From the NCBI RefSeq assembly GCF_001984105.1, contig NZ_MTQM01000003.1:1-64000 (forward strand): a stretch of 64,000 nt of DNA, given 5' to 3'. The translations under genes were made by a program, and so were the position numbers. The notes under the pieces were generated by a model. The model was given only the letters and a program-made list of their open reading frames with translations, was not told the DNA's origin and searched no databases. Positions 1 to 64,000 of this stretch are shown one piece after another (the first letter of the stretch is position 1; the number at the start of each line of letters is the position of its first letter). The stretch is from Microbacterium sp. CSI-V. Its GTDB lineage: Bacteria; Actinomycetota; Actinomycetes; Actinomycetales; Microbacteriaceae.

Positions 1-384
1 CCGGCTAGGGGCCTCCGGCGGGCTGCGCCCGCCTCCTCCGGGCGTCCCGGCAGGCCGGGCCGGAGCGAGGTCGGGGCGGCGCTGCGCGCCACCCTCGGGG
101 CGGGCTGCGGTGGGGTGCGTGGCGGCCTGGGATCGGGTAGCCGGCTATCAGGTGCCGGATCGACCCTGCGGGGCTTAGGCGGCTTCCTGGGGCTTCCTGC
201 GGATTAGCGCTTCCCGGCCCTGTGCGGCTCTCTCCCGGCCTGGGGTGCCGTTCGGCTGTAGTTGCCTATCCCGGTGCTTTCGCGGCCTGTGGCGGGCTTC
301 CTGGGCCGTTCTGCGGGGCGGTTCCTCGTGGTTGGGGTTCCGGGGCGGGTTCTGTCCGGGCTGCGCCCGGGAGGCGGGCCGTTT
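1..384. other. GC-rich region without a supported gene
   Basis: No reading frame here has a convincing ribosome binding site or protein-like composition. The sequence is very GC-rich with many short G/C runs. The frames that cross it are explained by the downstream gene starting at 465. It may be the edge of another feature lying outside the window. Confidence 0.5.
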
Positions 385-442
385 CCAACCCTGTTGACAG
401 TGTCTGGGGCTATCTCTATATTAGTACCTGTCAAGTCAACTA
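385..442 (+). promoter_or_regulatory. Repeated promoter-operator, copy 1
   Basis: TTGACA at 394-399, 17-bp spacer, TATATT at 417-422, operator-like GTCAAGTCAACTA at 430-442. The block opens with CCAACCCTG in place of the usual CCAACCGGG. It lies 22 bp upstream of the gene at 465, with the ribosome binding site GGAGG between. First of 13 same-orientation copies in the window. Confidence 0.85.
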
Positions 443-464
443 TTCAATAACCGTGGAGGTTCTC

Positions 465-1088
465 ATGAGCATGTGGACGTGTGTATCGGTGGATGCCGTG
501 GAGGGCGCCGAGCTGCCCTCGCTCGCCCGGCTAATCGCGCTGTGGAATGCGAACGCGGACACCGAGCACCAGATCGACATCGACACCGGCCGCGCGCGGA
601 TCTACGGGATCGACGCGCAGATCGGGATCGACCGGGCCGGATCGGCCTACGTGCAGTACTCAGACCAGGTGCAGACCTTCGGGCTGCGTGAACTCGCCGA
701 GCAGCTGACGGCATCCCTGCCGGGGCTGTCCCTCACCCTCAAGGAGGAATGGACGGGCGAGGAGCCGAGTGTCACCCGCGAGCGCTGGCAGGGCGGCCGC
801 GTGGTCGCGAAGCGGGATTCGAACGGGCCGCTGATCCCGGTGGACGCGCTGGGCCGCACGCCGGAGACCGCGCTGGCGGCGATCCTGGCGGCCGTGGGCT
901 CGCTCGGGGACGCGCTGATGATGACGTTCCCGGGTGAGGACTTCTGGGAGCACTTCACCTACCTGGAAGGCTCCCGGCTCGCCGAGGTGTTCGAGGCCGC
1001 CGCGCTGCCGGAGCGCGCTGCCATGATCCGCGAGCGCTGCCGCGAGGCCGATCCCGAGGCATGGGAGGAGGCCGACGAGACCGCCTGA
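465..1088 (+). CDS. Hypothetical protein, 207 aa
   Basis: I do not recognise the family. The ATG at 465 follows GTGGAGG at good spacing and sits directly behind promoter copy 1; the longer frame that starts near 222 would begin upstream of that promoter and is rejected. The product is acidic and looks soluble, with no signal peptide or membrane segment. A central part (about residues 95-115) contains GEEPSVTRERWQGGRVVAKR, and the C-terminus is a helical stretch rich in E, A and R. It is followed by a short spacer and promoter copy 2, so it is probably transcribed alone. Inference: an accessory or establishment gene of the conjugative element. Confidence 0.7.
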   Translation: MSMWTCVSVDAVEGAELPSLARLIALWNANADTEHQIDIDTGRARIYGIDAQIGIDRAGSAYVQYSDQVQTFGLRELAEQLTASLPGLSLTLKEEWTGEEPSVTRERWQGGRVVAKRDSNGPLIPVDALGRTPETALAAILAAVGSLGDALMMTFPGEDFWEHFTYLEGSRLAEVFEAAALPERAAMIRERCREADPEAWEEADETA

Positions 1089-1121
1089 GACCCGCGATTT
1101 CTCCCTAGAAAACGGGGGAGT

Positions 1122-1170
1122 CTCCCAATGTCGGAGGCTCCCCCTATATTCGTAAGCGTCAAGTCAACTA
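1122..1170 (+). promoter_or_regulatory. Repeated promoter-operator, copy 2 (no -35)
   Basis: TATATT at 1145-1150 and GTCAAGTCAACTA at 1158-1170 are intact, but the -35 position (1122-1127) reads CTCCCA. The bases right after it (AATGTC then GGAG) still match the other copies, so only the CCAACCGGGTTGAC part was lost or never present. Copy 5 has the same defect. Confidence 0.75.
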
Positions 1171-1193
1171 TTCGACGTTCTAGGGAGGACATC

Positions 1194-1670
1194 ATGACTG
1201 ACATCACCACTCAGGCGGTTACCGGCTTCGAGGGTCTCACCCTCCCCCGCCCGGCTGTCATCGGCGAGCTGGCGCGGGTCGAGGCTTCCACGCGCGCCGC
1301 GCTCGCCCGCGCCGAGCAGCTCGAGGCGGAGATCGCCACGGCGCGGGCCGAGGAGATCACGGACGGCGCAGACGCCCGTCTCGTGGACTTCTGGGAGGCG
1401 GCGGGCGAGATCGCCACCGACCACGACATGTGCGGCGAGTACGACCGCATGGTCGCCGCCGTGGACGGCATCACCCGCGAGCGCGAGTTCGAGGTCGGTA
1501 TGGACATCACGATCAGCCTGCGGGTCTACCGGACGGTCACCGCGACCAACTACGACGCCGCTATCGAGGCCGCCGAGGAGGACGTCGACCGCTACGACGT
1601 GGCCGAGGCGATCCGCGAGAACGGCTGGGATGACATCGACTGGAACGGGTCGAGCGCCGAGCCGGTCTGA
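1194..1670 (+). CDS. Hypothetical protein, 158 aa, paralog of the next gene
   Basis: The ATG at 1194 follows AGGGAGGACATC and promoter copy 2. The protein starts MTDITT, has a helical, coiled-coil-like segment (about 24-48) rich in A, R and E, and then a beta-rich part with REFEVGMDITISLRVYRTV. It shares start, layout and length class with the gene at 1819 (MTDITT, RAALAR, LEAE, then a REREF or RDRKYT segment). The two are therefore probably a tandem duplication that included the promoter. The acidic C-terminus ends near DDIDWNGSSAEPV. Function unknown. Confidence 0.75.
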   Translation: MTDITTQAVTGFEGLTLPRPAVIGELARVEASTRAALARAEQLEAEIATARAEEITDGADARLVDFWEAAGEIATDHDMCGEYDRMVAAVDGITREREFEVGMDITISLRVYRTVTATNYDAAIEAAEEDVDRYDVAEAIRENGWDDIDWNGSSAEPV

Positions 1671-1683
1671 TCCGGCATCGCGC

Positions 1684-1714
1684 GAGGGGCGGGGCTTCGG
1701 CCTCGCCCCTCTTT
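1684..1714 (+). terminator. Hairpin terminator with TTCG loop
   Basis: Stem GAGGGGCGGGGC (1684-1695) pairs with GCCTCGCCCCTC (1700-1711), with one G.T pair, around a TTCG tetraloop and followed by TTTC. It begins 13 bp after the stop at 1670 and separates this gene from promoter copy 3. Confidence 0.8.
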
Positions 1715-1737
1715 CGTGCCCTGCGGCGAGCGCCGAT

Positions 1738-1795
1738 CCAACCGGGTTGACAATGTCGGAGCCCTCCCCTATATTTGTACATGTCAAGTCAACTA
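1738..1795 (+). promoter_or_regulatory. Repeated promoter-operator, copy 3
   Basis: Opens with CCAACCGGG; TTGACA at 1747-1752, 17-bp spacer, TATATT at 1770-1775, GTCAAGTCAACTA at 1783-1795. The leader between operator and gene (TCGACGTTCTAGGGAGGAC) is nearly the same as behind copy 2. Confidence 0.88.
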
Positions 1796-1818
1796 ATCGA
1801 CGTTCTAGGGAGGACATC

Positions 1819-2265
1819 ATGACTGACATCACCACCACCGACAACCGGGTCGCCGGTCAGACCGAGCTCGCCCGGGCGCAGGAGTCCGAGCGGGCCGCGC
1901 TCGCCCGCGTGGTCACCCTTGAGGCCGAGCTGGCACGGCTGCAGAACGACCAGATCGAGGCGAGCGACCCGCGCCTGACGATGCTCTGGGCGAAGGTGCG
2001 CCGGATCGCCGACCACGCCGGTTACGAGACCTACTACGACACGCTCGCCGAGGAGCTGGGCGGCGTCCAGCGTGACCGGAAGTACACGGTCACCTACCGC
2101 GTGACGGTCGAGGTCGACGTGCCGGTCGAGGTCACCGCGATCAACACGGAGACCGCCGAGGAGGCCGCCCGGCCCATGCTCACCCCCGAGCGGATCGCCA
2201 CGATCCTGCACGGCCCCGGCTGGCGCGACATGACGGTCGAGGAGCACGACATCATCGAGGACTGA
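1819..2265 (+). CDS. Hypothetical protein, 148 aa, paralog of the previous gene
   Basis: The ATG at 1819 follows AGGGAGGACATC, the same leader as the gene at 1194, and the first six residues (MTDITT) are identical. An N-terminal helical region (about 14-40) is followed by a beta-rich segment with KYTVTYRVTVEVDVPVEVTA near residues 95-115, then an acidic tail. No catalytic motif or membrane segment is visible. Its similarity to the neighbour suggests duplication of a complete promoter-leader-gene cassette. Function unknown. Confidence 0.75.
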   Translation: MTDITTTDNRVAGQTELARAQESERAALARVVTLEAELARLQNDQIEASDPRLTMLWAKVRRIADHAGYETYYDTLAEELGGVQRDRKYTVTYRVTVEVDVPVEVTAINTETAEEAARPMLTPERIATILHGPGWRDMTVEEHDIIED

Positions 2266-2269
2266 TCGA

Positions 2270-2300
2270 CCGGGAGGGGCGGGCCGCCCGCCCCTCCCGG
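2270..2300 (+). terminator. Perfect 14-bp hairpin terminator
   Basis: CCGGGAGGGGCGGG (2270-2283) pairs perfectly with 2287-2300 around a CCG loop. It begins 5 bp after the stop at 2265. There is no T-run behind it. Confidence 0.75.
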
Positions 2301-2333
2301 CATCCGCCCCGCGGCGAGCGCAGCCGATCCGAT

Positions 2334-2391
2334 CCAACCGGGTTGACAATGTCCGACCCCTCCCCTATATTAGTAGGTGTCAAGTCAACTA
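2334..2391 (+). promoter_or_regulatory. Repeated promoter-operator, copy 4
   Basis: CCAACCGGG, TTGACA at 2343-2348, 17-bp spacer, TATATT at 2366-2371, GTCAAGTCAACTA at 2379-2391. The leader that follows (AAACCCGTTCTGAGGAGGAC) recurs behind copy 9. Confidence 0.88.
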
Positions 2392-2414
2392 AAACCCGTT
2401 CTGAGGAGGACGCC

Positions 2415-2588
2415 ATGACCGCCGCAACTCTCGCCGAAATGGTGGCCGCTCGAGATCTCGTCAACGAGACCGGGGAGACCCTCGCCTACGCCATCGCCGC
2501 CGGCGAGAGCGACCAGGCCCTCCGCACCCTGCGGCGCAAGTACAACGCCGCCATCAAGGCGGAAACCGCGCTGCGGTTCCGCCCGTAG
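2415..2588 (+). CDS. Small hypothetical protein, 57 aa
   Basis: The ATG at 2415 follows GAGGAGGACGCC and promoter copy 4. The product is predicted all-helical: MTAATLAEMVAARDLVNE, a short link, then SDQALRTLRRKYNAAIK, ending in basic RFRP. It has no cysteine and no membrane segment. It is the first gene of a likely three-gene unit with 2646 and 2987. No family recognised. Confidence 0.65.
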   Translation: MTAATLAEMVAARDLVNETGETLAYAIAAGESDQALRTLRRKYNAAIKAETALRFRP

Positions 2589-2645
2589 CCAGACCATGGC
2601 GAGACCGGGCGCCCGGCCTCGCCGGCCCCGACCGAGAGGAACACC

Positions 2646-2990
2646 ATGACCACCGCCACGAAGCGCTACACCGGCCCGCTGGCGCCGGGCGCGCACATCG
2701 CCGCCGACACCGACCCGTGGCTGCAGGATGCCGCCACCGGCGAGCGCGTCGACCTCCGCCCGTTCGAACCGACCGAGCCGCGATCGCTGGCCGCCGACGA
2801 CTGCGAGTGCATCGCGTGGGCGATCCTCCCCGGCGTCTTCGCCCCGTGCAATGGCGAGTTCGGCATCGAGGCGCACGACGACTGTCGCGAGTACGCGGGC
2901 GACATCGAGGCCGCCGCGGCGCTCGCCGCGCACCTGGCATCCATCACCGGCCGCACCTACGAAATCTGGTACGAGGAGACCCGCCCATGA
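2646..2990 (+). CDS. Hypothetical protein, 114 aa
   Basis: The ATG at 2646 follows CGAGAGGAACACC, 57 bp after the previous stop with no new promoter, so it is probably cotranscribed from copy 4. It is acidic and contains four cysteines (CEC near residue 56, one near 76 and one near 86) and an aromatic C-terminus, TYEIWYEETRP. The cysteine spacing does not form a clear zinc finger. It overlaps the next gene by four bases (ATGA), which suggests translational coupling. Function unknown. Confidence 0.7.
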   Translation: MTTATKRYTGPLAPGAHIAADTDPWLQDAATGERVDLRPFEPTEPRSLAADDCECIAWAILPGVFAPCNGEFGIEAHDDCREYAGDIEAAAALAAHLASITGRTYEIWYEETRP

Positions 2991-3469
2991 GCACCGCACA
3001 CCCCACCCCGACATCCAAGCCGGCCCCGCTCGCCGCGGCCGACCTCGCCGACGCGAACGGCTGGCGAGACCCCGCCGCGCTCGCCGTCCCCGATGCCGTC
3101 ATGCTCGGCACGCTCGCCGCCTGGGGCATCTGGCCGGACGACCACGCCCCCGACCCGGGCGAGCCGCTCGGCGAGCAGTTCGCCCGGCAGATCGGCGCGG
3201 GCGAGGCCGTCGAGTACTTCGAGACCTTCGAGCTGATCCGCGCGATCGCGCACGCCGCCTACGCGAACGGGTACGCCCGCGGCACCGCGGCGAGCGCGAT
3301 CCCCGCCGACGCATCCCCCGAGGCGATCGCCGCCGCCGTGGTGCGATCGCTCGACCTCCCGCCCCTCGCCGTCTACGTGGAACGGGGCAAGCCCGAGCCG
3401 CCGCAGAACCTCGTGTGGAACGCCGTGCGCGCCGCGGTGACCGCCACCCGATCCCGGCGCACAACGTAG
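2987..3469 (+). CDS. Hypothetical protein, 160 aa
   Basis: Starts at the ATG overlapping the upstream stop (ATGA at 2987-2990), the third gene of the unit driven by promoter copy 4. The N-terminal 20 residues are rich in P, T and A and probably disordered. The rest is mostly helical, with an acidic centre (EYFETFELIRAIAHAAYANG). The C-terminus is basic, with RSRRTT at the end. No family or catalytic motif recognised. A strong terminator follows. Confidence 0.7.
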   Translation: MSTAHPTPTSKPAPLAAADLADANGWRDPAALAVPDAVMLGTLAAWGIWPDDHAPDPGEPLGEQFARQIGAGEAVEYFETFELIRAIAHAAYANGYARGTAASAIPADASPEAIAAAVVRSLDLPPLAVYVERGKPEPPQNLVWNAVRAAVTATRSRRTT

Positions 3470-3499
3470 CACCCGCGGCGCTCGCCGCAGTCCTCCCTA

Positions 3500-3534
3500 G
3501 CGGGGCGAGGGGCAACCCTCGCCCCGCATTTTCG
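3500..3534 (+). terminator. Rho-independent terminator
   Basis: GCGGGGCGAGGG (3500-3511) pairs perfectly with CCCTCGCCCCGC (3516-3527) around a GCAA tetraloop and is followed by ATTTTCG. It closes the 2415-3469 unit. Confidence 0.88.
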
Positions 3535-3541
3535 TGCCCGC

Positions 3542-3590
3542 GCTCCAATGTCCGACCCCCTCCCTATATTGGTAAACGTCAAGTCAACTA
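3542..3590 (+). promoter_or_regulatory. Repeated promoter-operator, copy 5 (no -35)
   Basis: TATATT at 3565-3570 and GTCAAGTCAACTA at 3578-3590 are intact. The -35 position reads GCTCCA, followed directly by AATGTCCGACC as in complete copies. The terminator at 3500-3534 lies just upstream, so the CCAACCGGGTTGAC part may have been lost when it arose. Confidence 0.75.
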
Positions 3591-3613
3591 ACCGACGTTC
3601 TGAGGAGGACATC

Positions 3614-4171
3614 ATGACCGACACCACCACGACCGCAGCCGAGATCCTGGCAGGGTTCGAGCAGAGCTTCGGTGGCATCTTCGAGCGGATGAGCTGGGCC
3701 GAGGATGAGATCGCGCAGGCGCAGGCCCGGCACCCCGAGCAGGCCGACACGCTCTTTCACTCGTTCTCGCTGCTCAGCGGCGGCGAGGCATCCGCGCGGA
3801 TGAGCGTTGAGGCCGTCTACCGGGCGCACGCGCGGGAGATCCTCGAGCGGGTCGCCGCGGGCGAGGACACCCGCCCCGGCACCGCCGTCGAGGTCGTCAT
3901 CGGCCTTCTCGCGGCCGCGGAGCGGGCACCGCTCTCGCACGAGGGATTCGGGCTGTGCGCGCGGCTGTGGATCGCCGCAGGCCTGCCCGATCACGACGAG
4001 TTCGCCGACAAGCTCGACCACATCGAGGCGCTGCACGCCGCCCGGCTCGACGCCGAGGAGGCCGACGCCCGCCGTGCCTGCCGGGACGACGCCCGCAAGC
4101 TCGGCCGGATCGAGTGCGACGGCTGGCACCACGGCGCGCAGGTGCCCTGCAGCTACATCGCCGCGGCCTGA
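3614..4171 (+). CDS. Hypothetical helical protein, 185 aa
   Basis: The ATG at 3614 follows GAGGAGGACATC and promoter copy 5. It begins MTDTTTTAAEILAGFEQSF, resembling the MTDITT start of the genes at 1194 and 1819, although the body differs. The body is helical and acidic, with a conspicuous ALHAARLDAEEADARRACRD helix (about 145-165). The C-terminus has GWHHGAQVPC, which could bind metal through two histidines and a cysteine, but this is only suggestive. Function unknown. A hairpin follows its stop. Confidence 0.72.
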   Translation: MTDTTTTAAEILAGFEQSFGGIFERMSWAEDEIAQAQARHPEQADTLFHSFSLLSGGEASARMSVEAVYRAHAREILERVAAGEDTRPGTAVEVVIGLLAAAERAPLSHEGFGLCARLWIAAGLPDHDEFADKLDHIEALHAARLDAEEADARRACRDDARKLGRIECDGWHHGAQVPCSYIAAA

Positions 4172-4176
4172 TCGCA

Positions 4177-4208
4177 GCGCGGGCCGGGGCGAGATCCTCG
4201 GCCCGCGC
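4177..4208 (+). terminator. Hairpin terminator
   Basis: GCGCGGGCCG (4177-4186) pairs with CGGCCCGCGC (4199-4208) around a 12-nt loop, starting 5 bp after the stop at 4171. No T-run. Confidence 0.65.
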
Positions 4209-4231
4209 TCGCCGCATCCGGCACCGCCGAT

Positions 4232-4289
4232 CCAACCGGGTTGACAATGTCCGACCCTGCCCCTATATTAGTAAATGTCAAGTCAACTA
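4232..4289 (+). promoter_or_regulatory. Repeated promoter-operator, copy 6
   Basis: CCAACCGGG, TTGACA at 4241-4246, 17-bp spacer, TATATT at 4264-4269, GTCAAGTCAACTA at 4277-4289, then a leader with TTCTGAGGAGGAC before the gene at 4314. Confidence 0.88.
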
Positions 4290-4313
4290 ACCGGATGTTC
4301 TGAGGAGGACACC

Positions 4314-5321
4314 ATGACCACCATCCTGAAGGCCGTCGAGAAGGGCGAGCTGCTCACCGCCGTCACCACGCTGCTCGGCTACACCCCGACCGAGTCGCTC
4401 GTCATCGCCCCGTTCCGCGGCACCCGCTCGCACGGCGCGCTGCGCGTCGACCTCCCCACCGCCACCGACGCGGACGCGCTCGCCGCGTACACCGCCGAAT
4501 GGCTCGGCACGGTCGTCCGCCTCGGCGGCGTCACGATGATCGCCGCGGCGATCTACACCGACGGCGACCAGGCGCGGCACGCGCTGCTCGCCGAGACCCT
4601 GCGCACCATGTGCGACCTGCTCGGCCTCGACGTCGCCGCGATCTTCTACGCCACCCCCGCCACCTGGGGCGAGTACTTCACCGGCGAGGAGCACACCGAG
4701 CCGGCCCCGGCCCTCGCCAACGCCCCTGCGCTCGCCGCGGGCGACCAGCACGCCGGGATCGAGCTTCCCGTCACCGATCCCGCGCTCGCCGCGGCCGTCG
4801 CCTCGGCGACGTTCCCCACGGATGACGAGGCGAGCCTGACCGCGATGCTGGAAGGCGTGCTCACCGCCGACCTCGACGCCCCGGAGCCGAGCACCCTCGC
4901 GCACCTCGCGGCCGTCATGGTGATCCCGGCGCTGCGGGACGCGGCCCTGATTCAGTGGGCCAGCGACGAGCAGACCGGACGCGAGGCCGTCGCCGCGCAG
5001 ACCGCCTACTCCACCGCGGGCACCGCGATCCCCGAGCACCTCGGCCGGATCATGGTCGGCGACACGATGCACCGCCCCGAGCCCGCCCGCCTCGGCGCCG
5101 CGCTCGCCGCGTGCCGGATCGCCGCGGCGCACGTCACCGGCCACGAGCACGCCGCGCTGCTCGCCGCGGCCGCGTGGCTGTCCTGGGCGCTGGGCCGCTC
5201 GACGCACGCGGGCCACTACCTCGACCACGCCGCGCAGGCTGACCCCGCTCTGACCATCGTGGACGTCCTGAGCCGCCTCCTGGCGACCGGAACCCTCCCG
5301 GCCTGGATCTTCATCCAGTGA
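4314..5321 (+). CDS. DUF4192 family protein, 335 aa
   Basis: The N-terminus shows the DUF4192 signature: a helix, then LLGYTPTESLVIAPF (about residues 21-35), then GALRVDLP. This domain is widespread in actinobacteria and their mobile elements and has no established biochemical role. The length is typical. The middle (about 125-180) is a variable linker rich in A, E and P. The C-terminal half is helical, with AHVTGHEHAALLAAAAWLSW near residue 265-285, as expected for the family. No membrane segment. The ATG at 4314 follows GAGGAGGACACC, and the gene is a single-gene cassette between promoter copy 6 and a strong hairpin. Confidence 0.85.
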   Translation: MTTILKAVEKGELLTAVTTLLGYTPTESLVIAPFRGTRSHGALRVDLPTATDADALAAYTAEWLGTVVRLGGVTMIAAAIYTDGDQARHALLAETLRTMCDLLGLDVAAIFYATPATWGEYFTGEEHTEPAPALANAPALAAGDQHAGIELPVTDPALAAAVASATFPTDDEASLTAMLEGVLTADLDAPEPSTLAHLAAVMVIPALRDAALIQWASDEQTGREAVAAQTAYSTAGTAIPEHLGRIMVGDTMHRPEPARLGAALAACRIAAAHVTGHEHAALLAAAAWLSWALGRSTHAGHYLDHAAQADPALTIVDVLSRLLATGTLPAWIFIQ

Positions 5322-5327
5322 GTCACC

Positions 5328-5358
5328 GAGGGCCCCTGAGAACCGCTCAGGGGCCCTC
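5328..5358 (+). terminator. Perfect 13-bp hairpin terminator
   Basis: GAGGGCCCCTGAG (5328-5340), loop AACCG, CTCAGGGGCCCTC (5346-5358). It starts 7 bp after the stop at 5321; followed by C-rich sequence, not a T-run. Confidence 0.82.
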
Positions 5359-5409
5359 CCCCGGCACCCTCCTCGAGCGGGCCGCGCTCGCCGCAGCTCA
5401 CAACTTGAT

Positions 5410-5467
5410 CCAACCGGGTTGACAATGTCCGACCCCTGCCCTATATTGGTAAGTGTCAAGTCAACTA
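5410..5467 (+). promoter_or_regulatory. Repeated promoter-operator, copy 7
   Basis: CCAACCGGG, TTGACA at 5419-5424, 17-bp spacer, TATATT at 5442-5447, GTCAAGTCAACTA at 5455-5467. It serves the 39-codon gene at 5486. Confidence 0.88.
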
Positions 5468-5485
5468 AAGAGAGGAGCACGAGAC

Positions 5486-5605
5486 ATGTGCCAGATCTGC
5501 GGCTACGGAGCCCGCCCCGAGAGCATCTGCCTCGAGGACAGCACCGTCCCGGCCAGCGAGTACGACGGCCCTCCGGACCCCGTCGACAGCGACGGCCGGC
5601 TGTAG
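5486..5605 (+). CDS. Micro-protein with CxxC, 39 aa
   Basis: The reading frame begins MCQICGYGARPESICLEDS and ends DSDGRL. The ATG follows AGAGAGGAGCACGAGAC, a good ribosome binding site, and sits 18 bp behind a complete promoter copy, followed by a hairpin. Those three signals are the reason to call so short a gene. Cysteines at positions 2, 5 and 15 could bind zinc (CxxC plus one). The C-terminal half is acidic and probably unstructured. Inference: a small regulatory or inhibitor protein with its own transcription unit. Confidence 0.65.
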   Translation: MCQICGYGARPESICLEDSTVPASEYDGPPDPVDSDGRL

Positions 5606-5609
5606 AGAC

Positions 5610-5645
5610 CAGGGGCGGGCGACCAGCACCGGCCACCCGCCCCTG
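5610..5645 (+). terminator. Hairpin after the micro-protein gene
   Basis: CAGGGGCGGG (5610-5619) pairs perfectly with CCCGCCCCTG (5636-5645) around a 16-nt loop, 4 bp after the stop at 5605. Confidence 0.65.
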
Positions 5646-5690
5646 CACGGCACCGCCGGCACCGCCGGCACGCCGCGCTCGCCGCAGGGG

Positions 5691-6275
5691 TCAGGACGCG
5701 GAGATCTCCGCAGCGGGCTCGTCGAGCTCGGCGGCGCGGAGGATGGTGAGGCCGGCGAACATGGTCGCGGCATCGCGCAGCGCGGCCGGGTTGATGCAGC
5801 ACCACACGTCATCCAGGCGACGGCCGGACACGGCGCCGTCCGCGTACCGGCCAGGGAAGCCGTTCCCGGTGAGCGGCACGATCTCCGCGATGAAGCGCTC
5901 GCACCACTGGCGCTCCTCGAGCGAGAGGCCGGCATAAACGCCGCCGGCGACGGCGCCAGCCATCTTGACGGCGAGCGAGTGCCGCTGCTTGCCGCTCTGG
6001 GGCACGGTCACGCCCGCGCGAGCGTTCGCGACGTCGAGGGCGTCCTCGCAGAGCTGGTGCACGGCGAACAGGATCGGCCGACTGAGGCTCCATCCGTCGC
6101 CGGATGCCTCGGCGGCGTCGACGAGCACGCGCAGCGCGGTGGCGTACTGATCGACGATCGCGACCCGGTCCTCCTCCCGGGTCGCGCCGCCGAGCCAGGC
6201 GCAGTGACCGCCGCCCGGGTGCTCGCCGTCGTCGCCAGCCGGGTAGGCGAGGTTCTCAAGGGATGGCAGGATCAC
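5691..6275 (-). CDS. Hypothetical protein, 194 aa, opposite strand
   Basis: Lies on the - strand inside an otherwise + strand array and lacks the repeated promoter. GTG start at 6275 behind GAGGAGAGCCC. The protein has a Cys/His-rich N-terminal part (GEHPGGGHCAWLGG, about 17-30) and a helical middle (DQYATALRVLVDAAEA, LFAVHQLCEDALDVAN). The C-terminal region contains DDVWCCINPAALRDAATMF. No family is recognised. Its opposite orientation suggests separate acquisition or regulation. Confidence 0.7.
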   Translation of the reverse strand: MILPSLENLAYPAGDDGEHPGGGHCAWLGGATREEDRVAIVDQYATALRVLVDAAEASGDGWSLSRPILFAVHQLCEDALDVANARAGVTVPQSGKQRHSLAVKMAGAVAGGVYAGLSLEERQWCERFIAEIVPLTGNGFPGRYADGAVSGRRLDDVWCCINPAALRDAATMFAGLTILRAAELDEPAAEISAS

Positions 6276-6344
6276 GGGCTCTCCTCGGATCGTCTGGGCG
6301 CTCCCCCATCCTCCCGCGGCCGGCGGCGGCCGGCTCCGAAATTT

Positions 6345-6402
6345 CCAACCGGGTTGACAATGCCCGACCCTGCGCCTATATTGGTAAATGTCAAGTCAAC
6401 TA
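6345..6402 (+). promoter_or_regulatory. Repeated promoter-operator, copy 8
   Basis: CCAACCGGG, TTGACA at 6354-6359, 17-bp spacer, TATATT at 6377-6382, GTCAAGTCAACTA at 6390-6402. One base differs from other copies just after the -35 (AATGCC for AATGTC). Confidence 0.88.
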
Positions 6403-6427
6403 ACCGGATCGAATGCAGGAGGCCGAC

Positions 6428-7663
6428 ATGGACACCGAAGAGCAGCAGCTCGAGCAGCAGCCCACCAGCTGGACACTCAGCCCCGCCGAGCTCGCCGCCA
6501 CCCAGGAGCGCGCCGCCAAGATCAACGCCCGCGCCACCAAGCGCGGCTTCACCGGCCGCCTCGAGGTCACCGGCACCCCGCGCGAAATCTCCGAGACCGA
6601 CGAGGCCGGCCTCACCCGCACCCGCCTCGTCTACGACGTCCAGATCACCGGCGAAGCCCCCAGCTACAACGGCTGGACCTTCCTCGCCGCCGTCGACACC
6701 GTCGAGACCGCCACCGGCACCGACTTCATCCTCCGCACCGCCCCCGGCGTCGACGAGTCCGGCGTCGACCGCACCGCGCTCGCCGCAGGCCGCTGCGAGC
6801 ACTGCAACACCGTCCGCGCGAACCGCCGCTACACCTACCTGGTGCGCCACACCGAGACCGGCGAGGTCCGCCAGGTCGGCTCCACCTGCATCAAGGACTT
6901 CACCGGCTGGGCCGGCCGCCCCGTCTTCATCTGGGCCGACGACGTCGCCGACGAGCTGCACGAGTTCCTCGGCGGATTCGCCTCGAGCGGGCACGAGTAC
7001 ACGCCCGAGACCGTCGTCGCCGCCGCATGGGCGATCAGCCGGCGCTTCGGCTGGGTCCCCGCCTCCGCAACCTTCGGCCGCTCGACCCGCGACCTCGTCA
7101 GCAGCTACCTGTACGGCACGAGCCGCGCCGATCGCGAGCTGCGCGCCGACGTCGCCGCCGACGTCGCCGAGGCCGCCGGCATGGGCGCCACCATCGTCGC
7201 CGCTCTCCTCGAGGGCCTCACCGGCGCCGGGGACTACGTCGCCAACCTGAAGGTGTGCCTGCGCGCGGCATCCGTCTCCCACCGCCACCTGGGCATCACC
7301 GTCTCGGCCGTCGCCGCCTACGAGCGCATGATCGGCGACCGCGTCCAGCGCCAGGCCGCCGAGAAGAACCGCAAGGAATCCGCCTACGCCGGCGAGATCG
7401 GCCAGAAGCTCACCATCACCGGCACCGTGACCCGCCTCAAGCCGATCGAGCAGAACTACGGCTACACCCCGACCACCTCGATGCTCGTCATCATCGAGTC
7501 CGGCACCACCGTCGCCAAGACCTTCACCGCAGCCTCCTGGGCCTGGGACGTCGCGCAGGGCGACGAGGTCACCATCACCGGCACCGTCAAGGCACACGAG
7601 GAGTACAACGACACCAAAGAGACCGTCCTCACCCGCCCCAAGCGCATCGACCCCACCGCATAA
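6428..7663 (+). CDS. Phage/plasmid-type protein with CxxC motif, 411 aa
   Basis: The ATG at 6428 follows GCAGGAGGCCGAC and promoter copy 8. A CEHC motif at residues 123-126 is followed by strands (RRYTYLVRHTETGEVRQVG) and another cysteine in STCIKDFTG near residue 153. This resembles a small zinc-stabilised domain common in actinobacterial phage and plasmid proteins; that comparison is from memory. The C-terminal 90 residues (KLTITGTVTRLKPIEQNYG, then VTITGTVKAHEEYNDTKET) look like an OB-fold, so nucleic-acid binding is possible. No catalytic motif is seen. The gene forms a single cassette with the terminator at 7682. Confidence 0.75.
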   Translation: MDTEEQQLEQQPTSWTLSPAELAATQERAAKINARATKRGFTGRLEVTGTPREISETDEAGLTRTRLVYDVQITGEAPSYNGWTFLAAVDTVETATGTDFILRTAPGVDESGVDRTALAAGRCEHCNTVRANRRYTYLVRHTETGEVRQVGSTCIKDFTGWAGRPVFIWADDVADELHEFLGGFASSGHEYTPETVVAAAWAISRRFGWVPASATFGRSTRDLVSSYLYGTSRADRELRADVAADVAEAAGMGATIVAALLEGLTGAGDYVANLKVCLRAASVSHRHLGITVSAVAAYERMIGDRVQRQAAEKNRKESAYAGEIGQKLTITGTVTRLKPIEQNYGYTPTTSMLVIIESGTTVAKTFTAASWAWDVAQGDEVTITGTVKAHEEYNDTKETVLTRPKRIDPTA

Positions 7664-7681
7664 CCCGCGCCCGAACCACAC

Positions 7682-7715
7682 CCGCCCGTGTCCCCCATTT
7701 GGGGGACACGGGCGG
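7682..7715 (+). terminator. Perfect 15-bp hairpin terminator
   Basis: CCGCCCGTGTCCCCC (7682-7696), loop ATTT, GGGGGACACGGGCGG (7701-7715). It starts 18 bp after the stop at 7663. Confidence 0.85.
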
Positions 7716-7745
7716 ATGCATGCGCTCGCCGCAGCTGCGTGGATT

Positions 7746-7803
7746 CCAACCGGGTTGACAATGTCTGAGCCCTCCCCTATATTGGTACATGTCAAGTCAA
7801 CTA
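7746..7803 (+). promoter_or_regulatory. Repeated promoter-operator, copy 9
   Basis: CCAACCGGG, TTGACA at 7755-7760, 17-bp spacer, TATATT at 7778-7783, GTCAAGTCAACTA at 7791-7803. Its leader is the same as behind copy 4. Confidence 0.88.
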
Positions 7804-7826
7804 AAACCCGTTCTGAGGAGGACGCC

Positions 7827-8753
7827 ATGACCACCGCCACGATCACCCCCAAGGTCGCCGAGATCACCGACGCGAAGGAGCGCCACGCCCGCGCGGCCTG
7901 GTCGATCATCACCGAGCCGGGCGACGGCCACGCCGGTGCCCTGGTCCAGCAGCTCGGACACGTCGCCGCGCTGGCCGCGCTCGAGGGCAAGCGCGCGGAT
8001 CTCGACAAGATCGTCCCCGGCCTGGCCGCGCAGGCGCAGCGCTGGATGCCGCGTCTGCGCACCGACGCGATCGCCACGGCGCTGCGCAAGGCCGAGGACA
8101 ACGGGATCCGCCTGGTCGACCCGGCCACCGTCCCCGGCCTCGCCGACCTCGGCCCGCACACCCCGCACGTGCTCTGGGTCCGCGGAGACATCGACGCCCT
8201 CGGCGCCGAGCGTCGGCTCGCGATCGCGGGCGCACGTGCTGCCACCAGCTACGGCGAGAGCGTCTGCGCGGACATCACCGGCGACGTCGTCGCGGCCGGG
8301 GTCACCGTGCACAGCGGCGGCGCTTACGGGATCGACGGCGCAGCTCACCGCGCAGCGCTGATGAGCGACGGCGCGACCGTCGCCTGGCTCGCCGGTGGCG
8401 TCGATCGGATGTACCCGATCGGGCACGCGCAGCTCGCAGACCGGATCGCCAGCTCCGCCGGATCCGCCCTCGTCTCCGAGGTGGCTCCCGGGTCGTCGCC
8501 GACCCGCTGGCGCTTCCTTTCTCGGAACCGTCTGCTCGCGGCCGCGACGCAGGCGACCGTGATCGTCGAAGCAGGCTTTCGCTCCGGATCCCTGAACACC
8601 GCCGGGCACGCCGCGAGCCTCGGCCGTCCGCTCGGAGCGGTGCCCGGCAACGTCACCAGCGCCGCGAGCGCCGGATGCCACCGGCTCCTGCGGGAGTACG
8701 ACGCCCGGGTGATCACGACCGGCGCGGAGGCGCTCGAGCTGATCACCACGTGA
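7827..8753 (+). CDS. DprA/Smf-like DNA-processing protein
   Basis: A DprA family protein of 308 aa, about the length of a core DprA without the C-terminal winged helix. Rossmann-fold signatures are clear: AIAGARAATSYGE, HSGGAYGIDGAAHRAAL, WLAGGVDRMYPIGH, SEVAPGSSPTRWRFLSRNR, IVEAGFRSGSLNTAGHA and GAVPGNVTSAASAGCHRLL. DprA binds single-stranded DNA and loads RecA in transformation. On a conjugative element it plausibly handles the entering strand, which is an inference. The first 100 residues are helical. The ATG at 7827 follows GAGGAGGACGCC behind promoter copy 9, and the gene ends at hairpins. Confidence 0.9.
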   Translation: MTTATITPKVAEITDAKERHARAAWSIITEPGDGHAGALVQQLGHVAALAALEGKRADLDKIVPGLAAQAQRWMPRLRTDAIATALRKAEDNGIRLVDPATVPGLADLGPHTPHVLWVRGDIDALGAERRLAIAGARAATSYGESVCADITGDVVAAGVTVHSGGAYGIDGAAHRAALMSDGATVAWLAGGVDRMYPIGHAQLADRIASSAGSALVSEVAPGSSPTRWRFLSRNRLLAAATQATVIVEAGFRSGSLNTAGHAASLGRPLGAVPGNVTSAASAGCHRLLREYDARVITTGAEALELITT

Positions 8754-8759
8754 CACGGC

Positions 8760-8789
8760 GGGCCGGGCGGGGAGATCTCCGCCCGGCCC
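8760..8789. terminator. Hairpin between convergent genes, first of two
   Basis: GGGCCGGGCGG (8760-8770) pairs with CCGCCCGGCCC (8779-8789); the loop contains GAGATCTC. It follows the dprA-like stop by 6 bp. Confidence 0.75.
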
Positions 8790-8796
8790 ATGCGGA

Positions 8797-8826
8797 GGGC
8801 CTGCCGGCGTCGAGCTCGGCAGGCCC
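8797..8826. terminator. Hairpin between convergent genes, second of two
   Basis: GGGCCTGCCG (8797-8806) pairs with CGGCAGGCCC (8817-8826), followed by TCTCT. It probably serves the + strand gene or both convergent genes. Confidence 0.7.
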
Positions 8827-8857
8827 TCTCTGCTGAAACGGTATGTCCCCCGACCGG

Positions 8858-9880
8858 TCAGAAGTGGCCTTCGGGGAGGATCCTGCCCGTGACGAGCATG
8901 AGCCGCGCGCGGTCCTCGAGCGCCGCGGCCCGGTCGGGTGCGAGCATCGGGCGCAGCCCGTGCAGATCCGGGGTGCGCAGCAGGATGACGAGCCGGTCGA
9001 GCTCGTAGGTCGTCAACTCCGGCGCGGTCCTGAAGCGGCGCAGCTGGAAGACGGACATGTTGACCGGGTCGTCCGGGCGAGCGAACGCGAACCCGTGGTC
9101 GATCAGGTGCAGCTCCTCGCCGTTGTTGTGGGTGAGGAAGTTCCCGGTGTGGCGGTCCTGCTGGCCGGTGAGCGCGTCGAAGAACGCGGCCGCGTGCACG
9201 TCGCTGTCGGGCACCTGCACAGGGCCGGCCGTGGTGCCGGGCTGGCCGAGCGCGAGCGAGCCGAGGGATCCGTCGCGGACGGTGAGCACGCAGGGCGGCA
9301 CGAGGCGTTCCCACTCCGGGCCGAGCGCGCGGGCGGTGTGCCATGCCGCCACCTCGTGGATCGGCTGCCAGGGCTGCTCATGGCCGTAGTCCTCGGCGGT
9401 CTCCTCGTCGATCCCGTCGATCGGCTTGAAATAGGCGTCGCTGCCGTCGTCGAGGATGAGCCGGCGGGTGGTGTTCACACCCTCGTCTTCGTAGTCGTCG
9501 TGGACCACGTTCACGTTCAGCAGCGCGGCCTCATCCGGGTGCGCGCCCTGCGCGCGGGCGATCGCCGCGACCTGGTCGACGATGCCGGCACTGGCCCAGC
9601 TGGCATCCCGTAGGCCGGTGGAGGTGGGCTTGAGGCGCGTCTGCTCGCCGTGCTGCGCGGTCGGCGCGCCGGCGTGCTCTGCCCATTCCTTCGCGACCGT
9701 GGGCGGGGCGACGGCGAGCACGTCGAGCGCGAGCTCGGGAAGATCGCGCTGCCGTGCCCAGGAGACGACGGCGGCGCGAGCGGACCTGTTCTCACGCCGG
9801 CGGGTGTTGTGCGCGGCGCGAGCCTCCGGACTGTTCGAGCCGGGGCAACGGCGACCGCCCTCGGCGCACGAGTCGCACAT
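8858..9880 (-). CDS. PI3/4-kinase-like protein kinase, 340 aa
   Basis: Complete atypical (phosphatidylinositol-kinase-like) catalytic signatures are visible: a glycine-poor N-lobe with the nucleotide-binding lysine in YFKPIDG, the catalytic loop QQDRHTGNFL, and the metal-binding DxG equivalent in LIDHGFAF. The N-terminus (MCDSCAEGGRRC) has a cysteine cluster followed by a basic stretch (RRRENRSARAA). Substrate unknown: bacterial relatives may modify proteins rather than lipids. ATG start at 9880. It is encoded just downstream of a 90-aa gene (9 bp between them) and close to a restriction-modification enzyme, so a role in defence or toxicity is possible but not shown. Confidence 0.75.
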   Translation of the reverse strand: MCDSCAEGGRRCPGSNSPEARAAHNTRRRENRSARAAVVSWARQRDLPELALDVLAVAPPTVAKEWAEHAGAPTAQHGEQTRLKPTSTGLRDASWASAGIVDQVAAIARAQGAHPDEAALLNVNVVHDDYEDEGVNTTRRLILDDGSDAYFKPIDGIDEETAEDYGHEQPWQPIHEVAAWHTARALGPEWERLVPPCVLTVRDGSLGSLALGQPGTTAGPVQVPDSDVHAAAFFDALTGQQDRHTGNFLTHNNGEELHLIDHGFAFARPDDPVNMSVFQLRRFRTAPELTTYELDRLVILLRTPDLHGLRPMLAPDRAAALEDRARLMLVTGRILPEGHF

Positions 9881-9889
9881 GACGGGCGC

Positions 9890-10162
9890 TCAGCTCTCAC
9901 TGTCGGCCGGCAGGGTGTCCTCGGTGATCACCGGGACGATGTAGCCGGCCCTGAAGGCCTTGTGGCTCCTGCGAGCCCACCGCACGGGATCCGCGGCCAG
10001 GGTGAGCCGCCCACCAGGCGCTGCGCGATCGAGGATCGAGATCTCCTCGAGGGGAAGGGCGCCGGCCACGGTGTACGTGCGGTCATCGGCCACAGTGAGG
10101 GTCGCGACGACGCGGCGGGCCTCGCTGTTCGGGTCACGCTCGCGGAACTCCACGGTAATCAT
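9890..10162 (-). CDS. Small protein upstream of the kinase gene, 90 aa
   Basis: The ATG at 10162 follows AGAGGAGGTGAAAGACAG, a near-perfect ribosome binding site, which favours it over the longer frame to 10291. The sequence is beta-rich: MITVEFRERDPN, VVATLTVADDRTYTVAGA, GRLTLAADPVRWARRSHKAF. It ends 9 bp before the kinase start, so the two genes form an operon. This arrangement suggests the small protein could be a partner, substrate or antidote of the kinase. No family recognised. Confidence 0.7.
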   Translation of the reverse strand: MITVEFRERDPNSEARRVVATLTVADDRTYTVAGALPLEEISILDRAAPGGRLTLAADPVRWARRSHKAFRAGYIVPVITEDTLPADSES

Positions 10163-10255
10163 CTGTCTTTCACCTCCTCTCAAGATCTCTGCTGCAGCTG
10201 CAGCTGGGTGTCGAAGGATGCCTCGGCTGTCTGCGATGTCGGTGCCCATGATGCC

Positions 10256-10285
10256 CATAGGTACGATCACGAGCTCAGATCGGAC
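10256..10285 (-). promoter_or_regulatory. Second shared motif, copy A
   Basis: Read on the - strand: GTCCGATCTGAG, 11 bp, then ACCTATG. The same two blocks at nearly the same spacing lie at 28472-28501 and 31033-31063, always upstream of a - strand unit. This copy lies about 95 bp upstream of the ATG at 10162. The blocks may be promoter elements or an operator. Confidence 0.65.
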
Positions 10286-10292
10286 AACCAAG

Positions 10293-10323
10293 TTGACAGC
10301 TTCGCCACTCCTGAACCTATATT
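10293..10323 (+). promoter_or_regulatory. Promoter resembling the repeat family, without operator
   Basis: TTGACA at 10293-10298, 19-bp spacer, TATATT at 10318-10323, then AGTGCATTTCATCATAACTA. It resembles the repeated promoter (CCAA then GTTGACA, CCTATATTAGT) but lacks GTCAAGTCAACTA. It is divergent from copy A of the second motif and faces the restriction-modification gene. Confidence 0.65.
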
Positions 10324-10401
10324 AGTGCATTTCATCATAACTACATAGACCGCGCGGAATAACCCTGCGTCCCGGGCGGAATGGTATGTCCCCGATAACG
10401 T

Positions 10402-13209
10402 GTGGATGTGGCCAAGACCCTGTCGATGAATGAGATCCGCTCGCGCGCCGCGCGCTTCGCGCGCGACTGGAAGGACGAGCCGGGCGACGAACGGCAGCAG
10501 GCCCAATCCTTCGTTCGAGACCTGCTCGGCGTCTACGGGATCACCGAGACCCGAGCCGCGTTCTACGAGAAGCGGGTCAAGCGCTCATCGACAGGATCGC
10601 GCGGCTATATCGACGCACTGATCCCGGGTCTCGCTCTGATCGAGATGAAGTCGGCCGGCAAGGATCTCGCCGCAGCCGAGCAGCAGGCGCTCGACTACAT
10701 CGACGATCTCCCCGATCCCGAAGTGCCCCGATGGGTGATCACGAGCGACTTCCGCCGATTCCGGCTGCTGGACCTCCGATCCGAGACCGGAACGGTGCCG
10801 CTCGAGTTCGAGCTCAGCGAGCTGCGGGAGCAGGCAGACAAGCTCGCGTTCCTCGCTGGCTACGGAGAGCGCACCTTCGGCTCGAAAGCTCAGGAATCGG
10901 CGTCGATCAAGGCCGCGAAGCTGATGGCATCGCTGTACGAGGCGCTTGAGGGATCCGGGTACGACGATCACGAGGCCAGCGTGTTCCTCGTGCGCACGCT
11001 GTTCGCGCTCTACGCCGACGACGCCGGCCTCTGGGACCGAGATCTGTTCCTCGAGTTCCTCGAGACCCGCACCGCCGAGGACGGCTCAGACCTCGGCCCG
11101 CAGCTGTCGCTGCTGTACCAGGTGATGGGGCGCGAGCCGGGCCGCCGGCAGTCGAACCTCGACGAGCTGATCGCCCGCTTCCCCTACGTCAACGGCGGCG
11201 TCTTCGAAGAGCCCCTCTCCATCCCGTCGTTCGATGCCGGCATGCGCAAGCGCCTCACCGACGCAGCCATGTTCAACTGGTCAGCAATCTCGCCGGCGAT
11301 CTTCGGCAGCCTCTTCCAGGCCGTCAAGGACAAGACCGCACGGCGTGAGCTCGGCGAGCACTACACGACCGAGACCAACATCATGAAGGTCATCGGGCCC
11401 ATGTTCCTCGACGAGCTCCGCCAGCGATTCACCGACGGCTATCACGACACCGCCAAGCTCAAGAAGCTGCGCGCGGATATGAGCCGGATGCGGTTCCTCG
11501 ACCCGGCGTGCGGGTGTGGGAACTTCCTGGTGGTCGGCTACCGCCAGATGCGCGCGCTGGATCTCGAGGTGCTGCTGCGGATCCAGGAGCTGTCTGGCGA
11601 GACCGCTCGGACGATGTTCTTCACCGAGGAGCACCTCGCCGTGAAGCTGTCCAGCTTCCACGGCATCGAGCTCGAGGAATGGCCGGCGCAGATCGCGGCG
11701 ACCGCGCTGCACCTGGTGGAGCATCAGGCGAACCAGGCGATGGAGCTGGCGCTCGGCGCCGCGCCCGACTCGCTGCCGCTCGACAAGATCAAGAGCATCG
11801 TCGTCGGGAATGCCCTTCGGATCGACTGGGCCGACGTCGTCGAGCCGAGCGCGGATCTCTACGTCATGGGCAACCCGCCGTTCATCGGGCACAAGACCAA
11901 GGCCACGGCGCAGCGCGATGACCTCCGCGTGGTCTGGGGCGCGCAGTTCGACGGCTACCTGGATTACGTGACCGGGTGGTTCAAGAAGGCTGCCGACTTC
12001 CTCGGCGACCGCGGCGGGCACTTCGCCTTCGTGTCGACCAACTCGATCGTGCAGGGGCAGCCGGTCCCCGCGCTGTTCCGGCCGCTCATCGACGCCGGCT
12101 GGCGCGTCGCCTTCGCGCACCGCACGTTCGCCTGGACGTCGGAGGCCCCGAGCGCCGCGGCGGTGCATTGCGTGGTGACTGGCTTCGATCGGATCACCAA
12201 GGGTCGGCCGGCGGTCCTGTTCGACTACGACGAGCCGCGGGGCGAGCCTCACCGGGTGCCGGTCACCGAGCAGATCAACGGCTACCTGCATGACGCACCG
12301 AACGTCTACGTCGACACCCGGGAGAAGCCGCTCGCCGATCTGCCGGTGGCATCCTTCGGCACCATGCCGGCGGACGGAGGGAACCTGCTGATCGACGAAG
12401 ACGCGCACGCGATCGCGATCGCCGATCCCATCGCCGCGAAGTACGTCAGGCCGTTCCTCGGCGCGAAAGAGCTCGTGCAGGGCAAGTCGCGGTGGTGCCT
12501 CTGGCTTGAGGATCTCGATCCGTCGGATCTGCGCCACTCGGCGTTCCTTCGCGAGCGGGTCGAAGGCTGCCGAGAGTGGAGGTCCGCCCAGACTCCCACC
12601 GGCGACGCCTACAAGCTGCGCCTCACCCCGCACCTGTTCCGCCCCAACTCGAAGCGGCCGACGAGCAACTACGTGTGCGTGCCCCGGCACGTCTCCGAGG
12701 CGCGCACCTTCTTCCCTGTGGCCTACCTCGAGCCCGAGTCGATCAGCGGCGACGCGAACTTCACGATCGCGGATCCCGAGGGCCTGGCGTTCGCGGTGCT
12801 GTCGTCCTCGGCGTTCCTTGCCTGGCAGAAGGCCGTGGGCGGGCGCATCAAGTCCGACCTGCGGTTCTCGAGCACTCTCACATGGAACACCTTCCCGCTG
12901 CCCACGCTGAGCGATGAGCAGCGAGCTGCGGTCATCGCAGGCGGACAGGCCGTGCTGGATGCGCGCGCGTTGCACCCCGAACGCTCTCTCGCCGATCACT
13001 ACAACCCGCTGGCCATGGCGCCGGATCTCCTGCGCGCCCACCGTCAGCTCGACGCGGCGATCGACAAGGCGCTGGGGCTGCGCGGCACGGCGACCGAGGA
13101 TTCAAGGCTGCGCGCGCTGTTCACGAACTATCAGCAGCTCATCACCGCCGGCGAGCTGGCTATGCCCGCAAAGCCCGCACGCCAACGGCGGGCGAGAGCC
13201 GCATCATGA
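10402..13209 (+). CDS. Type IIL restriction-modification enzyme, MmeI-like, 935 aa
   Basis: One polypeptide with nuclease, methyltransferase and specificity parts, as in the MmeI family (about 920 aa). The nuclease motif is D71, nine residues, E81-x-K83 (in YIDALIPGLALIEMKS), matching the known MmeI pattern. A helical spacer follows. The adenine-methyltransferase SAM motif FLDPACGCGNFL begins at residue 365 and the catalytic NPPF at 491. The C-terminal third should hold the target-recognition domain. Such enzymes methylate one strand of an asymmetric site and cut about 20 bp away, so no separate methylase is needed. GTG at 10402 is used; no clear ribosome binding site is seen, and ATG at 10426 is an alternative. 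It overlaps the next gene by four bases. Confidence 0.9.
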   Translation: MDVAKTLSMNEIRSRAARFARDWKDEPGDERQQAQSFVRDLLGVYGITETRAAFYEKRVKRSSTGSRGYIDALIPGLALIEMKSAGKDLAAAEQQALDYIDDLPDPEVPRWVITSDFRRFRLLDLRSETGTVPLEFELSELREQADKLAFLAGYGERTFGSKAQESASIKAAKLMASLYEALEGSGYDDHEASVFLVRTLFALYADDAGLWDRDLFLEFLETRTAEDGSDLGPQLSLLYQVMGREPGRRQSNLDELIARFPYVNGGVFEEPLSIPSFDAGMRKRLTDAAMFNWSAISPAIFGSLFQAVKDKTARRELGEHYTTETNIMKVIGPMFLDELRQRFTDGYHDTAKLKKLRADMSRMRFLDPACGCGNFLVVGYRQMRALDLEVLLRIQELSGETARTMFFTEEHLAVKLSSFHGIELEEWPAQIAATALHLVEHQANQAMELALGAAPDSLPLDKIKSIVVGNALRIDWADVVEPSADLYVMGNPPFIGHKTKATAQRDDLRVVWGAQFDGYLDYVTGWFKKAADFLGDRGGHFAFVSTNSIVQGQPVPALFRPLIDAGWRVAFAHRTFAWTSEAPSAAAVHCVVTGFDRITKGRPAVLFDYDEPRGEPHRVPVTEQINGYLHDAPNVYVDTREKPLADLPVASFGTMPADGGNLLIDEDAHAIAIADPIAAKYVRPFLGAKELVQGKSRWCLWLEDLDPSDLRHSAFLRERVEGCREWRSAQTPTGDAYKLRLTPHLFRPNSKRPTSNYVCVPRHVSEARTFFPVAYLEPESISGDANFTIADPEGLAFAVLSSSAFLAWQKAVGGRIKSDLRFSSTLTWNTFPLPTLSDEQRAAVIAGGQAVLDARALHPERSLADHYNPLAMAPDLLRAHRQLDAAIDKALGLRGTATEDSRLRALFTNYQQLITAGELAMPAKPARQRRARAAS

Positions 13210-13553
13210 GCACCCCGACGACAGACTGGCCCTACCCAACCGTTCCCGTCGACGGAGAGATCACCGTCGACGAGGAGGGCGAGAACCAGACGTGCGAGTG
13301 CGGCAACGACTCCCAGACCGAATGCTGGTGCCAGGCCACGAGCGACGGGCGACTGTCGTGGATGGCTGATGGCTCCTCTGACCCGTCAGAGTTCGCAGTG
13401 TGCCCTGTCTGCGGACGGGTGTACCCCAACGTGACGCTGTTCGAAGCGCAGGGCAGCACGGCCGCGGCGATCGCCCGCTACGACACGACCAGTCCGGCAT
13501 TCATCGAGGATCTCCGTCGGTACAACCACGACGCTTATGGGGACCCTCTCTAA
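13206..13553 (+). CDS. Small cysteine-rich protein, 115 aa
   Basis: Starts at the ATG overlapping the stop of the MmeI-like gene (ATGA), so it is translationally coupled to it. Cysteines come as CEC and CWC (about residues 30-42) and VCPVCGRVY (about 65-73), consistent with one or two zinc sites. The rest is acidic. It could assist or control the restriction enzyme, but the known single-chain enzymes need no partner, so this is only suggested by position. No family recognised. Confidence 0.7.
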   Translation: MSTPTTDWPYPTVPVDGEITVDEEGENQTCECGNDSQTECWCQATSDGRLSWMADGSSDPSEFAVCPVCGRVYPNVTLFEAQGSTAAAIARYDTTSPAFIEDLRRYNHDAYGDPL

Positions 13554-13571
13554 GCGCTCGCCAGCAGCCGA

Positions 13572-14882
13572 TCAGGCTGCGGCGATGAGCTTCGCGGCGA
13601 GGTCCTCGGGGAAGTCGAGGTAGTCGTCCGCTCCGACCTCGACGAGGTGGACCTCGCGGCCGTGCTCCGGCTCGAAGATGTCGAGCTCGTGATCCTCCAT
13701 GTGCACGCGCAGCAGCTCGAGCACGCGAAGGAGAGACTTCTCGGCATCCGAGGCGGCCTCGAAGTCGATGAAGTCCTCGATCGCGTCGTCGACGTCGGCG
13801 GGCTCGTCGCCGAAGACCTCATCGGGAGCGAGGCTGCGCTCGCGAAGCAGGTCGCCTGCAGCCATCTGCTCGAGGCGCACCTCGCCGGCCTCGGTGAGGG
13901 TGAGGACGCGGATGGATCGGTTCGGGTCGGTCAGCCGGGTGGAGAACCGGTGTCGCGGCGTGCGGCCGGCGCGCCGCTGCTCCTCCCACTGCATGCGCTG
14001 CTGCGGGGAGAGCGCAGCGAGCTGGTACTCGACCCTCACCTCGAGCAGGACGGGCACGAGCATGTAGCCGATCAGGCCGACGAGCACCACGAACAGCGCT
14101 AGTGCGATCGAGATCGTCTGCATCGTGGCGAAGTCGAAGGCCGACGACGGCTCCCCCGTGGCCTCGCCGAGCGTCGTGATCACCAGGCGCATGAGGGCCG
14201 GGGCGATCAGGACGGCGAAGACGGCGACCGCGCCAAGGATCAGCGGCCGGAACGGGCTGAAGCTGCCGTAATTGAGATCAGCCGCGAGCCGGGCAGCTGT
14301 CGCCTTCTTCATCACGTGCTCGACGCCCTCGGCGCTGGCGGGATGCCCGTTCGTCACGGCGCGGCGGCGCAGGGCAGTGCGGTACTTGGCGATCGCCCAC
14401 GGGACAAGCGTGAGCGCGACGATGCCGACGGAGGCGGTCCCCAGGATGAGAGTCATCCCCTCGAGCTCGGGATTGAGCAGCGTGATCCAGTAGCCGGCGA
14501 GGAACCCCGCGCCGTAGGACATCAGTGCCACGAACACGACGAGCGTGAGAGTGATCCGCACGGACGACCTCCGCCCCTCCTGCTCGGCATCCGTCGTCGT
14601 GGCCGGTCGGGGCTGCAGCCCCTTGAACGTGGTGATCGCCGACAGGAGCATGAGCGCGGTGATGAGCACGAGCGGGATGATCAGCCCGGTCGCGCCGTCG
14701 AGGATCGCCCGCCCCATGCTCACCAGGACGGTGCCGAAGCAGAGCACGACGGCGACGCCCAGCAGGATCGACATGAGCCGCCGGGCGCGCTCGGTGCCCG
14801 GGTGCCGGCGCTCATAGACGAAGCCGACGATGAACAGCCCACCGGCGAGATACACGGGGAGGTAGGTCCACAGCGAGTCCAT
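13572..14882 (-). CDS. Polytopic membrane protein with acidic tail, 436 aa
   Basis: About seven hydrophobic segments: the N-terminus (LPVYLAGGLFIVGFVY), then LLGVAVVLCFGTVLV, LIIPLVLITALMLL, a pair near 110-165, then LILGAVAVFAVLIAPALM and ISIALALFVVLVGLIGYMLV near 220-275. The last 160 residues are soluble and very acidic (DEPADVDDAIEDFIDFEA), with no catalytic motif. ATG at 14882; a ribosome binding site (AAAGGGCAGATCAGAC) is weakly placed. It is monocistronic and lies between + strand units. Function unknown; surface exclusion or envelope modification would fit a conjugative element but is speculation. Confidence 0.72.
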   Translation of the reverse strand: MDSLWTYLPVYLAGGLFIVGFVYERRHPGTERARRLMSILLGVAVVLCFGTVLVSMGRAILDGATGLIIPLVLITALMLLSAITTFKGLQPRPATTTDAEQEGRRSSVRITLTLVVFVALMSYGAGFLAGYWITLLNPELEGMTLILGTASVGIVALTLVPWAIAKYRTALRRRAVTNGHPASAEGVEHVMKKATAARLAADLNYGSFSPFRPLILGAVAVFAVLIAPALMRLVITTLGEATGEPSSAFDFATMQTISIALALFVVLVGLIGYMLVPVLLEVRVEYQLAALSPQQRMQWEEQRRAGRTPRHRFSTRLTDPNRSIRVLTLTEAGEVRLEQMAAGDLLRERSLAPDEVFGDEPADVDDAIEDFIDFEAASDAEKSLLRVLELLRVHMEDHELDIFEPEHGREVHLVEVGADDYLDFPEDLAAKLIAAA

Positions 14883-14963
14883 GTCTGATCTGCCCTTTCG
14901 TCGTGGTCGATGGTACGAGGAGCGACCGACGTTCGCCCCCGCAGCCGAATCTCGGCAGTTTCT

Positions 14964-15021
14964 CCAACCGAGTTGACAACCTCTGAACTTGACTCTATAT
15001 TAGTACATGTCAAGTCAACTA
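14964..15021 (+). promoter_or_regulatory. Repeated promoter-operator, copy 10
   Basis: CCAACCGAG, TTGACA at 14973-14978, 17-bp spacer (diverged sequence), TATATT at 14996-15001, GTCAAGTCAACTA at 15009-15021. The spacer differs strongly from the left cluster while -35, -10 and operator are kept, which points to selection on those parts. Confidence 0.88.
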
Positions 15022-15044
15022 ATCACCAATCAGAGGAGATCATC

Positions 15045-15392
15045 ATGGCTCGCGGATTCGTCGCCCCCATCATCCGGACCGAGTTCCACGCGCCCGGCTC
15101 GCAGGGCCTGAGCGCCACGGCGATGCAGGTCCTCGTCGAGCACCCCCACGGCCCGGTCGTCTCGTTCGAGCTCCCGGTCGTGCGTCACGACCGGTTCGAG
15201 TACCTCGGCGACGTCACCCACAAGTTCGTTCCCGTCGACCAGGTCCCCGCGGACCGTGTCGGCTACATGTACGGCGGCGCGCTCATCCAGGTGCGCAGCG
15301 AGCTCGCGACGGCACTCGGCCTCCCGGCGGCGTACTACCCGCTGCACGACCGCAGCGAGTCGCGACTCGAGTACGCGGCCAACTCCGACTGA
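15045..15392 (+). CDS. Hypothetical protein, 115 aa
   Basis: The ATG at 15045 follows CAGAGGAGATCATC and promoter copy 10. The protein is beta-rich: VAPIIRTEFHAPGSQGLSA, VLVEHPHGPVVSFELPVVRH, VTHKFVPVDQVPADRVGYMY. A helix and LPAAYYPLHDRSESR follow. No cysteine and no membrane segment. No family recognised. Probably a single-gene cassette, because a new promoter copy follows about 65 bp after its stop. Confidence 0.7.
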   Translation: MARGFVAPIIRTEFHAPGSQGLSATAMQVLVEHPHGPVVSFELPVVRHDRFEYLGDVTHKFVPVDQVPADRVGYMYGGALIQVRSELATALGLPAAYYPLHDRSESRLEYAANSD

Positions 15393-15457
15393 AGCGCTCG
15401 CGCCCGGGCCGCCGGCGCTCGCCCGGCCCGGGTGCGAGACCACAACGGGAAGTGCGC

Positions 15458-15506
15458 TTGCATCCCGCTCCCGCATGCCCTATATTCGTACCTGTCAAGT
15501 CAACTA
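15458..15506 (+). promoter_or_regulatory. Repeated promoter-operator, copy 11
   Basis: TTGCAT at 15458-15463 (weaker -35), 17-bp spacer, TATATT at 15481-15486, GTCAAGTCAACTA at 15494-15506. The CCAACCGGG block is absent. It is followed by an unusually long leader of about 115 bp before the GTG at 15623. Confidence 0.82.
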
Positions 15507-15622
15507 AAAGAGTCCATCACCGATCTCGACTCCCCGCACCAGCGCCACCGGCAGCCGGGCCGATGTCCGATCAGGCACCAGGTTTCGTACCTATGGGCTC
15601 CGAGAACACCGAGGAGATCCCC

Positions 15623-16370
15623 GTGAGCAAGAAGTCCATCGCCTTCGTCATCCTGAGCATCGCTGCCCTCTTCATCGTCATGCGGATGGTCGCGCCGACG
15701 CTGACCGCCATCGTCGGGCCCCTCGCCGCGCCGGCGCCGATCGACACCGCAGCGCCGACGTCGGCGCCGCCGGCAGAGCAGCCGGCCGGACCTGTCACCC
15801 CGGAGGCTGGACAGGCGATCGCCGCGCTCGAGCAGATCACCATCGCCCTCCCGGATCAGACCCCCTACGACCGCCGCCAGTTCGGGCAGGCCTGGGCGGA
15901 CGTCGACCGGAACGGCTGCGACACCCGCAACGACGTTCTGCGCCGCGACCTCGTCGACACGACGCTGAAGCCCGGCACGCGCGACTGCGTCGTCCTCACC
16001 GGCGTGCTGCACGATCCGTACACCGGCCAGACGATCAACTTCACTCGAGGCCAGGGCACCAGCGAGCTCGTGCAGATCGACCACATCGTGCCCCCTCGCA
16101 TGGGCATGGCGCCAGGGCGCCGCCGACTGGACCGAGGAGAAGCGTCAGCAGCTCGCGAACGACCCGCTGAACCTCCTCGCCGTCGACGGGCCCACGAACA
16201 CCTCCAAGAGCGACCAGGGGCCGGCGCTGTGGATGCCGCCGAGTGAGGGTTACCGCTGCTCCTACGTCGAGCGCTTCGTCCAGGTGCTCGACGCCTACGA
16301 CCTGACCGTTACGACCGAGGATCACGCCGCTCTGCAGAGCGAGCTGAGCAGCTGCACGGGAGGCGAGTGA
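15623..16370 (+). pseudogene. Membrane-anchored HNH endonuclease-like gene, frameshifted
   Basis: The GTG at 15623 follows GAGGAGATCCCC. The N-terminus is a signal anchor (KKSIAFVILSIAALFIVM) and a P/A-rich linker. A domain with WADVDRNGCDTRNDVLRRDL and LVQIDHIVP follows, as in secreted HNH nucleases of actinobacteria. At 16091-16095 five C residues shift the frame. With four, translation continues as PLAWAWRQGAADWTEEKRQQ, LANDPLNLLAVDGPTN, then STKSDQ-type residues, and ends at the TGA at 16368-16370. As written the product loses the histidine/asparagine half of the site and ends near 16246. This may be a true mutation, slippage or a sequencing error. Confidence 0.8.
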
Positions 16371-16372
16371 TC

Positions 16373-16852
16373 ATGGCCGCCAAGAACCCCGACAGCGACG
16401 TCACGGTCGAGAAGGTCGTCTACATTGGCCGCCGGCTCACCGGCGACAACAGGATCGGCTACTGGTATCTGCCCCTCGTCGACGGCGAGCTCACCGACAA
16501 GGCGGCCGGCTCCTACAAGCCGTACCGTTCAGGCCTGCCGGTCGGCGGCGTCGTGGAGATCAGCCGACCGAGCGATGCGCCCGATCGGCTCTACACCTCC
16601 GGTCCTCGCGGGCCGCGGCTCGTCGCGGCCTGGGAGGACGCCGACCTGGTCGCCGAGTGGCGGATGCAGGATCTCGCCGACGCTCAGGTCCTCGCGCTCA
16701 GCAAGCGCGCCAAGAAGGACCTCGACGGCCTCCCGGACGAGTTCAAGGACGCGGTTGACACCCTCGCCCGGCACTTTGCCCGGCTCAACCACTCGCAGCG
16801 CGCAGCGCTCCTCCCGCTCGTCGAGAGCCAGATCCTCGGCAGGCCACGATGA
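16373..16852 (+). CDS. Hypothetical protein, 159 aa
   Basis: ATG at 16373, just after the nuclease stop (16370), with GGGAGGCGAGTGATC as ribosome binding site. The first half is beta-rich (VTVEKVVYIGRRLTG, IGYWYLPLVDGEL, GLPVGGVVEISRPSD). The second half is helical (VLALSKRAKKDLDGLPDEF, TLARHFARLNHSQRAALL). It overlaps the next gene by four bases (ATGA), so it sits in the unit driven by promoter copy 11. No family recognised. Confidence 0.72.
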   Translation: MAAKNPDSDVTVEKVVYIGRRLTGDNRIGYWYLPLVDGELTDKAAGSYKPYRSGLPVGGVVEISRPSDAPDRLYTSGPRGPRLVAAWEDADLVAEWRMQDLADAQVLALSKRAKKDLDGLPDEFKDAVDTLARHFARLNHSQRAALLPLVESQILGRPR

Positions 16853-17868
16853 GCGATGCGAAGCTCTGCAGCGTCGACGACTGCGATCGCGCGATCGTCG
16901 CGCGCGGGATGTGCCGGAAGCACTACCTCCAAGCCCATCGCGCCCGCACCCTCGACGATCACCCGCTGCGCGATCGAACTCGTCACGTGTGCCCCTCTGA
17001 TCACCCGCACACGCACGACACGTGCTGGCTCGAGCACAACTGCCGATGCGACCGATGCCGGCACGATCGTCAGATGGAGCGGCAACGTCGGCGCAACCGC
17101 CTCATCGCCTACGACCGCGCAGATCAGATCCGCGGTGAGCACGTCGCCGCAGGCCCGGTTCGCGATCACCTGGTGCTCCTCCTGAGCCACGGGATCGGGC
17201 TCGAGCGGATCGCAGACGCCGCCGGCATCCCCCGCTCGGTGTGCCTCGATCTCAAGTTCGGACGCCGCGGGAAGCGCTGGGAGGGCACCAACCGGATTCT
17301 TCAGTCGGTGCGGCGCGAGTACGCGGATCAGCTGCTCGCGCTCACCGTCGACGACATCGAACGTGCACTGATCGACTCCGTCGGGACCTCACGACGGCTG
17401 CAGGCGCTCGTCGCGATCGGGTGGACGGAGACCCAGCTGGCGGAGCGGATGAGCATGGGCGTAGGGAACTTCTGGCGGATCGTCTGCGGGATGCGGTCTC
17501 GCGTCACCGCGGCGACCGCCGCACGCGCTGTCGAGATCTTCGCCGAGCTGTGGGACCAGCCTCAGACGGGCTACTTCGCAGATCATGCGCGGCGGATCGC
17601 CGAACGGCGCGAGTGGCGATCACCGCTCGCCTGGGATGACATCGACACCGACCCGGCGCCGGCGGTCGTCGACGAGCAGCTGCAGATGACGAAGGCAGAC
17701 GTGTTCCTCGAGGACGTCGAGTTTCTGCTCGACTCGGGCGAAGCACCCGAGCAGGTGGCGATCATCCTGGGGCGTAAACCCGACGCGATCGCCAAGCTCG
17801 CCGAACGCCACGACCGGCTCGATCTCGCCCGGCCATTCTGGTCGACGAAGCGGCAGGTCGCAGCATGA
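16849..17868 (+). CDS. Zinc-finger and HTH DNA-binding protein, 339 aa
   Basis: The N-terminus has a zinc-finger pattern common in actinophage proteins: CSVDDCDRAIVARGMCRKHY (residues 7-26). A second Cys/His cluster follows (HVCPSDHPHTHDTCWLEH, then CRCDRC) with a basic patch. Residues about 115-200 contain helix-turn-helix-like segments (LERIADAAGIPRSVCLDL and WTETQLAERMSMGVGNFWRI), and a third possible one lies near the end (APEQVAIILGRKPDAIAKL). It is a plausible regulator and a candidate reader of the repeated operator, but nothing in the sequence shows which site it binds. Overlaps both neighbours by four bases. Confidence 0.75.
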   Translation: MSDAKLCSVDDCDRAIVARGMCRKHYLQAHRARTLDDHPLRDRTRHVCPSDHPHTHDTCWLEHNCRCDRCRHDRQMERQRRRNRLIAYDRADQIRGEHVAAGPVRDHLVLLLSHGIGLERIADAAGIPRSVCLDLKFGRRGKRWEGTNRILQSVRREYADQLLALTVDDIERALIDSVGTSRRLQALVAIGWTETQLAERMSMGVGNFWRIVCGMRSRVTAATAARAVEIFAELWDQPQTGYFADHARRIAERREWRSPLAWDDIDTDPAPAVVDEQLQMTKADVFLEDVEFLLDSGEAPEQVAIILGRKPDAIAKLAERHDRLDLARPFWSTKRQVAA

Positions 17869-18209
17869 AGACCATGGAATGCCGGCTGTGCCACCGCATC
17901 GGCACTCGCGGATTCTCCCCGTGGGGGTCCGAGGGGTGGGAGTGCAGCAACGATCGTGCCTGCCGCGCCCGACGCGAGGCTCGCGGCCTGGATGGCGGCC
18001 GCGTCGTCATCCACCGAGCGCAGCCTGGCCCGCTCGGGGCACGGTCGCGCTGGTTCATCGACCCCGCCGGAGAGCGCTTCTGGCTGCTCGACAACGGACC
18101 GGGGTGGGGGTGGGAGATCCTGGACGACTCGGGCAACGCGGTTCCCGACGGCGATGGGCTCCTCTCGCTCGACGAAGTCCGTCGATGGGCTACTCAGCTC
18201 CCCTCGTGA
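17865..18209 (+). CDS. Small zinc-ribbon-like protein, 114 aa
   Basis: Starts at the ATG overlapping the previous stop. An N-terminal CRLCHRIG and WECSNDRAC give a CxxC plus CxxxxC pattern (residues 6-9 and about 27-32), likely one zinc site. The remainder is beta-rich with many tryptophans and glycines (RSRWFIDPAGERFWLLDNG, GWGWEILDDSG). Last gene of the 15623-18209 unit. No family recognised. Confidence 0.7.
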   Translation: MKTMECRLCHRIGTRGFSPWGSEGWECSNDRACRARREARGLDGGRVVIHRAQPGPLGARSRWFIDPAGERFWLLDNGPGWGWEILDDSGNAVPDGDGLLSLDEVRRWATQLPS

Positions 18210-18240
18210 GCAGTGGAGCCACCTGATAAATTGAAGACCT

Positions 18241-18326
18241 GGCGCCCGGCCGTTGAGCGGAAACTCCTTCATGGATCTCCTCTCGAGTTAGTTGACTTGA
18301 CACTTGATTAGCTCCGGCCGGGCGCC
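18241..18326 (-). promoter_or_regulatory. Reversed operator flanked by a 12-bp inverted repeat
   Basis: On the - strand GTCAAGTCAACTA (18289-18301) is followed by GAGAGGAG and an ATG at 18272, as behind the promoter copies, but TATATT and TTGACA are missing. The block is bracketed by GGCGCCCGGCCG (18241-18252) and its exact complement (18315-18326), 62 bp apart. The ATG opens a frame that runs antisense to the gene at 17865 and has no support as a gene. Options are a relic of a cassette, a large-loop terminator, or an invertible segment. Confidence 0.5.
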
Positions 18327-18458
18327 TTTCTCTTTGCCCACCCGCACCCTCCGCGGCACGCCCGGGACGCCCTCCCCGATCTGGTGAATGTTTCGAAGGT
18401 CGGGCCATGCGCGCATACTTGGTTATCGGTTCTATGTTCTGAGTGTGCGGGAGGCGAC

Positions 18459-18887
18459 ATGCTCGCGATGTTGCCGCGGCTCGTCGACGCGGAGGCACGG
18501 CTGGCGCTCCTCGCCGCCCCGGTCGCGGTCGCTTGCGGCTTCCCCTCTCCGGCGCAGGATTACTACGACGGGCCGATCGACCTGACCGACATGCTCGTCG
18601 ACGATCGCGCCGCCACCTTCATCGTCCGCGCCTCGGGGCACTCGATGACGGGCGCCGGCATCAGCGACGGGGACGAGCTGCTCGTAGACCGCTCGAAGCA
18701 CCCGCAGCACGGGGACATCGTCGTGGCCGTGCTCGATGGCGAGCTCACCGTGAAGCGCCTCGAACTCACGCCGGCCGGCGTCGTGCTGCGCTCCGAGAAC
18801 GCGGAGCATCCGGACATCACCGTGCCGGAGCTGAGCGACCTTCAGGTGTGGGGAGTCGCCATGTACTGCATCCATCACCTGCGGTAG
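18459..18887 (+). CDS. umuD: UmuD-like S24 protease, polymerase V subunit
   Basis: Peptidase S24 domain of 142 aa, the size of UmuD. The self-cleavage site Cys26-Gly27 (VACGFPSP) is present. Catalytic Ser62 lies in RASGHSMTGAG and Lys99 in LTVKRL, close to S60 and K97 of E. coli UmuD. RecA filaments trigger cleavage, and the truncated dimer joins UmuC for translesion synthesis. The ATG at 18459 follows CGGGAGGCGAC; the longer frame to 18384 has no such site. No repeated promoter copy and no convincing LexA box was found upstream, only the reversed operator. Plasmid umuDC is often in leading regions. Confidence 0.88.
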   Translation: MLAMLPRLVDAEARLALLAAPVAVACGFPSPAQDYYDGPIDLTDMLVDDRAATFIVRASGHSMTGAGISDGDELLVDRSKHPQHGDIVVAVLDGELTVKRLELTPAGVVLRSENAEHPDITVPELSDLQVWGVAMYCIHHLR

Positions 18888-18891
18888 CCCG

Positions 18892-18975
18892 ATGAGCGAG
18901 CGGGCGATCATGCACCGGCCGCGATCACAACGTGGCCTGTTGCACCAGATGCATCATCGGGGCTGGCCGTGTTAG
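18892..18975 (+). CDS. Possible 27-aa leader peptide before umuC
   Basis: A short frame ([20 protein letters not shown] and seven more residues) begins 4 bp after the umuD stop and ends inside the first codons of umuC, overlapping its GTG start by 7 bp. No good ribosome binding site precedes it. It could couple translation from umuD into umuC, or be chance. Listed because it fills the only gap between the two genes. Confidence 0.25.
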
Positions 18976-20243
18976 CCCACGTCGATATCAACAGCTGCTA
19001 TGCCAGCGTCGAGCGGGTGTTTGATCCATCGCTCGAGGGGCGCCCTCTCGTGGTGCTCAGCAACAACGACGGCATGGTCGTGGCCGCGTCAAAAGAGGCG
19101 AAGGCCCTCGGCTTGGATCTCGGGAAGCCGTGGTTCGAGCTGCGCCCTCACGCGCAGCGGCTGGGCGTCGTCGCGGTGTCGAGCAACTACGAGCTGTACG
19201 GCGATATGAGCCGCCGTGTCATGGAGATCCTCGAGCGGTTCACGCACGAGCTCGACGTCTACTCGATCGACGAAGCTTTCCTGACGGTCGACCGGCGCAC
19301 GGCCGCCGACGTCGACGCGATGTCTCGCCTTGGCCGCGAGATCAAGGACGAGCTGCGCCGGCTCGTCGGGGTGCCGGTCTGCGTCGGGATCGCACCGACC
19401 CGGACCCTGGCCAAACTCGCCAACCGGACCGCGAAGAAGCTGGATGTCTTCGACGGCGTCTGCGTCTGGCCGGCGACGCGGCCGCAGTGGCGCGAGAACC
19501 TCATGCGGCGGCTGCCGGTGTCGGAGGTATGGGGTATCGCCTCCCGACTCGAGCGACGCCTGAGCGGCTACGGCGTGACGTCGATCTGGGATCTCGCGAC
19601 AGCCGACCCCGTCCAGGTGCGCAAGTGGTTCAACGTCGTGGTGATGCGCACCGCCTTGGAGCTGCGAGGCGTCGCGTGCATCGGCCCCGAGGAGGACCGC
19701 ACCGGCAAGAAGGACCAGCTGATCGTCTCGAGATCGTTCTCCGAGAAGGTCACGACGCAGGATGGCATCCGCCAGGCGCTGTCGATCTACGCACAGCAGG
19801 CGGCCGCGCGCCTGGTGCGTCACTCGCAGGTCGCGCGTCGAGTCGACGTGTTCGCCGGCACGAGCCACTGGACCGAGCAGAAGCACTACCCGAGCGTGCG
19901 CGTGCAGCTCCCATTCCCCACCGCGGACCCCGTCGAGCTCACACGCGCCGCGCACCAGCTGCTGCCCCAGATCGAGGACGGCACCCGATACGCCCGGGCG
20001 GGCCTGATGCTCACCGATCTGCTGCCAGCCGGCGTGCACCTGCCCTTGGAGCCCTTCCGCCGCAAGCATGAGGACGCCGGCATTGCCGCCCTCCTCGACG
20101 GCGTCCAGAAGAAGGCCGGCAAGGAGGCGCTCGGCCTCGGCTACGGCGGATTCCGCCCGGGCCCGTCATGGCAGATGAAGCGCGGGATGCTCACGCCGCG
20201 CGCGACGACGCACTGGGACGAGCTCGTGCGCGTCCGCGCCTAG
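18969..20243 (+). CDS. umuC: UmuC-like Y-family DNA polymerase, 424 aa
   Basis: Typical UmuC length. Catalytic residues are Asp6 in [12 protein letters not shown] and Asp101-Glu102 in YSIDEAF. The nucleotide-binding loop [18 protein letters not shown] and the helix-hairpin-helix region ([17 protein letters not shown]) follow. The C-terminus [16 protein letters not shown] matches the family ending. With cleaved UmuD it forms polymerase V for error-prone bypass of DNA damage. GTG at 18969, 81 bp after the umuD stop, so the pair forms one operon. On a conjugative element it may help complete second-strand synthesis over damaged DNA (inference). Confidence 0.93.
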
Positions 20244-20302
20244 CAGCCACCCGCACCCCCACCACGCGAACGACTTCGCGACTGGATCCGCCCCCTCTGG
20301 AA

Positions 20303-20360
20303 CCAACCCTGTTGACTATCTCGTATTTGTTGCCTATATTGGTACACGTCAAGTCAACTA
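20303..20360 (+). promoter_or_regulatory. Repeated promoter-operator, copy 12
   Basis: CCAACCCTG, TTGACT at 20312-20317, 17-bp diverged spacer, TATATT at 20335-20340, GTCAAGTCAACTA at 20348-20360. It drives the four-gene unit 20382-22130. Confidence 0.86.
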
Positions 20361-20381
20361 TAAATTGAGAGGGGTTCCGCC

Positions 20382-20915
20382 ATGGCTATCCTCCTGGCAC
20401 CCAAGGACACCATCGACCTCATCGTCACCGCCGCGGTGCTCGGCACCCGCAGAGACGACGACGCAGACCACACCCGACAGCTCGTGCAGCGCGCGGACCA
20501 GATCGGCCAGCAACTGTGGGATGCGAACTACGCCTCGGCGAGCTACGCCCGCGGGATGGAGCTGCCGGCGCCGGCGTACAGCTGGGAGCCGGTCTTCGAC
20601 CTCATCTGGCAGGCCTCGACCGACCAGCCCGACTACTCGCTCACCCCGCAGCAGACGCTGCAGGTGGAGCGCTGCCGGCTGTTCCTCAGCGAGAACTCCC
20701 GCGAGCACCCCGACTGGGATGACTCCGCGGCACGGCTGTTCCTCGAGCAGCTCGGCTCGGCCGTCGAGTCCCGGCTGCGCGGGTGGCCGACCGGCCCGGG
20801 CGAGGATCCCGGCGTGCTCGAGTTCCGTGGGCTCAGCAACGCGCTGCCGCGGTGGACCCGCAGCTCCGGGTTCCCGCAGCTGCGCTCGTCGACGACGCAG
20901 GAGCAGGCATCGTGA
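20382..20915 (+). CDS. Hypothetical protein, 177 aa
   Basis: The ATG at 20382 follows TTGAGAGGGGTTCCGCC behind promoter copy 12. The product is predicted mostly helical: LLAPKDTIDLIVTAAVLGTR, DHTRQLVQRADQIGQQLWDA, and an aromatic-rich middle. The C-terminal part contains SAARLFLEQLGSAVESRLRGW and then a small, probably globular end. No known motif. It overlaps the next gene by four bases (GTGA), the start of a tightly packed operon. Confidence 0.72.
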   Translation: MAILLAPKDTIDLIVTAAVLGTRRDDDADHTRQLVQRADQIGQQLWDANYASASYARGMELPAPAYSWEPVFDLIWQASTDQPDYSLTPQQTLQVERCRLFLSENSREHPDWDDSAARLFLEQLGSAVESRLRGWPTGPGEDPGVLEFRGLSNALPRWTRSSGFPQLRSSTTQEQAS

Positions 20916-21154
20916 CCGCGCTCCCCCAGCACAGGGCGAACGAGGCCCAGCAGCTTGCGCTGCAGTCCTGGATCCGCAAGACCGGCACCACGGCGATCTT
21001 CCTGCTCACCGCGGCGGTGAGCATCCTGCTCGCGCTCGTCTTCGGCACCGACATCTGGCGCATCGTGCTCGCCGGCATCCTGCTCGTCATCCTGATCGTC
21101 TGCCTCGCGCTGATCATCGTCAGCGCGACGAGCTTCTTCCGGGACGACTCATGA
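20912..21154 (+). CDS. Small membrane protein, 80 aa
   Basis: GTG at 20912 overlaps the preceding stop. Two hydrophobic segments (GTTAIFLLTAAVSILLALVF and IVLAGILLVILIVCLALIIV) are separated by a short polar turn (GTDIWR), giving a hairpin in the membrane. The N-terminal 25 residues are polar. It overlaps the next gene by four bases. No family recognised. Confidence 0.72.
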   Translation: MTALPQHRANEAQQLALQSWIRKTGTTAIFLLTAAVSILLALVFGTDIWRIVLAGILLVILIVCLALIIVSATSFFRDDS

Positions 21155-21849
21155 CGGCGCTCGCCCTCACGCACACCGTGGCGGCCGGCACGTTCCTCGA
21201 CGGCACCGAGAGGAGCGACCGTACCTGGGAGATCCTGCACGCGACCGGATGGCGGTGGTCAGCCCGATTCGCGAATTGGTATGTCCCCCGATCGCGGGGT
21301 CGGGCGCCGAGCCGGCATCTGATCGCCCGGACCGTGCAGCTGCTCGAGGAAGCGGGCTTCACGGTGGCGGTCGAGATCGACGAGGCCTCGCACGCTGCCG
21401 ACGACGTCGAGCAGCAGCGGGCGGCGGTGACGGCGGCCGCGGATGCCGTGCGTGTCGAGCCGCAGGCCGTCGCCCATCGTCTCGTGATGCTCGAGACGCA
21501 GCGACGGAAGATCTCCCGCTCGATCGCGGGCTACCGCAACCACCTCGGCCGCGAGTTCCCGCCGGCGGCCGGCGATCAGCTGATCCGCCTGAAGGACGAG
21601 CTCGCTCACGTCGACGAGGATCTCGCGCACTGGACACGGGTGCGCGCGCAGCAGATCGCCGACGGTGCCGCGTTCGTCCTCACGCGCGATGACGTCGCCC
21701 CGGGAGATCTCGTCGAGTATCGCGGCGAGTGGTTCCCGGTCCTGCGCGTCAACGCGAAGTCGGTCTCCGTCCCCAGTGGTGCCGGTGGCTCCTGGGCGGA
21801 GACGGTCCCCTATCACCAGATCAGCGGGCACCAGCCGAAGCAGGTGTGA
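21151..21849 (+). CDS. DUF3560-like protein, 232 aa
   Basis: ATG at 21151 in an ATGA overlap with the upstream gene. The N-terminal half carries the pattern TGWRWSARFANWYVPRSRGR (about residues 31-50), which I associate with DUF3560 proteins of actinobacteria; this assignment is from memory. A long helical region (about 85-170) with KISRSIAGYRNHLGREFPP follows, and the C-terminus is a small beta domain (VAPGDLVEYRGEWFPVLRVN). DUF3560 proteins are common on plasmids and have no proven role. Confidence 0.65.
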   Translation: MTALALTHTVAAGTFLDGTERSDRTWEILHATGWRWSARFANWYVPRSRGRAPSRHLIARTVQLLEEAGFTVAVEIDEASHAADDVEQQRAAVTAAADAVRVEPQAVAHRLVMLETQRRKISRSIAGYRNHLGREFPPAAGDQLIRLKDELAHVDEDLAHWTRVRAQQIADGAAFVLTRDDVAPGDLVEYRGEWFPVLRVNAKSVSVPSGAGGSWAETVPYHQISGHQPKQV

Positions 21850-21851
21850 TC

Positions 21852-22130
21852 ATGCACGTCACCATCCGATGGGAGACCCGACAGGAGCACACAGCTTCCG
21901 TCGACGTCGACGAGCTCGCGATCGCGACGTGGGCGCTTCGCTCGCTGCCGATCGGGACGCTGTCCCCTGACGACGAGTCTCGCCCGCCGACGCTCGAGGA
22001 GCTGCAGTCGGCGATGGCGCGGAACGGGCATCTGCGGATCCGGCTCACGCAGCTGTACGTGATCGCCCATGGCGGTGGCGAGCCCGACCCCGCAACCCGC
22101 CGCGACGGAACGCCCACCGAACAGAGTTGA
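21852..22130 (+). CDS. Small hypothetical protein, 92 aa
   Basis: ATG at 21852, two bases after the previous stop. It starts with a strand MHVTIRWETRQEHTASVDV and then has helices. LEELQSAMARNGHLRIRL and a polar tail follow. No motif recognised. Last gene of the 20382-22130 operon, closed by a strong hairpin that overlaps the stop codon. Confidence 0.65.
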   Translation: MHVTIRWETRQEHTASVDVDELAIATWALRSLPIGTLSPDDESRPPTLEELQSAMARNGHLRIRLTQLYVIAHGGGEPDPATRRDGTPTEQS

Positions 22131-22165
22131 CCCCCGAGAGGATGCAGCACCTCTCGGGGGTCTTG
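22129..22165 (+). terminator. Perfect 13-bp hairpin terminator
   Basis: GACCCCCGAGAGG (22129-22141), 8-nt loop, CCTCTCGGGGGTC (22150-22162), then TTGG. The stem begins within the TGA stop at 22128-22130. Confidence 0.83.
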
Positions 22166-22269
22166 GTAATGAATGGGCTCTCAAAGTGTCTCATATGTCT
22201 TATCCGTCCTCAAGCCCCCGCAGGCAATCCGGAACGTGTTGATGGCTGCCGGCTCTCCGAATCGAGCTA

Positions 22270-22305
22270 CAGCATTTGTTACCTTTTTCCGGTACAATTG
22301 TCGAC
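22270..22305 (+). promoter_or_regulatory. Probable promoter and operator of the AbiE operon
   Basis: TACAAT (22293-22298) is a plausible -10 just before the ATG at 22306. The imperfect inverted pair TTGTTACC and GGTACAA brackets a short T-rich centre. AbiEi antitoxins are known to repress their own operon by binding inverted repeats, so this is the likely site. The repeated promoter module is absent. Confidence 0.45.
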
Positions 22306-22965
22306 ATGGCTGGAAAGACGATCGCGGAGCTCGGTGAGCTCGCTGCTGAGCGGTGGGGCATGTTCACCACCGCTCAGGCGGCGCGCGTCGGCGTCTCACG
22401 CAAGACCCTCTCGGGTCTGACCTCCTCGGGGGCGATCCATCGCGTCGCGCAGGGCGTCTACCGGATGGCTGGCGCGCCGGAACCCGAGCACGAGTTCATC
22501 TATGCGCCATGGCTCGCCCTCGGCGGCGCGACGCTGCCCCCCACCGAGACCGGCGTGCCGGCGGTTGTGGTGGCCGGCGAGAGCGCGGCGATCGCGCACG
22601 GCATCGGCGACTGGTTCCCCGGTGTCGTCGACGTGATGACGCCGGCGCGGCGCACCACTCGACTTCCGGACGTCCGGCTGCGCACCCGTCGCCTCTCCCC
22701 CGACGAGGTCGTGTTCCTCAACGGGCTGCCCACGCTCACCGTCGAGCGCACGATCGCTGATCTCCTCGAGCAGTGGGCAGATCAGTCTCTCGTCGTCGAC
22801 GCTCTGCGCCAGGCCGCCGAGCAGGGCAAGCTGCTCTCGCCTCGGCGGCTCGCGGAGTTCCTCGAGCCGATCGCGGCCGCGCACAGCGCCGAGTCCGGCG
22901 CCGAGTTCGCCGCGCAGCTAATGGAGGAAGCCGGCCTGGCGTCCGGGGTGGCGTCTCGTGGCTGA
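22306..22965 (+). CDS. abiEi: AbiEi-like type IV antitoxin
   Basis: 219 aa. The N-terminal winged-helix region reads WGMFTTAQAARVGVSRKTLSGLTSSGAI and HRVAQGVYRM, the usual AbiEi beginning, and a C-terminal antitoxin domain follows (GLPTLTVERTIADLLEQW is characteristic). AbiEi opposes AbiEii without direct binding and represses the operon. ATG at 22306; it overlaps the toxin gene by 8 bp. In a conjugative element the pair can stabilise inheritance and may limit phage growth by abortive infection. Confidence 0.87.
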   Translation: MAGKTIAELGELAAERWGMFTTAQAARVGVSRKTLSGLTSSGAIHRVAQGVYRMAGAPEPEHEFIYAPWLALGGATLPPTETGVPAVVVAGESAAIAHGIGDWFPGVVDVMTPARRTTRLPDVRLRTRRLSPDEVVFLNGLPTLTVERTIADLLEQWADQSLVVDALRQAAEQGKLLSPRRLAEFLEPIAAAHSAESGAEFAAQLMEEAGLASGVASRG

Positions 22966-24019
22966 CGAGGGCGGCTACCGCAGCTGGCAGGGCATCGCTC
23001 AGGCGATCAAGTCGGAGGCCGGCCGTGCGGCGAAGGCGGGCGAGAGCAGCCTCAACGTGAACGAGCAGATCGTGCAGGCGAACCACGACAGGTTCCTCTC
23101 CCGCGTCTTCGCCGACGGCGCCGACTCCGAATGGCTGCTCAAGGGCGGGACCGCGATGCTCGCGCGCGTGCCGAAGGCCCGGGCCACGAAGGACCTGGAC
23201 CTGGCAGCGACCAATGCCGCCGATCTCGACGCCGCCCAGGAGGCGCTGCAGCGCGCGGCTTCCCGAGATCTCGGCGACCACATCCGGTTCCAGCTGACCG
23301 GCGCCCGGGAGACGGGGCTCGGACAGAACCAGCCCGGAGTCGAGACCCGCCGGCTGGTGTTCACCGCACAGGACGCCGGCACCGGCCGCAAGCTGTTCGA
23401 CGTGCCGATCGACGTCGTCGTGGGGCCTCCCCCGATCGGGACCGTGGAGACCGCGGATCCGTCGAACCGGCTGCAGCTGGGGCGCCCGATCCAGACGCAC
23501 CCCTACCGCCTGTTCCCGATCGCCGATCAGATCGCGGAGAAGGTGACCGCGACGATGGACACCTACGCTGGCCGCCCCAGCAGCCGGGTGAAGGACCTCG
23601 TCGACCTGGTCACGATCGCCAACACCCAGACCGTCAACCTGCGGGAGCTGCAGATGGCGATCGACGCCAAGCGCGCTCTCTCCCGCACCTCGGCGTTCGA
23701 CGAGTTCGCCGTGCCCGCCGACTGGGAGCGCAGCTATCGCCCGCTCGCGATGAAGACTCCGGCCGCGCGCGACGTCGACGCGCAGCAGGCCGTCGCGCTG
23801 GCCAAGCAGCTCGTCGACCCGGCGCTCGTCGACGAGCCCGTGGCCGCCGACATCACCTGGGTGCCCGGCCGCGGCTGGACCGATGACCCCGACGCCATCG
23901 CCGGGGGCCGGCCTGACCCCGCGCCGCCGGGTGGCGACGTGCACGTGACCAGCCACGTCCGAGGCGGCCATCCGGTCACCGAGCACTGGCGTGGGGCGCG
24001 CGGCTCCGGGCGCAGCTGA
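22958..24019 (+). CDS. abiEii: AbiEii-like nucleotidyltransferase toxin
   Basis: 353 aa. The nucleotidyltransferase core is visible: WLLKGGTAMLARVPKARATKDLDLAA (about residues 60-85) contains the GG loop and the Asp-x-Asp metal pair, and FDVPIDVVVG (about 147-157) gives the third acidic residue. LFPIADQIAEKVTATMDTY and SRVKDLVDLV follow, as in AbiEii/AbiGii toxins, which transfer nucleotides and block growth. The C-terminal 50 residues (GRPDPAPPGGD and following) are low-complexity. GTG start within the antitoxin gene, so the two are coupled. Confidence 0.87.
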   Translation: MADEGGYRSWQGIAQAIKSEAGRAAKAGESSLNVNEQIVQANHDRFLSRVFADGADSEWLLKGGTAMLARVPKARATKDLDLAATNAADLDAAQEALQRAASRDLGDHIRFQLTGARETGLGQNQPGVETRRLVFTAQDAGTGRKLFDVPIDVVVGPPPIGTVETADPSNRLQLGRPIQTHPYRLFPIADQIAEKVTATMDTYAGRPSSRVKDLVDLVTIANTQTVNLRELQMAIDAKRALSRTSAFDEFAVPADWERSYRPLAMKTPAARDVDAQQAVALAKQLVDPALVDEPVAADITWVPGRGWTDDPDAIAGGRPDPAPPGGDVHVTSHVRGGHPVTEHWRGARGSGRS

Positions 24020-24030
24020 CCGCACATCCT

Positions 24031-24088
24031 CCAACCGGGTTGACAGTCGAATCAACTATCCCTATATTGGTTCATGTCAAGTCAACTA
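24031..24088 (+). promoter_or_regulatory. Repeated promoter-operator, copy 13
   Basis: CCAACCGGG, TTGACA at 24040-24045, 17-bp diverged spacer with an extra TCAACTA at 24052-24058, TATATT at 24063-24068, GTCAAGTCAACTA at 24076-24088. Last copy found and the only one with a second operator-like word between -35 and -10. Confidence 0.87.
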
Positions 24089-24106
24089 CCGGATAGGAGT
24101 TTCATC

Positions 24107-24463
24107 ATGAAGGTCATCAAGCTCAGCACAGACGGCACGGTCGAGCAGCTCACCATCGACGACGAGCACAAGCTCACCGGCCTGCAGCAGCTCGTCGGCG
24201 GAGACGTGCAGTCGATCGCTCTCACCGAGAAGGTCGACCTCGTCATGCACGAGGAGGCGAAGTTCATCCGCGGGCACAAGGCCAACCCGGTCGCGGGCCG
24301 GCTGCTGCGGCACTTCGACATCCCGCTGCTGCCCGGCGACTACATCGCCGGCGACACGGTCCTCGTCGGGGTCGACGGTCCGGACTGGATCTCGGTGCCC
24401 GACTCCACCGCGGGAACCATCGAGTTCCTCGGCTTCCAGATCACACAGAAGGACGACGCATGA
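24107..24463 (+). CDS. DUF3846-like protein, 118 aa
   Basis: ATG at 24107 after ATAGGAGTTTCATC and promoter copy 13. The pattern LTGLQQLVGGDVQSIAL, MHEEAKFIRGHKANPVAGRL and PGDYIAGDTVLVG matches my memory of DUF3846 proteins of phages and plasmids in actinobacteria and firmicutes. Role unknown. It overlaps the next gene by four bases. Confidence 0.72.
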   Translation: MKVIKLSTDGTVEQLTIDDEHKLTGLQQLVGGDVQSIALTEKVDLVMHEEAKFIRGHKANPVAGRLLRHFDIPLLPGDYIAGDTVLVGVDGPDWISVPDSTAGTIEFLGFQITQKDDA

Positions 24464-24894
24464 GCATCGACACGACAGCGCTGAGGTCGCGGCTTCGCGG
24501 CCTCAGCGCCGCCCTCAAGAAGATCGACGACCAGCAGCGGGCACTCCGCGAGGAGCAGCTCGAGCAGCTGCGGATCGCACTCACCCACCGGGGCACCATC
24601 GGCGAGGTCGCGCAGGCGAGCGGGCTGAGCCGCGCGTACCTGCACAAGATCGAGCTGCACCTGCAGCGCGGATCCGTCGACGACCCGGCGACTCATGACA
24701 GGGCGATCGCGCGCGCGGGCGAGATCCGCGAGGAGATCGCTCAGCTCGAGCAGGATGCCGGCGACGCTCGAGCAGAACGCGATCAGGTGATGCGTGAGCT
24801 CGGGCCGACGATGAGCACGGCCGAGATCGCGGCAGATGCCGGGATCTCCGGCGAACGGGCCCGGCTGATCCTGCAGCAGCCCGCCAAGGCGTAG
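24460..24894 (+). CDS. HTH-containing protein with coiled coils, 144 aa
   Basis: ATG at 24460 overlaps the previous stop. A coiled-coil helix (LRGLSAALKKIDDQQRALRE) is followed by a helix-turn-helix (GTIGEVAQASGLSRAYLHKI, about 45-64), a second helix, and a second HTH-like motif near the end (MSTAEIAADAGISGERARLI). Two HTH units joined by a coil suggest a DNA-binding regulator. It and the protein at 16849 are the visible candidates for the operator-binding regulator. Convergent with the gene ending at 24902. Confidence 0.7.
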   Translation: MSIDTTALRSRLRGLSAALKKIDDQQRALREEQLEQLRIALTHRGTIGEVAQASGLSRAYLHKIELHLQRGSVDDPATHDRAIARAGEIREEIAQLEQDAGDARAERDQVMRELGPTMSTAEIAADAGISGERARLILQQPAKA

Positions 24895-24901
24895 CCGAGG
24901 T

Positions 24902-25510
24902 TCAGTTCTCGCAGGCGCGCTCGGCAGCGTCCAGCTGCAGCATCGCCGTCACGATGACGCGCTGCGCCCCGTCGAGCAGCTCGAGCACGTCGTCTCGGGA
25001 CATGGTTCCGCCGAGCGCCGCGGCAGCGCGGCGCAGTTCGTCGGCCAGGTGGAAGAGACGTGAGCTCTGGGCAAGGCCGGACAGTGCCGCGGCGCGGGCA
25101 GCTTGCCGGTCGGCGGACTGCGCGAGGTCGGCGACCGTCTCACGCAGGGAGGAGTGCTCCTGGCGGCGGCGTTCCTGCTCGAGCTCCGTGGGGTGGGTCT
25201 GCCGCCACGGCTCGAGGGTGTCGTCGGTGAGGATCATCAGTTCCCATCTTGAGTGATCGGGCTTGGGACGGACCAGGTCATGCACGGCGATCTGCACCAG
25301 GTGCCGGGCGCAGAAGAACAGTTCGCAGCCGCCGTCGACGCCGTGAGCGGTGCAGCGGAAGTCGCGGCCACGGTTGATCTCCGCAGCGCAGGTGGGCCAG
25401 TCGCAGTAGGCCGGGACTCGCGAGCCTGCCCAGCGGTCAGCGGACCAGTCTCGATAGATCTCGTCGCTCACGGCCGCGGCGGCCGAGTGGTGAAGGGCGG
25501 ACACGATCAC
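24902..25510 (-). CDS. Hypothetical protein, 202 aa, last gene of transfer-arm operon
   Basis: Last gene of the - strand operon. The N-terminal half has a cysteine/histidine set (CDWPTCAAEI, FRCTAHG, CELFFCARHL) that suggests a zinc-bound fold. The C-terminal half is a long helical region with coiled-coil character (LEQERRRQEHSSLRETVADL and following). GTG or ATG start near 25510, overlapping the upstream gene by four bases. No family recognised. Confidence 0.7.
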   Translation of the reverse strand: MIVSALHHSAAAAVSDEIYRDWSADRWAGSRVPAYCDWPTCAAEINRGRDFRCTAHGVDGGCELFFCARHLVQIAVHDLVRPKPDHSRWELMILTDDTLEPWRQTHPTELEQERRRQEHSSLRETVADLAQSADRQAARAAALSGLAQSSRLFHLADELRRAAAALGGTMSRDDVLELLDGAQRVIVTAMLQLDAAERACEN

Positions 25511-26043
25511 CTCGCCGGCTCGAAGGTCAGGGCGCCGGCCGTGCGCATGGTCTGGGCCAGCGCCGCGGCCTCGGCGAGGACGTCGACCGCGACGCCGACG
25601 GCGCTGGTGTGCTCGACTTCGTCGACCAGCTGCTGCAGCGTGCGGTCGCCGTCGACCAGACGCAGGATGCGGCCGCCCATCGCGGACACGACCGTCTCCT
25701 CGCCGGCGTCACCGAACCTCACGGTGCAGTTGGCGCCGAGGTGCTCGGCCAGGGTCAGCTGGCGGCGAGCGACGGGGACGACCGGCAGCCCGTCCGAGAT
25801 CGGGCACACCGCCACGATGCTGCTGTCGTGCAGCGCGCCGAGGAGGTCACGGTCGGTCTCGGTGAGATCTCGGTAGAGGGCCCGGATGTCGAGCGCAGTG
25901 AGGTACTCGTCGACGTCCGGGCTGATCGTGTACTCGTGCTTCGTCGCGCCGGGGCGATCGCCGATCGTGAGTCGGATCCCGGCAGCGGTGCGGGTGGTGT
26001 AGCCGAGCGGCACGACGCGCACCGGCTCCGTGAACGTGGTCAT
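25507..26043 (-). CDS. Hypothetical protein, 178 aa
   Basis: The ATG at 26043 overlaps the upstream stop (TGATG), which favours it over the longer frame. An N-terminal beta part (VRVVPLGYTTRTAAGIRLTI) is followed by an acidic helical part (VDEYLTALDIRALYRDL) and a C-terminal helical domain (LVDEVEHTSAVGVAVDVL). No motif recognised. Cotranscribed with the transfer-arm genes. Confidence 0.7.
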   Translation of the reverse strand: MTTFTEPVRVVPLGYTTRTAAGIRLTIGDRPGATKHEYTISPDVDEYLTALDIRALYRDLTETDRDLLGALHDSSIVAVCPISDGLPVVPVARRQLTLAEHLGANCTVRFGDAGEETVVSAMGGRILRLVDGDRTLQQLVDEVEHTSAVGVAVDVLAEAAALAQTMRTAGALTFEPAR

Positions 26044-26852
26044 CAGAACAACGCTTCCGCCTCGACGCGCTCCTCCATCATCGGGCGCATGAGGCTCTGG
26101 AATCGGGCGTTGCGGATGCTGCCGGCGGCGCGCAGCTCCGCACGGATTGCGGTCATCACGAGATCGTCGGTCTCGTCGAGGATCGTGCGGGCGCGTTGCG
26201 CGGCGGACGTGATGAGCGCGGCGGCGTCGGCCGTGGCGGATCCGGCCGCGGCACGGCGGATGACGATCTCCTCGGCCGTGCGCGAGATCTCCTCGAACCA
26301 GGCACGGCGCTGCTCGTAGCCCAGCCAGTCCTGGCTGGCGAGCGAAGGGTTGGCGAGCTGCACGGTGAGGCGGTCGAAGGCCTGATCGGCTGCGGAGGGA
26401 CCGCCGGCGAGCGTCACGGTTTGGGACCACTGCACGTCGCCGCCGTCGAGGATCCCGAGCTGCAGGTCGATGTCTTCGGCGCCGATCCGCTGCGCGACGA
26501 CTGCCTGCGCGACCAGGTCGCGGGCGATCACGGCGCGCCCGCGCCGCTCGGTGGGGTCGGTGCGCACCACGCGCAGCAGGGTGCGGATCAGGCCGGCGAT
26601 CGCTCCGACGATCGCGCCCAGCCAGAGGAAGCCGGACCACGCTCCCCAGACCGCGTCGAAGGTCGTGAACGGGATGGGGCCGGCGAGGTTCACGACCAGG
26701 ATGATCAGCCCGGCGGCGACCGCGCCGAGGATCCCGAACCCGAACGTGAAGAACCCGATGTAGAGCAGCGCCCCGGCGGAGGCTACGGCGATGCGGCCGG
26801 TGAAGCGGGTGCGCGGGTGGGCGTCCAGCCAGGTCTGAATGCGGTCGGTCAT
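26043..26852 (-). CDS. Membrane protein of the transfer arm, 269 aa
   Basis: ATG at 26852 behind AGCAAGGAGCAACTC. Three or four hydrophobic segments lie in the first 95 residues (IAVASAGALLYIGFFTFGFG, LGAVAAGLIILVVNLAG, GFLWLGAIVGAIAGLI). A soluble helical C-terminal domain of about 170 residues follows. Such a layout suits an inner-membrane anchored subunit of the transfer machine, but no family is recognised. Confidence 0.7.
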   Translation of the reverse strand: MTDRIQTWLDAHPRTRFTGRIAVASAGALLYIGFFTFGFGILGAVAAGLIILVVNLAGPIPFTTFDAVWGAWSGFLWLGAIVGAIAGLIRTLLRVVRTDPTERRGRAVIARDLVAQAVVAQRIGAEDIDLQLGILDGGDVQWSQTVTLAGGPSAADQAFDRLTVQLANPSLASQDWLGYEQRRAWFEEISRTAEEIVIRRAAAGSATADAAALITSAAQRARTILDETDDLVMTAIRAELRAAGSIRNARFQSLMRPMMEERVEAEALF

Positions 26853-27391
26853 GAGTTGCTCCTTGCTCGGTTGGTGGTGGAGAGGTCGTCGTAGATGCGC
26901 GCCCATTCGGCTTCGTGGTCGACCGGGTTGAGGTCTGCGGACTCGAGCGCGCTGAGCCGGTCGGCGTACTGCTCGAGGAGGTCCATGTCGCCGGAGAACT
27001 GGGGGCCGCGCTTGGTCCCCCGTGCTCGGACACGGATGCCGTGCGCGTCGGCGAGCGTCGGCCGGGCGAGCAGCCACGCCCCGGCGACGATCGCGGCGGT
27101 GACGAAGGCTCCGAACCCGAGCGACCACCAGATTCCGCCGGCGCGGATCGGCGCCGGCGTGAGGAGCACCGCGAGCACGGCGACGAAGGCCCACAGCTTG
27201 TTGACGACGAGCTGGCAGTAGACGCCGACCTTGATGCGCTCGGCCGCGGTCGTTCCCGGACGGAAGACGAGCAGCTGGATGGTGGCGCTGCCGAATGTCT
27301 GCGCACTGATGCGGTCGAAGTCGATCCGTCCGCTGCGGAACGATTCCTTCGGCCGTGCGGGGCGCGGGTCGCGGTTGTGGAAGGTGACCAT
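26849..27391 (-). CDS. Membrane protein, DUF6611-like, 180 aa
   Basis: ATG at 27391 overlaps the upstream stop (TGATG). A beta-rich N-terminus (GSATIQLLVFRPGTTAAERI) is followed by two membrane segments (about 65-115), then a cytoplasmic part (LADAHGIRVRARGTKRGPQF and a helical end, HEAEWARIYDDL). The order and many residues match the transposon cargo protein at 31305, so the two are homologs. I believe this family is catalogued as DUF6611, which I could not verify. Confidence 0.7.
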   Translation of the reverse strand: MVTFHNRDPRPARPKESFRSGRIDFDRISAQTFGSATIQLLVFRPGTTAAERIKVGVYCQLVVNKLWAFVAVLAVLLTPAPIRAGGIWWSLGFGAFVTAAIVAGAWLLARPTLADAHGIRVRARGTKRGPQFSGDMDLLEQYADRLSALESADLNPVDHEAEWARIYDDLSTTNRARSNS

Positions 27392-27555
27392 CAGCGCGCC
27401 GCCCCTGCGAGAGCGAGCTGCGCCTCGTCCGACCGGCGAGCGGCTTTGCAGTCCTCGCAGGTGACGGTGGCCCAGCTGTGGTCGATGGCGGAGTCCCGTC
27501 GCCCGCACGCGGCGCGGCTGCCCTCCATGGGTCCGTGGATCTTGCTCTCGCTCAT
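27391..27555 (-). CDS. Small protein, 54 aa
   Basis: ATG at 27555 overlaps the upstream stop (TGATG) and its stop overlaps the next ATG the same way, so the frame is locked into the operon. The product begins MSESKIHGPMEGSRAACGRR and contains VTCEDCKAARRSDEA. Cysteines at 17, 33 and 36 with H26 could form one zinc site. No family recognised. Confidence 0.68.
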   Translation of the reverse strand: MSESKIHGPMEGSRAACGRRDSAIDHSWATVTCEDCKAARRSDEAQLALAGAAR

Positions 27556-28124
27556 CAGTGCTCTCCTCGGTGAGTGGCGACCTGGTCGCCGGTCTGGGCG
27601 TCGTAGAAGGTGGCGGCGCCCGCGGCGGCCGCGGCGGCGCGGGCGGCGCCGGCGTCTGTGTAGCGGTCGGCGCCGGACTCGGTCAGGACGTAGAACCCGA
27701 GCGCCGGCGTCTCGGTGATCTCGGCAGGCGGCGCCGGGTGGCGGAGCCGACGCAGCGCCTTGTCGGCTTCGCGTGCCTCGTCGAGCCCGGATCCGCCGCG
27801 GGAGCGGGCGAGTGCTCGCTTCTGGTCGACGCGGGTGATCCGCCCGGTGACGAGCCGAGTGCGCAGCTCGTCGACGTCGACCGCGGAGGGGTCGGCGGCT
27901 GCAGCGATCGCGGCTCGCAGATCGGACTGGCCCCGAGGTGAGGAGTCGTAGGCGGCGAGCTTGCGAGCGACCTTCTCCTCCGCCAGCTGCAGTCGCTGCT
28001 GGGCGCCGACGTCGTCGGGTCGCTCGGTCGCCTCAAGCTGCGCCGTGGTGCGGCGCTGCTCAGCAGCCTGCAGCTCCTTGATCGTGTCGGCGCTGCAGCG
28101 GGCTCCGGGGCGCGGATCGCACAT
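27555..28124 (-). CDS. Hypothetical helical protein, 189 aa
   Basis: Helical and charged from residue 15 to 125 (IKELQAAEQRRTTAQLEATE, LQLAEEKVARKLAAYDSS), with coiled-coil potential. The C-terminal 50 residues form a small alpha/beta domain (ALGFYVLTESGADRYTDAGA). No signal peptide or membrane segment. Start at 28124, 4 bp after the upstream stop. Unknown transfer-arm gene. Confidence 0.68.
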   Translation of the reverse strand: MCDPRPGARCSADTIKELQAAEQRRTTAQLEATERPDDVGAQQRLQLAEEKVARKLAAYDSSPRGQSDLRAAIAAAADPSAVDVDELRTRLVTGRITRVDQKRALARSRGGSGLDEAREADKALRRLRHPAPPAEITETPALGFYVLTESGADRYTDAGAARAAAAAAGAATFYDAQTGDQVATHRGEH

Positions 28125-28128
28125 CGAA

Positions 28129-28422
28129 TTACCGCCCTTCGCGGCGGCGGCGGGATCGGGCGATCGCGATCGACCCGGCCACGAACAGCACGAAGATGCC
28201 GGCGAGGATCAGGGTCCGCCAGATGTCGAGGCCGACACCGTCCATGAGCGGGATCAGCACGGCATCGCCGCGAACGAGGAGTCCCCACTGGACGGCGAGG
28301 TCGCGGGCCGGGGCGACGAAGGTGCCGAGGGAGAACAGGCCCATGCCGGACACTCCGGTGAGGAGCATCAGGAGGGCGATCCAGTCGTCTGTGGTGTCAG
28401 GCTGCTGCTGCGTGGTGGCCAT
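28129..28422 (-). CDS. Small membrane protein, 97 aa
   Basis: ATG at 28422 after AAGAGGAAGACCGGACC. Two hydrophobic segments (IALLMLLTGVSGMGLFSLG and TLILAGIFVLFVAGSIAIA) flank a 30-residue loop, and a basic end (RSRRRREGR) should lie in the cytoplasm. Copy B of the second shared motif lies 50 bp upstream, so this gene probably opens the operon 28422-24902. Confidence 0.72.
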   Translation of the reverse strand: MATTQQQPDTTDDWIALLMLLTGVSGMGLFSLGTFVAPARDLAVQWGLLVRGDAVLIPLMDGVGLDIWRTLILAGIFVLFVAGSIAIARSRRRREGR

Positions 28423-28471
28423 GGTCCGGTCTTCCTCTTGGTGGTGAGGCCGCGGGTGCGACCTCACCACC

Positions 28472-28501
28472 CATAGGTGCGAGGATCGGCTCAGATCGGA
28501 C
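28472..28501 (-). promoter_or_regulatory. Second shared motif, copy B
   Basis: On the - strand GTCCGATCTGAG, 11 bp, ACCTATG, the same as copy A. It lies in the 97-bp gap between the FtsK/TraB-like gene and the small membrane protein gene and presumably starts a separate transcript there. Confidence 0.65.
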
Positions 28502-28518
28502 AGCCGGTTTCGTCTTTT

Positions 28519-31017
28519 TCAGGAGAGGATCGCGGAGACGCTCTCGGCTTCGGGGACGGTCAGGGTCCGGCCGTCGCCGTCCTCGGTGATGTAGGAGATC
28601 GAGAGGCAGTCGGGTGCGTTGGTGTCGACGTCGATGCCGTCGATCGTGGCGCGGCACGAGATCCCGTCGACGTCGACGAGGATGTCCATTCCCACTTCGA
28701 GCTCTGCGACCGCGACGTCGAAGGTCTGGATGTCGGCGCCACCGCGGTTGGTGATCTCCTCGACCTCGGTCGGGACGAATCGCACGTTCTCGGACGGGCG
28801 GGGGCGGCGCCGCTTCGCCGGCGGCTCGACGGGCACCGGCGGCTGGACGGGCACCGGCGGCTGGACGGGCGCCGGCGGCTGGACGGGCGCCGGCGGCTCG
28901 GCGGCGGGCTGCGGTGCTTCGCCGCGCAGCTGGGCGAGAACGGTGGGGAGCTCGTCAGGTCCGACGAGGACCTCGCGCCCCTTCGACCCTCGAGCGCGGC
29001 CGAGGATCTTCTGCTCCTCGAGCAGCTCCGTGATCCGGGTGGCCTTGGCGAACCCGACGCGGAGCTTGCGCTGCAGCATGGCGGTGGATCCGAACTGCGA
29101 CGTGATGATGAGCTCGGCCGCGGCGAGCAGCAGCTCGAGGTCTTCGCCGGTGGCGACCGGTTCGGCGCTCTCCTGGTCGTCGGCCTCCTGGTCGACGTCG
29201 TCGACCTGGTCGTCGGCCCCGTCGACGTCGTCGAGCTCATCGTCATCGTCGTCGAGCTCGTCGTCGACGACCACACGTGCGCGGGGATCCACGAACCCGG
29301 GATCGTCGGGGAGCAGGATGCCGAGACCGTGGAGGATCTCGCGGTCGGCGTCGTTGATGCCGGGTGCCAGCTTCGGCGTCCAGTAGATCTGCGCGTGCTC
29401 GGGCTGCATGCCCATGCCGACGCTGACCCACGCGCGGCCGGGCCGGTTCTCGAGACCGGAGACGGCGGCGAGGCTGCCGAAGGTCATCATCGACGTGGAC
29501 TGCTCGAGGTTGCGCAGCGCGATGCGGACCGCGAACTGGGATCGGCTCGAGGTGCTCAGCCAGGACGAGGCGGCCTGCTGCGAAGCGAGGATGACGTGCA
29601 CCCGGCCCTCTCGGCCGAGGCGGAGGATGGATCCGAACGCGGTCATCACCGGGTGGGTGCTGCCGGTGGGTGCCTTCTCGAGGCCGAACCGCATCATCCA
29701 GTCGAGCTTGCCGTCGCCGGATCGCCACCAGTCGTTGAGCATGTCGACCATCTCCTCGCCCTCGTCGACGACGAGGATGAGCGGGTTGAGCTCGGCGCGC
29801 AGGTGCGGCCCGTTCTTCTCGAGGTACTCGTACCGGTCGTCCATCTTCTGCTTGACGCCGAGGATGTAGTCGACGATCGCGGACTCTCGGGTGGCGGCAC
29901 GCTTGGCGCCGGGGATCAGGTCCAGGTTGAACAGGCCGAGCCTCTTCGGGTCGATCGGCCAGACCTCGGCGGCGATCGCCTCCTCGTCGCGGACCCACTG
30001 ACCGAAGGCGTCTCGGCGGAGCCCGTTCGGGAGGGCGGTGAGGATCGACAGCAGCAGGACGGTCTTTCCACCTCCGGTGCCGCCGACGATGAGCACGTGC
30101 GGGAGCGGGTCGTCGAGGTTCCAGATGCAGGGGGTGCCGTCACGGAACTGCCCGAACGCGACCTTCATCGGCTCGGCGTCATCGCGGGCCGGGTGCGGGA
30201 TGACATCCGGGAACGGGACGAGCGGAGCGGACACGGCCCGCTCCTGGGTGAAGTCGAACTCGGTGTCGAAGGGCTCGCCGACGGCGATCTGGATCGCGTC
30301 GGTCAGCTTCTTCTGGATGAACCTCGTGCTGACGCGGGAGGTCTGCGACGAAGGCCAGCGCAGCTGGATCGCGGAGATCTCGTCGGTCTCGCTGCGCGTG
30401 ATCTCCCGGACGGTCATGCCCGGCACGATCGACTGGACGATGCTCTCCATCTTCGCGTGGTCGCGGTCCGGGGCGGCGGCCTCCTCGGTGGTGTCGAGCT
30501 CGAGGGTGACGACGCACGTCTTCGAGTTGTTCTTCTTGATCCGGTACGGGATGCCCATCCGGTTCGTGACCTGGCCGACCAGCGACTCGAGGAACTTCGG
30601 GTCGGCGTCGACGACGTCGGCGGGGTAGGTCACTTTGATCCGGGTCGGGTATCCGATCCATCCGCCCTTCCATCGGGACGGGCGGACCAGGTCGCGGGTC
30701 GGGGCGGCCGCGCGGACGACGGCGTTGACGGCCTCGATCATCTTGTCGATGGAGCGGCCGCGCATCCAGCGGCGCACACCGAAGACGACCACCAGCGCGG
30801 CGACGATCACCGTGGCGGCGATGGTGATCGGGATCATCTTGTCGTTGCCGGTGACGCCGTAGATCCCGATCACGATGACCGCGGCGCCGAGGATCAGGGC
30901 GAGCCTCCCGGGCCAGATCCACGGGCGCCGCGGCAGCGCTCGGACGGCGATCTCCTCGACCACTTCGGGCCGGATCTCGGTGCGCAACATCGTCTCCTCG
31001 CATCCCGACGCCAACAT
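28519..31017 (-). CDS. FtsK/TraB-like DNA-transfer ATPase, 832 aa
   Basis: Two N-terminal membrane segments (about 32-80) anchor a motor domain: Walker A VGGTGGGKTVLLL (about 325) and Walker B LILVVDEGEE (about 430), then RVHVILASQQAASSW. An acidic spacer (DDELDDDDDELDDVDG) leads to a winged helix resembling the FtsK gamma domain (SQFGSTAMLQRKLRVGFAKA), which in FtsK reads KOPS and in TraB reads plasmid repeats. A PPAPVQPPVPVQ-type linker and a small beta domain end the protein. It may pump DNA or act as coupling protein for the VirB4/VirB6 system. ATG at 31017 (GAGG before it) or 30990 (GAGGAG before it) could be the start. Confidence 0.85.
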   Translation of the reverse strand: MLASGCEETMLRTEIRPEVVEEIAVRALPRRPWIWPGRLALILGAAVIVIGIYGVTGNDKMIPITIAATVIVAALVVVFGVRRWMRGRSIDKMIEAVNAVVRAAAPTRDLVRPSRWKGGWIGYPTRIKVTYPADVVDADPKFLESLVGQVTNRMGIPYRIKKNNSKTCVVTLELDTTEEAAAPDRDHAKMESIVQSIVPGMTVREITRSETDEISAIQLRWPSSQTSRVSTRFIQKKLTDAIQIAVGEPFDTEFDFTQERAVSAPLVPFPDVIPHPARDDAEPMKVAFGQFRDGTPCIWNLDDPLPHVLIVGGTGGGKTVLLLSILTALPNGLRRDAFGQWVRDEEAIAAEVWPIDPKRLGLFNLDLIPGAKRAATRESAIVDYILGVKQKMDDRYEYLEKNGPHLRAELNPLILVVDEGEEMVDMLNDWWRSGDGKLDWMMRFGLEKAPTGSTHPVMTAFGSILRLGREGRVHVILASQQAASSWLSTSSRSQFAVRIALRNLEQSTSMMTFGSLAAVSGLENRPGRAWVSVGMGMQPEHAQIYWTPKLAPGINDADREILHGLGILLPDDPGFVDPRARVVVDDELDDDDDELDDVDGADDQVDDVDQEADDQESAEPVATGEDLELLLAAAELIITSQFGSTAMLQRKLRVGFAKATRITELLEEQKILGRARGSKGREVLVGPDELPTVLAQLRGEAPQPAAEPPAPVQPPAPVQPPVPVQPPVPVEPPAKRRRPRPSENVRFVPTEVEEITNRGGADIQTFDVAVAELEVGMDILVDVDGISCRATIDGIDVDTNAPDCLSISYITEDGDGRTLTVPEAESVSAILS

Positions 31018-31032
31018 GGCGCCTCATAGATG

Positions 31033-31063
31033 CATAGGTATCGCCAACCCCTCTAGATCGGAC
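31033..31063 (-). promoter_or_regulatory. Second shared motif, copy C, at the transposon border
   Basis: On the - strand GTCCGATCTAGAG, a 12-bp gap, ACCTATG; one base longer than copies A and B. The GTCCG end is the target duplication of the Tn7-like element, so the motif begins right at the transposon end and remains intact. Confidence 0.65.
31059..31063. repeat. Target site duplication, left
   Basis: CGGAC immediately before the TGTCCG end of the transposon; the same five bases follow the right end at 58937-58941. Confidence 0.92.
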
Positions 31064-31107
31064 TGTCCGATGACAGTGATTCTGTCGTCCGTGCCACCGA
31101 TCCTGTG
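31064..31107 (+). repeat. Transposon left end with one internal repeat
   Basis: 33-bp terminal inverted repeat from 31064, overlapping a 31-bp unit (31077-31107) that starts TGATTCTGTCGTCCGTGCCA. The unit is the expected TnsB binding site. No second clear copy was found inward, unlike the right end. Confidence 0.85.
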
Positions 31108-31304
31108 ATCGCCTTCCGCGTCTTCGCGCTGCTTGGCCGTTGGGGGCACCTCGACGGTGGCGGTATCAGCGCCAGCGGATGTGTAGTTCGTCGAAGCGGC
31201 ATATGCATCTGAGTCACCTCGGCCGAACGGCCCGTGTTTGGATCGACGTGAGTATTGGGCGGATTCGCGCATGGGTTGTGTGAGGACGCACGCGGGGAAG
31301 CCAC

Positions 31305-31883
31305 GTGGGCGACAAAGCTGTATGCGTGTCGAAACGCGCGGACCCCGACAGTCCTCACTTCCCCATGGCAGGCCAGTACTCATCCACGGAGGTTGTCGGC
31401 ACGCAACGGTGGGGGCACATATCCCGGTCCACCGGCCGATATGGCAGCGTCACGACGCATCTGGTCGTATACCCGCCCGACTCGTTCGACCGGGAACGTC
31501 TCTGGGCCGACGCGTCTCGCACACTCACCCCCCTCGGCATAGGCGGCGCGGTTATCGCCGCGATCGTTCTGCTGGGAACCGGGGCGTCGCCCGAGCTGAC
31601 GCTGCTGTCGATCGCAGGCCTCTTCGTGATCGGCCGGGTGGTTCTGTCTTCCCGGACGATCGGGGTCCGTCGCAAGTCCGCATCCATCTGGGTGTGCACG
31701 TCGGCGATCTCGCCCGACCACGATCGTTCCCGGGCGCAGACTCATCTCGAGGCTCTCGCGGAGACGATGACGGAAGCAGCGAGCGCCCGTCGCGCGGGAA
31801 CGATCACGGCAGACCAGTACACGAGAGCCTGGCGTAACGTGTTCGGCGAGGTGACACTGCTCAGTCTGCAACGAAACGGCTAG
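31305..31883 (+). CDS. Cargo membrane protein, DUF6611-like, 192 aa
   Basis: Homologous along most of its length to the backbone protein at 26849: GSVTTHLVVYPPDSFDRERL aligns with GSATIQLLVFRPGTTAAERI. Two membrane segments (about 80-120) follow, then a cytoplasmic part ending in a helical segment with YTRAWRNVFGEV. A GTG at 31305 or the ATG at 31365 may be the start; neither has a strong ribosome binding site. It is the cargo gene nearest the left end. Function unknown. Confidence 0.65.
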   Translation: MGDKAVCVSKRADPDSPHFPMAGQYSSTEVVGTQRWGHISRSTGRYGSVTTHLVVYPPDSFDRERLWADASRTLTPLGIGGAVIAAIVLLGTGASPELTLLSIAGLFVIGRVVLSSRTIGVRRKSASIWVCTSAISPDHDRSRAQTHLEALAETMTEAASARRAGTITADQYTRAWRNVFGEVTLLSLQRNG

Positions 31884-31948
31884 CCATCGGCTGGCCGTCG
31901 GGCAGAGGACATCGCCCCCGCCTGGTTTCGATCGCGGTGTGGCCGCGA

Positions 31949-32476
31949 TCAGGCGAAGATCTCCGCGGCCACGTCGTGGACGGATCGGTCACGGACGTCC
32001 GCCCAGTCCAGCGAGAGCGCGCCCCAGATATTGGGGGAAGGGTGCGTGCGGACGTACTGGAGAAGCCGAGCGTTCAGCCGCGCGTGGGACGCGCAGTCGG
32101 TCACGTCGATAAAGACGACATCGACGTCCCACCCCAGTTCTCTCTCGGCCCGCGCGTGAAAGTCTGTGGCCGCCGCGTAAGCGAACCGTTTGCAGGAGCG
32201 AGGGCGATGGCCGGGACCCCGCCGGTACAGCACGATCACATGATGCACGGTCGGCGAGCGACGCAGCACATCGCGAATGGGCCGCCAGGAACCGCGGAGG
32301 CGGTTGCGTACCTGTAGCCCCGCTGCGCTGTCCTCCAGCTGGATCCCCCACACGATGCCGCCCACGAACGAAGAGCTCGCACCTTTGTCCGTAGCCGGCT
32401 GCTCTGCGTCGGGTCCATGTAGAGATCCGCCGGTCAGCAAGCACATCCTGCCGGAGGTGGAGGTGCGGAAGGTCAT
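31949..32476 (-). CDS. Unknown cargo protein B, 175 aa
   Basis: Third gene of a - strand operon. The ATG at 32476 overlaps the upstream stop (ATGA), which favours it over upstream starts. The C-terminal 90 residues read VHHVIVLYRRGPGHRPRSCK, LGWDVDVVFIDVTDCASHAR and LSLDWADVRDRSVHDVAAEI. These match the cargo protein at 45077 (VDVTLLDVTECDDTT, LTWADIRGTSIARATM). The alternating strands and helices suggest an alpha/beta fold. No known family recognised. Confidence 0.7.
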   Translation of the reverse strand: MTFRTSTSGRMCLLTGGSLHGPDAEQPATDKGASSSFVGGIVWGIQLEDSAAGLQVRNRLRGSWRPIRDVLRRSPTVHHVIVLYRRGPGHRPRSCKRFAYAAATDFHARAERELGWDVDVVFIDVTDCASHARLNARLLQYVRTHPSPNIWGALSLDWADVRDRSVHDVAAEIFA

Positions 32477-33027
32477 TTCGCGCATCGCGTCCACGTCTCC
32501 ATCGAGTTTCTTTCGTTTGGGGTCGTGGCGGGGTGGTGCCGTACGGTGGCCAGCGCGATCGTTCCCGCGCACGGGACGACCAGAAGATCCCCAGCCTGGA
32601 TTTCCTGGGGCACCTCACCCGGCAGCGGTGCTGCTCCGATCGTTTCGATGCTGGCGGGCGCCCGACTGCCAGCGTCGGGGCGGCCGAGCACGGTCGACCC
32701 CGCCCAGTCCGGGGTGACTTCCGTCATGTCGCCGTCGACGCGGACGTGCAACGCGCCGCGCGTGTCCCCGGCGACAGCGAGGACACGCGTGATTACGAGG
32801 GTGACATAGGCGTCAGAACCTCCAGTCCGTTCGGGGTGTCCGGCGGGGTGGATGAGTACCGCGGGTGTGCCCCGCGTCGTGGCGAGTCCGAGCAGCGAGT
32901 GCCCACCGACCAGCACGTCCTCGCGAGTGTGAACGGTGTCCATGGGCCACCCGTGTGCCCGCGGCGTCGCTGCAGGGATCCGGTTCCGGAGGAGTCGGGC
33001 GCTGAGGATGGTGTGTAACAGAGTCAC
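32473..33027 (-). CDS. Unknown cargo protein A2, 184 aa
   Basis: GTG at 33027. Aligns with the upstream gene: both begin VTL, have a short helix, RAxxWP, then DVxVxGxSxxxLA and GTP, and both end with a GDLLxxPCxGTxxL block. Between these blocks both have VTLVITRVL or VSVVITRVV. It lies 16 bp after its paralog and overlaps the next gene by four bases. The family is not recognised. Confidence 0.7.
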   Translation of the reverse strand: MTLLHTILSARLLRNRIPAATPRAHGWPMDTVHTREDVLVGGHSLLGLATTRGTPAVLIHPAGHPERTGGSDAYVTLVITRVLAVAGDTRGALHVRVDGDMTEVTPDWAGSTVLGRPDAGSRAPASIETIGAAPLPGEVPQEIQAGDLLVVPCAGTIALATVRHHPATTPNERNSMETWTRCAK

Positions 33028-33043
33028 GTCAACTGTCTCCGTT

Positions 33044-33655
33044 TCAGAGCTGGGGGGTCAGGGCGGACAAGAGACCTGGGGCGATGTCGATGGCCGGGGA
33101 CACCGCGATAGCCGGAGACAACGGTGCTGTGTCATGGCGCGGCAGTGGCACCGGACGCACGCGCCCCAGGGGCACTGTGCCTTCGCACGGCAGTGCCAGC
33201 AGGTCGCCTTCGGCGAGGTCGGCGGGAAGCCGCACCGGAGGAGACGGGTAGGCCGGGGCGGCTGCTTCCGCGGCCAGCAAGATGCCAGGAGCCGACGCGG
33301 CGGCGGAGATCCGGTCGATCAGGCGCGCCTCGGACCACACCGCAGGGACGTCGCTGAAGTTCGCGTCGATGAGGATGACGCGTTGGGAGTCGAGGTTGTT
33401 CACTGTCATCACGACACGGGTGATGACGACCGACACGTCCGAGCGGAGCACCTCGGCCTGGCGGGGGTTCGTGCGAATGATGCGGTCAGTGTTGTGGACG
33501 CAGGGGGTGCCGCACATCTCGGCCAGACGCCGCATCGACACTCCGGCGACGACCACGTCGGTCGTCGTCGGCGTCGTGTGATCCGGCCAAGCCCTCGCCC
33601 GAAGTGGAACGGGAAGGGTGCGTCGCAGCGTGGGGACGATATCGGTGAGAGTCAC
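33044..33655 (-). CDS. Unknown cargo protein A1, 203 aa
   Basis: GTG at 33655 is chosen because the protein then begins VTLTDIVPTLRRTL, aligning with the start of its paralog at 33027; the longer frame to 33814 has no matching part. Shared blocks: DVVVAGVSMRRLAEMCGTPC, SVVITRVVMTVNN and EGDLLALPCEGTVPLGRVRP. First gene of the A1-A2-B operon. Soluble, no signal peptide. Function unknown. Confidence 0.7.
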   Translation of the reverse strand: MTLTDIVPTLRRTLPVPLRARAWPDHTTPTTTDVVVAGVSMRRLAEMCGTPCVHNTDRIIRTNPRQAEVLRSDVSVVITRVVMTVNNLDSQRVILIDANFSDVPAVWSEARLIDRISAAASAPGILLAAEAAAPAYPSPPVRLPADLAEGDLLALPCEGTVPLGRVRPVPLPRHDTAPLSPAIAVSPAIDIAPGLLSALTPQL

Positions 33656-33979
33656 ACCGTCTGTCCTAGCCCGCCCATCCGCACGATCGGTGGGGTCCGA
33701 ACGGAATACATGCGCGGAACGGCCCGCTTCGCCCGGATTGCTCACGGTCTGCTGACATGACGAGCAGAAGCCGGGCGGGGTATGAGCACTCGGGGCGGAG
33801 GTGGTCGCCGGCATCGGGGAGGGCGCGGGACGTCGGGGATGTATGGACGGCCGTTAGCTTTCGACGGGTGGCCGTATGCGTTTCGTTAGGGCTGTGATTT
33901 CGCCGTGAGCGCAGGTGTTTGATCGGGAGTTGCGTCTGAACGACGCGCGGCCCTCGCCCGGGGGTTCGACAGCTTTCGA
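33656..33979. other. Intergenic region between cargo operons
   Basis: Divergent spacer of about 320 bp between the A1-A2-B operon (- strand) and kdp (+ strand). It should hold both promoters and any KdpE binding site. I see no repeated promoter module and no clear -35/-10 pair; a GGACG-type or palindromic KdpE site could not be fixed by eye. Confidence 0.4.
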
Positions 33980-33991
33980 ATGGAGTTCCTC

Positions 33992-34075
33992 GTGCTCGAC
34001 ATCGTGTACGTGCTGGGCGTTATCGTCCTGTTCGCGCTGGTCGGTCTGATCGGCAAGGCGGTGGAGAAGCTGTGA
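33992..34075 (+). CDS. Small membrane protein upstream of kdpF, 27 aa
   Basis: GTG at 33992 with TGGAG six bases before it; an ATG at 33980 would add four residues but lacks a ribosome binding site. The peptide [20 protein letters not shown] is one membrane helix followed by KAVEKL. Its stop overlaps the kdpF start (GTGA). A short peptide in this position is common ahead of actinobacterial kdpF. It may be a further small Kdp subunit. Confidence 0.65.
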
Positions 34076-34161
34076 TCGTCTTCGACCTGCTCGCCGCTGC
34101 CCTCGGCCTCGCGGCGCTGGTGTATCTGGTGACCGCTCTGGTGAAGCCGGAGAAGTTCTGA
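34072..34161 (+). CDS. kdpF: KdpF small subunit, 29 aa
   Basis: GTG at 34072 overlaps the preceding stop; the stop overlaps the kdpA start (TGATG). The sequence [20 protein letters not shown] is a single membrane helix and the end TALVKPEKF has the KdpF pattern (small acidic/basic tail with EKF or EAF). KdpF stabilises the KdpABC complex. Confidence 0.85.
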
Positions 34162-35834
34162 TGGAGTGGCTGTTCCTTGCCGCCAGCCTGGCGACTCTGA
34201 TCCTGTTCCTGGGCGTCGCGTACCGCCCCGTCGGCGACTACATGGCCTGGGTCTTCACCTCTCGGAAGGACTGGAAGGTCGAACGCGGGATCTACCGCGT
34301 CATCGGCGCTGACCCCAGGTCCGAGCAGACCTGGCAAGCGTATCTGCGCGGAGTCTTGCTGTTCTCCCTTGTCGGGGTCCTGCTGCTCTACCTGCTGCAG
34401 CGCACCCAGCAGTGGCTTCCCTACGCTCTGGGTCTCCCCGCTGTCCCGGAGGGGCTGTCGTTCAACACCGCGATCTCGTTCGTGACGAACACGAACTGGC
34501 AGGCATATTCCCCCGAGCTCACCCTCGGTTACACCGTGCAGTTCGCAGGACTCACGGTGCAGAACTTCGTCTCCGCCGCGACCGGCATCGCCGTCGCGAT
34601 CGCCCTCGTGCGCGGGTTCGCCTATCGACGCACCGGAACGATCGGCAACTTCTGGGTCGACCTGGTGCGCGGCTCGTTCCGCATCCTCCTGCCGTTCTCC
34701 GTGATCGCGGCGATCGTCCTGCTCGCCGGAGGGGTCGTGCAGAACTTCGCCGGGTTCACTGACATCACCACCGTATCCGGCGGATCACAGGTCCTGCCCG
34801 GCGGTCCCGTCGCGTCGCAGGAGGCGATCAAGGAGCTCGGCACGAACGGCGGAGGGTTCTTCAACACCAACGCCTCCCACCCGTTCGAGAACCCCGCGGC
34901 GTGGACGAGCATCTTCGAGGTGTTCCTCCTGCTGCTCATCCCGTTCTCGCTCCCGCGCACGTTCGGGCGGATCGTGGGCGACAACCGCCAGGGCTACGCC
35001 ATCCTCGCCGCGATGAGCACCCTGTTCGTCGTCTCGCTCGGCGCGCTGGCCGCGTTCGAGTTCGCCGGAAACGGCACCGCCCCGCAACTCGCGGGTGCCG
35101 CCATGGAAGGCAAGGAGGCCCGGTTCGGTCTGGTCCAATCCGTGTTGTATGCGAGCGGCACCACACTGACCTCCACCGGTTCGGTCAACTCGATGCACGA
35201 CTCCTACACCGCGCTGGGGGGCATGATGCCGATGCTGAACATGATGCTCGGCGAGATCGCCCCTGGAGGTGTCGGGGCGGGTCTGTACGGGATGCTCATC
35301 ATCGCAGTGATCGCCGTGTTCATCGCCGGGCTCCTCGTCGGACGCACCCCCGAGTACCTGGGTAAGAAGATCGGGCCTCGCGAGATCAAGCTGGCCAGCC
35401 TGTACATCCTCGTCATGCCGACCCTGCTCCTGGGAGGTGTCGCCCTCAGCTTCGCGATCCCCGGAGTCCGAGAGGACGTGGAAACGACCTCGATATGGAA
35501 CCCCGGCGTCCATGGCCTGTCGGAGCTCGTGTACGCGTTCGCGTCCGCGTCCAACAACAATGGGTCCGCGTTCGCCGGCCTCACCGCGAACACGCCGTGG
35601 CTGAACGCCGCGCTGGGCGTGGCGATGCTGCTGGGCCGGTTCGTGCCCATCGTCCTCGTTCTCGCCCTGGCCGGTTCCCTGGCCGCACAGGACAAGGTAC
35701 CGGCCACCGCCGGCACCCTCCCGACCCACCGACCGTTGTTCATCGGCCTCGTGGTCGGCACAGCGGTCCTGGTGACCGCGCTCGTCTTCTTCCCCGTTCT
35801 CACGCTGGGTCCCCTAGCGGAAGGGCTGCTGTAA
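34161..35834 (+). CDS. kdpA: KdpA, K+-binding and channel subunit, 557 aa
   Basis: Full-length KdpA with about ten membrane helices. Selectivity-filter loops are recognisable: [11 protein letters not shown] (about 111), [17 protein letters not shown] (about 232), [20 protein letters not shown] (about 340) and [13 protein letters not shown] (about 460), each carrying the degenerate GG or GxG segment of the superfamily. KdpA takes up K+ at micromolar concentration and passes it through KdpB. It starts at an ATG overlapping the kdpF stop and is 3 bp from kdpB. Confidence 0.96.
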
Positions 35835-35837
35835 ACC

Positions 35838-38000
35838 ATGACCACCATCACACCCACCCCCGAATCCCCTGCCCCTTCCCGGGGCGATGCCCCGCGGGCA
35901 CCGCGGAAGGCCTTTACCTGGGCACAGGTGCGGGCTGCCCTCCCGGGCGCGTTCCGCAAGCTCGATCCGCGCGCCCAATGGCGTAACCCTGTCATGTTCC
36001 TCGTGTGGGTCGGTGCGGCATTGACCACCGTGCTCGCGATCGCGGAACCCTTCCTCGGCGGTCCAGCACCCTCCGGCGGCACCGAGGTGCCGTGGCCATT
36101 CACCGCGGTGATCGCGATCTGGCTGTGGCTGACCGTCCTGTTCGCGAACCTCGCCGAGTCCGTGGCGGAAGGACGCGGGAAGGCGCAGGCGGACACGCTC
36201 CGCAAGACACGCACCAGCACCACCGCCCACCGAATCGATGGGTACGACTCCGCCACGGATGCCGGCGCCGAACAGGCGACGACCACTGATGTGTCCTCCG
36301 CGGACCTGCGCCTCGGCGACATCGTGGTGATCTCCGCCGGTGAACTGATCCCCGGGGACGGGGACATCGTGTGGGGAATCGCAAGCGTGGACGAGTCCGC
36401 GATCACCGGCGAGTCCGCACCCGTGGTCCGCGAATCGGGCGGCGACCGTTCCGCCGTCACGGGCGGCACCCGGGTGCTCAGCGACCGGATCGTCGTGCGC
36501 ATCACCTCCAAGCCCGGCGAAACCTTCGTCGATCGCATGATCGCCCTGGTCGAAGGCGCTGCTCGACAGAAAACGCCGAACGAGATCGCGCTGAACATCC
36601 TCCTGGCGAGCCTGTCGATCGTGTTCGTCGTCGTCGCGCTCACCCTCAACCCCATAGCGTCTTACGCCGCCAGCCCGGCCAGCATCACGGTGCTGATCGC
36701 GCTGCTGGTGTGCCTCATCCCAACGACGATCGGTGCACTGCTCTCTGCGATCGGCATAGCGGGCATGGACCGGCTCGTGCAGCGCAACGTGCTCGCCATG
36801 TCCGGACGCGCCGTCGAAGCCGCCGGCGACGTGACCACCCTGCTGCTGGACAAGACCGGCACCATCACCTACGGCAACCGGCGCGCCAGCGAGTTCGTCC
36901 GGATGGACGGGGTGCGTGAGCAAGAACTGGTCCACGCTGCCGCCGTCTCGTCCCTCGCGGACCCGACACCGGAAGGCACCTCGATCGTCGACCTTGCCCG
37001 CGCCCAGGGCGAGGACGTCGACACGAGCACCGCCGGCGAGATCGTCCCGTTCACCGCGCAGACCCGCATGTCCGGTCTCGACCTTCCCGACGGTGCTCAG
37101 ATCCGCAAGGGCGCCGGGTCCGCCGTCACCGCATGGTTGGAATCGGAGGGGAGGAGGTTGCCGTCCAGCGAGCTGGCCGAGCTCGAGGACCACACCGAAC
37201 GCATCGCACAGTCCGGCGGCACCCCGCTGGTCGTCGCCGTGAAGGACCCCTCCGGCGAGGGCCGGGTGCTAGGTGTGGTCCACCTCAAGGACATCGTGAA
37301 GGAGGGACTCACCGGGCGGTTCGCAGAACTGCGTGCGATGGGCATCCGCACCGTGATGGTCACCGGCGACAACCCGCTCACCGCGGCCGCGATCGCACGG
37401 GAGGCGGGCGTGGACGGCTTCCTCGCTGAGGCCACTCCGGAACAGAAGCTCGCCTACATCCGCAAGGAGCAGGAGGGCGGCAACCTCGTCGCGATGACCG
37501 GCGACGGCACGAACGACGCGCCCGCGCTCGCGCAGGCGGATGTCGGGGTGGCGATGAACACCGGCACGTCGGCCGCGAAGGAGGCCGGCAACATGGTCGA
37601 CCTCGACTCCGACCCGACCAAGCTCATCGACATCGTGCGCATCGGCAAGCAACTGCTCATCACCCGCGGGGCGCTGACCACGTTCTCGATCGCCAATGAC
37701 ATCGCGAAGTACTTCGCGATCATCCCGGCGATCTTCATGGGTGTGTTCCCGGGCCTGGCGGCGCTGAACATCATGGGGCTGCACTCCCCCGCCTCTGCGG
37801 TGCTCTCGGCGATCATCTTCAACGCGATCGTGATCATCGTCCTGGTCCCCCTCGCGCTGCGCGGCGTGAAGTACCGCGCGGCGAACGCATCCAAGATCCT
37901 CGGCCGAAACCTGCTCGTCTACGGACTCGGCGGGATCATCACCCCCTTCATCGGCATCTGGCTCATCGACCTCGTCGTGCGCCTCATCCCCGGGTTCTGA
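35838..38000 (+). CDS. kdpB: KdpB, P-type ATPase subunit, 720 aa
   Basis: Phosphorylated Asp338 lies in [13 protein letters not shown]. The actuator-domain TGES equivalent is [12 protein letters not shown]. The hinge motif [20 protein letters not shown] near 552 and a C-terminal pair of membrane helices complete the pump. Length is slightly over the usual 680 because of an N-terminal extension of about 30 residues rich in P, T and E. It hydrolyses ATP to drive K+ import through KdpA. Confidence 0.96.
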
Positions 38001-38029
38001 CCCGGGATCGTCAAGGAGACAACACGTTC

Positions 38030-38644
38030 ATGAACACCGCTACCCGCAGCACCGGCCGCAGCCTCTGGGTCGCCACCCGTGCCCTCCTGCTGTTCACCGT
38101 GGTGCTCGGCATCGGCTACACCCTGCTGATCACCGCGGTCGGTCAACTCGCCTTCCCTGCACAAGCCAACGGAAGCCTCGTCCGGAACGCTGAAGGCGAG
38201 GTCGTCGGGTCGTCTTTGATCGGCCAGAACTTCACCGCCGCTGACGGTGAGCCGCTACCGGAGTACTTCCAGCCCCGGCCCTCCGCAGCCGGCGACGGCT
38301 ACGACGGAGGCGCGTCCTCAGGTTCCAACTGGGGTCCCGAGAACGAGGACCTGATCGCGGCGATCGAGGAACGCAAGGCACAGATCGCCGAGTTCAACGG
38401 AGTCTCTCCCGATGAGATCCCCGCGGACGCGGTCACCGCATCCAGTTCCGGACTCGACCCGCACATCAGCCCCCAGTACGCACAGCTGCAGGTGCAGCGC
38501 GTCTCCGACGCGCGGGGCCTGACCGTAGACCAGGTGCAAGGCATCCTCGACGAGCACGCCCAAGGTCGAGACCTCGGATACTTGGGAGAACCGACAGTCA
38601 ACGTCGTGGAACTTAACCTGGCGCTAGACCAGTTGGAGGACTGA
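38030..38644 (+). CDS. kdpC: KdpC, periplasmic-side helper subunit, 204 aa
   Basis: One N-terminal membrane helix (VATRALLLFTVVLGIGYTLL), then the KdpC hallmarks GQLAFPAQANGSLV, SLIGQNFTAADGEP, YFQPRPSAAGDGYDG and SGSNWGPEN. The end contains SSGLDPHISPQYAQLQVQRV. KdpC raises ATP affinity of KdpB. ATG at 38030 after CAAGGAGACAACACGTTC; three bases from kdpD. Confidence 0.95.
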   Translation: MNTATRSTGRSLWVATRALLLFTVVLGIGYTLLITAVGQLAFPAQANGSLVRNAEGEVVGSSLIGQNFTAADGEPLPEYFQPRPSAAGDGYDGGASSGSNWGPENEDLIAAIEERKAQIAEFNGVSPDEIPADAVTASSSGLDPHISPQYAQLQVQRVSDARGLTVDQVQGILDEHAQGRDLGYLGEPTVNVVELNLALDQLED

Positions 38645-38647
38645 CAG

Positions 38648-41158
38648 ATGAGCACACGGGGGCGGCTTCGCGTACTCCTCGGCGCCGCCCCCGGCGTCGG
38701 CAAGACCTACACCATGCTCGAGGAGGGCAGACGCCTTCTCAGCGAAGGCAAAGACGTGGTCGTCGCGGTCGTGGAAACCCACGGGCGCGCCGCCACGTCC
38801 GCGATGACCGAAGGCTTGGAGATCCTCCCCCGCCGCGTCGTCTCCCACCGTGGCGTCGAGCTCACCGAGATGGACATCGACGCCACCCTCGCACGCAACC
38901 CGGCTGTCGCTCTCGTTGATGAGCTCGCCCACACCAACGCTCCCGGATCCCGCAACGAAAAGCGGTGGCAAGACGTCCACGAACTGCTGGACGCAGGCAT
39001 CGACGTCATCTCCACCGTCAACATCCAACACATCGAATCTCTCAACGACGTCGTCGAAAAGATCACCCGAGTACCCCAACGAGAGACCATCCCCGACCGC
39101 ATCCTCCGCGAAGCCGACCAGGTCGAAGTCATCGACCTCGCCCCGCAGGCCCTGCGAGACCGCCTCGCAAGCGGCGTCGTCTACCCCGCCGAACGCATCG
39201 ACGCCGCCCTGTCCAACTACTTCCGGCTCGGTAACCTGACCGCGCTGCGCGAACTCGCACTGCTGTGGCTCGCCGACGAGGTCGATCAGGCGCTGAAAAG
39301 CTACCGCAACGAGCACGGTATTGACAGCCAATGGGAGGCCCGGGAACGCGTGGTGGTCGCCCTGACCGGCGGACCCGAAGGTGAAACCCTTCTCCGCCGC
39401 GGCGCCCGTATCGCCGCCCGCTCCGCCGGCGGAGAGCTGATCGCGGTGCACGTGACCAGCCAGGACGGACTGCGCACCTCCAGCCCCACCGCGTTAGCGG
39501 CGCAACGCTCCCTCGTTGACAAGCTCGGCGGTACGTATCACCAGGTCATCGGGGACGACATCCCCCACTCGCTCGTCGAGTTCGCCCGGTCCCTCAACGC
39601 GACACAACTCGTGATCGGCGTCAGCCGCCGCAGCCGGCTCAGCGCGGCGCTCACCGGCCCCGGTATCGGTGCCACGGTCATCCGCGAGTCCGGCGACATC
39701 GACGTGCACATCGTCACCCACTCCGCCGCCGGCGGACGCCTCGCCCTGCCCCGCAGCGGCGGCGCGCTGACCATGAAACGCCGCATCGCCGGGATGATCC
39801 TCGCCCTGATCGGCGGCCCCGCTCTCACCTGGCTGCTCGCGACCTTCCGCAGCCCCGAGTCCATCACCAGCGATGTGCTCAGCTACCAGCTGCTCGTCGT
39901 CATCGTCGCTCTCGTCGGAGGGATCTGGCCCGCCCTGTTCGCTGCCGTGCTGTCCGGGCTCACCCTGGACTTCTTCTTCATCGAACCGTTCTACACCGTC
40001 ACCATCGACGATCCCCTCCATCTTCTTGCACTCACCCTGTACGTCACCATCGCAGTGCTGGTCAGCTTCATCGTCGACCGCGCAGCTCGACAGACACGCG
40101 TCGCACGTCGCGCTGCCGCCGAATCCGAACTCATCCAAACCATCGCCGGAAGTGTCCTGCGAGGACAGAACGCCATCGAGGCGCTCGTGGAGCGCACCCG
40201 CGAAGCGTTCGCCTTGGCTGGCGTGCGACTGCGCGAAGGGGACACGGTGCTGGTAACATCCGGCGAACCCCTCGCCGACGGCCGATACTCGACCGTCCCA
40301 GTAAGCAAACGCACCGTGCTCGAACTGCACGGCCCTGACCTCCCAGCCCGCGAACAACGCCTCCTGACCGTCGTCGCCGCGCAAATCGCCGTCGCGCTCG
40401 AACACCGTGAGCTCACCGAGACTGCCAGCGGCATCGCCCCACTCGCCGCCTCCGACAAGATTCGCACTGCCCTACTGTCCGCACTCAGCCACGACCTCCG
40501 CCGGCCACTAGCCGCCGCGACCGCCGCCGTCAGCGGCCTCCAAGCCGCCGGAGACTCCCTCACCCCTGCCGATATGGCTGAGTTGGTCACCACCGCCGGC
40601 GAAAGCCTCACCACCCTCTCCGTCCTCGTCACCGACCTTCTCGACGTCAGCCGTCTTCAAGCCGGGGTCCTCGCCATCCTCCCCACCCACGTCGACGCCG
40701 CCGACGTCATCGTCCCCGCGCTCGATGAGCTCGGCCTCGGACCCGACGAGCTCGAGCTGGACCTCAACCCCGAGATCCCCCTAGTCTCCGCCGACCCAGG
40801 CCTGCTGCAACGCGTCGTCGTCAACCTCCTCGCCAACGCCACGCGCCACTCCCCAGACGACTCCAAGGTCCGGATCACCACCAGCTCCTTAGACGACATC
40901 GTCGAGATCCGCGTCATCGACCACGGCCCTGGAATCCCACCCGACCGCATCGACGACGTCTTCGTTCCCTTCCAACGCCTCGGCGACACCGACAACACCA
41001 GCGGCCTCGGCCTCGGCCTCGCGCTCTCCAAAGGGTTCGTCGAGGGCATGGGCGGCACCCTCACCCCCGAAGACACGCCCGGCGGCGGACTCACCATGGT
41101 CGTCGCTCTCCCCACCCACAACAGCACCACAGCCCAGCCAGAGGACACCCCGTCATGA
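38648..41158 (+). CDS. kdpD: KdpD sensor histidine kinase, 836 aa
   Basis: N-terminal KdpD domain with Walker A GAAPGVGKTYTMLEEG (from residue 12). A universal-stress-like domain and four membrane segments (about 375-480) follow. A GAF-like region leads to the kinase core with phosphorylated His615 in ALSHDLRRPLAA. ATP-binding boxes are NLLANATRHSP, DHGPGIP and GLGLGLALSKGFVEG. It senses low K+ and turgor and controls KdpE. It overlaps kdpE by four bases. Confidence 0.95.
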   Translation: MSTRGRLRVLLGAAPGVGKTYTMLEEGRRLLSEGKDVVVAVVETHGRAATSAMTEGLEILPRRVVSHRGVELTEMDIDATLARNPAVALVDELAHTNAPGSRNEKRWQDVHELLDAGIDVISTVNIQHIESLNDVVEKITRVPQRETIPDRILREADQVEVIDLAPQALRDRLASGVVYPAERIDAALSNYFRLGNLTALRELALLWLADEVDQALKSYRNEHGIDSQWEARERVVVALTGGPEGETLLRRGARIAARSAGGELIAVHVTSQDGLRTSSPTALAAQRSLVDKLGGTYHQVIGDDIPHSLVEFARSLNATQLVIGVSRRSRLSAALTGPGIGATVIRESGDIDVHIVTHSAAGGRLALPRSGGALTMKRRIAGMILALIGGPALTWLLATFRSPESITSDVLSYQLLVVIVALVGGIWPALFAAVLSGLTLDFFFIEPFYTVTIDDPLHLLALTLYVTIAVLVSFIVDRAARQTRVARRAAAESELIQTIAGSVLRGQNAIEALVERTREAFALAGVRLREGDTVLVTSGEPLADGRYSTVPVSKRTVLELHGPDLPAREQRLLTVVAAQIAVALEHRELTETASGIAPLAASDKIRTALLSALSHDLRRPLAAATAAVSGLQAAGDSLTPADMAELVTTAGESLTTLSVLVTDLLDVSRLQAGVLAILPTHVDAADVIVPALDELGLGPDELELDLNPEIPLVSADPGLLQRVVVNLLANATRHSPDDSKVRITTSSLDDIVEIRVIDHGPGIPPDRIDDVFVPFQRLGDTDNTSGLGLGLALSKGFVEGMGGTLTPEDTPGGGLTMVVALPTHNSTTAQPEDTPS

Positions 41159-41898
41159 AGATCCTGATCGCCGACGACGACCCTCAGATCCTCCGAGCCC
41201 TTCGCATCACCCTGACCGCCAAAGGGTACGAAATCATCACCGCGACCAACGGCGCCGAAGCCATCAGCGCCGCTATCGACCACAAGCCCGACATCTACCT
41301 CCTCGACCTCGGCATGCCCGAACTCGACGGCATCGACGTCATCCACGGCATCCGCGGCTGGTCAGAATCCCCCATCCTCGTCGTCTCCGGCCGCACCGGC
41401 GCCGCCGACAAAGTGGACGCCCTCGACGCGGGCGCCGACGACTACGTCACTAAACCCTTCTCCGTCGAAGAACTCCTCGCCCGCATCCGAGCCCTCACCC
41501 GCCGCCTCTCCCCACACGACAGCAACCCCGCTGTCCACCTCGGCGACATCGTCATCGACCTCGCCGCCCGAAGCGCCACACGGACCCGTGACGGACACGA
41601 CGCGCCGATCCGCCTGACCCCGACCGAATGGCAGGTCATCGAGATCCTCATCCGCAACACCGGCAACCTCGTCACCAGGCAAACCCTGCTCACCAGCATC
41701 TGGGGCACCGAGCACGCCACCGACACCGGCTACCTCCGCCTCTACGTGTCTCAACTGCGCAAGAAGCTCGAGCCCGAACCCTCCCACCCGCGCTACCTCA
41801 TCACCGAAGCAGGCATGGGCTACCGCCTCCACATCGACAGACCCAACACCGCGGCCGCGATAACGGCCGAAGACACCACGCCGCCGCTCAACCCCTGA
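41155..41898 (+). CDS. kdpE: KdpE response regulator, 247 aa
   Basis: OmpR/PhoB type. The receiver has the acidic pair DDD near residues 6-8, phospho-acceptor Asp51 (LLDLGMPELDG), and Lys in YVTKPFSVEELLARI. The winged-helix DNA-binding domain ends with ETLLTSIWGTEH-like TLLTSIWG and YLRLYVSQLRKKLEP. A 15-residue acidic tail follows the domain. It activates kdpFABC under K+ limitation. Confidence 0.95.
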   Translation: MKILIADDDPQILRALRITLTAKGYEIITATNGAEAISAAIDHKPDIYLLDLGMPELDGIDVIHGIRGWSESPILVVSGRTGAADKVDALDAGADDYVTKPFSVEELLARIRALTRRLSPHDSNPAVHLGDIVIDLAARSATRTRDGHDAPIRLTPTEWQVIEILIRNTGNLVTRQTLLTSIWGTEHATDTGYLRLYVSQLRKKLEPEPSHPRYLITEAGMGYRLHIDRPNTAAAITAEDTTPPLNP

Positions 41899-42067
41899 TC
41901 GGAATACCCGACACGTCGCCCCCGGACATCCGCTAGGAGACCAGGTCAGGAGGACGACACCGTGCTCACAGTCCGCGCCACCGCACCCCACACGGGTGAT
42001 GGGGCGTATACGCGCGACCCTCGCCGATGACCCCGGGGAGCTTCTCAAGTCGCTCGGCGCACTCGAG
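41899..42067. other. Spacer between kdpE and nhaA with a possible truncated ORF
   Basis: Contains AGGAGG (41948-41953) followed at 7 bp by a GTG that opens a 22-codon frame (VLTVRATAPHTGDGAYTRD and on) and stops. A strong ribosome binding site before so short a frame suggests a decayed gene start. No terminator is evident between the convergent genes. Confidence 0.35.
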
Positions 42068-43411
42068 TTACGGCCGATCGTAGACGTCAGGGATGCCGTC
42101 GTTGTCGGTGTCTTCCGCGTCGTTCTGGGCGATCTTGCGGTAGCGGCGGTTCCGGCTGGCGAGCAGGGCCGAGGCGATCACGGCCGCGACGACGGAGGCG
42201 AGCAGGATCGCGACCTTGGCGTGGTCGTGGTGCGGGTCGGTCGCGGTGAAGCTGAGTTCGGTGACCAGGAGCGACACCGTGAACCCGATCCCGGCGAGCA
42301 GGCCGACGCCGGTGATGTCGACCCACCTCAGCGAGGGGTCAAGTCGGATGCCGCGGACTCGGGTGGTCAGCCAGGTCGCCAGGACGATGCCGACCGGCTT
42401 CCCGACGACCAGTGCGGCGATGATCCCGATGGTCACCGGGTCGGTGAGCGCGGAGAGGAAGCCCTCCGCCCCGCCGATGGCGACCCCTGCGGAGAAGAAT
42501 GCGAACACCGGTACGGCGAACCCGGCGGAGAGCGGGCGGAAACGGTGCTCGAACTCCTCCGCGAGACCTGGTTCGGTGTCGGGCACCTGGTCGCGGCGGC
42601 GGTGAATGACGGGGATGGTGAAGCCGAGCAGCACGCCGGCGATGGTGGCGTGGATGCCGGAGGCGTGGACGAATGCCCACGCGACCACGCCGATGGGCAG
42701 CAGGATCAGCCATGCGGCGGCGGGCTTGAGGTGGAAGAACTGCCGGTACCGCTGCGCGAGTACGGCGTACACGGCGATCGTGAGCAGGCCCATCAGCAGC
42801 GGCACGATGGCGATCGTCTCGGTGTAGAAGATCGCGATGATGCTGATCGCGATGAGATCGTCGACGACGGCGAGGGTGAGCAGGAAGATCCGCAGCGGGC
42901 CCGGCAAGTGAGAGCCGATGAGCGCGAGAACGGCGACCGCGAACGCGATGTCGGTCGCGGTCGGTATCGCCCATCCGCGCAGGAGACCGGGAGTCTGGGC
43001 GACGATGGCCACGTAGACCAGGGCGGGGATGATCACGCCGCCGGCCGCGGCGACGACCGGGACGATCGCGGTGCTGAAGCGGCGCAGGTCGCCGGCGACG
43101 AACTCGCGTTTGAGCTCGAGGCCGATGAGGAAGAAGAAGATCGCCAGCAGCCCGTCGGCGGCCCACGCGCCCAGACTGAGCTGCAGATGCCACGGCTCGT
43201 AGCCGACCTCGAGGTCGCGGAGGGTGAAGTAGGCCTCTGCCCAGGGCGAGTTGGCCCACAGGATGCCGATCGCGGCCATGAGCACGAGAAGCCCGCCGCC
43301 GACGGTCTCCTTGCGTAGCAGTGTGCCGATGCGCAGCGCTTCGGCGTAGCTGCCGCGGAGAGGGAACTGCGCACTCGCGGGAGTGTTCCGGGCAGGGTCG
43401 GGAGAGGTCAT
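42068..43411 (-). CDS. nhaA: NhaA Na+/H+ antiporter, 447 aa
   Basis: ATG at 43411. About twelve membrane helices with the NhaA core: FFFLIGLELKREFVAGDLR (about 85), the region AIPTATDIAFAVAVLALIG, and the paired aspartates in LTLAVVDDLIAISIIAIFY that carry the ions. GIHATIAGVLLGFTIP and DITGVGLLAGIGFTVSLLV complete the pattern. NhaA exchanges Na+ (or Li+) for H+. Oddity: the tail DAEDTDNDGIPDVYDRP is a thrombospondin-3-type calcium-binding sequence, not normal for NhaA. Confidence 0.94.
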   Translation of the reverse strand: MTSPDPARNTPASAQFPLRGSYAEALRIGTLLRKETVGGGLLVLMAAIGILWANSPWAEAYFTLRDLEVGYEPWHLQLSLGAWAADGLLAIFFFLIGLELKREFVAGDLRRFSTAIVPVVAAAGGVIIPALVYVAIVAQTPGLLRGWAIPTATDIAFAVAVLALIGSHLPGPLRIFLLTLAVVDDLIAISIIAIFYTETIAIVPLLMGLLTIAVYAVLAQRYRQFFHLKPAAAWLILLPIGVVAWAFVHASGIHATIAGVLLGFTIPVIHRRRDQVPDTEPGLAEEFEHRFRPLSAGFAVPVFAFFSAGVAIGGAEGFLSALTDPVTIGIIAALVVGKPVGIVLATWLTTRVRGIRLDPSLRWVDITGVGLLAGIGFTVSLLVTELSFTATDPHHDHAKVAILLASVVAAVIASALLASRNRRYRKIAQNDAEDTDNDGIPDVYDRP

Positions 43412-43648
43412 AGGCGGTTCCGATCGGGTCGACGAAGGACGGTGTCGACCAGGCTTCCCGACGCGCCTCCCCCAGCCTACAAGAGGCCGCATGGAGGTGC
43501 CCTGGCAGGTCTTCAGAACATCCTCGGCGGTCCAAAACCCCGCGGCATGGAGGGGGTTCGGATCAGCCGAACTATGCTTGTCGCCGGAGTGCCGGGAAGC
43601 CTGGTCGGCGGCGACCCTCGGGTCGTCTGATCTGATGAGGAGACCCCG

Positions 43649-45043
43649 GTGGCGCGAGACCGCGGTATGCGATGGTTGCCCGAGACGGTGCTGCGGCCGG
43701 GTCGCTATCTCCGCGACCTGGCGAAGCGGTCGCCGTCGCGGATGGCGGTGCTGATCTTTTTTCTCGCCGCCGTGCTGTTCTCCGGCCTGCTCACGCTGCC
43801 GGTCTCCTCTGCAGATGGGCGCGCCGCGCCGCTGCAGGATGCCGTGTTCACCGCCACCTCCGCCGTCACCGTCACCGGGCTGACCAGTGTCGATACCGCC
43901 ACACAGTGGTCCTTCTTCGGGCAGGTCGTGATCCTGCTCGCGATCCAGGCCGGCGGGCTGGGGATCGTGACGATCGCGCTGCTGCTGATGAGGGCCGTCA
44001 CCCGCCACCTCGGGGTGCGAGGGAAGCTGTTCGCGCAGCAGAGCATCGGCGGCGCCTCCAAGCTCGGCGAGGTCGGGCAACTGCTGCGCATCGTCGTGGT
44101 CACGACCCTGACCATCGAAGCGATCCTGGTCCTCGCGCTAGTCCCCCGGTTCGTGATGATCGAGGAACACTGGTGGGAGGGGCTGTGGAATGCCCTGTTC
44201 TATGGCATCTCGGCGTTCAACAACGCCGGGTTCTCCATCCACGAAGGCGGGCTCGCCCCGTTCGACGGCGACCTGTGGATCCTGGTCCCGATCATGATCG
44301 GAGTGTTCGTCGGCAGCTTCGGATTTCCAGTGTTCCTCACTCTCATCATCCACAAGTGGCACCGGCGCAAGTGGAGCCTGCACACCAAACTCACCCTCAC
44401 CACGACCACCATCCTGCTCGCGGTCGGCGCGCTCGCGTGGGGTCTGCTCGAGTGGGGTAACGACCGCACCATCGGCCACCTGAACCCCGCCGAGAAAGCG
44501 TTCCACGCGCTGTTCGCCTCGGTCATGATGCGCTCTGGCGGGTTCGCGCTCACCGACACGAACGAGTCCACCCCGATCACCTTGCTCGTCTCCGACGCGC
44601 TGATGTTCGTCGGCGGCGGCTCGGCGTCCACCGCCGGCGGCATCAAGGTCGCCACCCTCGCGGTGCTGTTCCTCGGCATCATCGCCGAAGCACGCGGCGA
44701 CCGGCACGTCATCGCGGCAGGACGCCACATCCCCGACGGCTCGCTCCGCCTCGCGATCAGCGTCACCTTCCTCGGCGCCACCCTGGTGCTCGTCGCCACC
44801 GGGCTGGTGATGACCGTCAGCACCGCGCCGCTGGACCGGATCCTGTTCGAGGTGATCTCCGCGTTCGCGACCTGCGGACTCTCGGTCGGCCTGTCCGCCG
44901 AGCTCGAGCCGTTCGGGAAGTACGTGCTCAGCCTGCTCATGCTCGCCGGCCGCATCGGCCCCATCGGCTTGGCCGCCGCCCTGGCGCTACGGCAACGGAA
45001 CCTGCTCTACACCCTCCCCGAGGAACGCCCCATCATCGGCTGA
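43649..45043 (+). CDS. trkH: TrkH/KtrB-type K+ uptake protein, 464 aa
   Basis: Potassium-translocating subunit with four pore repeats: the P-loop segments are TSAVTVTGLTSVDT (about 68), YGISAFNNAGFSIHEGG (about 190), MMRSGGFALTD (about 292) and ATCGLSVGLSAELEPFG (about 410), each with a filter glycine. GSASTAGGIKVATLAVLF is the typical loop. GTG at 43649 after GAGGAGACCCCG. A cytoplasmic TrkA/KtrA partner is not adjacent; the one at 49501 lies beside another TrkH. Confidence 0.92.
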   Translation: MARDRGMRWLPETVLRPGRYLRDLAKRSPSRMAVLIFFLAAVLFSGLLTLPVSSADGRAAPLQDAVFTATSAVTVTGLTSVDTATQWSFFGQVVILLAIQAGGLGIVTIALLLMRAVTRHLGVRGKLFAQQSIGGASKLGEVGQLLRIVVVTTLTIEAILVLALVPRFVMIEEHWWEGLWNALFYGISAFNNAGFSIHEGGLAPFDGDLWILVPIMIGVFVGSFGFPVFLTLIIHKWHRRKWSLHTKLTLTTTTILLAVGALAWGLLEWGNDRTIGHLNPAEKAFHALFASVMMRSGGFALTDTNESTPITLLVSDALMFVGGGSASTAGGIKVATLAVLFLGIIAEARGDRHVIAAGRHIPDGSLRLAISVTFLGATLVLVATGLVMTVSTAPLDRILFEVISAFATCGLSVGLSAELEPFGKYVLSLLMLAGRIGPIGLAAALALRQRNLLYTLPEERPIIG

Positions 45044-45076
45044 ACCCCGGAGGCCTTGTCGCGGGTGAGAGGCTGG

Positions 45077-45595
45077 TCAGTAGTAGTCGGCCATTGTGGC
45101 ACGCGCGATCGAAGTGCCGCGGATATCCGCCCACGTCAGCGCCGCCGCCGAGTAAGCACCGGCCCGGCCACTGATCCGCTCCATGATCCGATCCGCCAGA
45201 ACCGTCGTGTCGTCGCACTCGGTCACATCGAGCAGGGTCACATCGACGTAGCGGGCGGCGCTGCGCTCCAGCATCGCGTGCGCCCGCAGGGCGGCACCGT
45301 CGGCGGCTCCCTGAACGCGGCTCGGGTCCAGGCCCCGAGGGATCTGGTAGGCGATCAGCAGGTGGATCGCTCCGGGATACCGGCGCGCCGCTTCGGCCCA
45401 CCGGGTCACCTGTCGCTTCAGTTCCGCCCGCACCTCTCGTGCAGACCGGGCGCCCGTCAGGTCCACCCCGACGACCAGCCCACGCACGCCGCCGCGTGGC
45501 TCCAGGTCCTCGTCGGAGTCGATCACGCCGCGGTGCGGGGTCAGCTGGCGTAGGGAATCGAGATGGTCGCCCAGGGCGACGACGGTGTGTGTCAC
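45077..45595 (-). CDS. Unknown cargo protein B', paralog of protein B, 172 aa
   Basis: GTG at 45595. C-terminal 90 residues match the protein at 31949: AIHLLIAYQIPRGLDP, YVDVTLLDVTECDDTTVLAD, ALTWADIRGTSIARATMADY. The N-terminal 80 residues also look alpha/beta (GVRGLVVGVDLTGARSAREV). Two copies of the same family in one transposon, one in the A1-A2-B operon and one alone here, suggest they matter to the element or its cargo. No family recognised. Confidence 0.7.
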   Translation of the reverse strand: MTHTVVALGDHLDSLRQLTPHRGVIDSDEDLEPRGGVRGLVVGVDLTGARSAREVRAELKRQVTRWAEAARRYPGAIHLLIAYQIPRGLDPSRVQGAADGAALRAHAMLERSAARYVDVTLLDVTECDDTTVLADRIMERISGRAGAYSAAALTWADIRGTSIARATMADYY

Positions 45596-45822
45596 CGCTT
45601 CTCCGTCTGTTCGGTGTGCCGGAGCGGTCGCGCGACCGCTGCCGACCAGACTTCCCGGCTCACCGTGACCCCGGAGGGGGATCCACGACACCCTACCCGC
45701 AGCGGGCGCGAGAAACACCGCGCCACGGCTGTGCTGTGAGAAGAAGCCTGCGTTGTGCGACCCGGCCCGCCAAGGCCGGGTGCGGCGTTCCGCAACGAAA
45801 CCCCGCAGCTGGACGACATCAC

Positions 45823-45869
45823 TGGACAGATTGGTGAACGCATGATTAGTATGCTGAACGTGAGTTCAG
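45823..45869 (+). promoter_or_regulatory. Promoter and palindromic operator of the first tetR-ABC operon
   Basis: TGGACA (45823-45828), 18-bp spacer, TAGTAT (45847-45852), followed at the expected start of transcription by the perfect palindrome CTGAACGTGAGTTCAG (45854-45869). The layout fits autorepression by the TetR protein encoded next. Confidence 0.65.
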
Positions 45870-45892
45870 TCCGGGATGCTGGCGACCTGACG

Positions 45893-46561
45893 ATGCGTGC
45901 GCGCATCCGGGATGCCGCCATCGAGGTCTTCGCCGAGGCGGGCTTCGATCGGGCCACGGTGCGGCAGATCGCGGCGCACGCGGGCGCGAGCCCCGCCCTG
46001 GTGCTGCACCACTACGGCTCCAAGGCCGGTTTGCGTGAAGAGTGCGATGAGCACGTGGTCTCGACACTGCTCGCGGACCGCACCATCGCGATCGACGACC
46101 CCACCGCGCAAGGGATCGACGCGGTGCTGGCGGGCGTCGGCGTCCACGCGGGCAGGTTGGGCTATTTGGTTCGGCTGCTCGCCGATCCCGGCGACGCCGG
46201 TCGGCGGGTGTTCGACGCGTTCCTGGAGCACACCCGCAAGATGCTCCGTGATGTGGGAGACAAGTGGCAGACGCAGACGATGTCCGACCCCGAGGCCACC
46301 GCGCTGCTGCTGACCGCCTACGGGCTGGCGCCGCTGCTGCTGCAGGGTCAAATCGCTCGGGTGCTGGGCGTCGACCCACTAGGCCCGGAAGGGGCGCGGC
46401 GGCTGGCGCTTCCCGGCCTCGAGCTGTTCACCCACGGGCTGTTCCAGGACGACAGCCTGCTGACGGCGGCGAAGGAAGCACTCGCCCGGCCCGCCGGGCC
46501 CCGCAGCGACAAGGGCGACGGCGACCCGAATCAGGATCCGGATCCCCCGGCGGCGCGGTAG
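45893..46561 (+). CDS. TetR-family repressor, 222 aa
   Basis: The ATG at 45893 gives MRARIRDAAIEVFAEAGFDR and avoids translating the promoter; in-frame ATG codons at 45842 or 45851 are alternatives. The HTH is ATVRQIAAHAGASPALVLHHYGSKAGL (about 20-46), the TetR signature. The ligand-binding half is helical. It presumably controls the ABC exporter genes that follow, with the palindrome at 45854 as operator. Its C-terminal 20 residues are a charged, P/D-rich tail. Confidence 0.85.
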   Translation: MRARIRDAAIEVFAEAGFDRATVRQIAAHAGASPALVLHHYGSKAGLREECDEHVVSTLLADRTIAIDDPTAQGIDAVLAGVGVHAGRLGYLVRLLADPGDAGRRVFDAFLEHTRKMLRDVGDKWQTQTMSDPEATALLLTAYGLAPLLLQGQIARVLGVDPLGPEGARRLALPGLELFTHGLFQDDSLLTAAKEALARPAGPRSDKGDGDPNQDPDPPAAR

Positions 46562-46602
46562 CGTCCTCGATCCTCATCCCTGATTCGAAAGGAACCACCG
46601 CC

Positions 46603-47523
46603 ATGACCGTGGCGATCCACACCCGTGCGCTGCACAAGCGCTACGGCTCGCACACCGCGCTGCACGGACTCGACCTGACCGTCCAGTCCGGCTCGGTGTT
46701 CGGGCTGATCGGCCCGAACGGGGCCGGCAAGACCACCACCCTGCGGACGCTGCTCGACATCATCCGCCCCACCTCAGGCGACATCACGGTGCTGGGCGCA
46801 TCACCCCGAGCCGGCGGCGCCGCCCTTCGCCGCCGCATCGGGTACGTCCCCGGCGAGCTGCGCCTGGAAGGACGCGTCAAAGGACGCGCCCTGCTGCGCC
46901 ACCTCGCCGAGATCAGCGGCCCCGTTGCACCCGGCACCATCGAGCAGCTCGCCGAGCGGCTCGGACTCGACCTGGCCCGGCCCGTGCGGACGCTGTCGAA
47001 GGGCAACAAGCAGAAGCTCGGACTCGTCCAGGCGTTCATGCACCGGCCCGATCTGTTGGTGCTCGACGAGCCGACCAGCGGCCTCGATCCGCTCGTGCAG
47101 CGGGAGTTCCTCGCGATGGTGCGCGAGGCCCGCGACGCGGGGCAGACCGTGCTGCTGAGCTCCCATGTGCTCAGCGAGATCCAGCAGGCAGCCGACGACG
47201 TCGCGGTGCTCGCGCAGGGACGCATCGTCGCGGAGGGCCCGGTCTCATCGCTGCGGATCGCGAGCGTGCGCCGCGTCCGCGCGACCGTCACCGGTGTCGC
47301 GGCCGAGACCGTCGCCGACGCTCTGGCCGCGGCATCCGGTATCGAGGACGTGGACGTCGCCGCGGCAGGCGACCTGGTCCGTGTCTCCGCGACCGCACGC
47401 GGCGACATCGACCCCGTGATCCGGGCCATCGCCGCCGGAACGATCCGCGACCTCACCGTGGAAGAACCCGACCTCGAAGAGTCCGTGCTGGATCTGTACG
47501 CCCGAAACGGAGCAGCATCATGA
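46603..47523 (+). CDS. ABC exporter ATPase subunit, 306 aa
   Basis: ATG at 46603 after GAAAGGAACCACCGCC. Walker A LIGPNGAGKTTTLRTLLD (about 36), signature LSKGNKQKLGLVQAF (near 132, a variant with SKGNK), Walker B LLVLDEPTSGLDPL (about 152) and switch SSHVLSEI. The C-terminal 80 residues form an extra domain typical of drug or tetronasin-type exporters. Overlaps the permease gene (ATGA). Confidence 0.92.
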   Translation: MTVAIHTRALHKRYGSHTALHGLDLTVQSGSVFGLIGPNGAGKTTTLRTLLDIIRPTSGDITVLGASPRAGGAALRRRIGYVPGELRLEGRVKGRALLRHLAEISGPVAPGTIEQLAERLGLDLARPVRTLSKGNKQKLGLVQAFMHRPDLLVLDEPTSGLDPLVQREFLAMVREARDAGQTVLLSSHVLSEIQQAADDVAVLAQGRIVAEGPVSSLRIASVRRVRATVTGVAAETVADALAAASGIEDVDVAAAGDLVRVSATARGDIDPVIRAIAAGTIRDLTVEEPDLEESVLDLYARNGAAS

Positions 47524-48350
47524 CCGCCATCGCACAGCGCACCGCATCCGTTCACCCCACCCCACTCCCGGTGTTCCGCCGCTGGCTCAGCGAAGGGTGG
47601 CGAGGACTCATCGGCTGGTCGGCCGGCCTGGCCGCCGTCGTATTCCTCTATCTACCGCTGTACCCGGCCATGAAGTCGCCCGAGCTCATCGGACTGATGG
47701 ACTCGCTGCCTCCCGAACTCGTTCGCACGATCGGATACGAGAACATCACCACCGGCGCCGGCTACGCGCAGGCGACGTTCTTCGGCCTCACCGGCTTCTT
47801 CCTCATCACCATCGCCTCGATCACCTGGGGCGGCGCGTTCACCGGCGGCGCCGAGGAATCCGGCCGCCTCGAGCTCACCCTCGCCCACGGCGTCGGGCGC
47901 GTGCAATACGCTCTCGAAAGCGCCCTCGCCCTGCTGGCGAAGATGCTCGTACTGGGCGTCGTGGCATGGCTGCTCATCTGGGCGATGAACGGCCCGGGCG
48001 AACTGGAACTCGACGCCGGCAACCTCGTCGCCGTCACCACGGCATGGATAGGGCTCGGCCTCTTCTCGGGAACAGCCGGCTTCGCTGCCGGTGCGCTCAC
48101 CGGCCGACGGTCGTGGGGCGTCGGAGTCGGCGCAGGCGTCGCCGTCGCCGGGTACGTCATGCAAGCTGTCGCGAACAACAGCGAAGACCTCGACTGGCTG
48201 CGCGTCCTCTCGCCCTTCCACTGGGCGTACGGCGAAGCGCCGCTGACCAACGGATTCGACTGGCCCGGCCTCGTCCTGCTGTGGGGCGGCTCCGCGCTGC
48301 TGGTCGCGATCGGAACCGCGGCACTGGCACGGCGCGACATCCTCGGCTAA
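47520..48350 (+). CDS. ABC-2 type permease subunit, 276 aa
   Basis: Six hydrophobic segments: LIGWSAGLAAVVFLYLPL at the start, then a pair near 85-110, one near 145, and three toward the end (AWIGLGLFSGTAGFAAGAL, GVGVGAGVAVAGYVM, LVLLWGGSALLVAIGTAALA). It belongs to the membrane subunits of ABC-2 exporters. With the ATPase it forms a putative antibiotic or lipid exporter; the substrate is not evident. Confidence 0.88.
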   Translation: MTAIAQRTASVHPTPLPVFRRWLSEGWRGLIGWSAGLAAVVFLYLPLYPAMKSPELIGLMDSLPPELVRTIGYENITTGAGYAQATFFGLTGFFLITIASITWGGAFTGGAEESGRLELTLAHGVGRVQYALESALALLAKMLVLGVVAWLLIWAMNGPGELELDAGNLVAVTTAWIGLGLFSGTAGFAAGALTGRRSWGVGVGAGVAVAGYVMQAVANNSEDLDWLRVLSPFHWAYGEAPLTNGFDWPGLVLLWGGSALLVAIGTAALARRDILG

Positions 48351-48432
48351 GGAATGGGGTGAGTCGTCATGTGTGACGGCCCACCCCAGTTCCCACCTCT
48401 TCTCAGCTAGTCTCGCGTCGGTTCAACACGGC

Positions 48433-49472
48433 CTAGCGTGCGCCGTCGAGATGCGACACGATCGTCTGCGTGACCGCAGGCATATCGGGGTACGGGAACA
48501 GGTGCCCCACCCCTTTGAGCCAGAGGGACCGGGCGCCGGGGATCAGCTCGACGAGCTTTCGTGCATGCTCGATCGGGAGGAAGTCGTCAGCGGTGCCGTG
48601 GATGACCAGGGTGGGAACCCGGAGACCACCAAGCAGTTCGTATCGGGAGCGGGTGGCGGCCACCGCGGCCTGGTGCTGGCCGATGGCCCGGAAGTTGATG
48701 CCGCGCCGGTAGCGGAGGTCGTAGAGCACGAGTTCGGCGGTCTCCTCGATGTCGAGGTTCTCGTAGCCGATCCCGATGATGGTCTTCGCCACGACCTCTT
48801 TGACGAGGTTCCTCTCGCCACCGAGCAGGCGGTATCGCAGCAGCGGGATGCCAGCGAGCCCGGCGCGCAGCATGCGGCCGAACCGCGGCCCGGGGAGGCT
48901 CGTGTCGGTGGGGTCGGCGGCCGTCGACATCAGGGTGAGGGACGCCACGCGGCCGGGATGGCCGATCGCGATCTCCTGGGCGACGAATCCGCCGAGGGAG
49001 AGCCCGATGACGTGCGCCCGCTCGACACGCAGCGCGTCGAGCGCCGCGGTCGCATCGGCGGCCATGTCGACCAGCGCGTACGGGTGCGCACGGCGCCACG
49101 CGGGCATCCAGTCCGAGGCGCCGGTGCCGCGCTGGTCGTAGCGGATCACCCGATACCCCGCCTGCCGGAGGCTTCGGATGAAGCCGGGCGGCCGAACAGG
49201 GAGTTCCCGGCCATCGAGATGTTGAGCAGCACCACGCCCTTCTCGGGCGCCTCGGCAGGGATGCTCTCGTACCAGATGCGCACGCCGCTCGAGTCGGCAT
49301 ACCCTGCCTCGCCGGCGACGACATGCGACAGGTCGCTCGCCGACACCCGCTCGATGATCGCGTCCGTCTCGGGCGGGAGCCTCGGCCCACCGCGCAGGAA
49401 CCAGAGCGCCAGGCCGGCAAGACCGGCCAGGGCCACGACTGCTGCCCCGATTGCCGCCGCGCGGATCTTCAC
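48433..49472 (-). pseudogene. Secreted alpha/beta hydrolase, frameshifted
   Basis: The first part (49146-49472) has a signal anchor (AAIGAAVVALAGLAGLALWF) and ends VVLLNISMAGNSLFGRP; the second (48433-49149) resumes with VIRYDQRGTGASDW, the nucleophile motif GLSLGGFVAQE, the acid in HGTADDFLP and histidine in GVGHLFP. Reading one base later near 49186-49192 joins them as PPGFIRSLRQAGYRVIRYDQ, so a single base was lost or miscalled. The downstream part could still be made from a GTG at 49149 that overlaps the early stop (GTGA), but without the export signal. Confidence 0.82.
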
Positions 49473-49500
49473 AGCCCGATCATCTCAAGAGAGGGAGTTG

Positions 49501-50205
49501 TCAGCGCAGTTGGCTGAACGCCTCAGCGGTGCGGGTTCGTCCCGAGACCAGGATGACGTCTTCGGGCCGGAGCACCGTCTCCGCTGTCGCGTGGGTCCAG
49601 GGTTTGCCGAGGGGTTTGACCGCGACGATGGTGACGCCGTGCTTGGCGCGCAGGTCGGTCTGGCCGAGCGGGATGCCGGTGATCGCGCGGTGCGGGGTGG
49701 TGCGCACGAGGGCGAAGTCGTTGTCGACTTCGATGTAGTCCTGCATGCTGCCGCGCACCAGGTGTGCGACCCGGCGCCCCATGTCCTGCTCCGGGTAGAT
49801 CACATGCGGCACACCGAGCTGCTCGAGGATCGCGCCGTGCGCGCCGCTGACCGCCTTGGCCCAGACATCCCGGATCCCGAAGCGCAGCAGCAGCGACGTG
49901 GTGAGGATGCTCGCCTCCAGGTCGCTGCCGATCGCGACGACCACACGGTCGAACTCGGGTACGGCGAGTTGACGGAGCACATCCTCACTGGTGGTGTCGG
50001 CGGCGACCACATGCGTGAGACGGCCGTTGAGGGCCTGCACGACCTCCTCCCGGGTGTCGATGCCGAGCACTTCGGTGTCGTTGGCCATGAGCTCGAGTGC
50101 CAGGGAGCTGCCGAACCGGCCCAGCCCGAGCACGGCGACGGCGTTCGCGGACGCGACGCGGGACGGGTCGGTGCCGCCGAACAGGCGGATCTTCTTGTCA
50201 GCCAA
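49501..50205 (-). CDS. TrkA/KtrA-type K+ uptake regulator, 234 aa
   Basis: RCK_N Rossmann fold with VAVLGLGRFGSSLALELMAN (about 22-41), acidic residues at the end of beta-2 (VLGIDTREEV) and a second half. A TrkA-C domain (about 155-225, with FALVRTTPHRAITGIPLGQ) follows. Such proteins bind nucleotides and c-di-AMP to gate a TrkH/KtrB subunit. ATG at 50205; overlaps the upstream subunit gene by eight bases. Confidence 0.9.
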   Translation of the reverse strand: MADKKIRLFGGTDPSRVASANAVAVLGLGRFGSSLALELMANDTEVLGIDTREEVVQALNGRLTHVVAADTTSEDVLRQLAVPEFDRVVVAIGSDLEASILTTSLLLRFGIRDVWAKAVSGAHGAILEQLGVPHVIYPEQDMGRRVAHLVRGSMQDYIEVDNDFALVRTTPHRAITGIPLGQTDLRAKHGVTIVAVKPLGKPWTHATAETVLRPEDVILVSGRTRTAEAFSQLR

Positions 50206-51622
50206 TGATCGGCCTTTCCTTGGGGAGCTCGTACAGCAACCGGCGCTCTCGTAGGGCGAGCGCTGAGGCGAAGGTGATCGGCCCGAGCCGGCCGATGAAC
50301 ATCAGCAGGATGAGCAGCACCTGCCCGATCGGGGGGATGTCGGCGGTGATCCCGGCTGAGAGTCCGACGGTGCCGAACGCGGAGGTGACTTCGAACAGCA
50401 CCTTGTCCAGCGGGTGGTCGGTGACCAGCAGCATCAGGCCGGTGCTCCCGGCGACAAGGGCGACGGCGAGCAGTGCGACGGTGATCGCCTGTCGGTGCAC
50501 GGCGCGGGAGAGCCGTTTGCCGAACACGTTCACCACCCCGTCGCCGCGCAGCTCGGCGATGATGATGAACAGCAGCACCCCGAACGTGGTGATCTTGATC
50601 CCGCCCGCGGTGCCGGCAGGGCCACCGCCGATGAACATCAGCGCGTCCATCCCGAACCAGGTCGCCTCGTGCAGCTGGGTGATGTCGACGCTGTTGAACC
50701 CCGCGGTGCGGGTCTGGACGGACTGGAAGAACCCGGCCAGCAGCTTGGCCGGCCACTCCAGCGGGCCCAGCGTTCGCGGGTTCGCCCACTCCAGTGCGGT
50801 GACGTAGACGGCGCCCAGGACGAGCAGCAGGATCGTCCCCCAGAGCACGAGGCGGGTGTGCATCGACCACAGCCGCGGCTCACGCAGGTGACGGCGCAGC
50901 TGCACCAGCACCGGGAACCCGAGGCCGCCGAGGATGATCGCCGCCGACATCGTCAGGCAGATCACCGGATCCGCGACGTAGCGCATCATGCTGTCGCTGT
51001 ACAACGCGAACCCGGCGTTGTTGAACGACGACACCGAGTGGAACACCCCCAGCCAGACGGCCTCGCCGAACCCGTATCCGTAGGCGATCGCGAACTGCGC
51101 CGTGAGGATGATCGCCGCCGCGGCCTCGATCGTCAGTGAGATCAGCACGACGCCGCGAACGAGCGATCCGACACCTTCCAGGCCGAGACTCTTCACCTCC
51201 GCCGCCGCGACCAGGCGGGAGCGGAGCGAGAACCGGCGCAGCACGGCCAGGCCCACCACCGATGCAAAGGTCATCACCCCGAACCCGCCGACCTGGATCA
51301 GCGCCAGGATGACGGCCTGCCCGAATCCGGTCCAGTAGGTCGGCGTGTCGACCACGACCAAGCCCGTCACGCACAATGCGGAGGTGGCGGTGAACAGCGC
51401 CTCGAGGAAGCTCGCCCCGCCCGGTCCGGTCTTCGCGACAGGCAGCATCAGTAGTCCGGCGCCGACGATGCCGGCGCCGAAGAAGCCCAGGAAGATGACT
51501 TGCACCGGACGCAGCCGGCGGGTCGAAGTAGACCCGTCGCGCGTCGCACGAGCGAACAGCACCCGCCAATAGTAGTGATCGATGAAGCACCCGAGCCACG
51601 ACACCGTGGGCGAGTCGCTCAC
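50198..51622 (-). CDS. KtrB/TrkH-type K+ uptake subunit, 474 aa
   Basis: GTG at 51622. Four pore repeats with TSALCVTGLVVVDT (about 90), FHSVSSFNNAGFALYS (about 215), SVQTRTAGFNSVDITQL (about 315) and SAFGTVGLSAGITADIPP (about 430). The loop GGGPAGTAGGIKITTFGVLL is typical. It forms the membrane part of a Ktr system with the gene downstream. An N-terminal extension of about 45 residues carries arginines (RRLRPVQV). A tetR gene starts 24 bp away on the other strand. Confidence 0.91.
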   Translation of the reverse strand: MSDSPTVSWLGCFIDHYYWRVLFARATRDGSTSTRRLRPVQVIFLGFFGAGIVGAGLLMLPVAKTGPGGASFLEALFTATSALCVTGLVVVDTPTYWTGFGQAVILALIQVGGFGVMTFASVVGLAVLRRFSLRSRLVAAAEVKSLGLEGVGSLVRGVVLISLTIEAAAAIILTAQFAIAYGYGFGEAVWLGVFHSVSSFNNAGFALYSDSMMRYVADPVICLTMSAAIILGGLGFPVLVQLRRHLREPRLWSMHTRLVLWGTILLLVLGAVYVTALEWANPRTLGPLEWPAKLLAGFFQSVQTRTAGFNSVDITQLHEATWFGMDALMFIGGGPAGTAGGIKITTFGVLLFIIIAELRGDGVVNVFGKRLSRAVHRQAITVALLAVALVAGSTGLMLLVTDHPLDKVLFEVTSAFGTVGLSAGITADIPPIGQVLLILLMFIGRLGPITFASALALRERRLLYELPKERPIIG

Positions 51623-51629
51623 CGCGATT

Positions 51630-51642
51630 GTTAGTTGCTAAC
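51630..51642. promoter_or_regulatory. Palindrome between ktrB and the second tetR
   Basis: GTTAGTTGCTAAC: GTTAG and CTAAC around TTG. It occupies most of the 23-bp gap between the two divergent genes, so a bound TetR protein would affect both. The overlap of gene ends with control region is unusually tight. Confidence 0.6.
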
Positions 51643-51645
51643 ATA

Positions 51646-52221
51646 ATGGGCGTGACGGAGCAGCCGACGAAGCGGAACCGGACGCGGCAGCGCATCCTCG
51701 AGACAGCGTTCGAGCTGTTCGAGACGCACGGCTACGACCGGACGACGACGGCGCAGATCGCCGCAACGGCGGGGGTGAGCGAGATGACCCTGTTCCGTCA
51801 CTTCGCGTCGAAGGATCGCCTGCTCCTGGACGACCCCTACGATCCGCTCATCGCGGAGGCCGTCGCCGCGCAGCCGCCAGCAATGCCCGCCCTTGCGCGG
51901 GTGACGGCCGGGGTGCGCGTCGCGTGGCGCACCGTGCCCGGGCCCGCGGAAGAAGCGGTGCGCCGGCGGATGCGGATCGCCGCCCGCACCCCCGGGCTGA
52001 CCGGCGCCATCCGCGCCAACACCCGCGCCACCGAGAACGCGATCGCCCAGGCCCTCACCGACACCGGCGCCGACCCGACCGTCGCGCAGATCGCCGCAGC
52101 GGCCACGCTGGCCGCGCTGATGGAGTCGCTGACCGCCTGGGCCGTCACGGACGACCCGGGCCCGCTCGACGACGCGATACGGCTCGCCCTCGACGTCCTC
52201 GATCGCACGGTGACACGATGA
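51646..52221 (+). CDS. TetR-family repressor, 191 aa
   Basis: ATG at 51646 (or GTG at 51652). The HTH part is RQRILETAFELFETHGYDRT, TTTAQIAATAGVSEMTLFRH and FASKDRL. The C-terminal regulatory half is helical. It overlaps the ABC ATPase gene by four bases, so it heads the operon 51646-53704. The palindrome just upstream is its likely operator. Confidence 0.87.
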   Translation: MGVTEQPTKRNRTRQRILETAFELFETHGYDRTTTAQIAATAGVSEMTLFRHFASKDRLLLDDPYDPLIAEAVAAQPPAMPALARVTAGVRVAWRTVPGPAEEAVRRRMRIAARTPGLTGAIRANTRATENAIAQALTDTGADPTVAQIAAAATLAALMESLTAWAVTDDPGPLDDAIRLALDVLDRTVTR

Positions 52222-52946
52222 GCGCCGGACTCAGCGCCTCCGCCGTGACCCGTACGTTCCGAGGCGGCGCCGGCATCCATGACGTCCACATCGAGGTGCG
52301 GCCGGGCACGATCCACGCGCTCGTCGGGCTCAACGGCGCCGGCAAGACCACCCTCATGAAGGTGCTGCTCGGAATGCTCCGGCCCACGGCAGGGCGCGTC
52401 CTGCTGGGCGGGACCGACCTCCGAAAGCTGCCGGCTGCCGCATGGTCGGGCGTCGGCCACGTCATCGAGCACCCGCTTGCCTACGGCGACCTCACCGCAC
52501 GGGAGAACCTGCTGCTATCCGCGCGGCTGCACGGCCTGACCGCTGGGGTCGCCGCCGGAGCCGTCGACACCGCCATCGGAGCGTTCGGCCTGGAACCCTA
52601 CGCCGAGGTGAGGGTACGGCAGCTCTCCGCCGGCAACCGGCAGCGGGTCGGACTCGCCGCCGCCATGCAGCACCACCCGCGCGTCGTCGTGCTCGACGAG
52701 CCCACCAGCACCCTCGACCCCGCCGGGGTGCTGCTGCTCCGCGACGCACTGCGCACCCGCCGCGCCGCCGGTGCCGCTGTACTCGTGTCCAGCCATCACC
52801 TGGACGAGGTCGCCCGGATCGCCGACCGCATCACCGTGCTCAACGCCGGCCGCGTCATCGGCACGCTCGACCCAACGGGCGCCGACCTCGAGCAGGCGTT
52901 CTTCGCGTCGGTTCTCGCCGACGACCAGGAACGGGGGCAGGCATGA
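52218..52946 (+). CDS. ABC exporter ATPase subunit, 242 aa
   Basis: ATG at 52218. Walker A ALVGLNGAGKTTLMKVLLG (about 35), signature LSAGNRQRVGLAAAM (about 138), Walker B VVVLDEPTSTLDPAG, switch SSHHLDEV. No extra C-terminal domain, the short class. It overlaps the permease gene by four bases. Confidence 0.92.
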   Translation: MSAGLSASAVTRTFRGGAGIHDVHIEVRPGTIHALVGLNGAGKTTLMKVLLGMLRPTAGRVLLGGTDLRKLPAAAWSGVGHVIEHPLAYGDLTARENLLLSARLHGLTAGVAAGAVDTAIGAFGLEPYAEVRVRQLSAGNRQRVGLAAAMQHHPRVVVLDEPTSTLDPAGVLLLRDALRTRRAAGAAVLVSSHHLDEVARIADRITVLNAGRVIGTLDPTGADLEQAFFASVLADDQERGQA

Positions 52947-53704
52947 GCATCTTCCGCTCTGCATTGGTGACCGAGACACGCAAGGCCGTCACGTCCCGCG
53001 TCCTGCGGTGGACCACGGGGCTTCTCCTGGTCAGCGTGACTGCGCTGGTCGCCGGCATCCTCGCCGCGATGAAGCTCGGCGACCCCCAACTGACGGCGAA
53101 GCTCGGCCCGATCGCGGACCTCGACGGGTGGTCCGCGCTGCTCGCGATCGCCGCGCAGATCACCGCCGCCGGCGTCATGCCCGCGCTCGGCATCGGGCTC
53201 AGCTGGATGATCGGCCGCGAGTTCGCGGACGGCACGATCACCGGACTGTTCGCCCTCCCCGTGCCGCGATGGGCGATCGCCCTGGCCAAGCTGCTCATCT
53301 ACCTCGCCTGGACGATCGCAGTCTCGCTCGCACTGTGTGCCACGCTCCTGACGCTCGGATTGCTGCTCGGTCACGGGGCGCCCGACCCCACCGAGTGGCA
53401 AGCCCTCGCCCGCCAGATCCCGGTGACCATCTTCGTCGGCCTCGCCGCCACACCCGCCGCCTGGGCCACCACCCTCGGCCGCGGATTGCTCCCTGGGATC
53501 GCGACCGCGATCGGCCTCCTCGTCATCGCACAGGTCATGGCCTTCATCGGCGTCGGAGCATGGTTCCCCATCGTCACCCCCGCACTCTGGGCCATCAACC
53601 CCGACAGCGTCACAGCCGGACAACTCGCCCTGATCCCCAGCGTCCCCTTCCTATTCGGAGCACTGACGCTCGTCGCCTGGCACCGCCTCCAACTCGACAA
53701 GTAG
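52943..53704 (+). CDS. ABC-2 type permease subunit, 253 aa
   Basis: Six hydrophobic segments: TTGLLLVSVTALVAGILAAM, a pair near 65-90, LLIYLAWTIAVSLALCATLL near 115, then IGLLVIAQVMAFIGVGAWF and a final pair. It has the shape of ABC-2 permeases of antimicrobial-peptide or drug exporters. Substrate unknown. Confidence 0.87.
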   Translation: MSIFRSALVTETRKAVTSRVLRWTTGLLLVSVTALVAGILAAMKLGDPQLTAKLGPIADLDGWSALLAIAAQITAAGVMPALGIGLSWMIGREFADGTITGLFALPVPRWAIALAKLLIYLAWTIAVSLALCATLLTLGLLLGHGAPDPTEWQALARQIPVTIFVGLAATPAAWATTLGRGLLPGIATAIGLLVIAQVMAFIGVGAWFPIVTPALWAINPDSVTAGQLALIPSVPFLFGALTLVAWHRLQLDK

Positions 53705-53796
53705 CCACCGGTCGCTGCGAGCATGAGCAACGTCCGCCGTCGTGCTTGATCATCGGGCCGAGCATCTTCGGCACCATCGCCAAGGTGGAGCAAGGT

Positions 53797-53841
53797 CTAG
53801 GAGAATCTAGGGAAACGCTAGACATCCCTAGATTTCGCTAT
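53797..53841. repeat. Helically phased CTAG array with a 10-bp inverted repeat
   Basis: CTAG recurs at 53797, 53807, 53818 and 53828, then CTAT at 53838, spaced 10-11 bp (one helical turn). AATCTAGGGA (53804-53813) and TCCCTAGATT (53825-53834) are exact inverted repeats. It lies in the 279-bp gap between the ABC operon and tniQ. Downstream, ACTGTGC (53938-53944) and GCACAGT (53957-53963) form a further hairpin. Confidence 0.6.
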
Positions 53842-53983
53842 ATTCGCCAGCCTTCGTGGCAATCGGGATGATCGGCGTGGGCGGATCCTCCGTCGTGACT
53901 ATGTCCTCGAGAGCAACCGACCGGGATCGCACTCAAGACTGTGCAGCGCCCCGGTGCACAGTCGACACCGGCAGGCGAAGCGC

Positions 53984-55051
53984 CTATTCCTGAAGCGCGA
54001 GATCGGGAAGCGGCCGTCGTCGCACCAGGACATCGTTCCTTGGTGCCGCCACCCCGGGCTCGAACGGCGGGACTTGGATGCGAACTGAGCTGAGGTGTCG
54101 CAGCAAGCAGCTGCGGTGGCGCTGCGATGCGGCGATCAGCGCCTTCTCCAGAGTCGCGGGCCGCTTGTTGTGCGCGTTCTGACGCATCCCGAAAGCGGTC
54201 TCGACGGCGGCCTTGCCGCGGGAGACGATCTTCTCGGCCACGTGGTGCAGCCGTGGCGTGGTGGAGCCTCGCATGATCGTGATGACCGCGGCCTCGAGCG
54301 CCCAGACCTGCTCTGCGAGGCTGAACCGCGGGCTGAGTAGGTAGCTCGCGAAAGACAGATCGGTCAGGACGGTCGTCAGGTTCACGACCTCCGGATACGC
54401 GACGAGAAAGACGGTCTCGGAGCTGAGCTCATCGACGCCGAGCGCAGCCACGCGTTCGGCGACGCGCGGGCTGATCTGGTCGTCCACCGCCCAGTACCGG
54501 ATCAACGTTGCCGCCAGCTGCAACTCGCCGGTCGCGAGTCCTATCCCGCGCTTCCAGAGCGTTCCCGACAGGCAGCGTTCTGCGCGGGCGTACTCGGGGA
54601 ATGGCGCGAGGTCGAAATCCGCTCCGTCGGTGTGCCATCGGCGGTGCCTGTTGCAGACGGCTCCGCCGCGACTGCACACGGTCGTGTGTGAACCGTCCGA
54701 GCACCGTTGGCACGCGGTGCGCGGACGCTGCGTGTACCCGCACTGTCTGCAGCGCGTGGGTTGCCATTGGTAGTGCTGACAGCGCACGTACATCGCGTTT
54801 CGGCGGGCGTCGGCGTCGAAGTGGCCCGGGGCGAGCCCGCCGAGCCGTTCCGCCCACCCCGCCGCGCGCTCGAGGTTGGGGCGCGACGGAGAGAGCCCTG
54901 CGACGGCCGTGACGTGGAGTCGCAGATCGCGCGGCGTGAGCATGTTCGCCGTGGCGAGCCTGGCGAGGTACCCGCTCACCGTTTCCGCAGGCAGTGGACG
55001 CACCCCGATCGGAAGGGGACGCACGTCTTCCACTCGCTGCGGAGACCTCAT
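53984..55051 (-). CDS. tniQ: TniQ/TnsD-like target selector, 355 aa
   Basis: The N-terminus has the TniQ hallmark PLPIGVRPLPAETVSGYLARLA (about 13-34). Zinc-binding cysteines follow in CRQCGYTQRPRTACQRC and in CSRGGAVCNRHRRWH (about 104-140). The length is closer to TniQ than to the longer TnsD. It would recruit TnsC to the target. The ATG at 55051 overlaps the tnsC stop. Confidence 0.9.
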   Translation of the reverse strand: MRSPQRVEDVRPLPIGVRPLPAETVSGYLARLATANMLTPRDLRLHVTAVAGLSPSRPNLERAAGWAERLGGLAPGHFDADARRNAMYVRCQHYQWQPTRCRQCGYTQRPRTACQRCSDGSHTTVCSRGGAVCNRHRRWHTDGADFDLAPFPEYARAERCLSGTLWKRGIGLATGELQLAATLIRYWAVDDQISPRVAERVAALGVDELSSETVFLVAYPEVVNLTTVLTDLSFASYLLSPRFSLAEQVWALEAAVITIMRGSTTPRLHHVAEKIVSRGKAAVETAFGMRQNAHNKRPATLEKALIAASQRHRSCLLRHLSSVRIQVPPFEPGVAAPRNDVLVRRRPLPDLALQE

Positions 55052-56034
55052 GTTGCGGCGGGCACCGGAGTGGAGTCGGCTGGGACGGTGCCGAACAGCG
55101 TGTCGAGGTCGAGCCGCTCGGTGCCGTTGTCGATCGCGTCCATCGCGAGCATGTGCAGCATCCCGGTGAGATCGCCGATCACGCCTCCGGTTGCGGCATG
55201 CAGCTGACTGGCGTGGCGCAGCACCGCGCCCTCTTGCTGGCCGATGAGCCCGAGAGAGCTCTCCACGGCGACGAGCAGATCGGCCCAGTTCGCCTTGGCT
55301 TTGCCGGAGTTCTCGAACTTCTGCAGGTGCATGATTTGGAACCGGCTGCTGATCTGCCGACCGCGGGTGCCGTCAAGGAGCCCGCTGGCCTCGACATCCA
55401 CACCCGCGTACACGAACGTACCGGGGCACTTCTCCGACAGCTGTTTGAGGGTGTCAGAGGCTTCTCCCATCTGCTTGTACTTCTGGTTGATGTTGTGGAT
55501 CTCGTCGACGATGATCAGCTCGGTTCCGCACGCGGCGATCACGCTCGCGACCGTGTTCATCAGCTCGCCGGTGTTGTAGTGCGGTCGGATCGGGAGACCG
55601 AGGAAGTGCGCGAACTCGCCCAGCATCAGCTTCGGTGAGCACGACGGCGGAACCGAGACGTAGATGACGGGGATCGAGTTGCCGCCGCCGGCGCGGCCGA
55701 CATCGCGGCGGCGGCGCTCGAACCGGCGGGCGATGTGCGCGACGGTCGTCGTCTTGCCGATGTTGGGTTCGCCGGAGACGATCACGCCGAGCTTGCCGTG
55801 AGACTTGTACTGGTTGAGCATCAGGCGCCGCAGGATCTCGGTCTCGATCGCAGCGAACTGCGCCGTGTGCACCACCGGGCCGCGGATCATGAACTGCTTG
55901 CGGGCTTCACGGTTCATCGCACGATCCGCCGGTGAGAGCGCGTCGAGCTCGGCGCGAGTGATCGGGATGGGCTTGTCGAGGGTCTCGCTGACGAACGCGG
56001 ACCACCCTTCCCGCGTGTTGATCGCCTGGGTCAT
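55048..56034 (-). CDS. tnsC: TnsC/TniB-like AAA+ regulator, 328 aa
   Basis: Walker A SGEPNIGKTTTVAHIA (about 93), Walker B ELIIVDEIHNINQ (near 170) and the arginine-rich end of the AAA+ module. ATG at 56034 sits in an ATGA overlap with the stop of tnsB, which favours it over the GTG at 56049. TnsC couples target selection by TniQ to the TnsAB transposase. Confidence 0.9.
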   Translation of the reverse strand: MTQAINTREGWSAFVSETLDKPIPITRAELDALSPADRAMNREARKQFMIRGPVVHTAQFAAIETEILRRLMLNQYKSHGKLGVIVSGEPNIGKTTTVAHIARRFERRRRDVGRAGGGNSIPVIYVSVPPSCSPKLMLGEFAHFLGLPIRPHYNTGELMNTVASVIAACGTELIIVDEIHNINQKYKQMGEASDTLKQLSEKCPGTFVYAGVDVEASGLLDGTRGRQISSRFQIMHLQKFENSGKAKANWADLLVAVESSLGLIGQQEGAVLRHASQLHAATGGVIGDLTGMLHMLAMDAIDNGTERLDLDTLFGTVPADSTPVPAAT

Positions 56035-58013
56035 GTCAGCCGCTCCCACACCCCGTCATCGTCCGCGAGGAGCGAGAACCCACCGCCGCGCTCCCAGATC
56101 ACCTCGTCGCCGCCGGGCTCGTCCTCGGACTCTTCGCGAGCGACCGTCTTGGAGATGCCCGTCAGGTGCATCGGGTCGCGATCCACCTCCGCCGTGCGAA
56201 CGGAACGGTTGCGCTTGTTGCCGGAGCGCACCCACTGAGCCCGCTTCATCCGGTCTGCCAGCTGCGCGGCATCCGATCTCACGGCGCGATCGTGATCCGC
56301 ATCGACGTCACGGGAGGCTCGCCAGATGTCGCCGCCCATCGGCTGATCCAGCAGATCGGGGGCGCCGCGGAAAGGCACGAAGTCGCCGTCGTGCTCGACC
56401 CAGATGTAGAGCGGGTTGTTGGGATCGTACCGGATCTGGCAGGGCCGTGTCGCTCCTTCGCCTTGGGCTCCGGCGGCGCGGAGCTCTGGAAGGCGCCGGG
56501 ACTTGTAGACGCGACGCGAGAAGTTGATGCCGTAGTCCTGCAGGGTACAGGTCTTCGATGGCAACAGTCCGATGAAGTCGGCGAGCTCGAAGGGCACGTG
56601 GATCTCCGGCGCCACCCGGCGGTACGCACGGAACATCTCGTTGGGCGTGAGGAAGCGGCCGGGGAGCAATGGGTCGGTGAGCCCGTCGTGTGGTCGGTTC
56701 TGCCACTCGATTGCGACCCAGTCCTCGAGGAGCTCTTGCAGCTGGGCCAGGGCGAGCGCCTCGTCGGTCGGTTCATCTCGGCCCCGCCGTTCGACGCTGC
56801 CGCCCGTGAAGCCTTCCAAATACTGCACGAACCGGGTGACCATCGTCTCGAACGTGCGCTCGACGTGCGGCTTGTCGGTCGGCGTCTGCTTGCTCGCGAA
56901 GATCAGAGAGATCCCCAGCCGTGCGCATCCCAGCCGGAAGGCTTGAGAGCGAAAGATCTTGCCGTTGTCGGTCGTGATCGTCTCGGGGAAGATGTACGGC
57001 TGCGCGAGCCGATGCTGATCCAGCCGATCCTGCTCGATCATGAACTTGCCCGCCCAGGTCGCGGCCACCCGCTCACGTTGCTCGCGGGCACCCGGCGGCC
57101 GCCGGTCGTAGGGGGTCAGCGCCCGAGCGAGGACTCCCGCCAGGTCAGCGCTGTTGGTCGCGATCGCGCGAACCATCGCCGCCAGGATCGAGCGGGTGGC
57201 GACATCGTGGATGATCGTGAGTTCGGCACGGTTGAGACGCCCATCCAGCAGCCGGCAAGGAACGTCGATCACCGTGGAGTCGATCTGCACGTGTTCGCCC
57301 GGGCGGAGGGATCCATGCAACCCGAATGCCCGGCCCGGCTTGTTCGCTTCGGTCTCTCGACGCCTCGCCGATGAACTGAGCTTGCGAGCCGTGGGGTGTG
57401 CCGCGATCAGGCGGTACAGCGTCCGGTCGCTCGGCAGGTCGATGCTCTCACCGAGATCCTCCTCGAGCATCCACTTCACGTTGTCGACGGTGCGAGACCG
57501 CGTGCCCGAGGAGCGTTTCACTCCTGCAGCGCCCAATTGACTCAGGGCGGCCGCGATGCGCGCGTCGACCGAAGGCTTGCGTCCGTTCTGTCGGCGCTTG
57601 TCGATGAGCCCGAGGACGCCCTCGGCGCGGTAGCGCTGGTACTTGCGACGCACGGTCTCCGTCGACACCTGGACGAACGGTGCCATGGCATCGCGAACGT
57701 CCTGGAGCAATGGCTTGAGCTCGGCGCCGGCGTCGACCGCGACCTTCACCGCCTCCAGCTGTTCGACCCAGGCATCCAGCACGCGTCGCTCCGCCTCCGG
57801 CAACGCGGCAATCAACTGAATGTCGGGCGGTTCGCTCGAGAGCGGTCGCACATCGTGCCAGACGACGTCGGGGGCGCGCAGCAGTTCCTCGATGACGACC
57901 TCGCGGACGAACTCCTCCTCCAGCGATCGCAACACGGCGTGCCGATAGTCGATCGCGATAACGACGAACTCGTGACCGTCCCAGGTGAGGTGTGTTCCGA
58001 TCCGCGCGCGCAT
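56031..58013 (-). CDS. tnsB: TnsB/TniA-like DDE transposase, 660 aa
   Basis: Catalytic triad Asp245 (VQIDSTVIDV), Asp349 (TTDNGKIF) and Glu385 (PHVERTFETM), with 35 residues between the second Asp and Glu. Upstream are two DNA-binding regions with HTH-like segments (STETVRRKYQRYRAEGVLGL), and the C-terminus is a Mu-type barrel and a charged tail. ATG at 58013 lies 2 bp after the tnsA stop; the frame upstream of it runs through tnsA and is rejected. TnsB binds the 31-bp end repeats and joins 3' ends to the target. Confidence 0.93.
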   Translation of the reverse strand: MRARIGTHLTWDGHEFVVIAIDYRHAVLRSLEEEFVREVVIEELLRAPDVVWHDVRPLSSEPPDIQLIAALPEAERRVLDAWVEQLEAVKVAVDAGAELKPLLQDVRDAMAPFVQVSTETVRRKYQRYRAEGVLGLIDKRRQNGRKPSVDARIAAALSQLGAAGVKRSSGTRSRTVDNVKWMLEEDLGESIDLPSDRTLYRLIAAHPTARKLSSSARRRETEANKPGRAFGLHGSLRPGEHVQIDSTVIDVPCRLLDGRLNRAELTIIHDVATRSILAAMVRAIATNSADLAGVLARALTPYDRRPPGAREQRERVAATWAGKFMIEQDRLDQHRLAQPYIFPETITTDNGKIFRSQAFRLGCARLGISLIFASKQTPTDKPHVERTFETMVTRFVQYLEGFTGGSVERRGRDEPTDEALALAQLQELLEDWVAIEWQNRPHDGLTDPLLPGRFLTPNEMFRAYRRVAPEIHVPFELADFIGLLPSKTCTLQDYGINFSRRVYKSRRLPELRAAGAQGEGATRPCQIRYDPNNPLYIWVEHDGDFVPFRGAPDLLDQPMGGDIWRASRDVDADHDRAVRSDAAQLADRMKRAQWVRSGNKRNRSVRTAEVDRDPMHLTGISKTVAREESEDEPGGDEVIWERGGGFSLLADDDGVWERLT

Positions 58014-58015
58014 CG

Positions 58016-58753
58016 CTATGCCGCCACTGCCGCCGTACTGAGCGAGAGCGGGAGTTCCACGTCTACCCGAAGCCGCCGCCACCAAAGTGCCGAGTAGACG
58101 GCGCCCAATGGTTCCGCGCATAGGTTCGCGAGTAGTTCCTCCCACTCCCCCAGAGTCCTCTGCTCTCCTTCGGATGCACGGATCCTGGCCGTGGCTGACG
58201 CTGAGATCCAACGGTCGAAGCGATATCCAGAGAGGAAGCGGAGGTTGCGATGCTCAGTTACGGAGATGTCGCTCACGACTTGGTAGCCCCATCCGAGCCG
58301 CTCGCAGACCTCAGCAGTCATCCGGAACACCTCGGCGTCGTCATCGCCGATGCGCTCGGCAGGTCGGACGTCGACGAGCGCGGCGCTGCCATCGTGATAG
58401 CGGACGAAGAAGTCGGGTGCGTGCTTGCCGGCGCCTTGCGGCCAGTGGATCCACATCGGCTGTGATGCGAGACCCGCTACTCGACGATCACGATCGAGCC
58501 GCATGAGAGCCGCGCGCTCGTACAGCGACTCGAACCACACATGCGAGGCTGTGGTCGCCGCCCAGTAGAAGCCCTCGTAGCTCCGCTTGTGCTGCCACGA
58601 CGCAGGCACCCGCACGACGTCGACCGACTCGAAGGCGACCCCGGCAGCGTCCATCGCGTCACGGCGATCCCGCTTGCCGTCCAGGACCCACTCGAAATCG
58701 GCTCGGACCGACCCCGCCGTCTGCAACGACCCGCTCACGCTCACTCCTCTCAC
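58016..58753 (-). CDS. tnsA: TnsA-like endonuclease, 245 aa
   Basis: An FESLYERAALMRLDRD segment (about 75), then SQPMWIHW, KHAPDFFVRYHDGSAALVDVRP (about 115) match the TnsA nuclease core (E, D, then the strand that normally has Lys). Here the last motif reads VDVRP, so the usual lysine position holds arginine or is displaced. The C-terminal half should contact TnsC. TnsA cuts 5' ends and gives cut-and-paste transposition. The start is one of several GTG codons (58753, 58744, 58738) behind GAGAGGAG. Confidence 0.82.
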   Translation of the reverse strand: MRGVSVSGSLQTAGSVRADFEWVLDGKRDRRDAMDAAGVAFESVDVVRVPASWQHKRSYEGFYWAATTASHVWFESLYERAALMRLDRDRRVAGLASQPMWIHWPQGAGKHAPDFFVRYHDGSAALVDVRPAERIGDDDAEVFRMTAEVCERLGWGYQVVSDISVTEHRNLRFLSGYRFDRWISASATARIRASEGEQRTLGEWEELLANLCAEPLGAVYSALWWRRLRVDVELPLSLSTAAVAA

Positions 58754-58808
58754 TCGCAGATGTTCAGTTGAGGAAGTGAACCTGACGGCGCCAGAGTACG
58801 ACTCGCCA

Positions 58809-58828
58809 CTCGTCGACCGCTCGACGAG
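58809..58828. promoter_or_regulatory. Palindrome upstream of tnsA
   Basis: CTCGTCGACCGCTCGACGAG: eight-base arms around CCGC, between tnsA and the right-end repeats. It could be an operator controlling tnsABC-tniQ or a small hairpin in the leader. Confidence 0.5.
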
Positions 58829-58851
58829 AAGCCGCGTGTCGCAGGCTCGCC

Positions 58852-58936
58852 CACAGAATCAATGGCACGGACGACAGAATCAACGTCCCAGACACAAGAT
58901 CAATGGCACGGACGACAGAATCACTGTCATCGGACA
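58852..58936 (-). repeat. Transposon right end with two internal repeats
   Basis: Two 31-bp units (58852-58882 and 58893-58923), 41 bp apart start to start, each containing TGGCACGGACGACAGAATCA; they differ at two positions. The outer one overlaps the 33-bp terminal repeat that ends in CATCGGACA at 58936. Left and right ends differ in repeat number, as in Tn7. Confidence 0.9.
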
Positions 58937-58941
58937 CGGAC
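58937..58941. repeat. Target site duplication, right
   Basis: CGGAC directly after the right transposon end, identical to 31059-31063. Confidence 0.92.
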
Positions 58942-59171
58942 ACGCCAATGAGAAATCAGGGCTTGCCTACTTGGCACCTACTTGACAACTGTGTTACGCT
59001 CGCCTGCGTTCGAAGATAAGCGGAGCGAGCGAATCCCAGCAGCAAGAGAGATAGAAGCGAGACGCCTCCCAGACGTTCAAGGGTCGCCAGGTTCACGCCA
59101 ACTCGCTGCATACCTCGCATCCGCCAGACGCAAGGTCTCTCCCGGGCTCCACTGAGCCGGGGGTCTCGCGG
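58942..59171. other. Noncoding region next to the insertion, with a hairpin
   Basis: 230 bp without a supported gene. TTGACA at 58982-58987 on the + strand could be a -35, but the matching -10 (TGCGTT) is poor. CCCGGGCTC (59141-59149) pairs with GAGCCGGGG (59154-59162) with one mismatch and lies 10 bp behind the stop of the - strand gene at 59172, so it is a probable terminator for that gene. The region could hold a small RNA or a cis site. Confidence 0.45.
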
Positions 59172-59687
59172 CTACTTCTCGGAGCGGCGCTGCTGCCAGA
59201 TCTCCGACATGATCTCGCCCTGTCGACGGGCGGCTGTCGGGTCGACGCCCCGAGCGCGCGGCGGTGCCGGCGGGAACGGCTGCCCGTCGTTGAACTCCCG
59301 CTCGAGCCGACCGGCTTCCGCCTCGAGGAGCTCAGCGGCCAGCGCCGACACCGATGCGGCGGCCGGCTGCTCGGCGCGAGTTCCCACCCACGAGGACACG
59401 AATCGCTCGTGCACGGTGAGGGGGATGTAGTACGTGTGGCTCTCGCCGTCGACGCCTCGAGCGCGCGGGCCGAGGGGTGCGGCCGCGATCGAGAACGGCT
59501 GCCCGTCGTTGAACTCGCGCTCGCGCCGGGCGGCCTCCGTCTCGAGCACGGATGCCACCACGGCGCTCAGCGTCGGGTGTTCGCGAGTCGCCCACCATGC
59601 GGCCTTCAGGCGCGCGTGTAGGCCCTTGGGCAGGTAGTAGGTCTTGCCGGCTTTGGCAGCGGTTTGGGGGGAGCCATTGGCGGGCAT
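59172..59687 (-). CDS. ParB-like centromere-binding protein, tandem-duplicated domain, 171 aa
   Basis: ATG at 59687 after GCAAGGAGGCCGTGCGCGG. Residues 17-80 and 86-149 are two copies of one unit: YYLPKGLHARLKAAWWATRE and YYIPLTVHERFVSSWVGTRA, each ending in REREFNDGQPF or LEREFNDGQPF, then RARGVD. The unit resembles the small ParB-type proteins of actinobacterial plasmids, which normally have one such unit ending with NDGQPF or similar and sit next to parA. No parA is in the window. Probable role: partition or control of the transfer operon. Confidence 0.72.
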   Translation of the reverse strand: MPANGSPQTAAKAGKTYYLPKGLHARLKAAWWATREHPTLSAVVASVLETEAARREREFNDGQPFSIAAAPLGPRARGVDGESHTYYIPLTVHERFVSSWVGTRAEQPAAASVSALAAELLEAEAGRLEREFNDGQPFPPAPPRARGVDPTAARRQGEIMSEIWQQRRSEK

Positions 59688-59849
59688 CCGCGCACGGCCT
59701 CCTTGCAGGGAGTCTGGAATTTTCGGATGGACGGATCGGGTTTCGTCTTTTTTCCGTGGGGGATCACCAGGATACCGAGCCGACCGCGGATCCCTATGAA
59801 TCCGCGGCCGGTGGGGCTGTCGCCTCGATAATTCGAGACCCTCGAACCT
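59688..59849 (-). promoter_or_regulatory. Intergenic control region upstream of the ParB-like gene
   Basis: Between the peptidoglycan hydrolase and the ParB-like gene. On the - strand it has AAAAAAGACGAAACCCGATCC, then GTCCATCC; nearly the same word (AAAAAGACGAAACCGGCT then GTCCGATC) lies at the end of the FtsK/TraB-like gene (28500-28518), next to the second shared motif. Suggests a related control element. Confidence 0.4.
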
Positions 59850-61025
59850 CTACGAAGAGGGGAAATTCAAGGGGGTGTCGGGCTGCCGGATCTCGACGTG
59901 GAAGTGGTTGCAGCCGTCGGGGAACTGGATGAAGTTCGACAGCATCAGGCTGACGCCGTGATCGGCCCGGCAGTCGGACTGTCCGAGGCCGGCCAGGCCC
60001 GCCGGCATGTACGGGTTGAGCAGCTGAGCGAGCTTGAGGGAGTTCGAGTCCCATCCGGTGACGCCTCGCCCGTTGAGGACGCTGAAGTCCACGGCCTGGC
60101 CCTTCCAGTGGTACGAGCGGGTGCCGGCGCCGGGGGTCTCTCCGGTGCAGCGGCGGTTGAGCGAGCTCACGGTGACGGTGTCGAAGTGCTGCAGGGTGAA
60201 GGTGATGATCTGCAGCACGCCGACGTCGATGCGGCAGTCCTGGGACGCGGTGCCGGCGGCCATGTCGCGGATCTGCTGCTCGTGTGCTCCGTAGACGCTG
60301 AGACGGCCGCTGTCGATCGCGGCGACGAGGCCTTGGGCGAGCTGCCTCGCGTCGCCGCCGATGCCGGCGCCGTCGCAGACGATCGAGCCGGACATGCTGT
60401 TGATGATCGTCTCGGCTGCGCCCTCCCACTGGTCGTAAGCGTCGGGGAACGCGCTCACCTGGACCTCCTGGGCCGCCTCTCCGGGGCGCATCGTGTCCCA
60501 GCCCTTGACGTCGAGCAGGCCACGAGGAGATCCGTGGTTGGGGCCCTTGGGGCCGCCGAAGAACGCGCGGATCGCGTAGTCGGCATCCATGCGCTCTTCG
60601 ACGCTCCCCCACCCGGCGCGCTGCTGGAACAGGTTGAGCGAGTCGTGGTCGCTGCCGACGCCCTCGTGCGGGTAGTCGAGCGAGGCGGGGACGGTGGAGT
60701 TGGCGAGCATCCACAGCTTCGACTCCTGCAGGGCGGTCATCAGTGCGACCTTGAGGCCGGCGGCGGAGACGCCGGCCTGCGTGCCGACGGTGATGATCTT
60801 CGCGGCGTTGGCCAGCTGCTTCTCGTCGAGGGCGAGGGAGTCGCCGCCGCTGGTGGTGACGGTCAGGGCGGTGCCTGCGTCGCCGACCGTGCAGGCGCCG
60901 CCGCCGGCGTTCGCGGAGGCGGCCTGCCCGCCGATGATGGCGAGCAGGCCGAATGCGACTCCGCCGATCAGGACCGCGGGGACGAGGATGGCGGCCGCGA
61001 TGATCGTGAGGATGCGGGGGTTCAT
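59850..61025 (-). CDS. Two-domain peptidoglycan hydrolase of the transfer system, 391 aa
   Basis: An N-terminal signal anchor (IIAAAILVPAVLIGGVAFGL) is followed by a transglycosylase-like domain (about 70-190): VALMTALQESKLWML with probable catalytic Glu101, and DSLNLFQQRAGWGS. The C-terminal domain (about 290-385) has YHWKGQAVDFS and CNHFHVEI, the zinc-ligand pattern of M15/VanY-type peptidases. VirB1-like hydrolases open the wall for type IV secretion. The ATG at 61025 overlaps the upstream stop (TGATG). Confidence 0.8.
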   Translation of the reverse strand: MNPRILTIIAAAILVPAVLIGGVAFGLLAIIGGQAASANAGGGACTVGDAGTALTVTTSGGDSLALDEKQLANAAKIITVGTQAGVSAAGLKVALMTALQESKLWMLANSTVPASLDYPHEGVGSDHDSLNLFQQRAGWGSVEERMDADYAIRAFFGGPKGPNHGSPRGLLDVKGWDTMRPGEAAQEVQVSAFPDAYDQWEGAAETIINSMSGSIVCDGAGIGGDARQLAQGLVAAIDSGRLSVYGAHEQQIRDMAAGTASQDCRIDVGVLQIITFTLQHFDTVTVSSLNRRCTGETPGAGTRSYHWKGQAVDFSVLNGRGVTGWDSNSLKLAQLLNPYMPAGLAGLGQSDCRADHGVSLMLSNFIQFPDGCNHFHVEIRQPDTPLNFPSS

Positions 61026-63022
61026 CAGGCGGCCCTCGCGTCGGCGAGCCGGGCGCGGAAGGCCTCACTGCGGGCGGTGCGGGCGGGGTCCGGTGCCATC
61101 CCGCTCACGTCATACACACCGTTCACCTCTGGGGCGGGGCGCAGGATGTGGCCGTTGCCGGACTCGTCGACGACGATCCGGCGGGGCGGGACGACGAAGG
61201 TAGCCGGCTGCGCGGGCTGGCTCTGCGGGTGCGGCTTGGGGCCGGCGATAGAGCTCAGGGCCCTGCCGCCGGCCTTCGACGCGACACGGCCGCCGACCTC
61301 GAGCGCCGCGGCGCCGACCAGGCCGGGGACGCCGCCGGCGGCGCCCTTCGCGAGCCTGGTGGCCGTGAACGCGACATCCGCGGTCTTGCCGACCTTCCCG
61401 GCGCCCAGGGCGCGGGGCGCGCCGCCGGAGCTGCCGGAGGGCAGCGGTGCCGGGGCGGGGCCGCCGCCGGTGGGCGGCGGGGTCATCGGGGCCATGGGCG
61501 TGACGGGTCCGCCGGTGTTCGCGCCGCCGGGGCCGAAGAAGTTGATCGAGCGGCCGTCGATGGCGGTCGAGTTGTCGGGGCGGCGCAGCGCGGCCGCGGC
61601 GACCGTGGCACCCATCGACATGATCGCGAGGGCCTTGGTGCCGTCGCGCTGGCTGCCGCTGCTACCGTTCGAGAGGCCGGCGCGGGAGAGGTGGTCGGCG
61701 AGGCTCTGCCCGGCCTTCTTCGCGCGGATCTTCGCACGGATGAGCATCACGATCAGGACGAGCAGGAAGATGCTGGCGAGCATCATCACAGCGACGATCT
61801 GGACCCCCATGGCGTTGAGGCCGGTGAGGAACGCGACCATGAGCCGCAGCGAGGCGGCCATCAGAACGATCAGGAAGACGATCGTCGCGGCGCCGACGAG
61901 CATGCCACCCAGCGAGCTCCACAGGGCGTGCCGGTTCACCGGGAGGATGCCCCAGTAGACGTTCCACATCGTCTTCAGGGCGTCGAAGAGGGTCTTGATC
62001 GCGGTGCTGAAGAACAGGACCAGCAGCGCGAGAGGGAAGCCGAAGATGACCATGCCGCCGGGGGCGATCATGAGCGCCGAGATCACCTGCCCGAAGTTCG
62101 GGTGTTCGACGAAGTTCTTCGCCGACTCGTCGCAGCTGCTGACGGCGTCGCGGACGTCGTTGCCGTTGCTGATGACCGGGGCCTTGGTGAGCATGGTCTC
62201 GTCGAACTTCGCCGCGCACTCGCCCTGCAGGGTGTGGCCGAAGGTGAGCGCCTGCGCGGGGATCTTCACGAACACGTCGACGAGCTGCATGCTGACGGTC
62301 TCGGAGAGCACGTCCTCGGTGTTGAAGTCGACCGTGTCGAGGTCGTCGACCGCGACGGCCGCGGCGAGGGTGTTGCCCCAGCTGCGGGCGGTGTCGAGCG
62401 CGCCGCCGGCACCGGTGAGGGTCGCGACGGGGTTGGCGAGCATCCCGACCGCGAGGAAGGCGAGGAAGGCGGAGATCAGCATCTCGACCCACCCGGAGGC
62501 GACCTTCTTGCCGGTGAGGATCGCGAGGCCCGCGATGCCGGCGGTGATCGACAGGGCGAACGGAATCCAGTTCAGCCGGCCGAGGGCGCTCTGCAGCAGC
62601 TCGGCGAGGGCGTTGAACGGGACGGTGAGCAGCTGCAGCCACTCGAAGCTGATCACCCAGTTGCACAGCCAGATCATCCACGCGAAGGCGCCGATGTGGC
62701 CGGTCCAGATGAAGTCGAGCGGGGCGGTGACGATCGCCTTCCCGAAGTCGAACACTCCCCCGCGGTCCAGGGGCAGCACGATGTAGTTCGCGAGCGGGAT
62801 GCCGGCGCTGTCGTGGATGGAGCCGCCGGGCAGGAACGGCGCGACGATGCCGCTGCCGCCGTCAGCGGCGTGTGCGGCGACGTTGCCGAAGATCATCAGC
62901 AGCAGGTCGAGGGAGAGCACGGTGAGGATGCGCCGCCACCACTTGTGCTCGGCGAACCAGACCCGCGACGACCACAGCAGCCGGGAGACGAGATCGAGCG
63001 AGGACAGCGCGTATCGGATCAT
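61025..63022 (-). CDS. VirB6/TrbL-like T4SS membrane protein, 665 aa
   Basis: Possible signal peptide, then about seven to eight hydrophobic segments between residues 70 and 440 (WIPFALSITAGIAGLAIL, MLISAFLAFLAVGMLANP, MVIFGFPLALLVLFFSTAI, VGAATIVFLIVLMAASLRLM, VAVMMLASIFLLVLIVMLIR). A long disordered tail rich in G, P and A (TPPPTGGGPAPAPLPSGSSG) ends it. This architecture is that of actinobacterial VirB6/TrbL-like channel proteins. It overlaps the VirB4 gene by four bases. Confidence 0.82.
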   Translation of the reverse strand: MIRYALSSLDLVSRLLWSSRVWFAEHKWWRRILTVLSLDLLLMIFGNVAAHAADGGSGIVAPFLPGGSIHDSAGIPLANYIVLPLDRGGVFDFGKAIVTAPLDFIWTGHIGAFAWMIWLCNWVISFEWLQLLTVPFNALAELLQSALGRLNWIPFALSITAGIAGLAILTGKKVASGWVEMLISAFLAFLAVGMLANPVATLTGAGGALDTARSWGNTLAAAVAVDDLDTVDFNTEDVLSETVSMQLVDVFVKIPAQALTFGHTLQGECAAKFDETMLTKAPVISNGNDVRDAVSSCDESAKNFVEHPNFGQVISALMIAPGGMVIFGFPLALLVLFFSTAIKTLFDALKTMWNVYWGILPVNRHALWSSLGGMLVGAATIVFLIVLMAASLRLMVAFLTGLNAMGVQIVAVMMLASIFLLVLIVMLIRAKIRAKKAGQSLADHLSRAGLSNGSSGSQRDGTKALAIMSMGATVAAAALRRPDNSTAIDGRSINFFGPGGANTGGPVTPMAPMTPPPTGGGPAPAPLPSGSSGGAPRALGAGKVGKTADVAFTATRLAKGAAGGVPGLVGAAALEVGGRVASKAGGRALSSIAGPKPHPQSQPAQPATFVVPPRRIVVDESGNGHILRPAPEVNGVYDVSGMAPDPARTARSEAFRARLADARAA

Positions 63023-64000
63023 GCTGCTACCGCCTCGCTCGGGGTCGAGAGGACAGCGGCGCGGCGCTCGGGGTTCTCGGGGAGCGTCTTCTGGAAGATG
63101 CCCATCCGGCCGGCGACGTCGAGCATGAGGCCCTCACCGCGGCGGTGCGGGGGCACCTTGCCGGTCGAGGGGTCCAGCGGGCTCAGGTTCTTGGTGACCA
63201 GGTCGAGCATGGCCTCGTCGTTCTCGAGGCCGTCGGAGAACCAGTGCAGGGCGCGACGGGCGAGGTTCCGGTCGCGCTGGCGCATCAGGTAGCGGGTGGC
63301 GATCAGGCCGCGAGCCCGCTCGTCTCCGAAGTCCTCGGGGTCGTGGGAGCCGACGGCGGCGAAGGCGTTGTGCTTGCGGTCGTCGCGGTAGAAGTCGGTG
63401 AGCTCGGCGGCGCCCTCGGGGCTGGCGGTGATGGCGTGGCACTCGTCGAAGAACGCGCCGGTGAGGGTGGTCTTGTCGCGGAAGCACAGCTGCTTCACGA
63501 CGGCGGTGAGCATCGCGTAGACGGCGCGACCGAACCGCTTCTCAATCGGCATCTCGTTGAACAGGTGCTTCTGCTCGAGCTCCATCTTCTTCGGCAGCGT
63601 CAGGCCGGCGGTGAGGAACACGATGCCGGTGGCGCGGGTGTCGACCGGGGGCAGGGCGTCGTTGAAGAGCACCTCGCCGATGTCCTTGCTGGCGATGACC
63701 TTGATGAGCATGCGCAGCTCGTTGGCCTCGGGAGAGCCCGACAGGTCGCGCTCGAGGTGCTGCAGCAGCTTGCGGGTGCTGGTGATGCCGTGGCTGGCGA
63801 GGTACTCGCCCTCGAGGAGGCTGGACAGGAACACGCCCTGCTCGCTGAGCACGGGGATGCCGAGCATGGCCGCGAACAGGCTCTGCAGGATGCGGGCGCC
63901 CTGGCGGGGTCCGAACATGAGCAGCGGGTCGATGTTCCACTCGGGACGGACCACGGTGCCGTCCTCGTCTTCGAACTCGAGCAGGTTCGCGATGACGGTG
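63019..64000 (-). CDS. VirB4-like T4SS ATPase, C-terminal part (cut by window edge)
   Basis: Open at its 5' end at 64000; about 327 residues are inside. Walker B and switch: TLTGAFFDECHAITASPEGA, and RDDRKHNAFAAVGSHDPEDF resembles the SQxxxD switch region of VirB4/TraC ATPases. A Walker A motif must lie outside the window. It powers T4SS assembly and is the first gene of the - strand order VirB4, VirB6, hydrolase, ParB-like. Confidence 0.85.
   Translation of the reverse strand, partial: TVIANLLEFEDEDGTVVRPEWNIDPLLMFGPRQGARILQSLFAAMLGIPVLSEQGVFLSSLLEGEYLASHGITSTRKLLQHLERDLSGSPEANELRMLIKVIASKDIGEVLFNDALPPVDTRATGIVFLTAGLTLPKKMELEQKHLFNEMPIEKRFGRAVYAMLTAVVKQLCFRDKTTLTGAFFDECHAITASPEGAAELTDFYRDDRKHNAFAAVGSHDPEDFGDERARGLIATRYLMRQRDRNLARRALHWFSDGLENDEAMLDLVTKNLSPLDPSTGKVPPHRRGEGLMLDVAGRMGIFQKTLPENPERRAAVLSTPSEAVAA

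Follow-up and report, generated by a model that had tools for sequence, protein, structure and literature searches.

Tagged promoter modules and a co-varying RNA suggest a telomere-proximal entry regulon in a Microbacterium plasmid family

Introduction

Transient expression of entry genes followed by their silencing is a largely open field for plasmids outside the enterobacteria, and PMC8708921 describes the mechanism in one pLS20 class as unknown. The left end of C8, a 100,708-bp Microbacterium plasmid, carries thirteen same-strand promoter modules, each joined to one and the same short sequence, here called the tag. A sequence-only reading of this end had proposed that one regulator, or one RNA-level signal, switches the modules together. 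The window analysed is the whole 64,000-nucleotide stretch at this left end.

Here, we describe the module array, the host activator sites within it, and a small plasmid RNA that is complementary to the tag. Our preferred reading, with a probability of roughly 0.7, is that the modules form a telomere-proximal entry (establishment) regulon that would be turned on by a host sensor of single-stranded DNA and silenced in trans by a tag-specific antisense RNA. The architecture, the −26 element, the compensated fold of the RNA and the joint change of tag and anti-tag are shown, whereas expression, silencing and a role in conjugation are the parts of this reading that we infer from sequence.

Results

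Thirteen promoter modules share a tag

The exact tag, GTCAAGTCAACTA, is present 14 times in the window – 13 times on the plus strand and once on the minus strand at 18289-18301 – and nowhere else in the 3.71-Mb genome; a reversed-pattern control gave 0 matches. With up to three mismatches there are 16 occurrences against 4.03 expected, a number reached in 0/100 shuffles. All 13 plus-strand copies follow TATATT on the same strand at a spacing of exactly 7 bases, in line with the fixed distance noted before (Table 1). Beyond the window, at contig position 96989, there is a 14th module whose tag has one mismatch. A −35 of TTGACA at 17 bp had been counted in ten copies, but is found in 9/13; the TTGACT and TTGCAT variants noted for two more copies are present once each, and two modules (−10 positions 1145 and 3565) have no −35.

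Spacers do vary in the distal copies, as had been noted, but seven of the nine proximal ones keep ATGTC[C/G/T]GA, which is itself an element. The shared leader described ahead of the ATG holds for part of the array: GAGGAGGAC is exact in 4/13 modules (2366, 3565, 4264 and 7778) and a variant, GGGAGGAC, stands in two more. No close ribosome site is seen in module 11. Within its spacer, module 13 holds another tag-like stretch (24046-24058), which departs from the tag at 2 positions. The neighbouring genes at 1194 and 1819 are alike along with their leaders.

The resemblance of these two adjacent genes is what mere recent duplication would produce, with conservation through shared descent and not function, but we give this explanation almost no credence, because divergence of spacers and flanks has left the tag untouched, and because from one plasmid to another all tags of an array change jointly, together with a matching RNA. 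We take module transcription to be sigma-A dependent, and every transcript would start with the common tag of about 13 nt at the predicted start site.

Table 1. Features of the left end of C8, in window coordinates
Feature	Position	Strand	−35	−26	−10 (TATATT)	Tag	Gene or remark
Telomere-like terminus	1..113	.					conserved, with palindromes; modules point away from it
Module 1	394..442	+	TTGACA	short core TGTCTG	417	430-442	465-1088
Module 2	1128..1170	+	none	PafBC element ATGTCGGAG, 1128-1136	1145	1158-1170	1194-1670
Module 3	1747..1795	+	TTGACA	element	1770	1783-1795	1819-2265
Module 4	2343..2391	+	TTGACA	element	2366	2379-2391	2415-2588
Module 5	3548..3590	+	none	element	3565	3578-3590	3614-4171
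Module 6	4241..4289	+	TTGACA	element	4264	4277-4289	DUF4192 gene, 4314-5321
Module 7	5419..5467	+	TTGACA	element	5442	5455-5467	
Module 8	6354..6402	+	TTGACA	degenerate (ATGCC)	6377	6390-6402	6428-7663
Module 9	7755..7803	+	TTGACA	element	7778	7791-7803	DprA-like gene, 7827-8753
Module 10	14973..15021	+	TTGACA only		14996	15009-15021	15045-15392
Module 11	15458..15506	+	TTGCAT, −35-like		15481	15494-15506	next called gene 15593
Module 12	20312..20360	+	TTGACT only		20335	20348-20360	20382-20915
Module 13	24040..24088	+	TTGACA only		24063	24076-24088	DUF3846 gene, 24107-24463
Predicted small-RNA gene	18227-18336	+					contains the minus-strand tag copy
Predicted −10, TAAATT	18227..18232	+					8 nt ahead of outer stem
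Predicted antisense RNA	18241..18336	+					outer stem 18241-18252 with 18315-18326; three-way junction; pyrimidine-rich tail
Anti-tag TAGTTGACTTGAC	18289..18301	+					inside RNA; hairpin loop CTTGACAC at 18296-18303

The array lies next to a telomere-like end

C8 is probably linear. C8 bases 14-113 align with bases 14-112 of plasmid B, the SZAS-7 end falls 1 nt from the plasmid B end, short inverted ends are present, and telomeric palindromes lie at the true ends, as in linear actinobacterial plasmids; the plasmid B and pYJNG records are deposited as circular. A 1653-aa protein scores 115 bits against Tap over its C-terminal part, where the cutoff is 600 bits. The modules would be promoters of a telomere-proximal entry regulon on an apparently linear plasmid family. 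PLSDB typing lists plasmid B and pYJNG as non-mobilizable, which counts against the preferred reading.

Most proximal modules carry a PafBC site

PafBC is activated by single-stranded DNA, and the host genome encodes PafB and PafC side by side, as adjacent WYL proteins matching 6sj9, 7p5x and 9fnd. The PafBC promoter consensus is given as tTGTCRgtg, 8 nt and TAnnnT in an excerpt of PMC5656591. The conserved module spacer is a PafBC −26 element, as ahead of recA in the same genome, and the recA promoters of 15/15 Microbacterium genomes examined have, like the modules, the core TGTCnG with 8-nt spacing to TAnnnT. With a matrix built from these 15 promoters – its sites picked with the same spaced pattern that made the matrix – module promoters take ranks 1, 2, 4, 5, 7, 10 and 13 of 201,372 positions in C8 (module 2 being first and module 1 ranking 37), and ranks 1, 2, 5, 6, 7 and 11 of 187,572 in plasmid B.

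Across nine related plasmid regions, the distance from the start of TGTCnG to the −10 downstream is 16 nt in 45/78 modules, 15 nt in 2 and 34 nt in 1; this set drops tag matches lacking TAnnnT at 6-8 nt, and leaves out G040, SZAS-4, SZAS-7, PS02067, BWSM_6 and HKST-UBA31. The two upstream elements tend to exclude each other, with 35 modules having the −26 only, 28 the −35 only, 10 both and 5 neither (Fisher odds ratio 0.05, p=4.6e-8, with modules taken as independent, which they are not, because relatives are included – pYJNG and G212 share loci – as are repeats of one array). As expected of a promoter type that needs no −35, 35/45 element-bearing modules have no TTG[AC] there, although in C8 itself 6/8 also have a −35, and 28 of the 33 modules without an exactly spaced −26 core have a −35.

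Since most proximal modules carry the element, they are probably driven by PafBC, the host activator responding to single-stranded DNA and DNA damage, which would act at −26, with the distal modules using an ordinary −35. Because PafBC is turned on by single-stranded DNA, the regulon would fire at single-stranded plasmid entry or upon DNA damage. The promoter half of the proposal of one regulator thus needs revision, and the proteins at 16849 and 24460, put forward earlier for a test of DNA binding, find no support as the binders in profile matches: the former is matched by PHROG families without a known function and, weakly, by zinc-finger/HNH profiles, and the latter has one marginal PHROG match and none in Pfam or NCBIfam.

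Sensing could instead lie in the DNA itself, if the modules were single-stranded-DNA promoters of the Frpo type, active on the incoming strand before complement synthesis. The −35 TTGAC can pair with GTCAA of the tag in single-stranded DNA, several folds show this pairing, and the leading-region logic is in keeping with it (excerpt of PMC11541004). A promoter-bearing hairpin was rejected on folding, however: one of 13 module strands beats all 200 shuffles, the other 12 being matched by 14 to 169 (plus strand only), and the top strand, if its 5′ end enters first, is the non-template strand. We therefore hold this to be highly improbable.

A predicted structured RNA carries the anti-tag

The minus-strand copy of the tag lies in a predicted small-RNA gene with a predicted −10 of its own and a terminator-like stem, and the anti-tag is located at a hairpin loop of a three-way-junction fold. 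Anti-tags are found in a hairpin once per plasmid within the regions searched, in RNAs with a folded body of 76-108 nt plus tail, whose genes lie 12 kb (plasmid B), 18 kb (C8) and 63 kb (pYJNG) from the array end. In an alignment fitted to the structure, 20/32 pairs have changed on both sides, and 0/500 shuffles have as many. TAnnnT stands 6-8 nt ahead of the stem in 10/10 RNAs, some of them closely related, and the predicted tail is T-richer than that of the other strand in 9/10, with one tie. The opposite strand folds more stably for two of the ten (G075 and G040), and the margin is <2 kcal/mol for five others; the strand picked by energy is wrong for those two, and the energy test and the 10-RNA comparison use the anti-tag strand. 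Rfam 15 gave 0 matches in the window above gathering score.

The complementarity extends to ribosome sites, with ≤2/100 shuffles as good in 7/9 RNAs; it is not significant in G251 (30/100) and weak in G089 (6/100). This single structured RNA would pair with both the tag and the ribosome-binding region, and so silence all tagged mRNAs in trans. That it acts positively, through mRNA stabilisation, or on transcription elongation is rather improbable: pairing at the 5′ end could protect an mRNA or alter the fold of its leader, but the extension to ribosome sites argues for a translation block.

Tag and RNA change together

Each of the diverged plasmids examined has a different tag in its array and an RNA fitting that tag (8/8, with 12-14 of 13-14 positions paired). 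When tags and RNAs of the six tag groups are permuted, pairing of each tag with its own RNA comes out first among 720 arrangements, although the tag pattern of each plasmid was set after its RNA loop was known, and the internal departures from Watson-Crick pairing are G-U pairs in four groups. Arrays of G075, G251, G089, G187, G212 and G040 were sought in 40-kb stretches and that of pYJNG in 60001-148596, and the comparison leaves out four RNA-bearing contigs (G278, G315, G355 and G367). For G040, the energy test was at first failed, when a single leader was available, and was passed once a widened pattern had supplied three. Against the reading stands the metagenome-assembled G064, where one contig carries nine tagged modules and matches C8 only to 11.5 kb; no anti-tag gene was found in this assembly, in which the plasmid is split.

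A plasmid-encoded RNA complementary to the tag is thus well supported as the common RNA-level signal, the half of the earlier proposal that stands. Taken alone, the co-variation is also compatible with the tag being a DNA operator to which a plasmid-encoded repressor binds, a situation known from p576 and other clade II plasmids of the pLS20 family. The RNA-gene copy would then be another operator, co-varying through repressor specificity. The position of the tag at the predicted transcript start suits an operator, as does the second tag-like copy within the 24063 promoter; in the pYJNG group the tag and upstream bases form a palindrome, GTGAATGT-C-ACATTCAC, and G075 has palindromic arms, TGAAT and ATTCA, which would suit a DNA-binding dimer. 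Repressor-controlled establishment genes are a precedent (excerpt of PMC8708921). No such palindrome is seen by eye in the C8, plB, G089 and G175 tags, however, and the RNA-gene copy has no module −10, lies at a hairpin loop, and differs from the tag mostly at positions where G-U pairing is preserved. The RNA has ribosome sites as a further pairing partner, and, short of a systematic search, no shared regulator came to light. We consider an operator unlikely, and retain silencing by the antisense RNA as the preferred reading.

Distribution

Related arrays have up to 22 promoters on one plasmid. Exact matches to the pattern in viral contigs number 32, all single and none an array, and were treated as chance. 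Parts only of bases 1-25000 have near-identical DNA in five plasmid records, and none was found in phage records. One 18-mer match was seen in viral sequence. The C8-tag pattern is present in 3/198 Microbacterium genomes and in 1/398 genomes of the family, the own one, and therefore looks genus-restricted at this sensitivity. A scan of genome contigs gave 17 stretches. Seven of them hold one match each and come from unrelated taxa, whereas several copies are present on SZAS-7, SZAS-4, PS02067 and BWSM_6, labelled Microbacteriaceae, Microbacterium or Actinomycetota, and on one contig of a Microthrixaceae metagenome-assembled genome. The latter has two copies and is possibly misbinned. An RNA model found the antisense RNA in 17/366 Microbacterium genomes, and an order-wide search with model R2 (396 genomes, stricter filters) returned the own full match and two 40-nt matches, which were set aside as terminator-like.

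Discussion

The antisense RNA would keep the regulon off where the plasmid is established in its host, and a newcomer plasmid would have none until the RNA gene has entered and been transcribed. Such a plasmid invasion switch, in which single-stranded DNA turns on the tagged regulon through PafBC, the delayed RNA turns it off and then silences the entry genes of incoming plasmids with the same tag, and tags define RNA immunity groups, is a tentative extension that we rate somewhat below even odds; the single reverse Start Associated Sequence (SAS) of Cluster K phages is perhaps a related device. The circuit is derived from sequence and testable – a host single-stranded-DNA sensor as on-switch, one co-evolving RNA as off-switch – and predicts RNA-defined plasmid immunity groups, ties a DNA-damage pathway to plasmid spread, and makes the tag a handle for finding entry genes, many of unknown function.

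Cluster K mycobacteriophages have the SAS, a 13-bp directional repeat at many gene starts (PMC3203893). The SAS, GGGATAGGAGCCC, lies at the ribosome site, whereas the module tag differs from it in both sequence and position, and is not an SAS. An anti-SAS is present in Adephagia, Validus, Niklas, LastHope and SgtBeansprout and is degenerate in Ekdilam and Amohnition, the hairpin of SirPhilip has a loop unrelated to it, and the stretch of Pixie examined yielded no reverse site. Folded alone (66 nt) the anti-SAS forms a hairpin loop in 5/5, but with 140 nt folded it does so neither in Validus nor in SgtBeansprout. The usual SAS is retained by Amohnition and SirPhilip though the loop does not follow, and therefore no SAS co-variation is demonstrated there.

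The Cluster A phage stoperator, GGTGGMTGTCAAG, is bound by a phage repressor; the resemblance of the C8 tag to it is limited to TGTCAAG, and other plasmids have other tags. The C4 RNA of phages P1 and P7 and the CI RNA of P4 are small structured RNAs that pair with the leader or ribosome region of early mRNAs, target and RNA co-varying between relatives, but the module tag is common to 13 or more separate promoters and not to one operon. PafBC promoters (RecA-NDp, recA P1) share with the modules the core TGTCnG, its 8-nt spacing to TAnnnT and host PafBC, whereas the plasmid modules form an array joined to a shared 5′ tag, and some add or substitute a −35.

Frpo and ssi leading-region promoters (excerpt of PMC11541004) are similar in that expression would be tied to incoming single-stranded DNA, but the modules have no such fold, and a host protein acting at double-stranded promoters would be the sensor. 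In the pLS20 family, several establishment operons likewise stand under one repeated upstream sequence, EGeRS1 or EGeRS2, according to PMC8708921, where EGeRS2 uses a repressor and EGeRS1 spans 400-600 bp with its mechanism stated as unknown; the modules described here instead combine a short promoter, a PafBC element and a putative trans-acting RNA.

The module array

Contig C8, of which the window covers bases 1-64000, is 100,708 bp long within a 3.71-Mb Microbacterium genome. All 13 plus-strand promoter modules claimed in the sequence-only reading are present, each as TATATT-N7-GTCAAGTCAACTA, the 13-mer (the tag) falling at the predicted transcript start. Two of the details that reading gave for the module hold for fewer copies: a -35 of TTGACA at 17 bp, claimed for ten, occurs in nine of the 13, with TTGACT in one, TTGCAT in one and no -35 in two, and the shared leader ending GAGGAGGAC before the ATG is exact in only four. 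Tag copies in the window exceed chance: 16 sites have three or fewer mismatches where 4.03 would be expected, and none of 100 shuffles reaches 16. The exact tag is absent elsewhere in the 3.71-Mb genome, and a reversed-pattern control gave zero. A further module, TAATAT-N7-GTCAAGTCACCTA, lies near the plasmid's other end before the gene at 97021, and the same sequence is carried by contig C3 of a related genome, G064.

The Pfam cut-off was passed by three of the 11 scanned first genes of C8 modules (DUF4192, DUF3846 and a DprA-like protein, the last also matching PADLOC ShosA); the stretches between modules include UmuD-like and AbiE genes. An ArdC-like gene follows one of the modules of the related plasmid pYJNG. 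C8 encodes an FtsK-like protein and is in part colinear with a stretch of plasmid B (Microbacterium sp. No. 7) containing a gene annotated as a conjugal transfer protein. A scan of C8 proteins turned up no relaxase; a MobF relaxase is annotated on pYJNG, and PLSDB typing gives both plasmid B and pYJNG as non-mobilizable.

Plasmid ends

From its sequence C8 looks like a linear plasmid. An alignment pairs bases 14-113 of C8 with bases 14-112 of plasmid B, a contig of the related SZAS-7 ends 1 nt away from the plasmid B end, and once a fold-back of ~55 bases in C8 is set aside, short inverted ends and palindromes are visible on both C8 and plasmid B. The fold-back consists of the last bases of C8, which repeat in reverse complement a sequence ~400 bases further in; it probably arose during assembly at the telomere. 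The C-terminal region of a 1653-aa C8 protein resembles the telomere protein Tap at a score below the cutoff (115 bits vs 600 bits); its N-terminus is a DnaG-like zinc ribbon. The array begins ~400-850 bp from such an end, and runs away from it, in C8, SZAS-4, plasmid B, SZAS-7 and PS02067; the first pYJNG tag lies 361 bp from the end of a record deposited as circular.

A -26 element in the promoter spacer

In aligned modules of two plasmid types, ATGTC[C/G]GA keeps a constant spacing to the -10, including in modules that have lost the -35, and it matches the consensus tTGTCRgtg-8 nt-TannnT given for LexA/RecA-independent promoters in PMC5656591. The conserved spacer reads as a promoter element. 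In 22 of 24 genomes, and in 15 of 15 Microbacterium, recA is preceded by the same architecture (the remaining cases being one locus without the element and one in which the script did not locate the recA start); a spacing one base longer occurs in none. With a matrix built on the 15 Microbacterium recA sites, modules rank top in C8 and plasmid B; ranking by the 9-mer alone was weaker, placing C8 modules at ranks 3, 4, 10, then 67 and below.

Among 78 modules in nine plasmid regions, the core TGTCnG (background density ~0.001 per position) stands at offset 16 from the -10 in 45, 15 in two and 34 in one. The -26 and -35 elements are alternatives across these modules, with 35 having the -26 only, 28 the -35 only, ten both and five neither (odds ratio 0.05, p=4.6e-8, holding if modules are independent); in C8 alone the core occurs in eight of 14 modules, six of which also have a -35. 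PafB and PafC are encoded side by side in the host. PafBC, which ssDNA activates, is positioned between promoter and sigma domain 4 and contacts a -26 motif (PMC11804915).

A predicted antisense RNA

The odd minus-strand copy of the tag (the anti-tag) is predicted to be part of an RNA gene. The plus strand around it folds at -53.2 kcal/mol (shuffle mean -36.0; 0 of 200 shuffles as good), and no Rfam family matches anywhere in the window. The same element is present in plasmid B, PS02067, SZAS-7 and BWSM_6, and the loop CUUGACAC is common to the C8 and plasmid B RNAs although the stems have diverged. Of 366 Microbacterium genomes, 17 contain a match to a covariance model, and in 12 of the 17 the RNA has diverged. 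For ten RNAs aligned to the model, in an alignment that had been fitted to the structure, both sides change in 20 of 32 pairs, compared with 3-9 in slid controls and reached by 0 of 500 shuffles. TAnnnT lies 6-8 nt ahead of the outer stem in all ten, the tail is T-richer than that of the opposite strand in nine (one tie), and the RNA strand gives the more stable fold in eight, often by a small margin; the better fold of the other strand in two RNAs counts against an antisense RNA.

Between plasmids, tag and anti-tag change together. The tags of diverged plasmids were found by way of their diverged RNAs, and a matching array tag was located for eight of eight such plasmids examined. Pairing is 14/14 in seven RNAs, 13/14 in two and 12/13 in G040; four groups have a single internal G-U position, and G089 and G175 one true mismatch each. 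For six tag groups the true assignment is the best of 720 permutations by both tag score and duplex energy; a first energy matrix, using a single G040 leader, misassigned G040. Pairing with ribosome regions is predicted as well, for the RNA segment ahead of the anti-tag: in seven of nine RNAs no more than 2 of 100 shuffles do equally well, and G089 (6 of 100) and G251 (30 of 100) are weaker.

The main rival, that the tag is an operator bound by a protein, draws on the palindrome formed by the pYJNG tag with its upstream bases and on the palindromic arms of the G075 tag; we regard it as unlikely. A counter-case to the antisense RNA is G064: one of its contigs carries nine modules, and its assembly yielded no anti-tag gene. 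That contig matches C8 only as far as 11.5 kb, and another copy of the tag, belonging to the same type of plasmid, sits on a different contig.

Features of C8, tags of related plasmids and a phage site
Source	Feature	Position	Sequence	Modules
C8	gene resembling MmeI-like type IIL restriction-modification proteins of other Microbacterium plasmids	10408-13209		
C8	anti-tag, minus strand, inside plus-strand folding stretch (predicted RNA gene)	18289-18301		
C8	putative kdp potassium-uptake operon	33980-41898		
C8	1653-aa protein	89352-94313		
C8	small regulator-like gene	96420-96860		
C8	-26/-10 promoter without tag, minus strand, before the regulator-like gene	~96895-96917		
C8	further module	96976-97001		
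C8	terminal repeat	100653-100708		
pYJNG	tag	modules within 60001-148596	TGTCACATTCACTA	22
G075	tag		TGTCAGATTCACTA	13
G089	tag		TGTCAGATTCACAC	5
G175	tag		TGTCAGATCGAWTA	3
G251, G187, G212	same tag as pYJNG			4, 5 and 3
G040	tag		GTCAGGTYACA	3
Adephagia	reverse-strand SAS stretch	58639-58739 (L168:33640-33740)		

Proposed regulation and comparison with known systems

We propose an entry regulon for which host PafBC would be the on-switch and the antisense RNA the off-switch; we infer that the tagged genes are expressed, in which direction the RNA acts and that conjugation is involved. Establishment regulons, some repressor-based and some of unknown mechanism, are covered in PMC8708921; in those systems it is the non-template strand that is transferred. 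The single-stranded promoter Frpo is treated in PMC11541004. Titles and abstract starts gave no account of such a system among the matches listed for PafBC with plasmids and conjugation, for the leading region with antisense RNA, or for linear or conjugative plasmids (one set: best 10 of 87), nor among the best 12 of 44 for establishment genes with small RNA or the best 10 of 309 for antisense RNA with a common leader and multiple targets.

The Start Associated Sequence (SAS) of Cluster K mycobacteriophages is described, with function unknown, in PMC3203893 and PMC7302621. Evidence for a reverse-strand SAS in a hairpin loop is mixed in distant phages; Cluster K1 phages such as Adephagia carry a single reverse-strand SAS within a local hairpin loop, and the stretch containing it is similar in 128 phage records.
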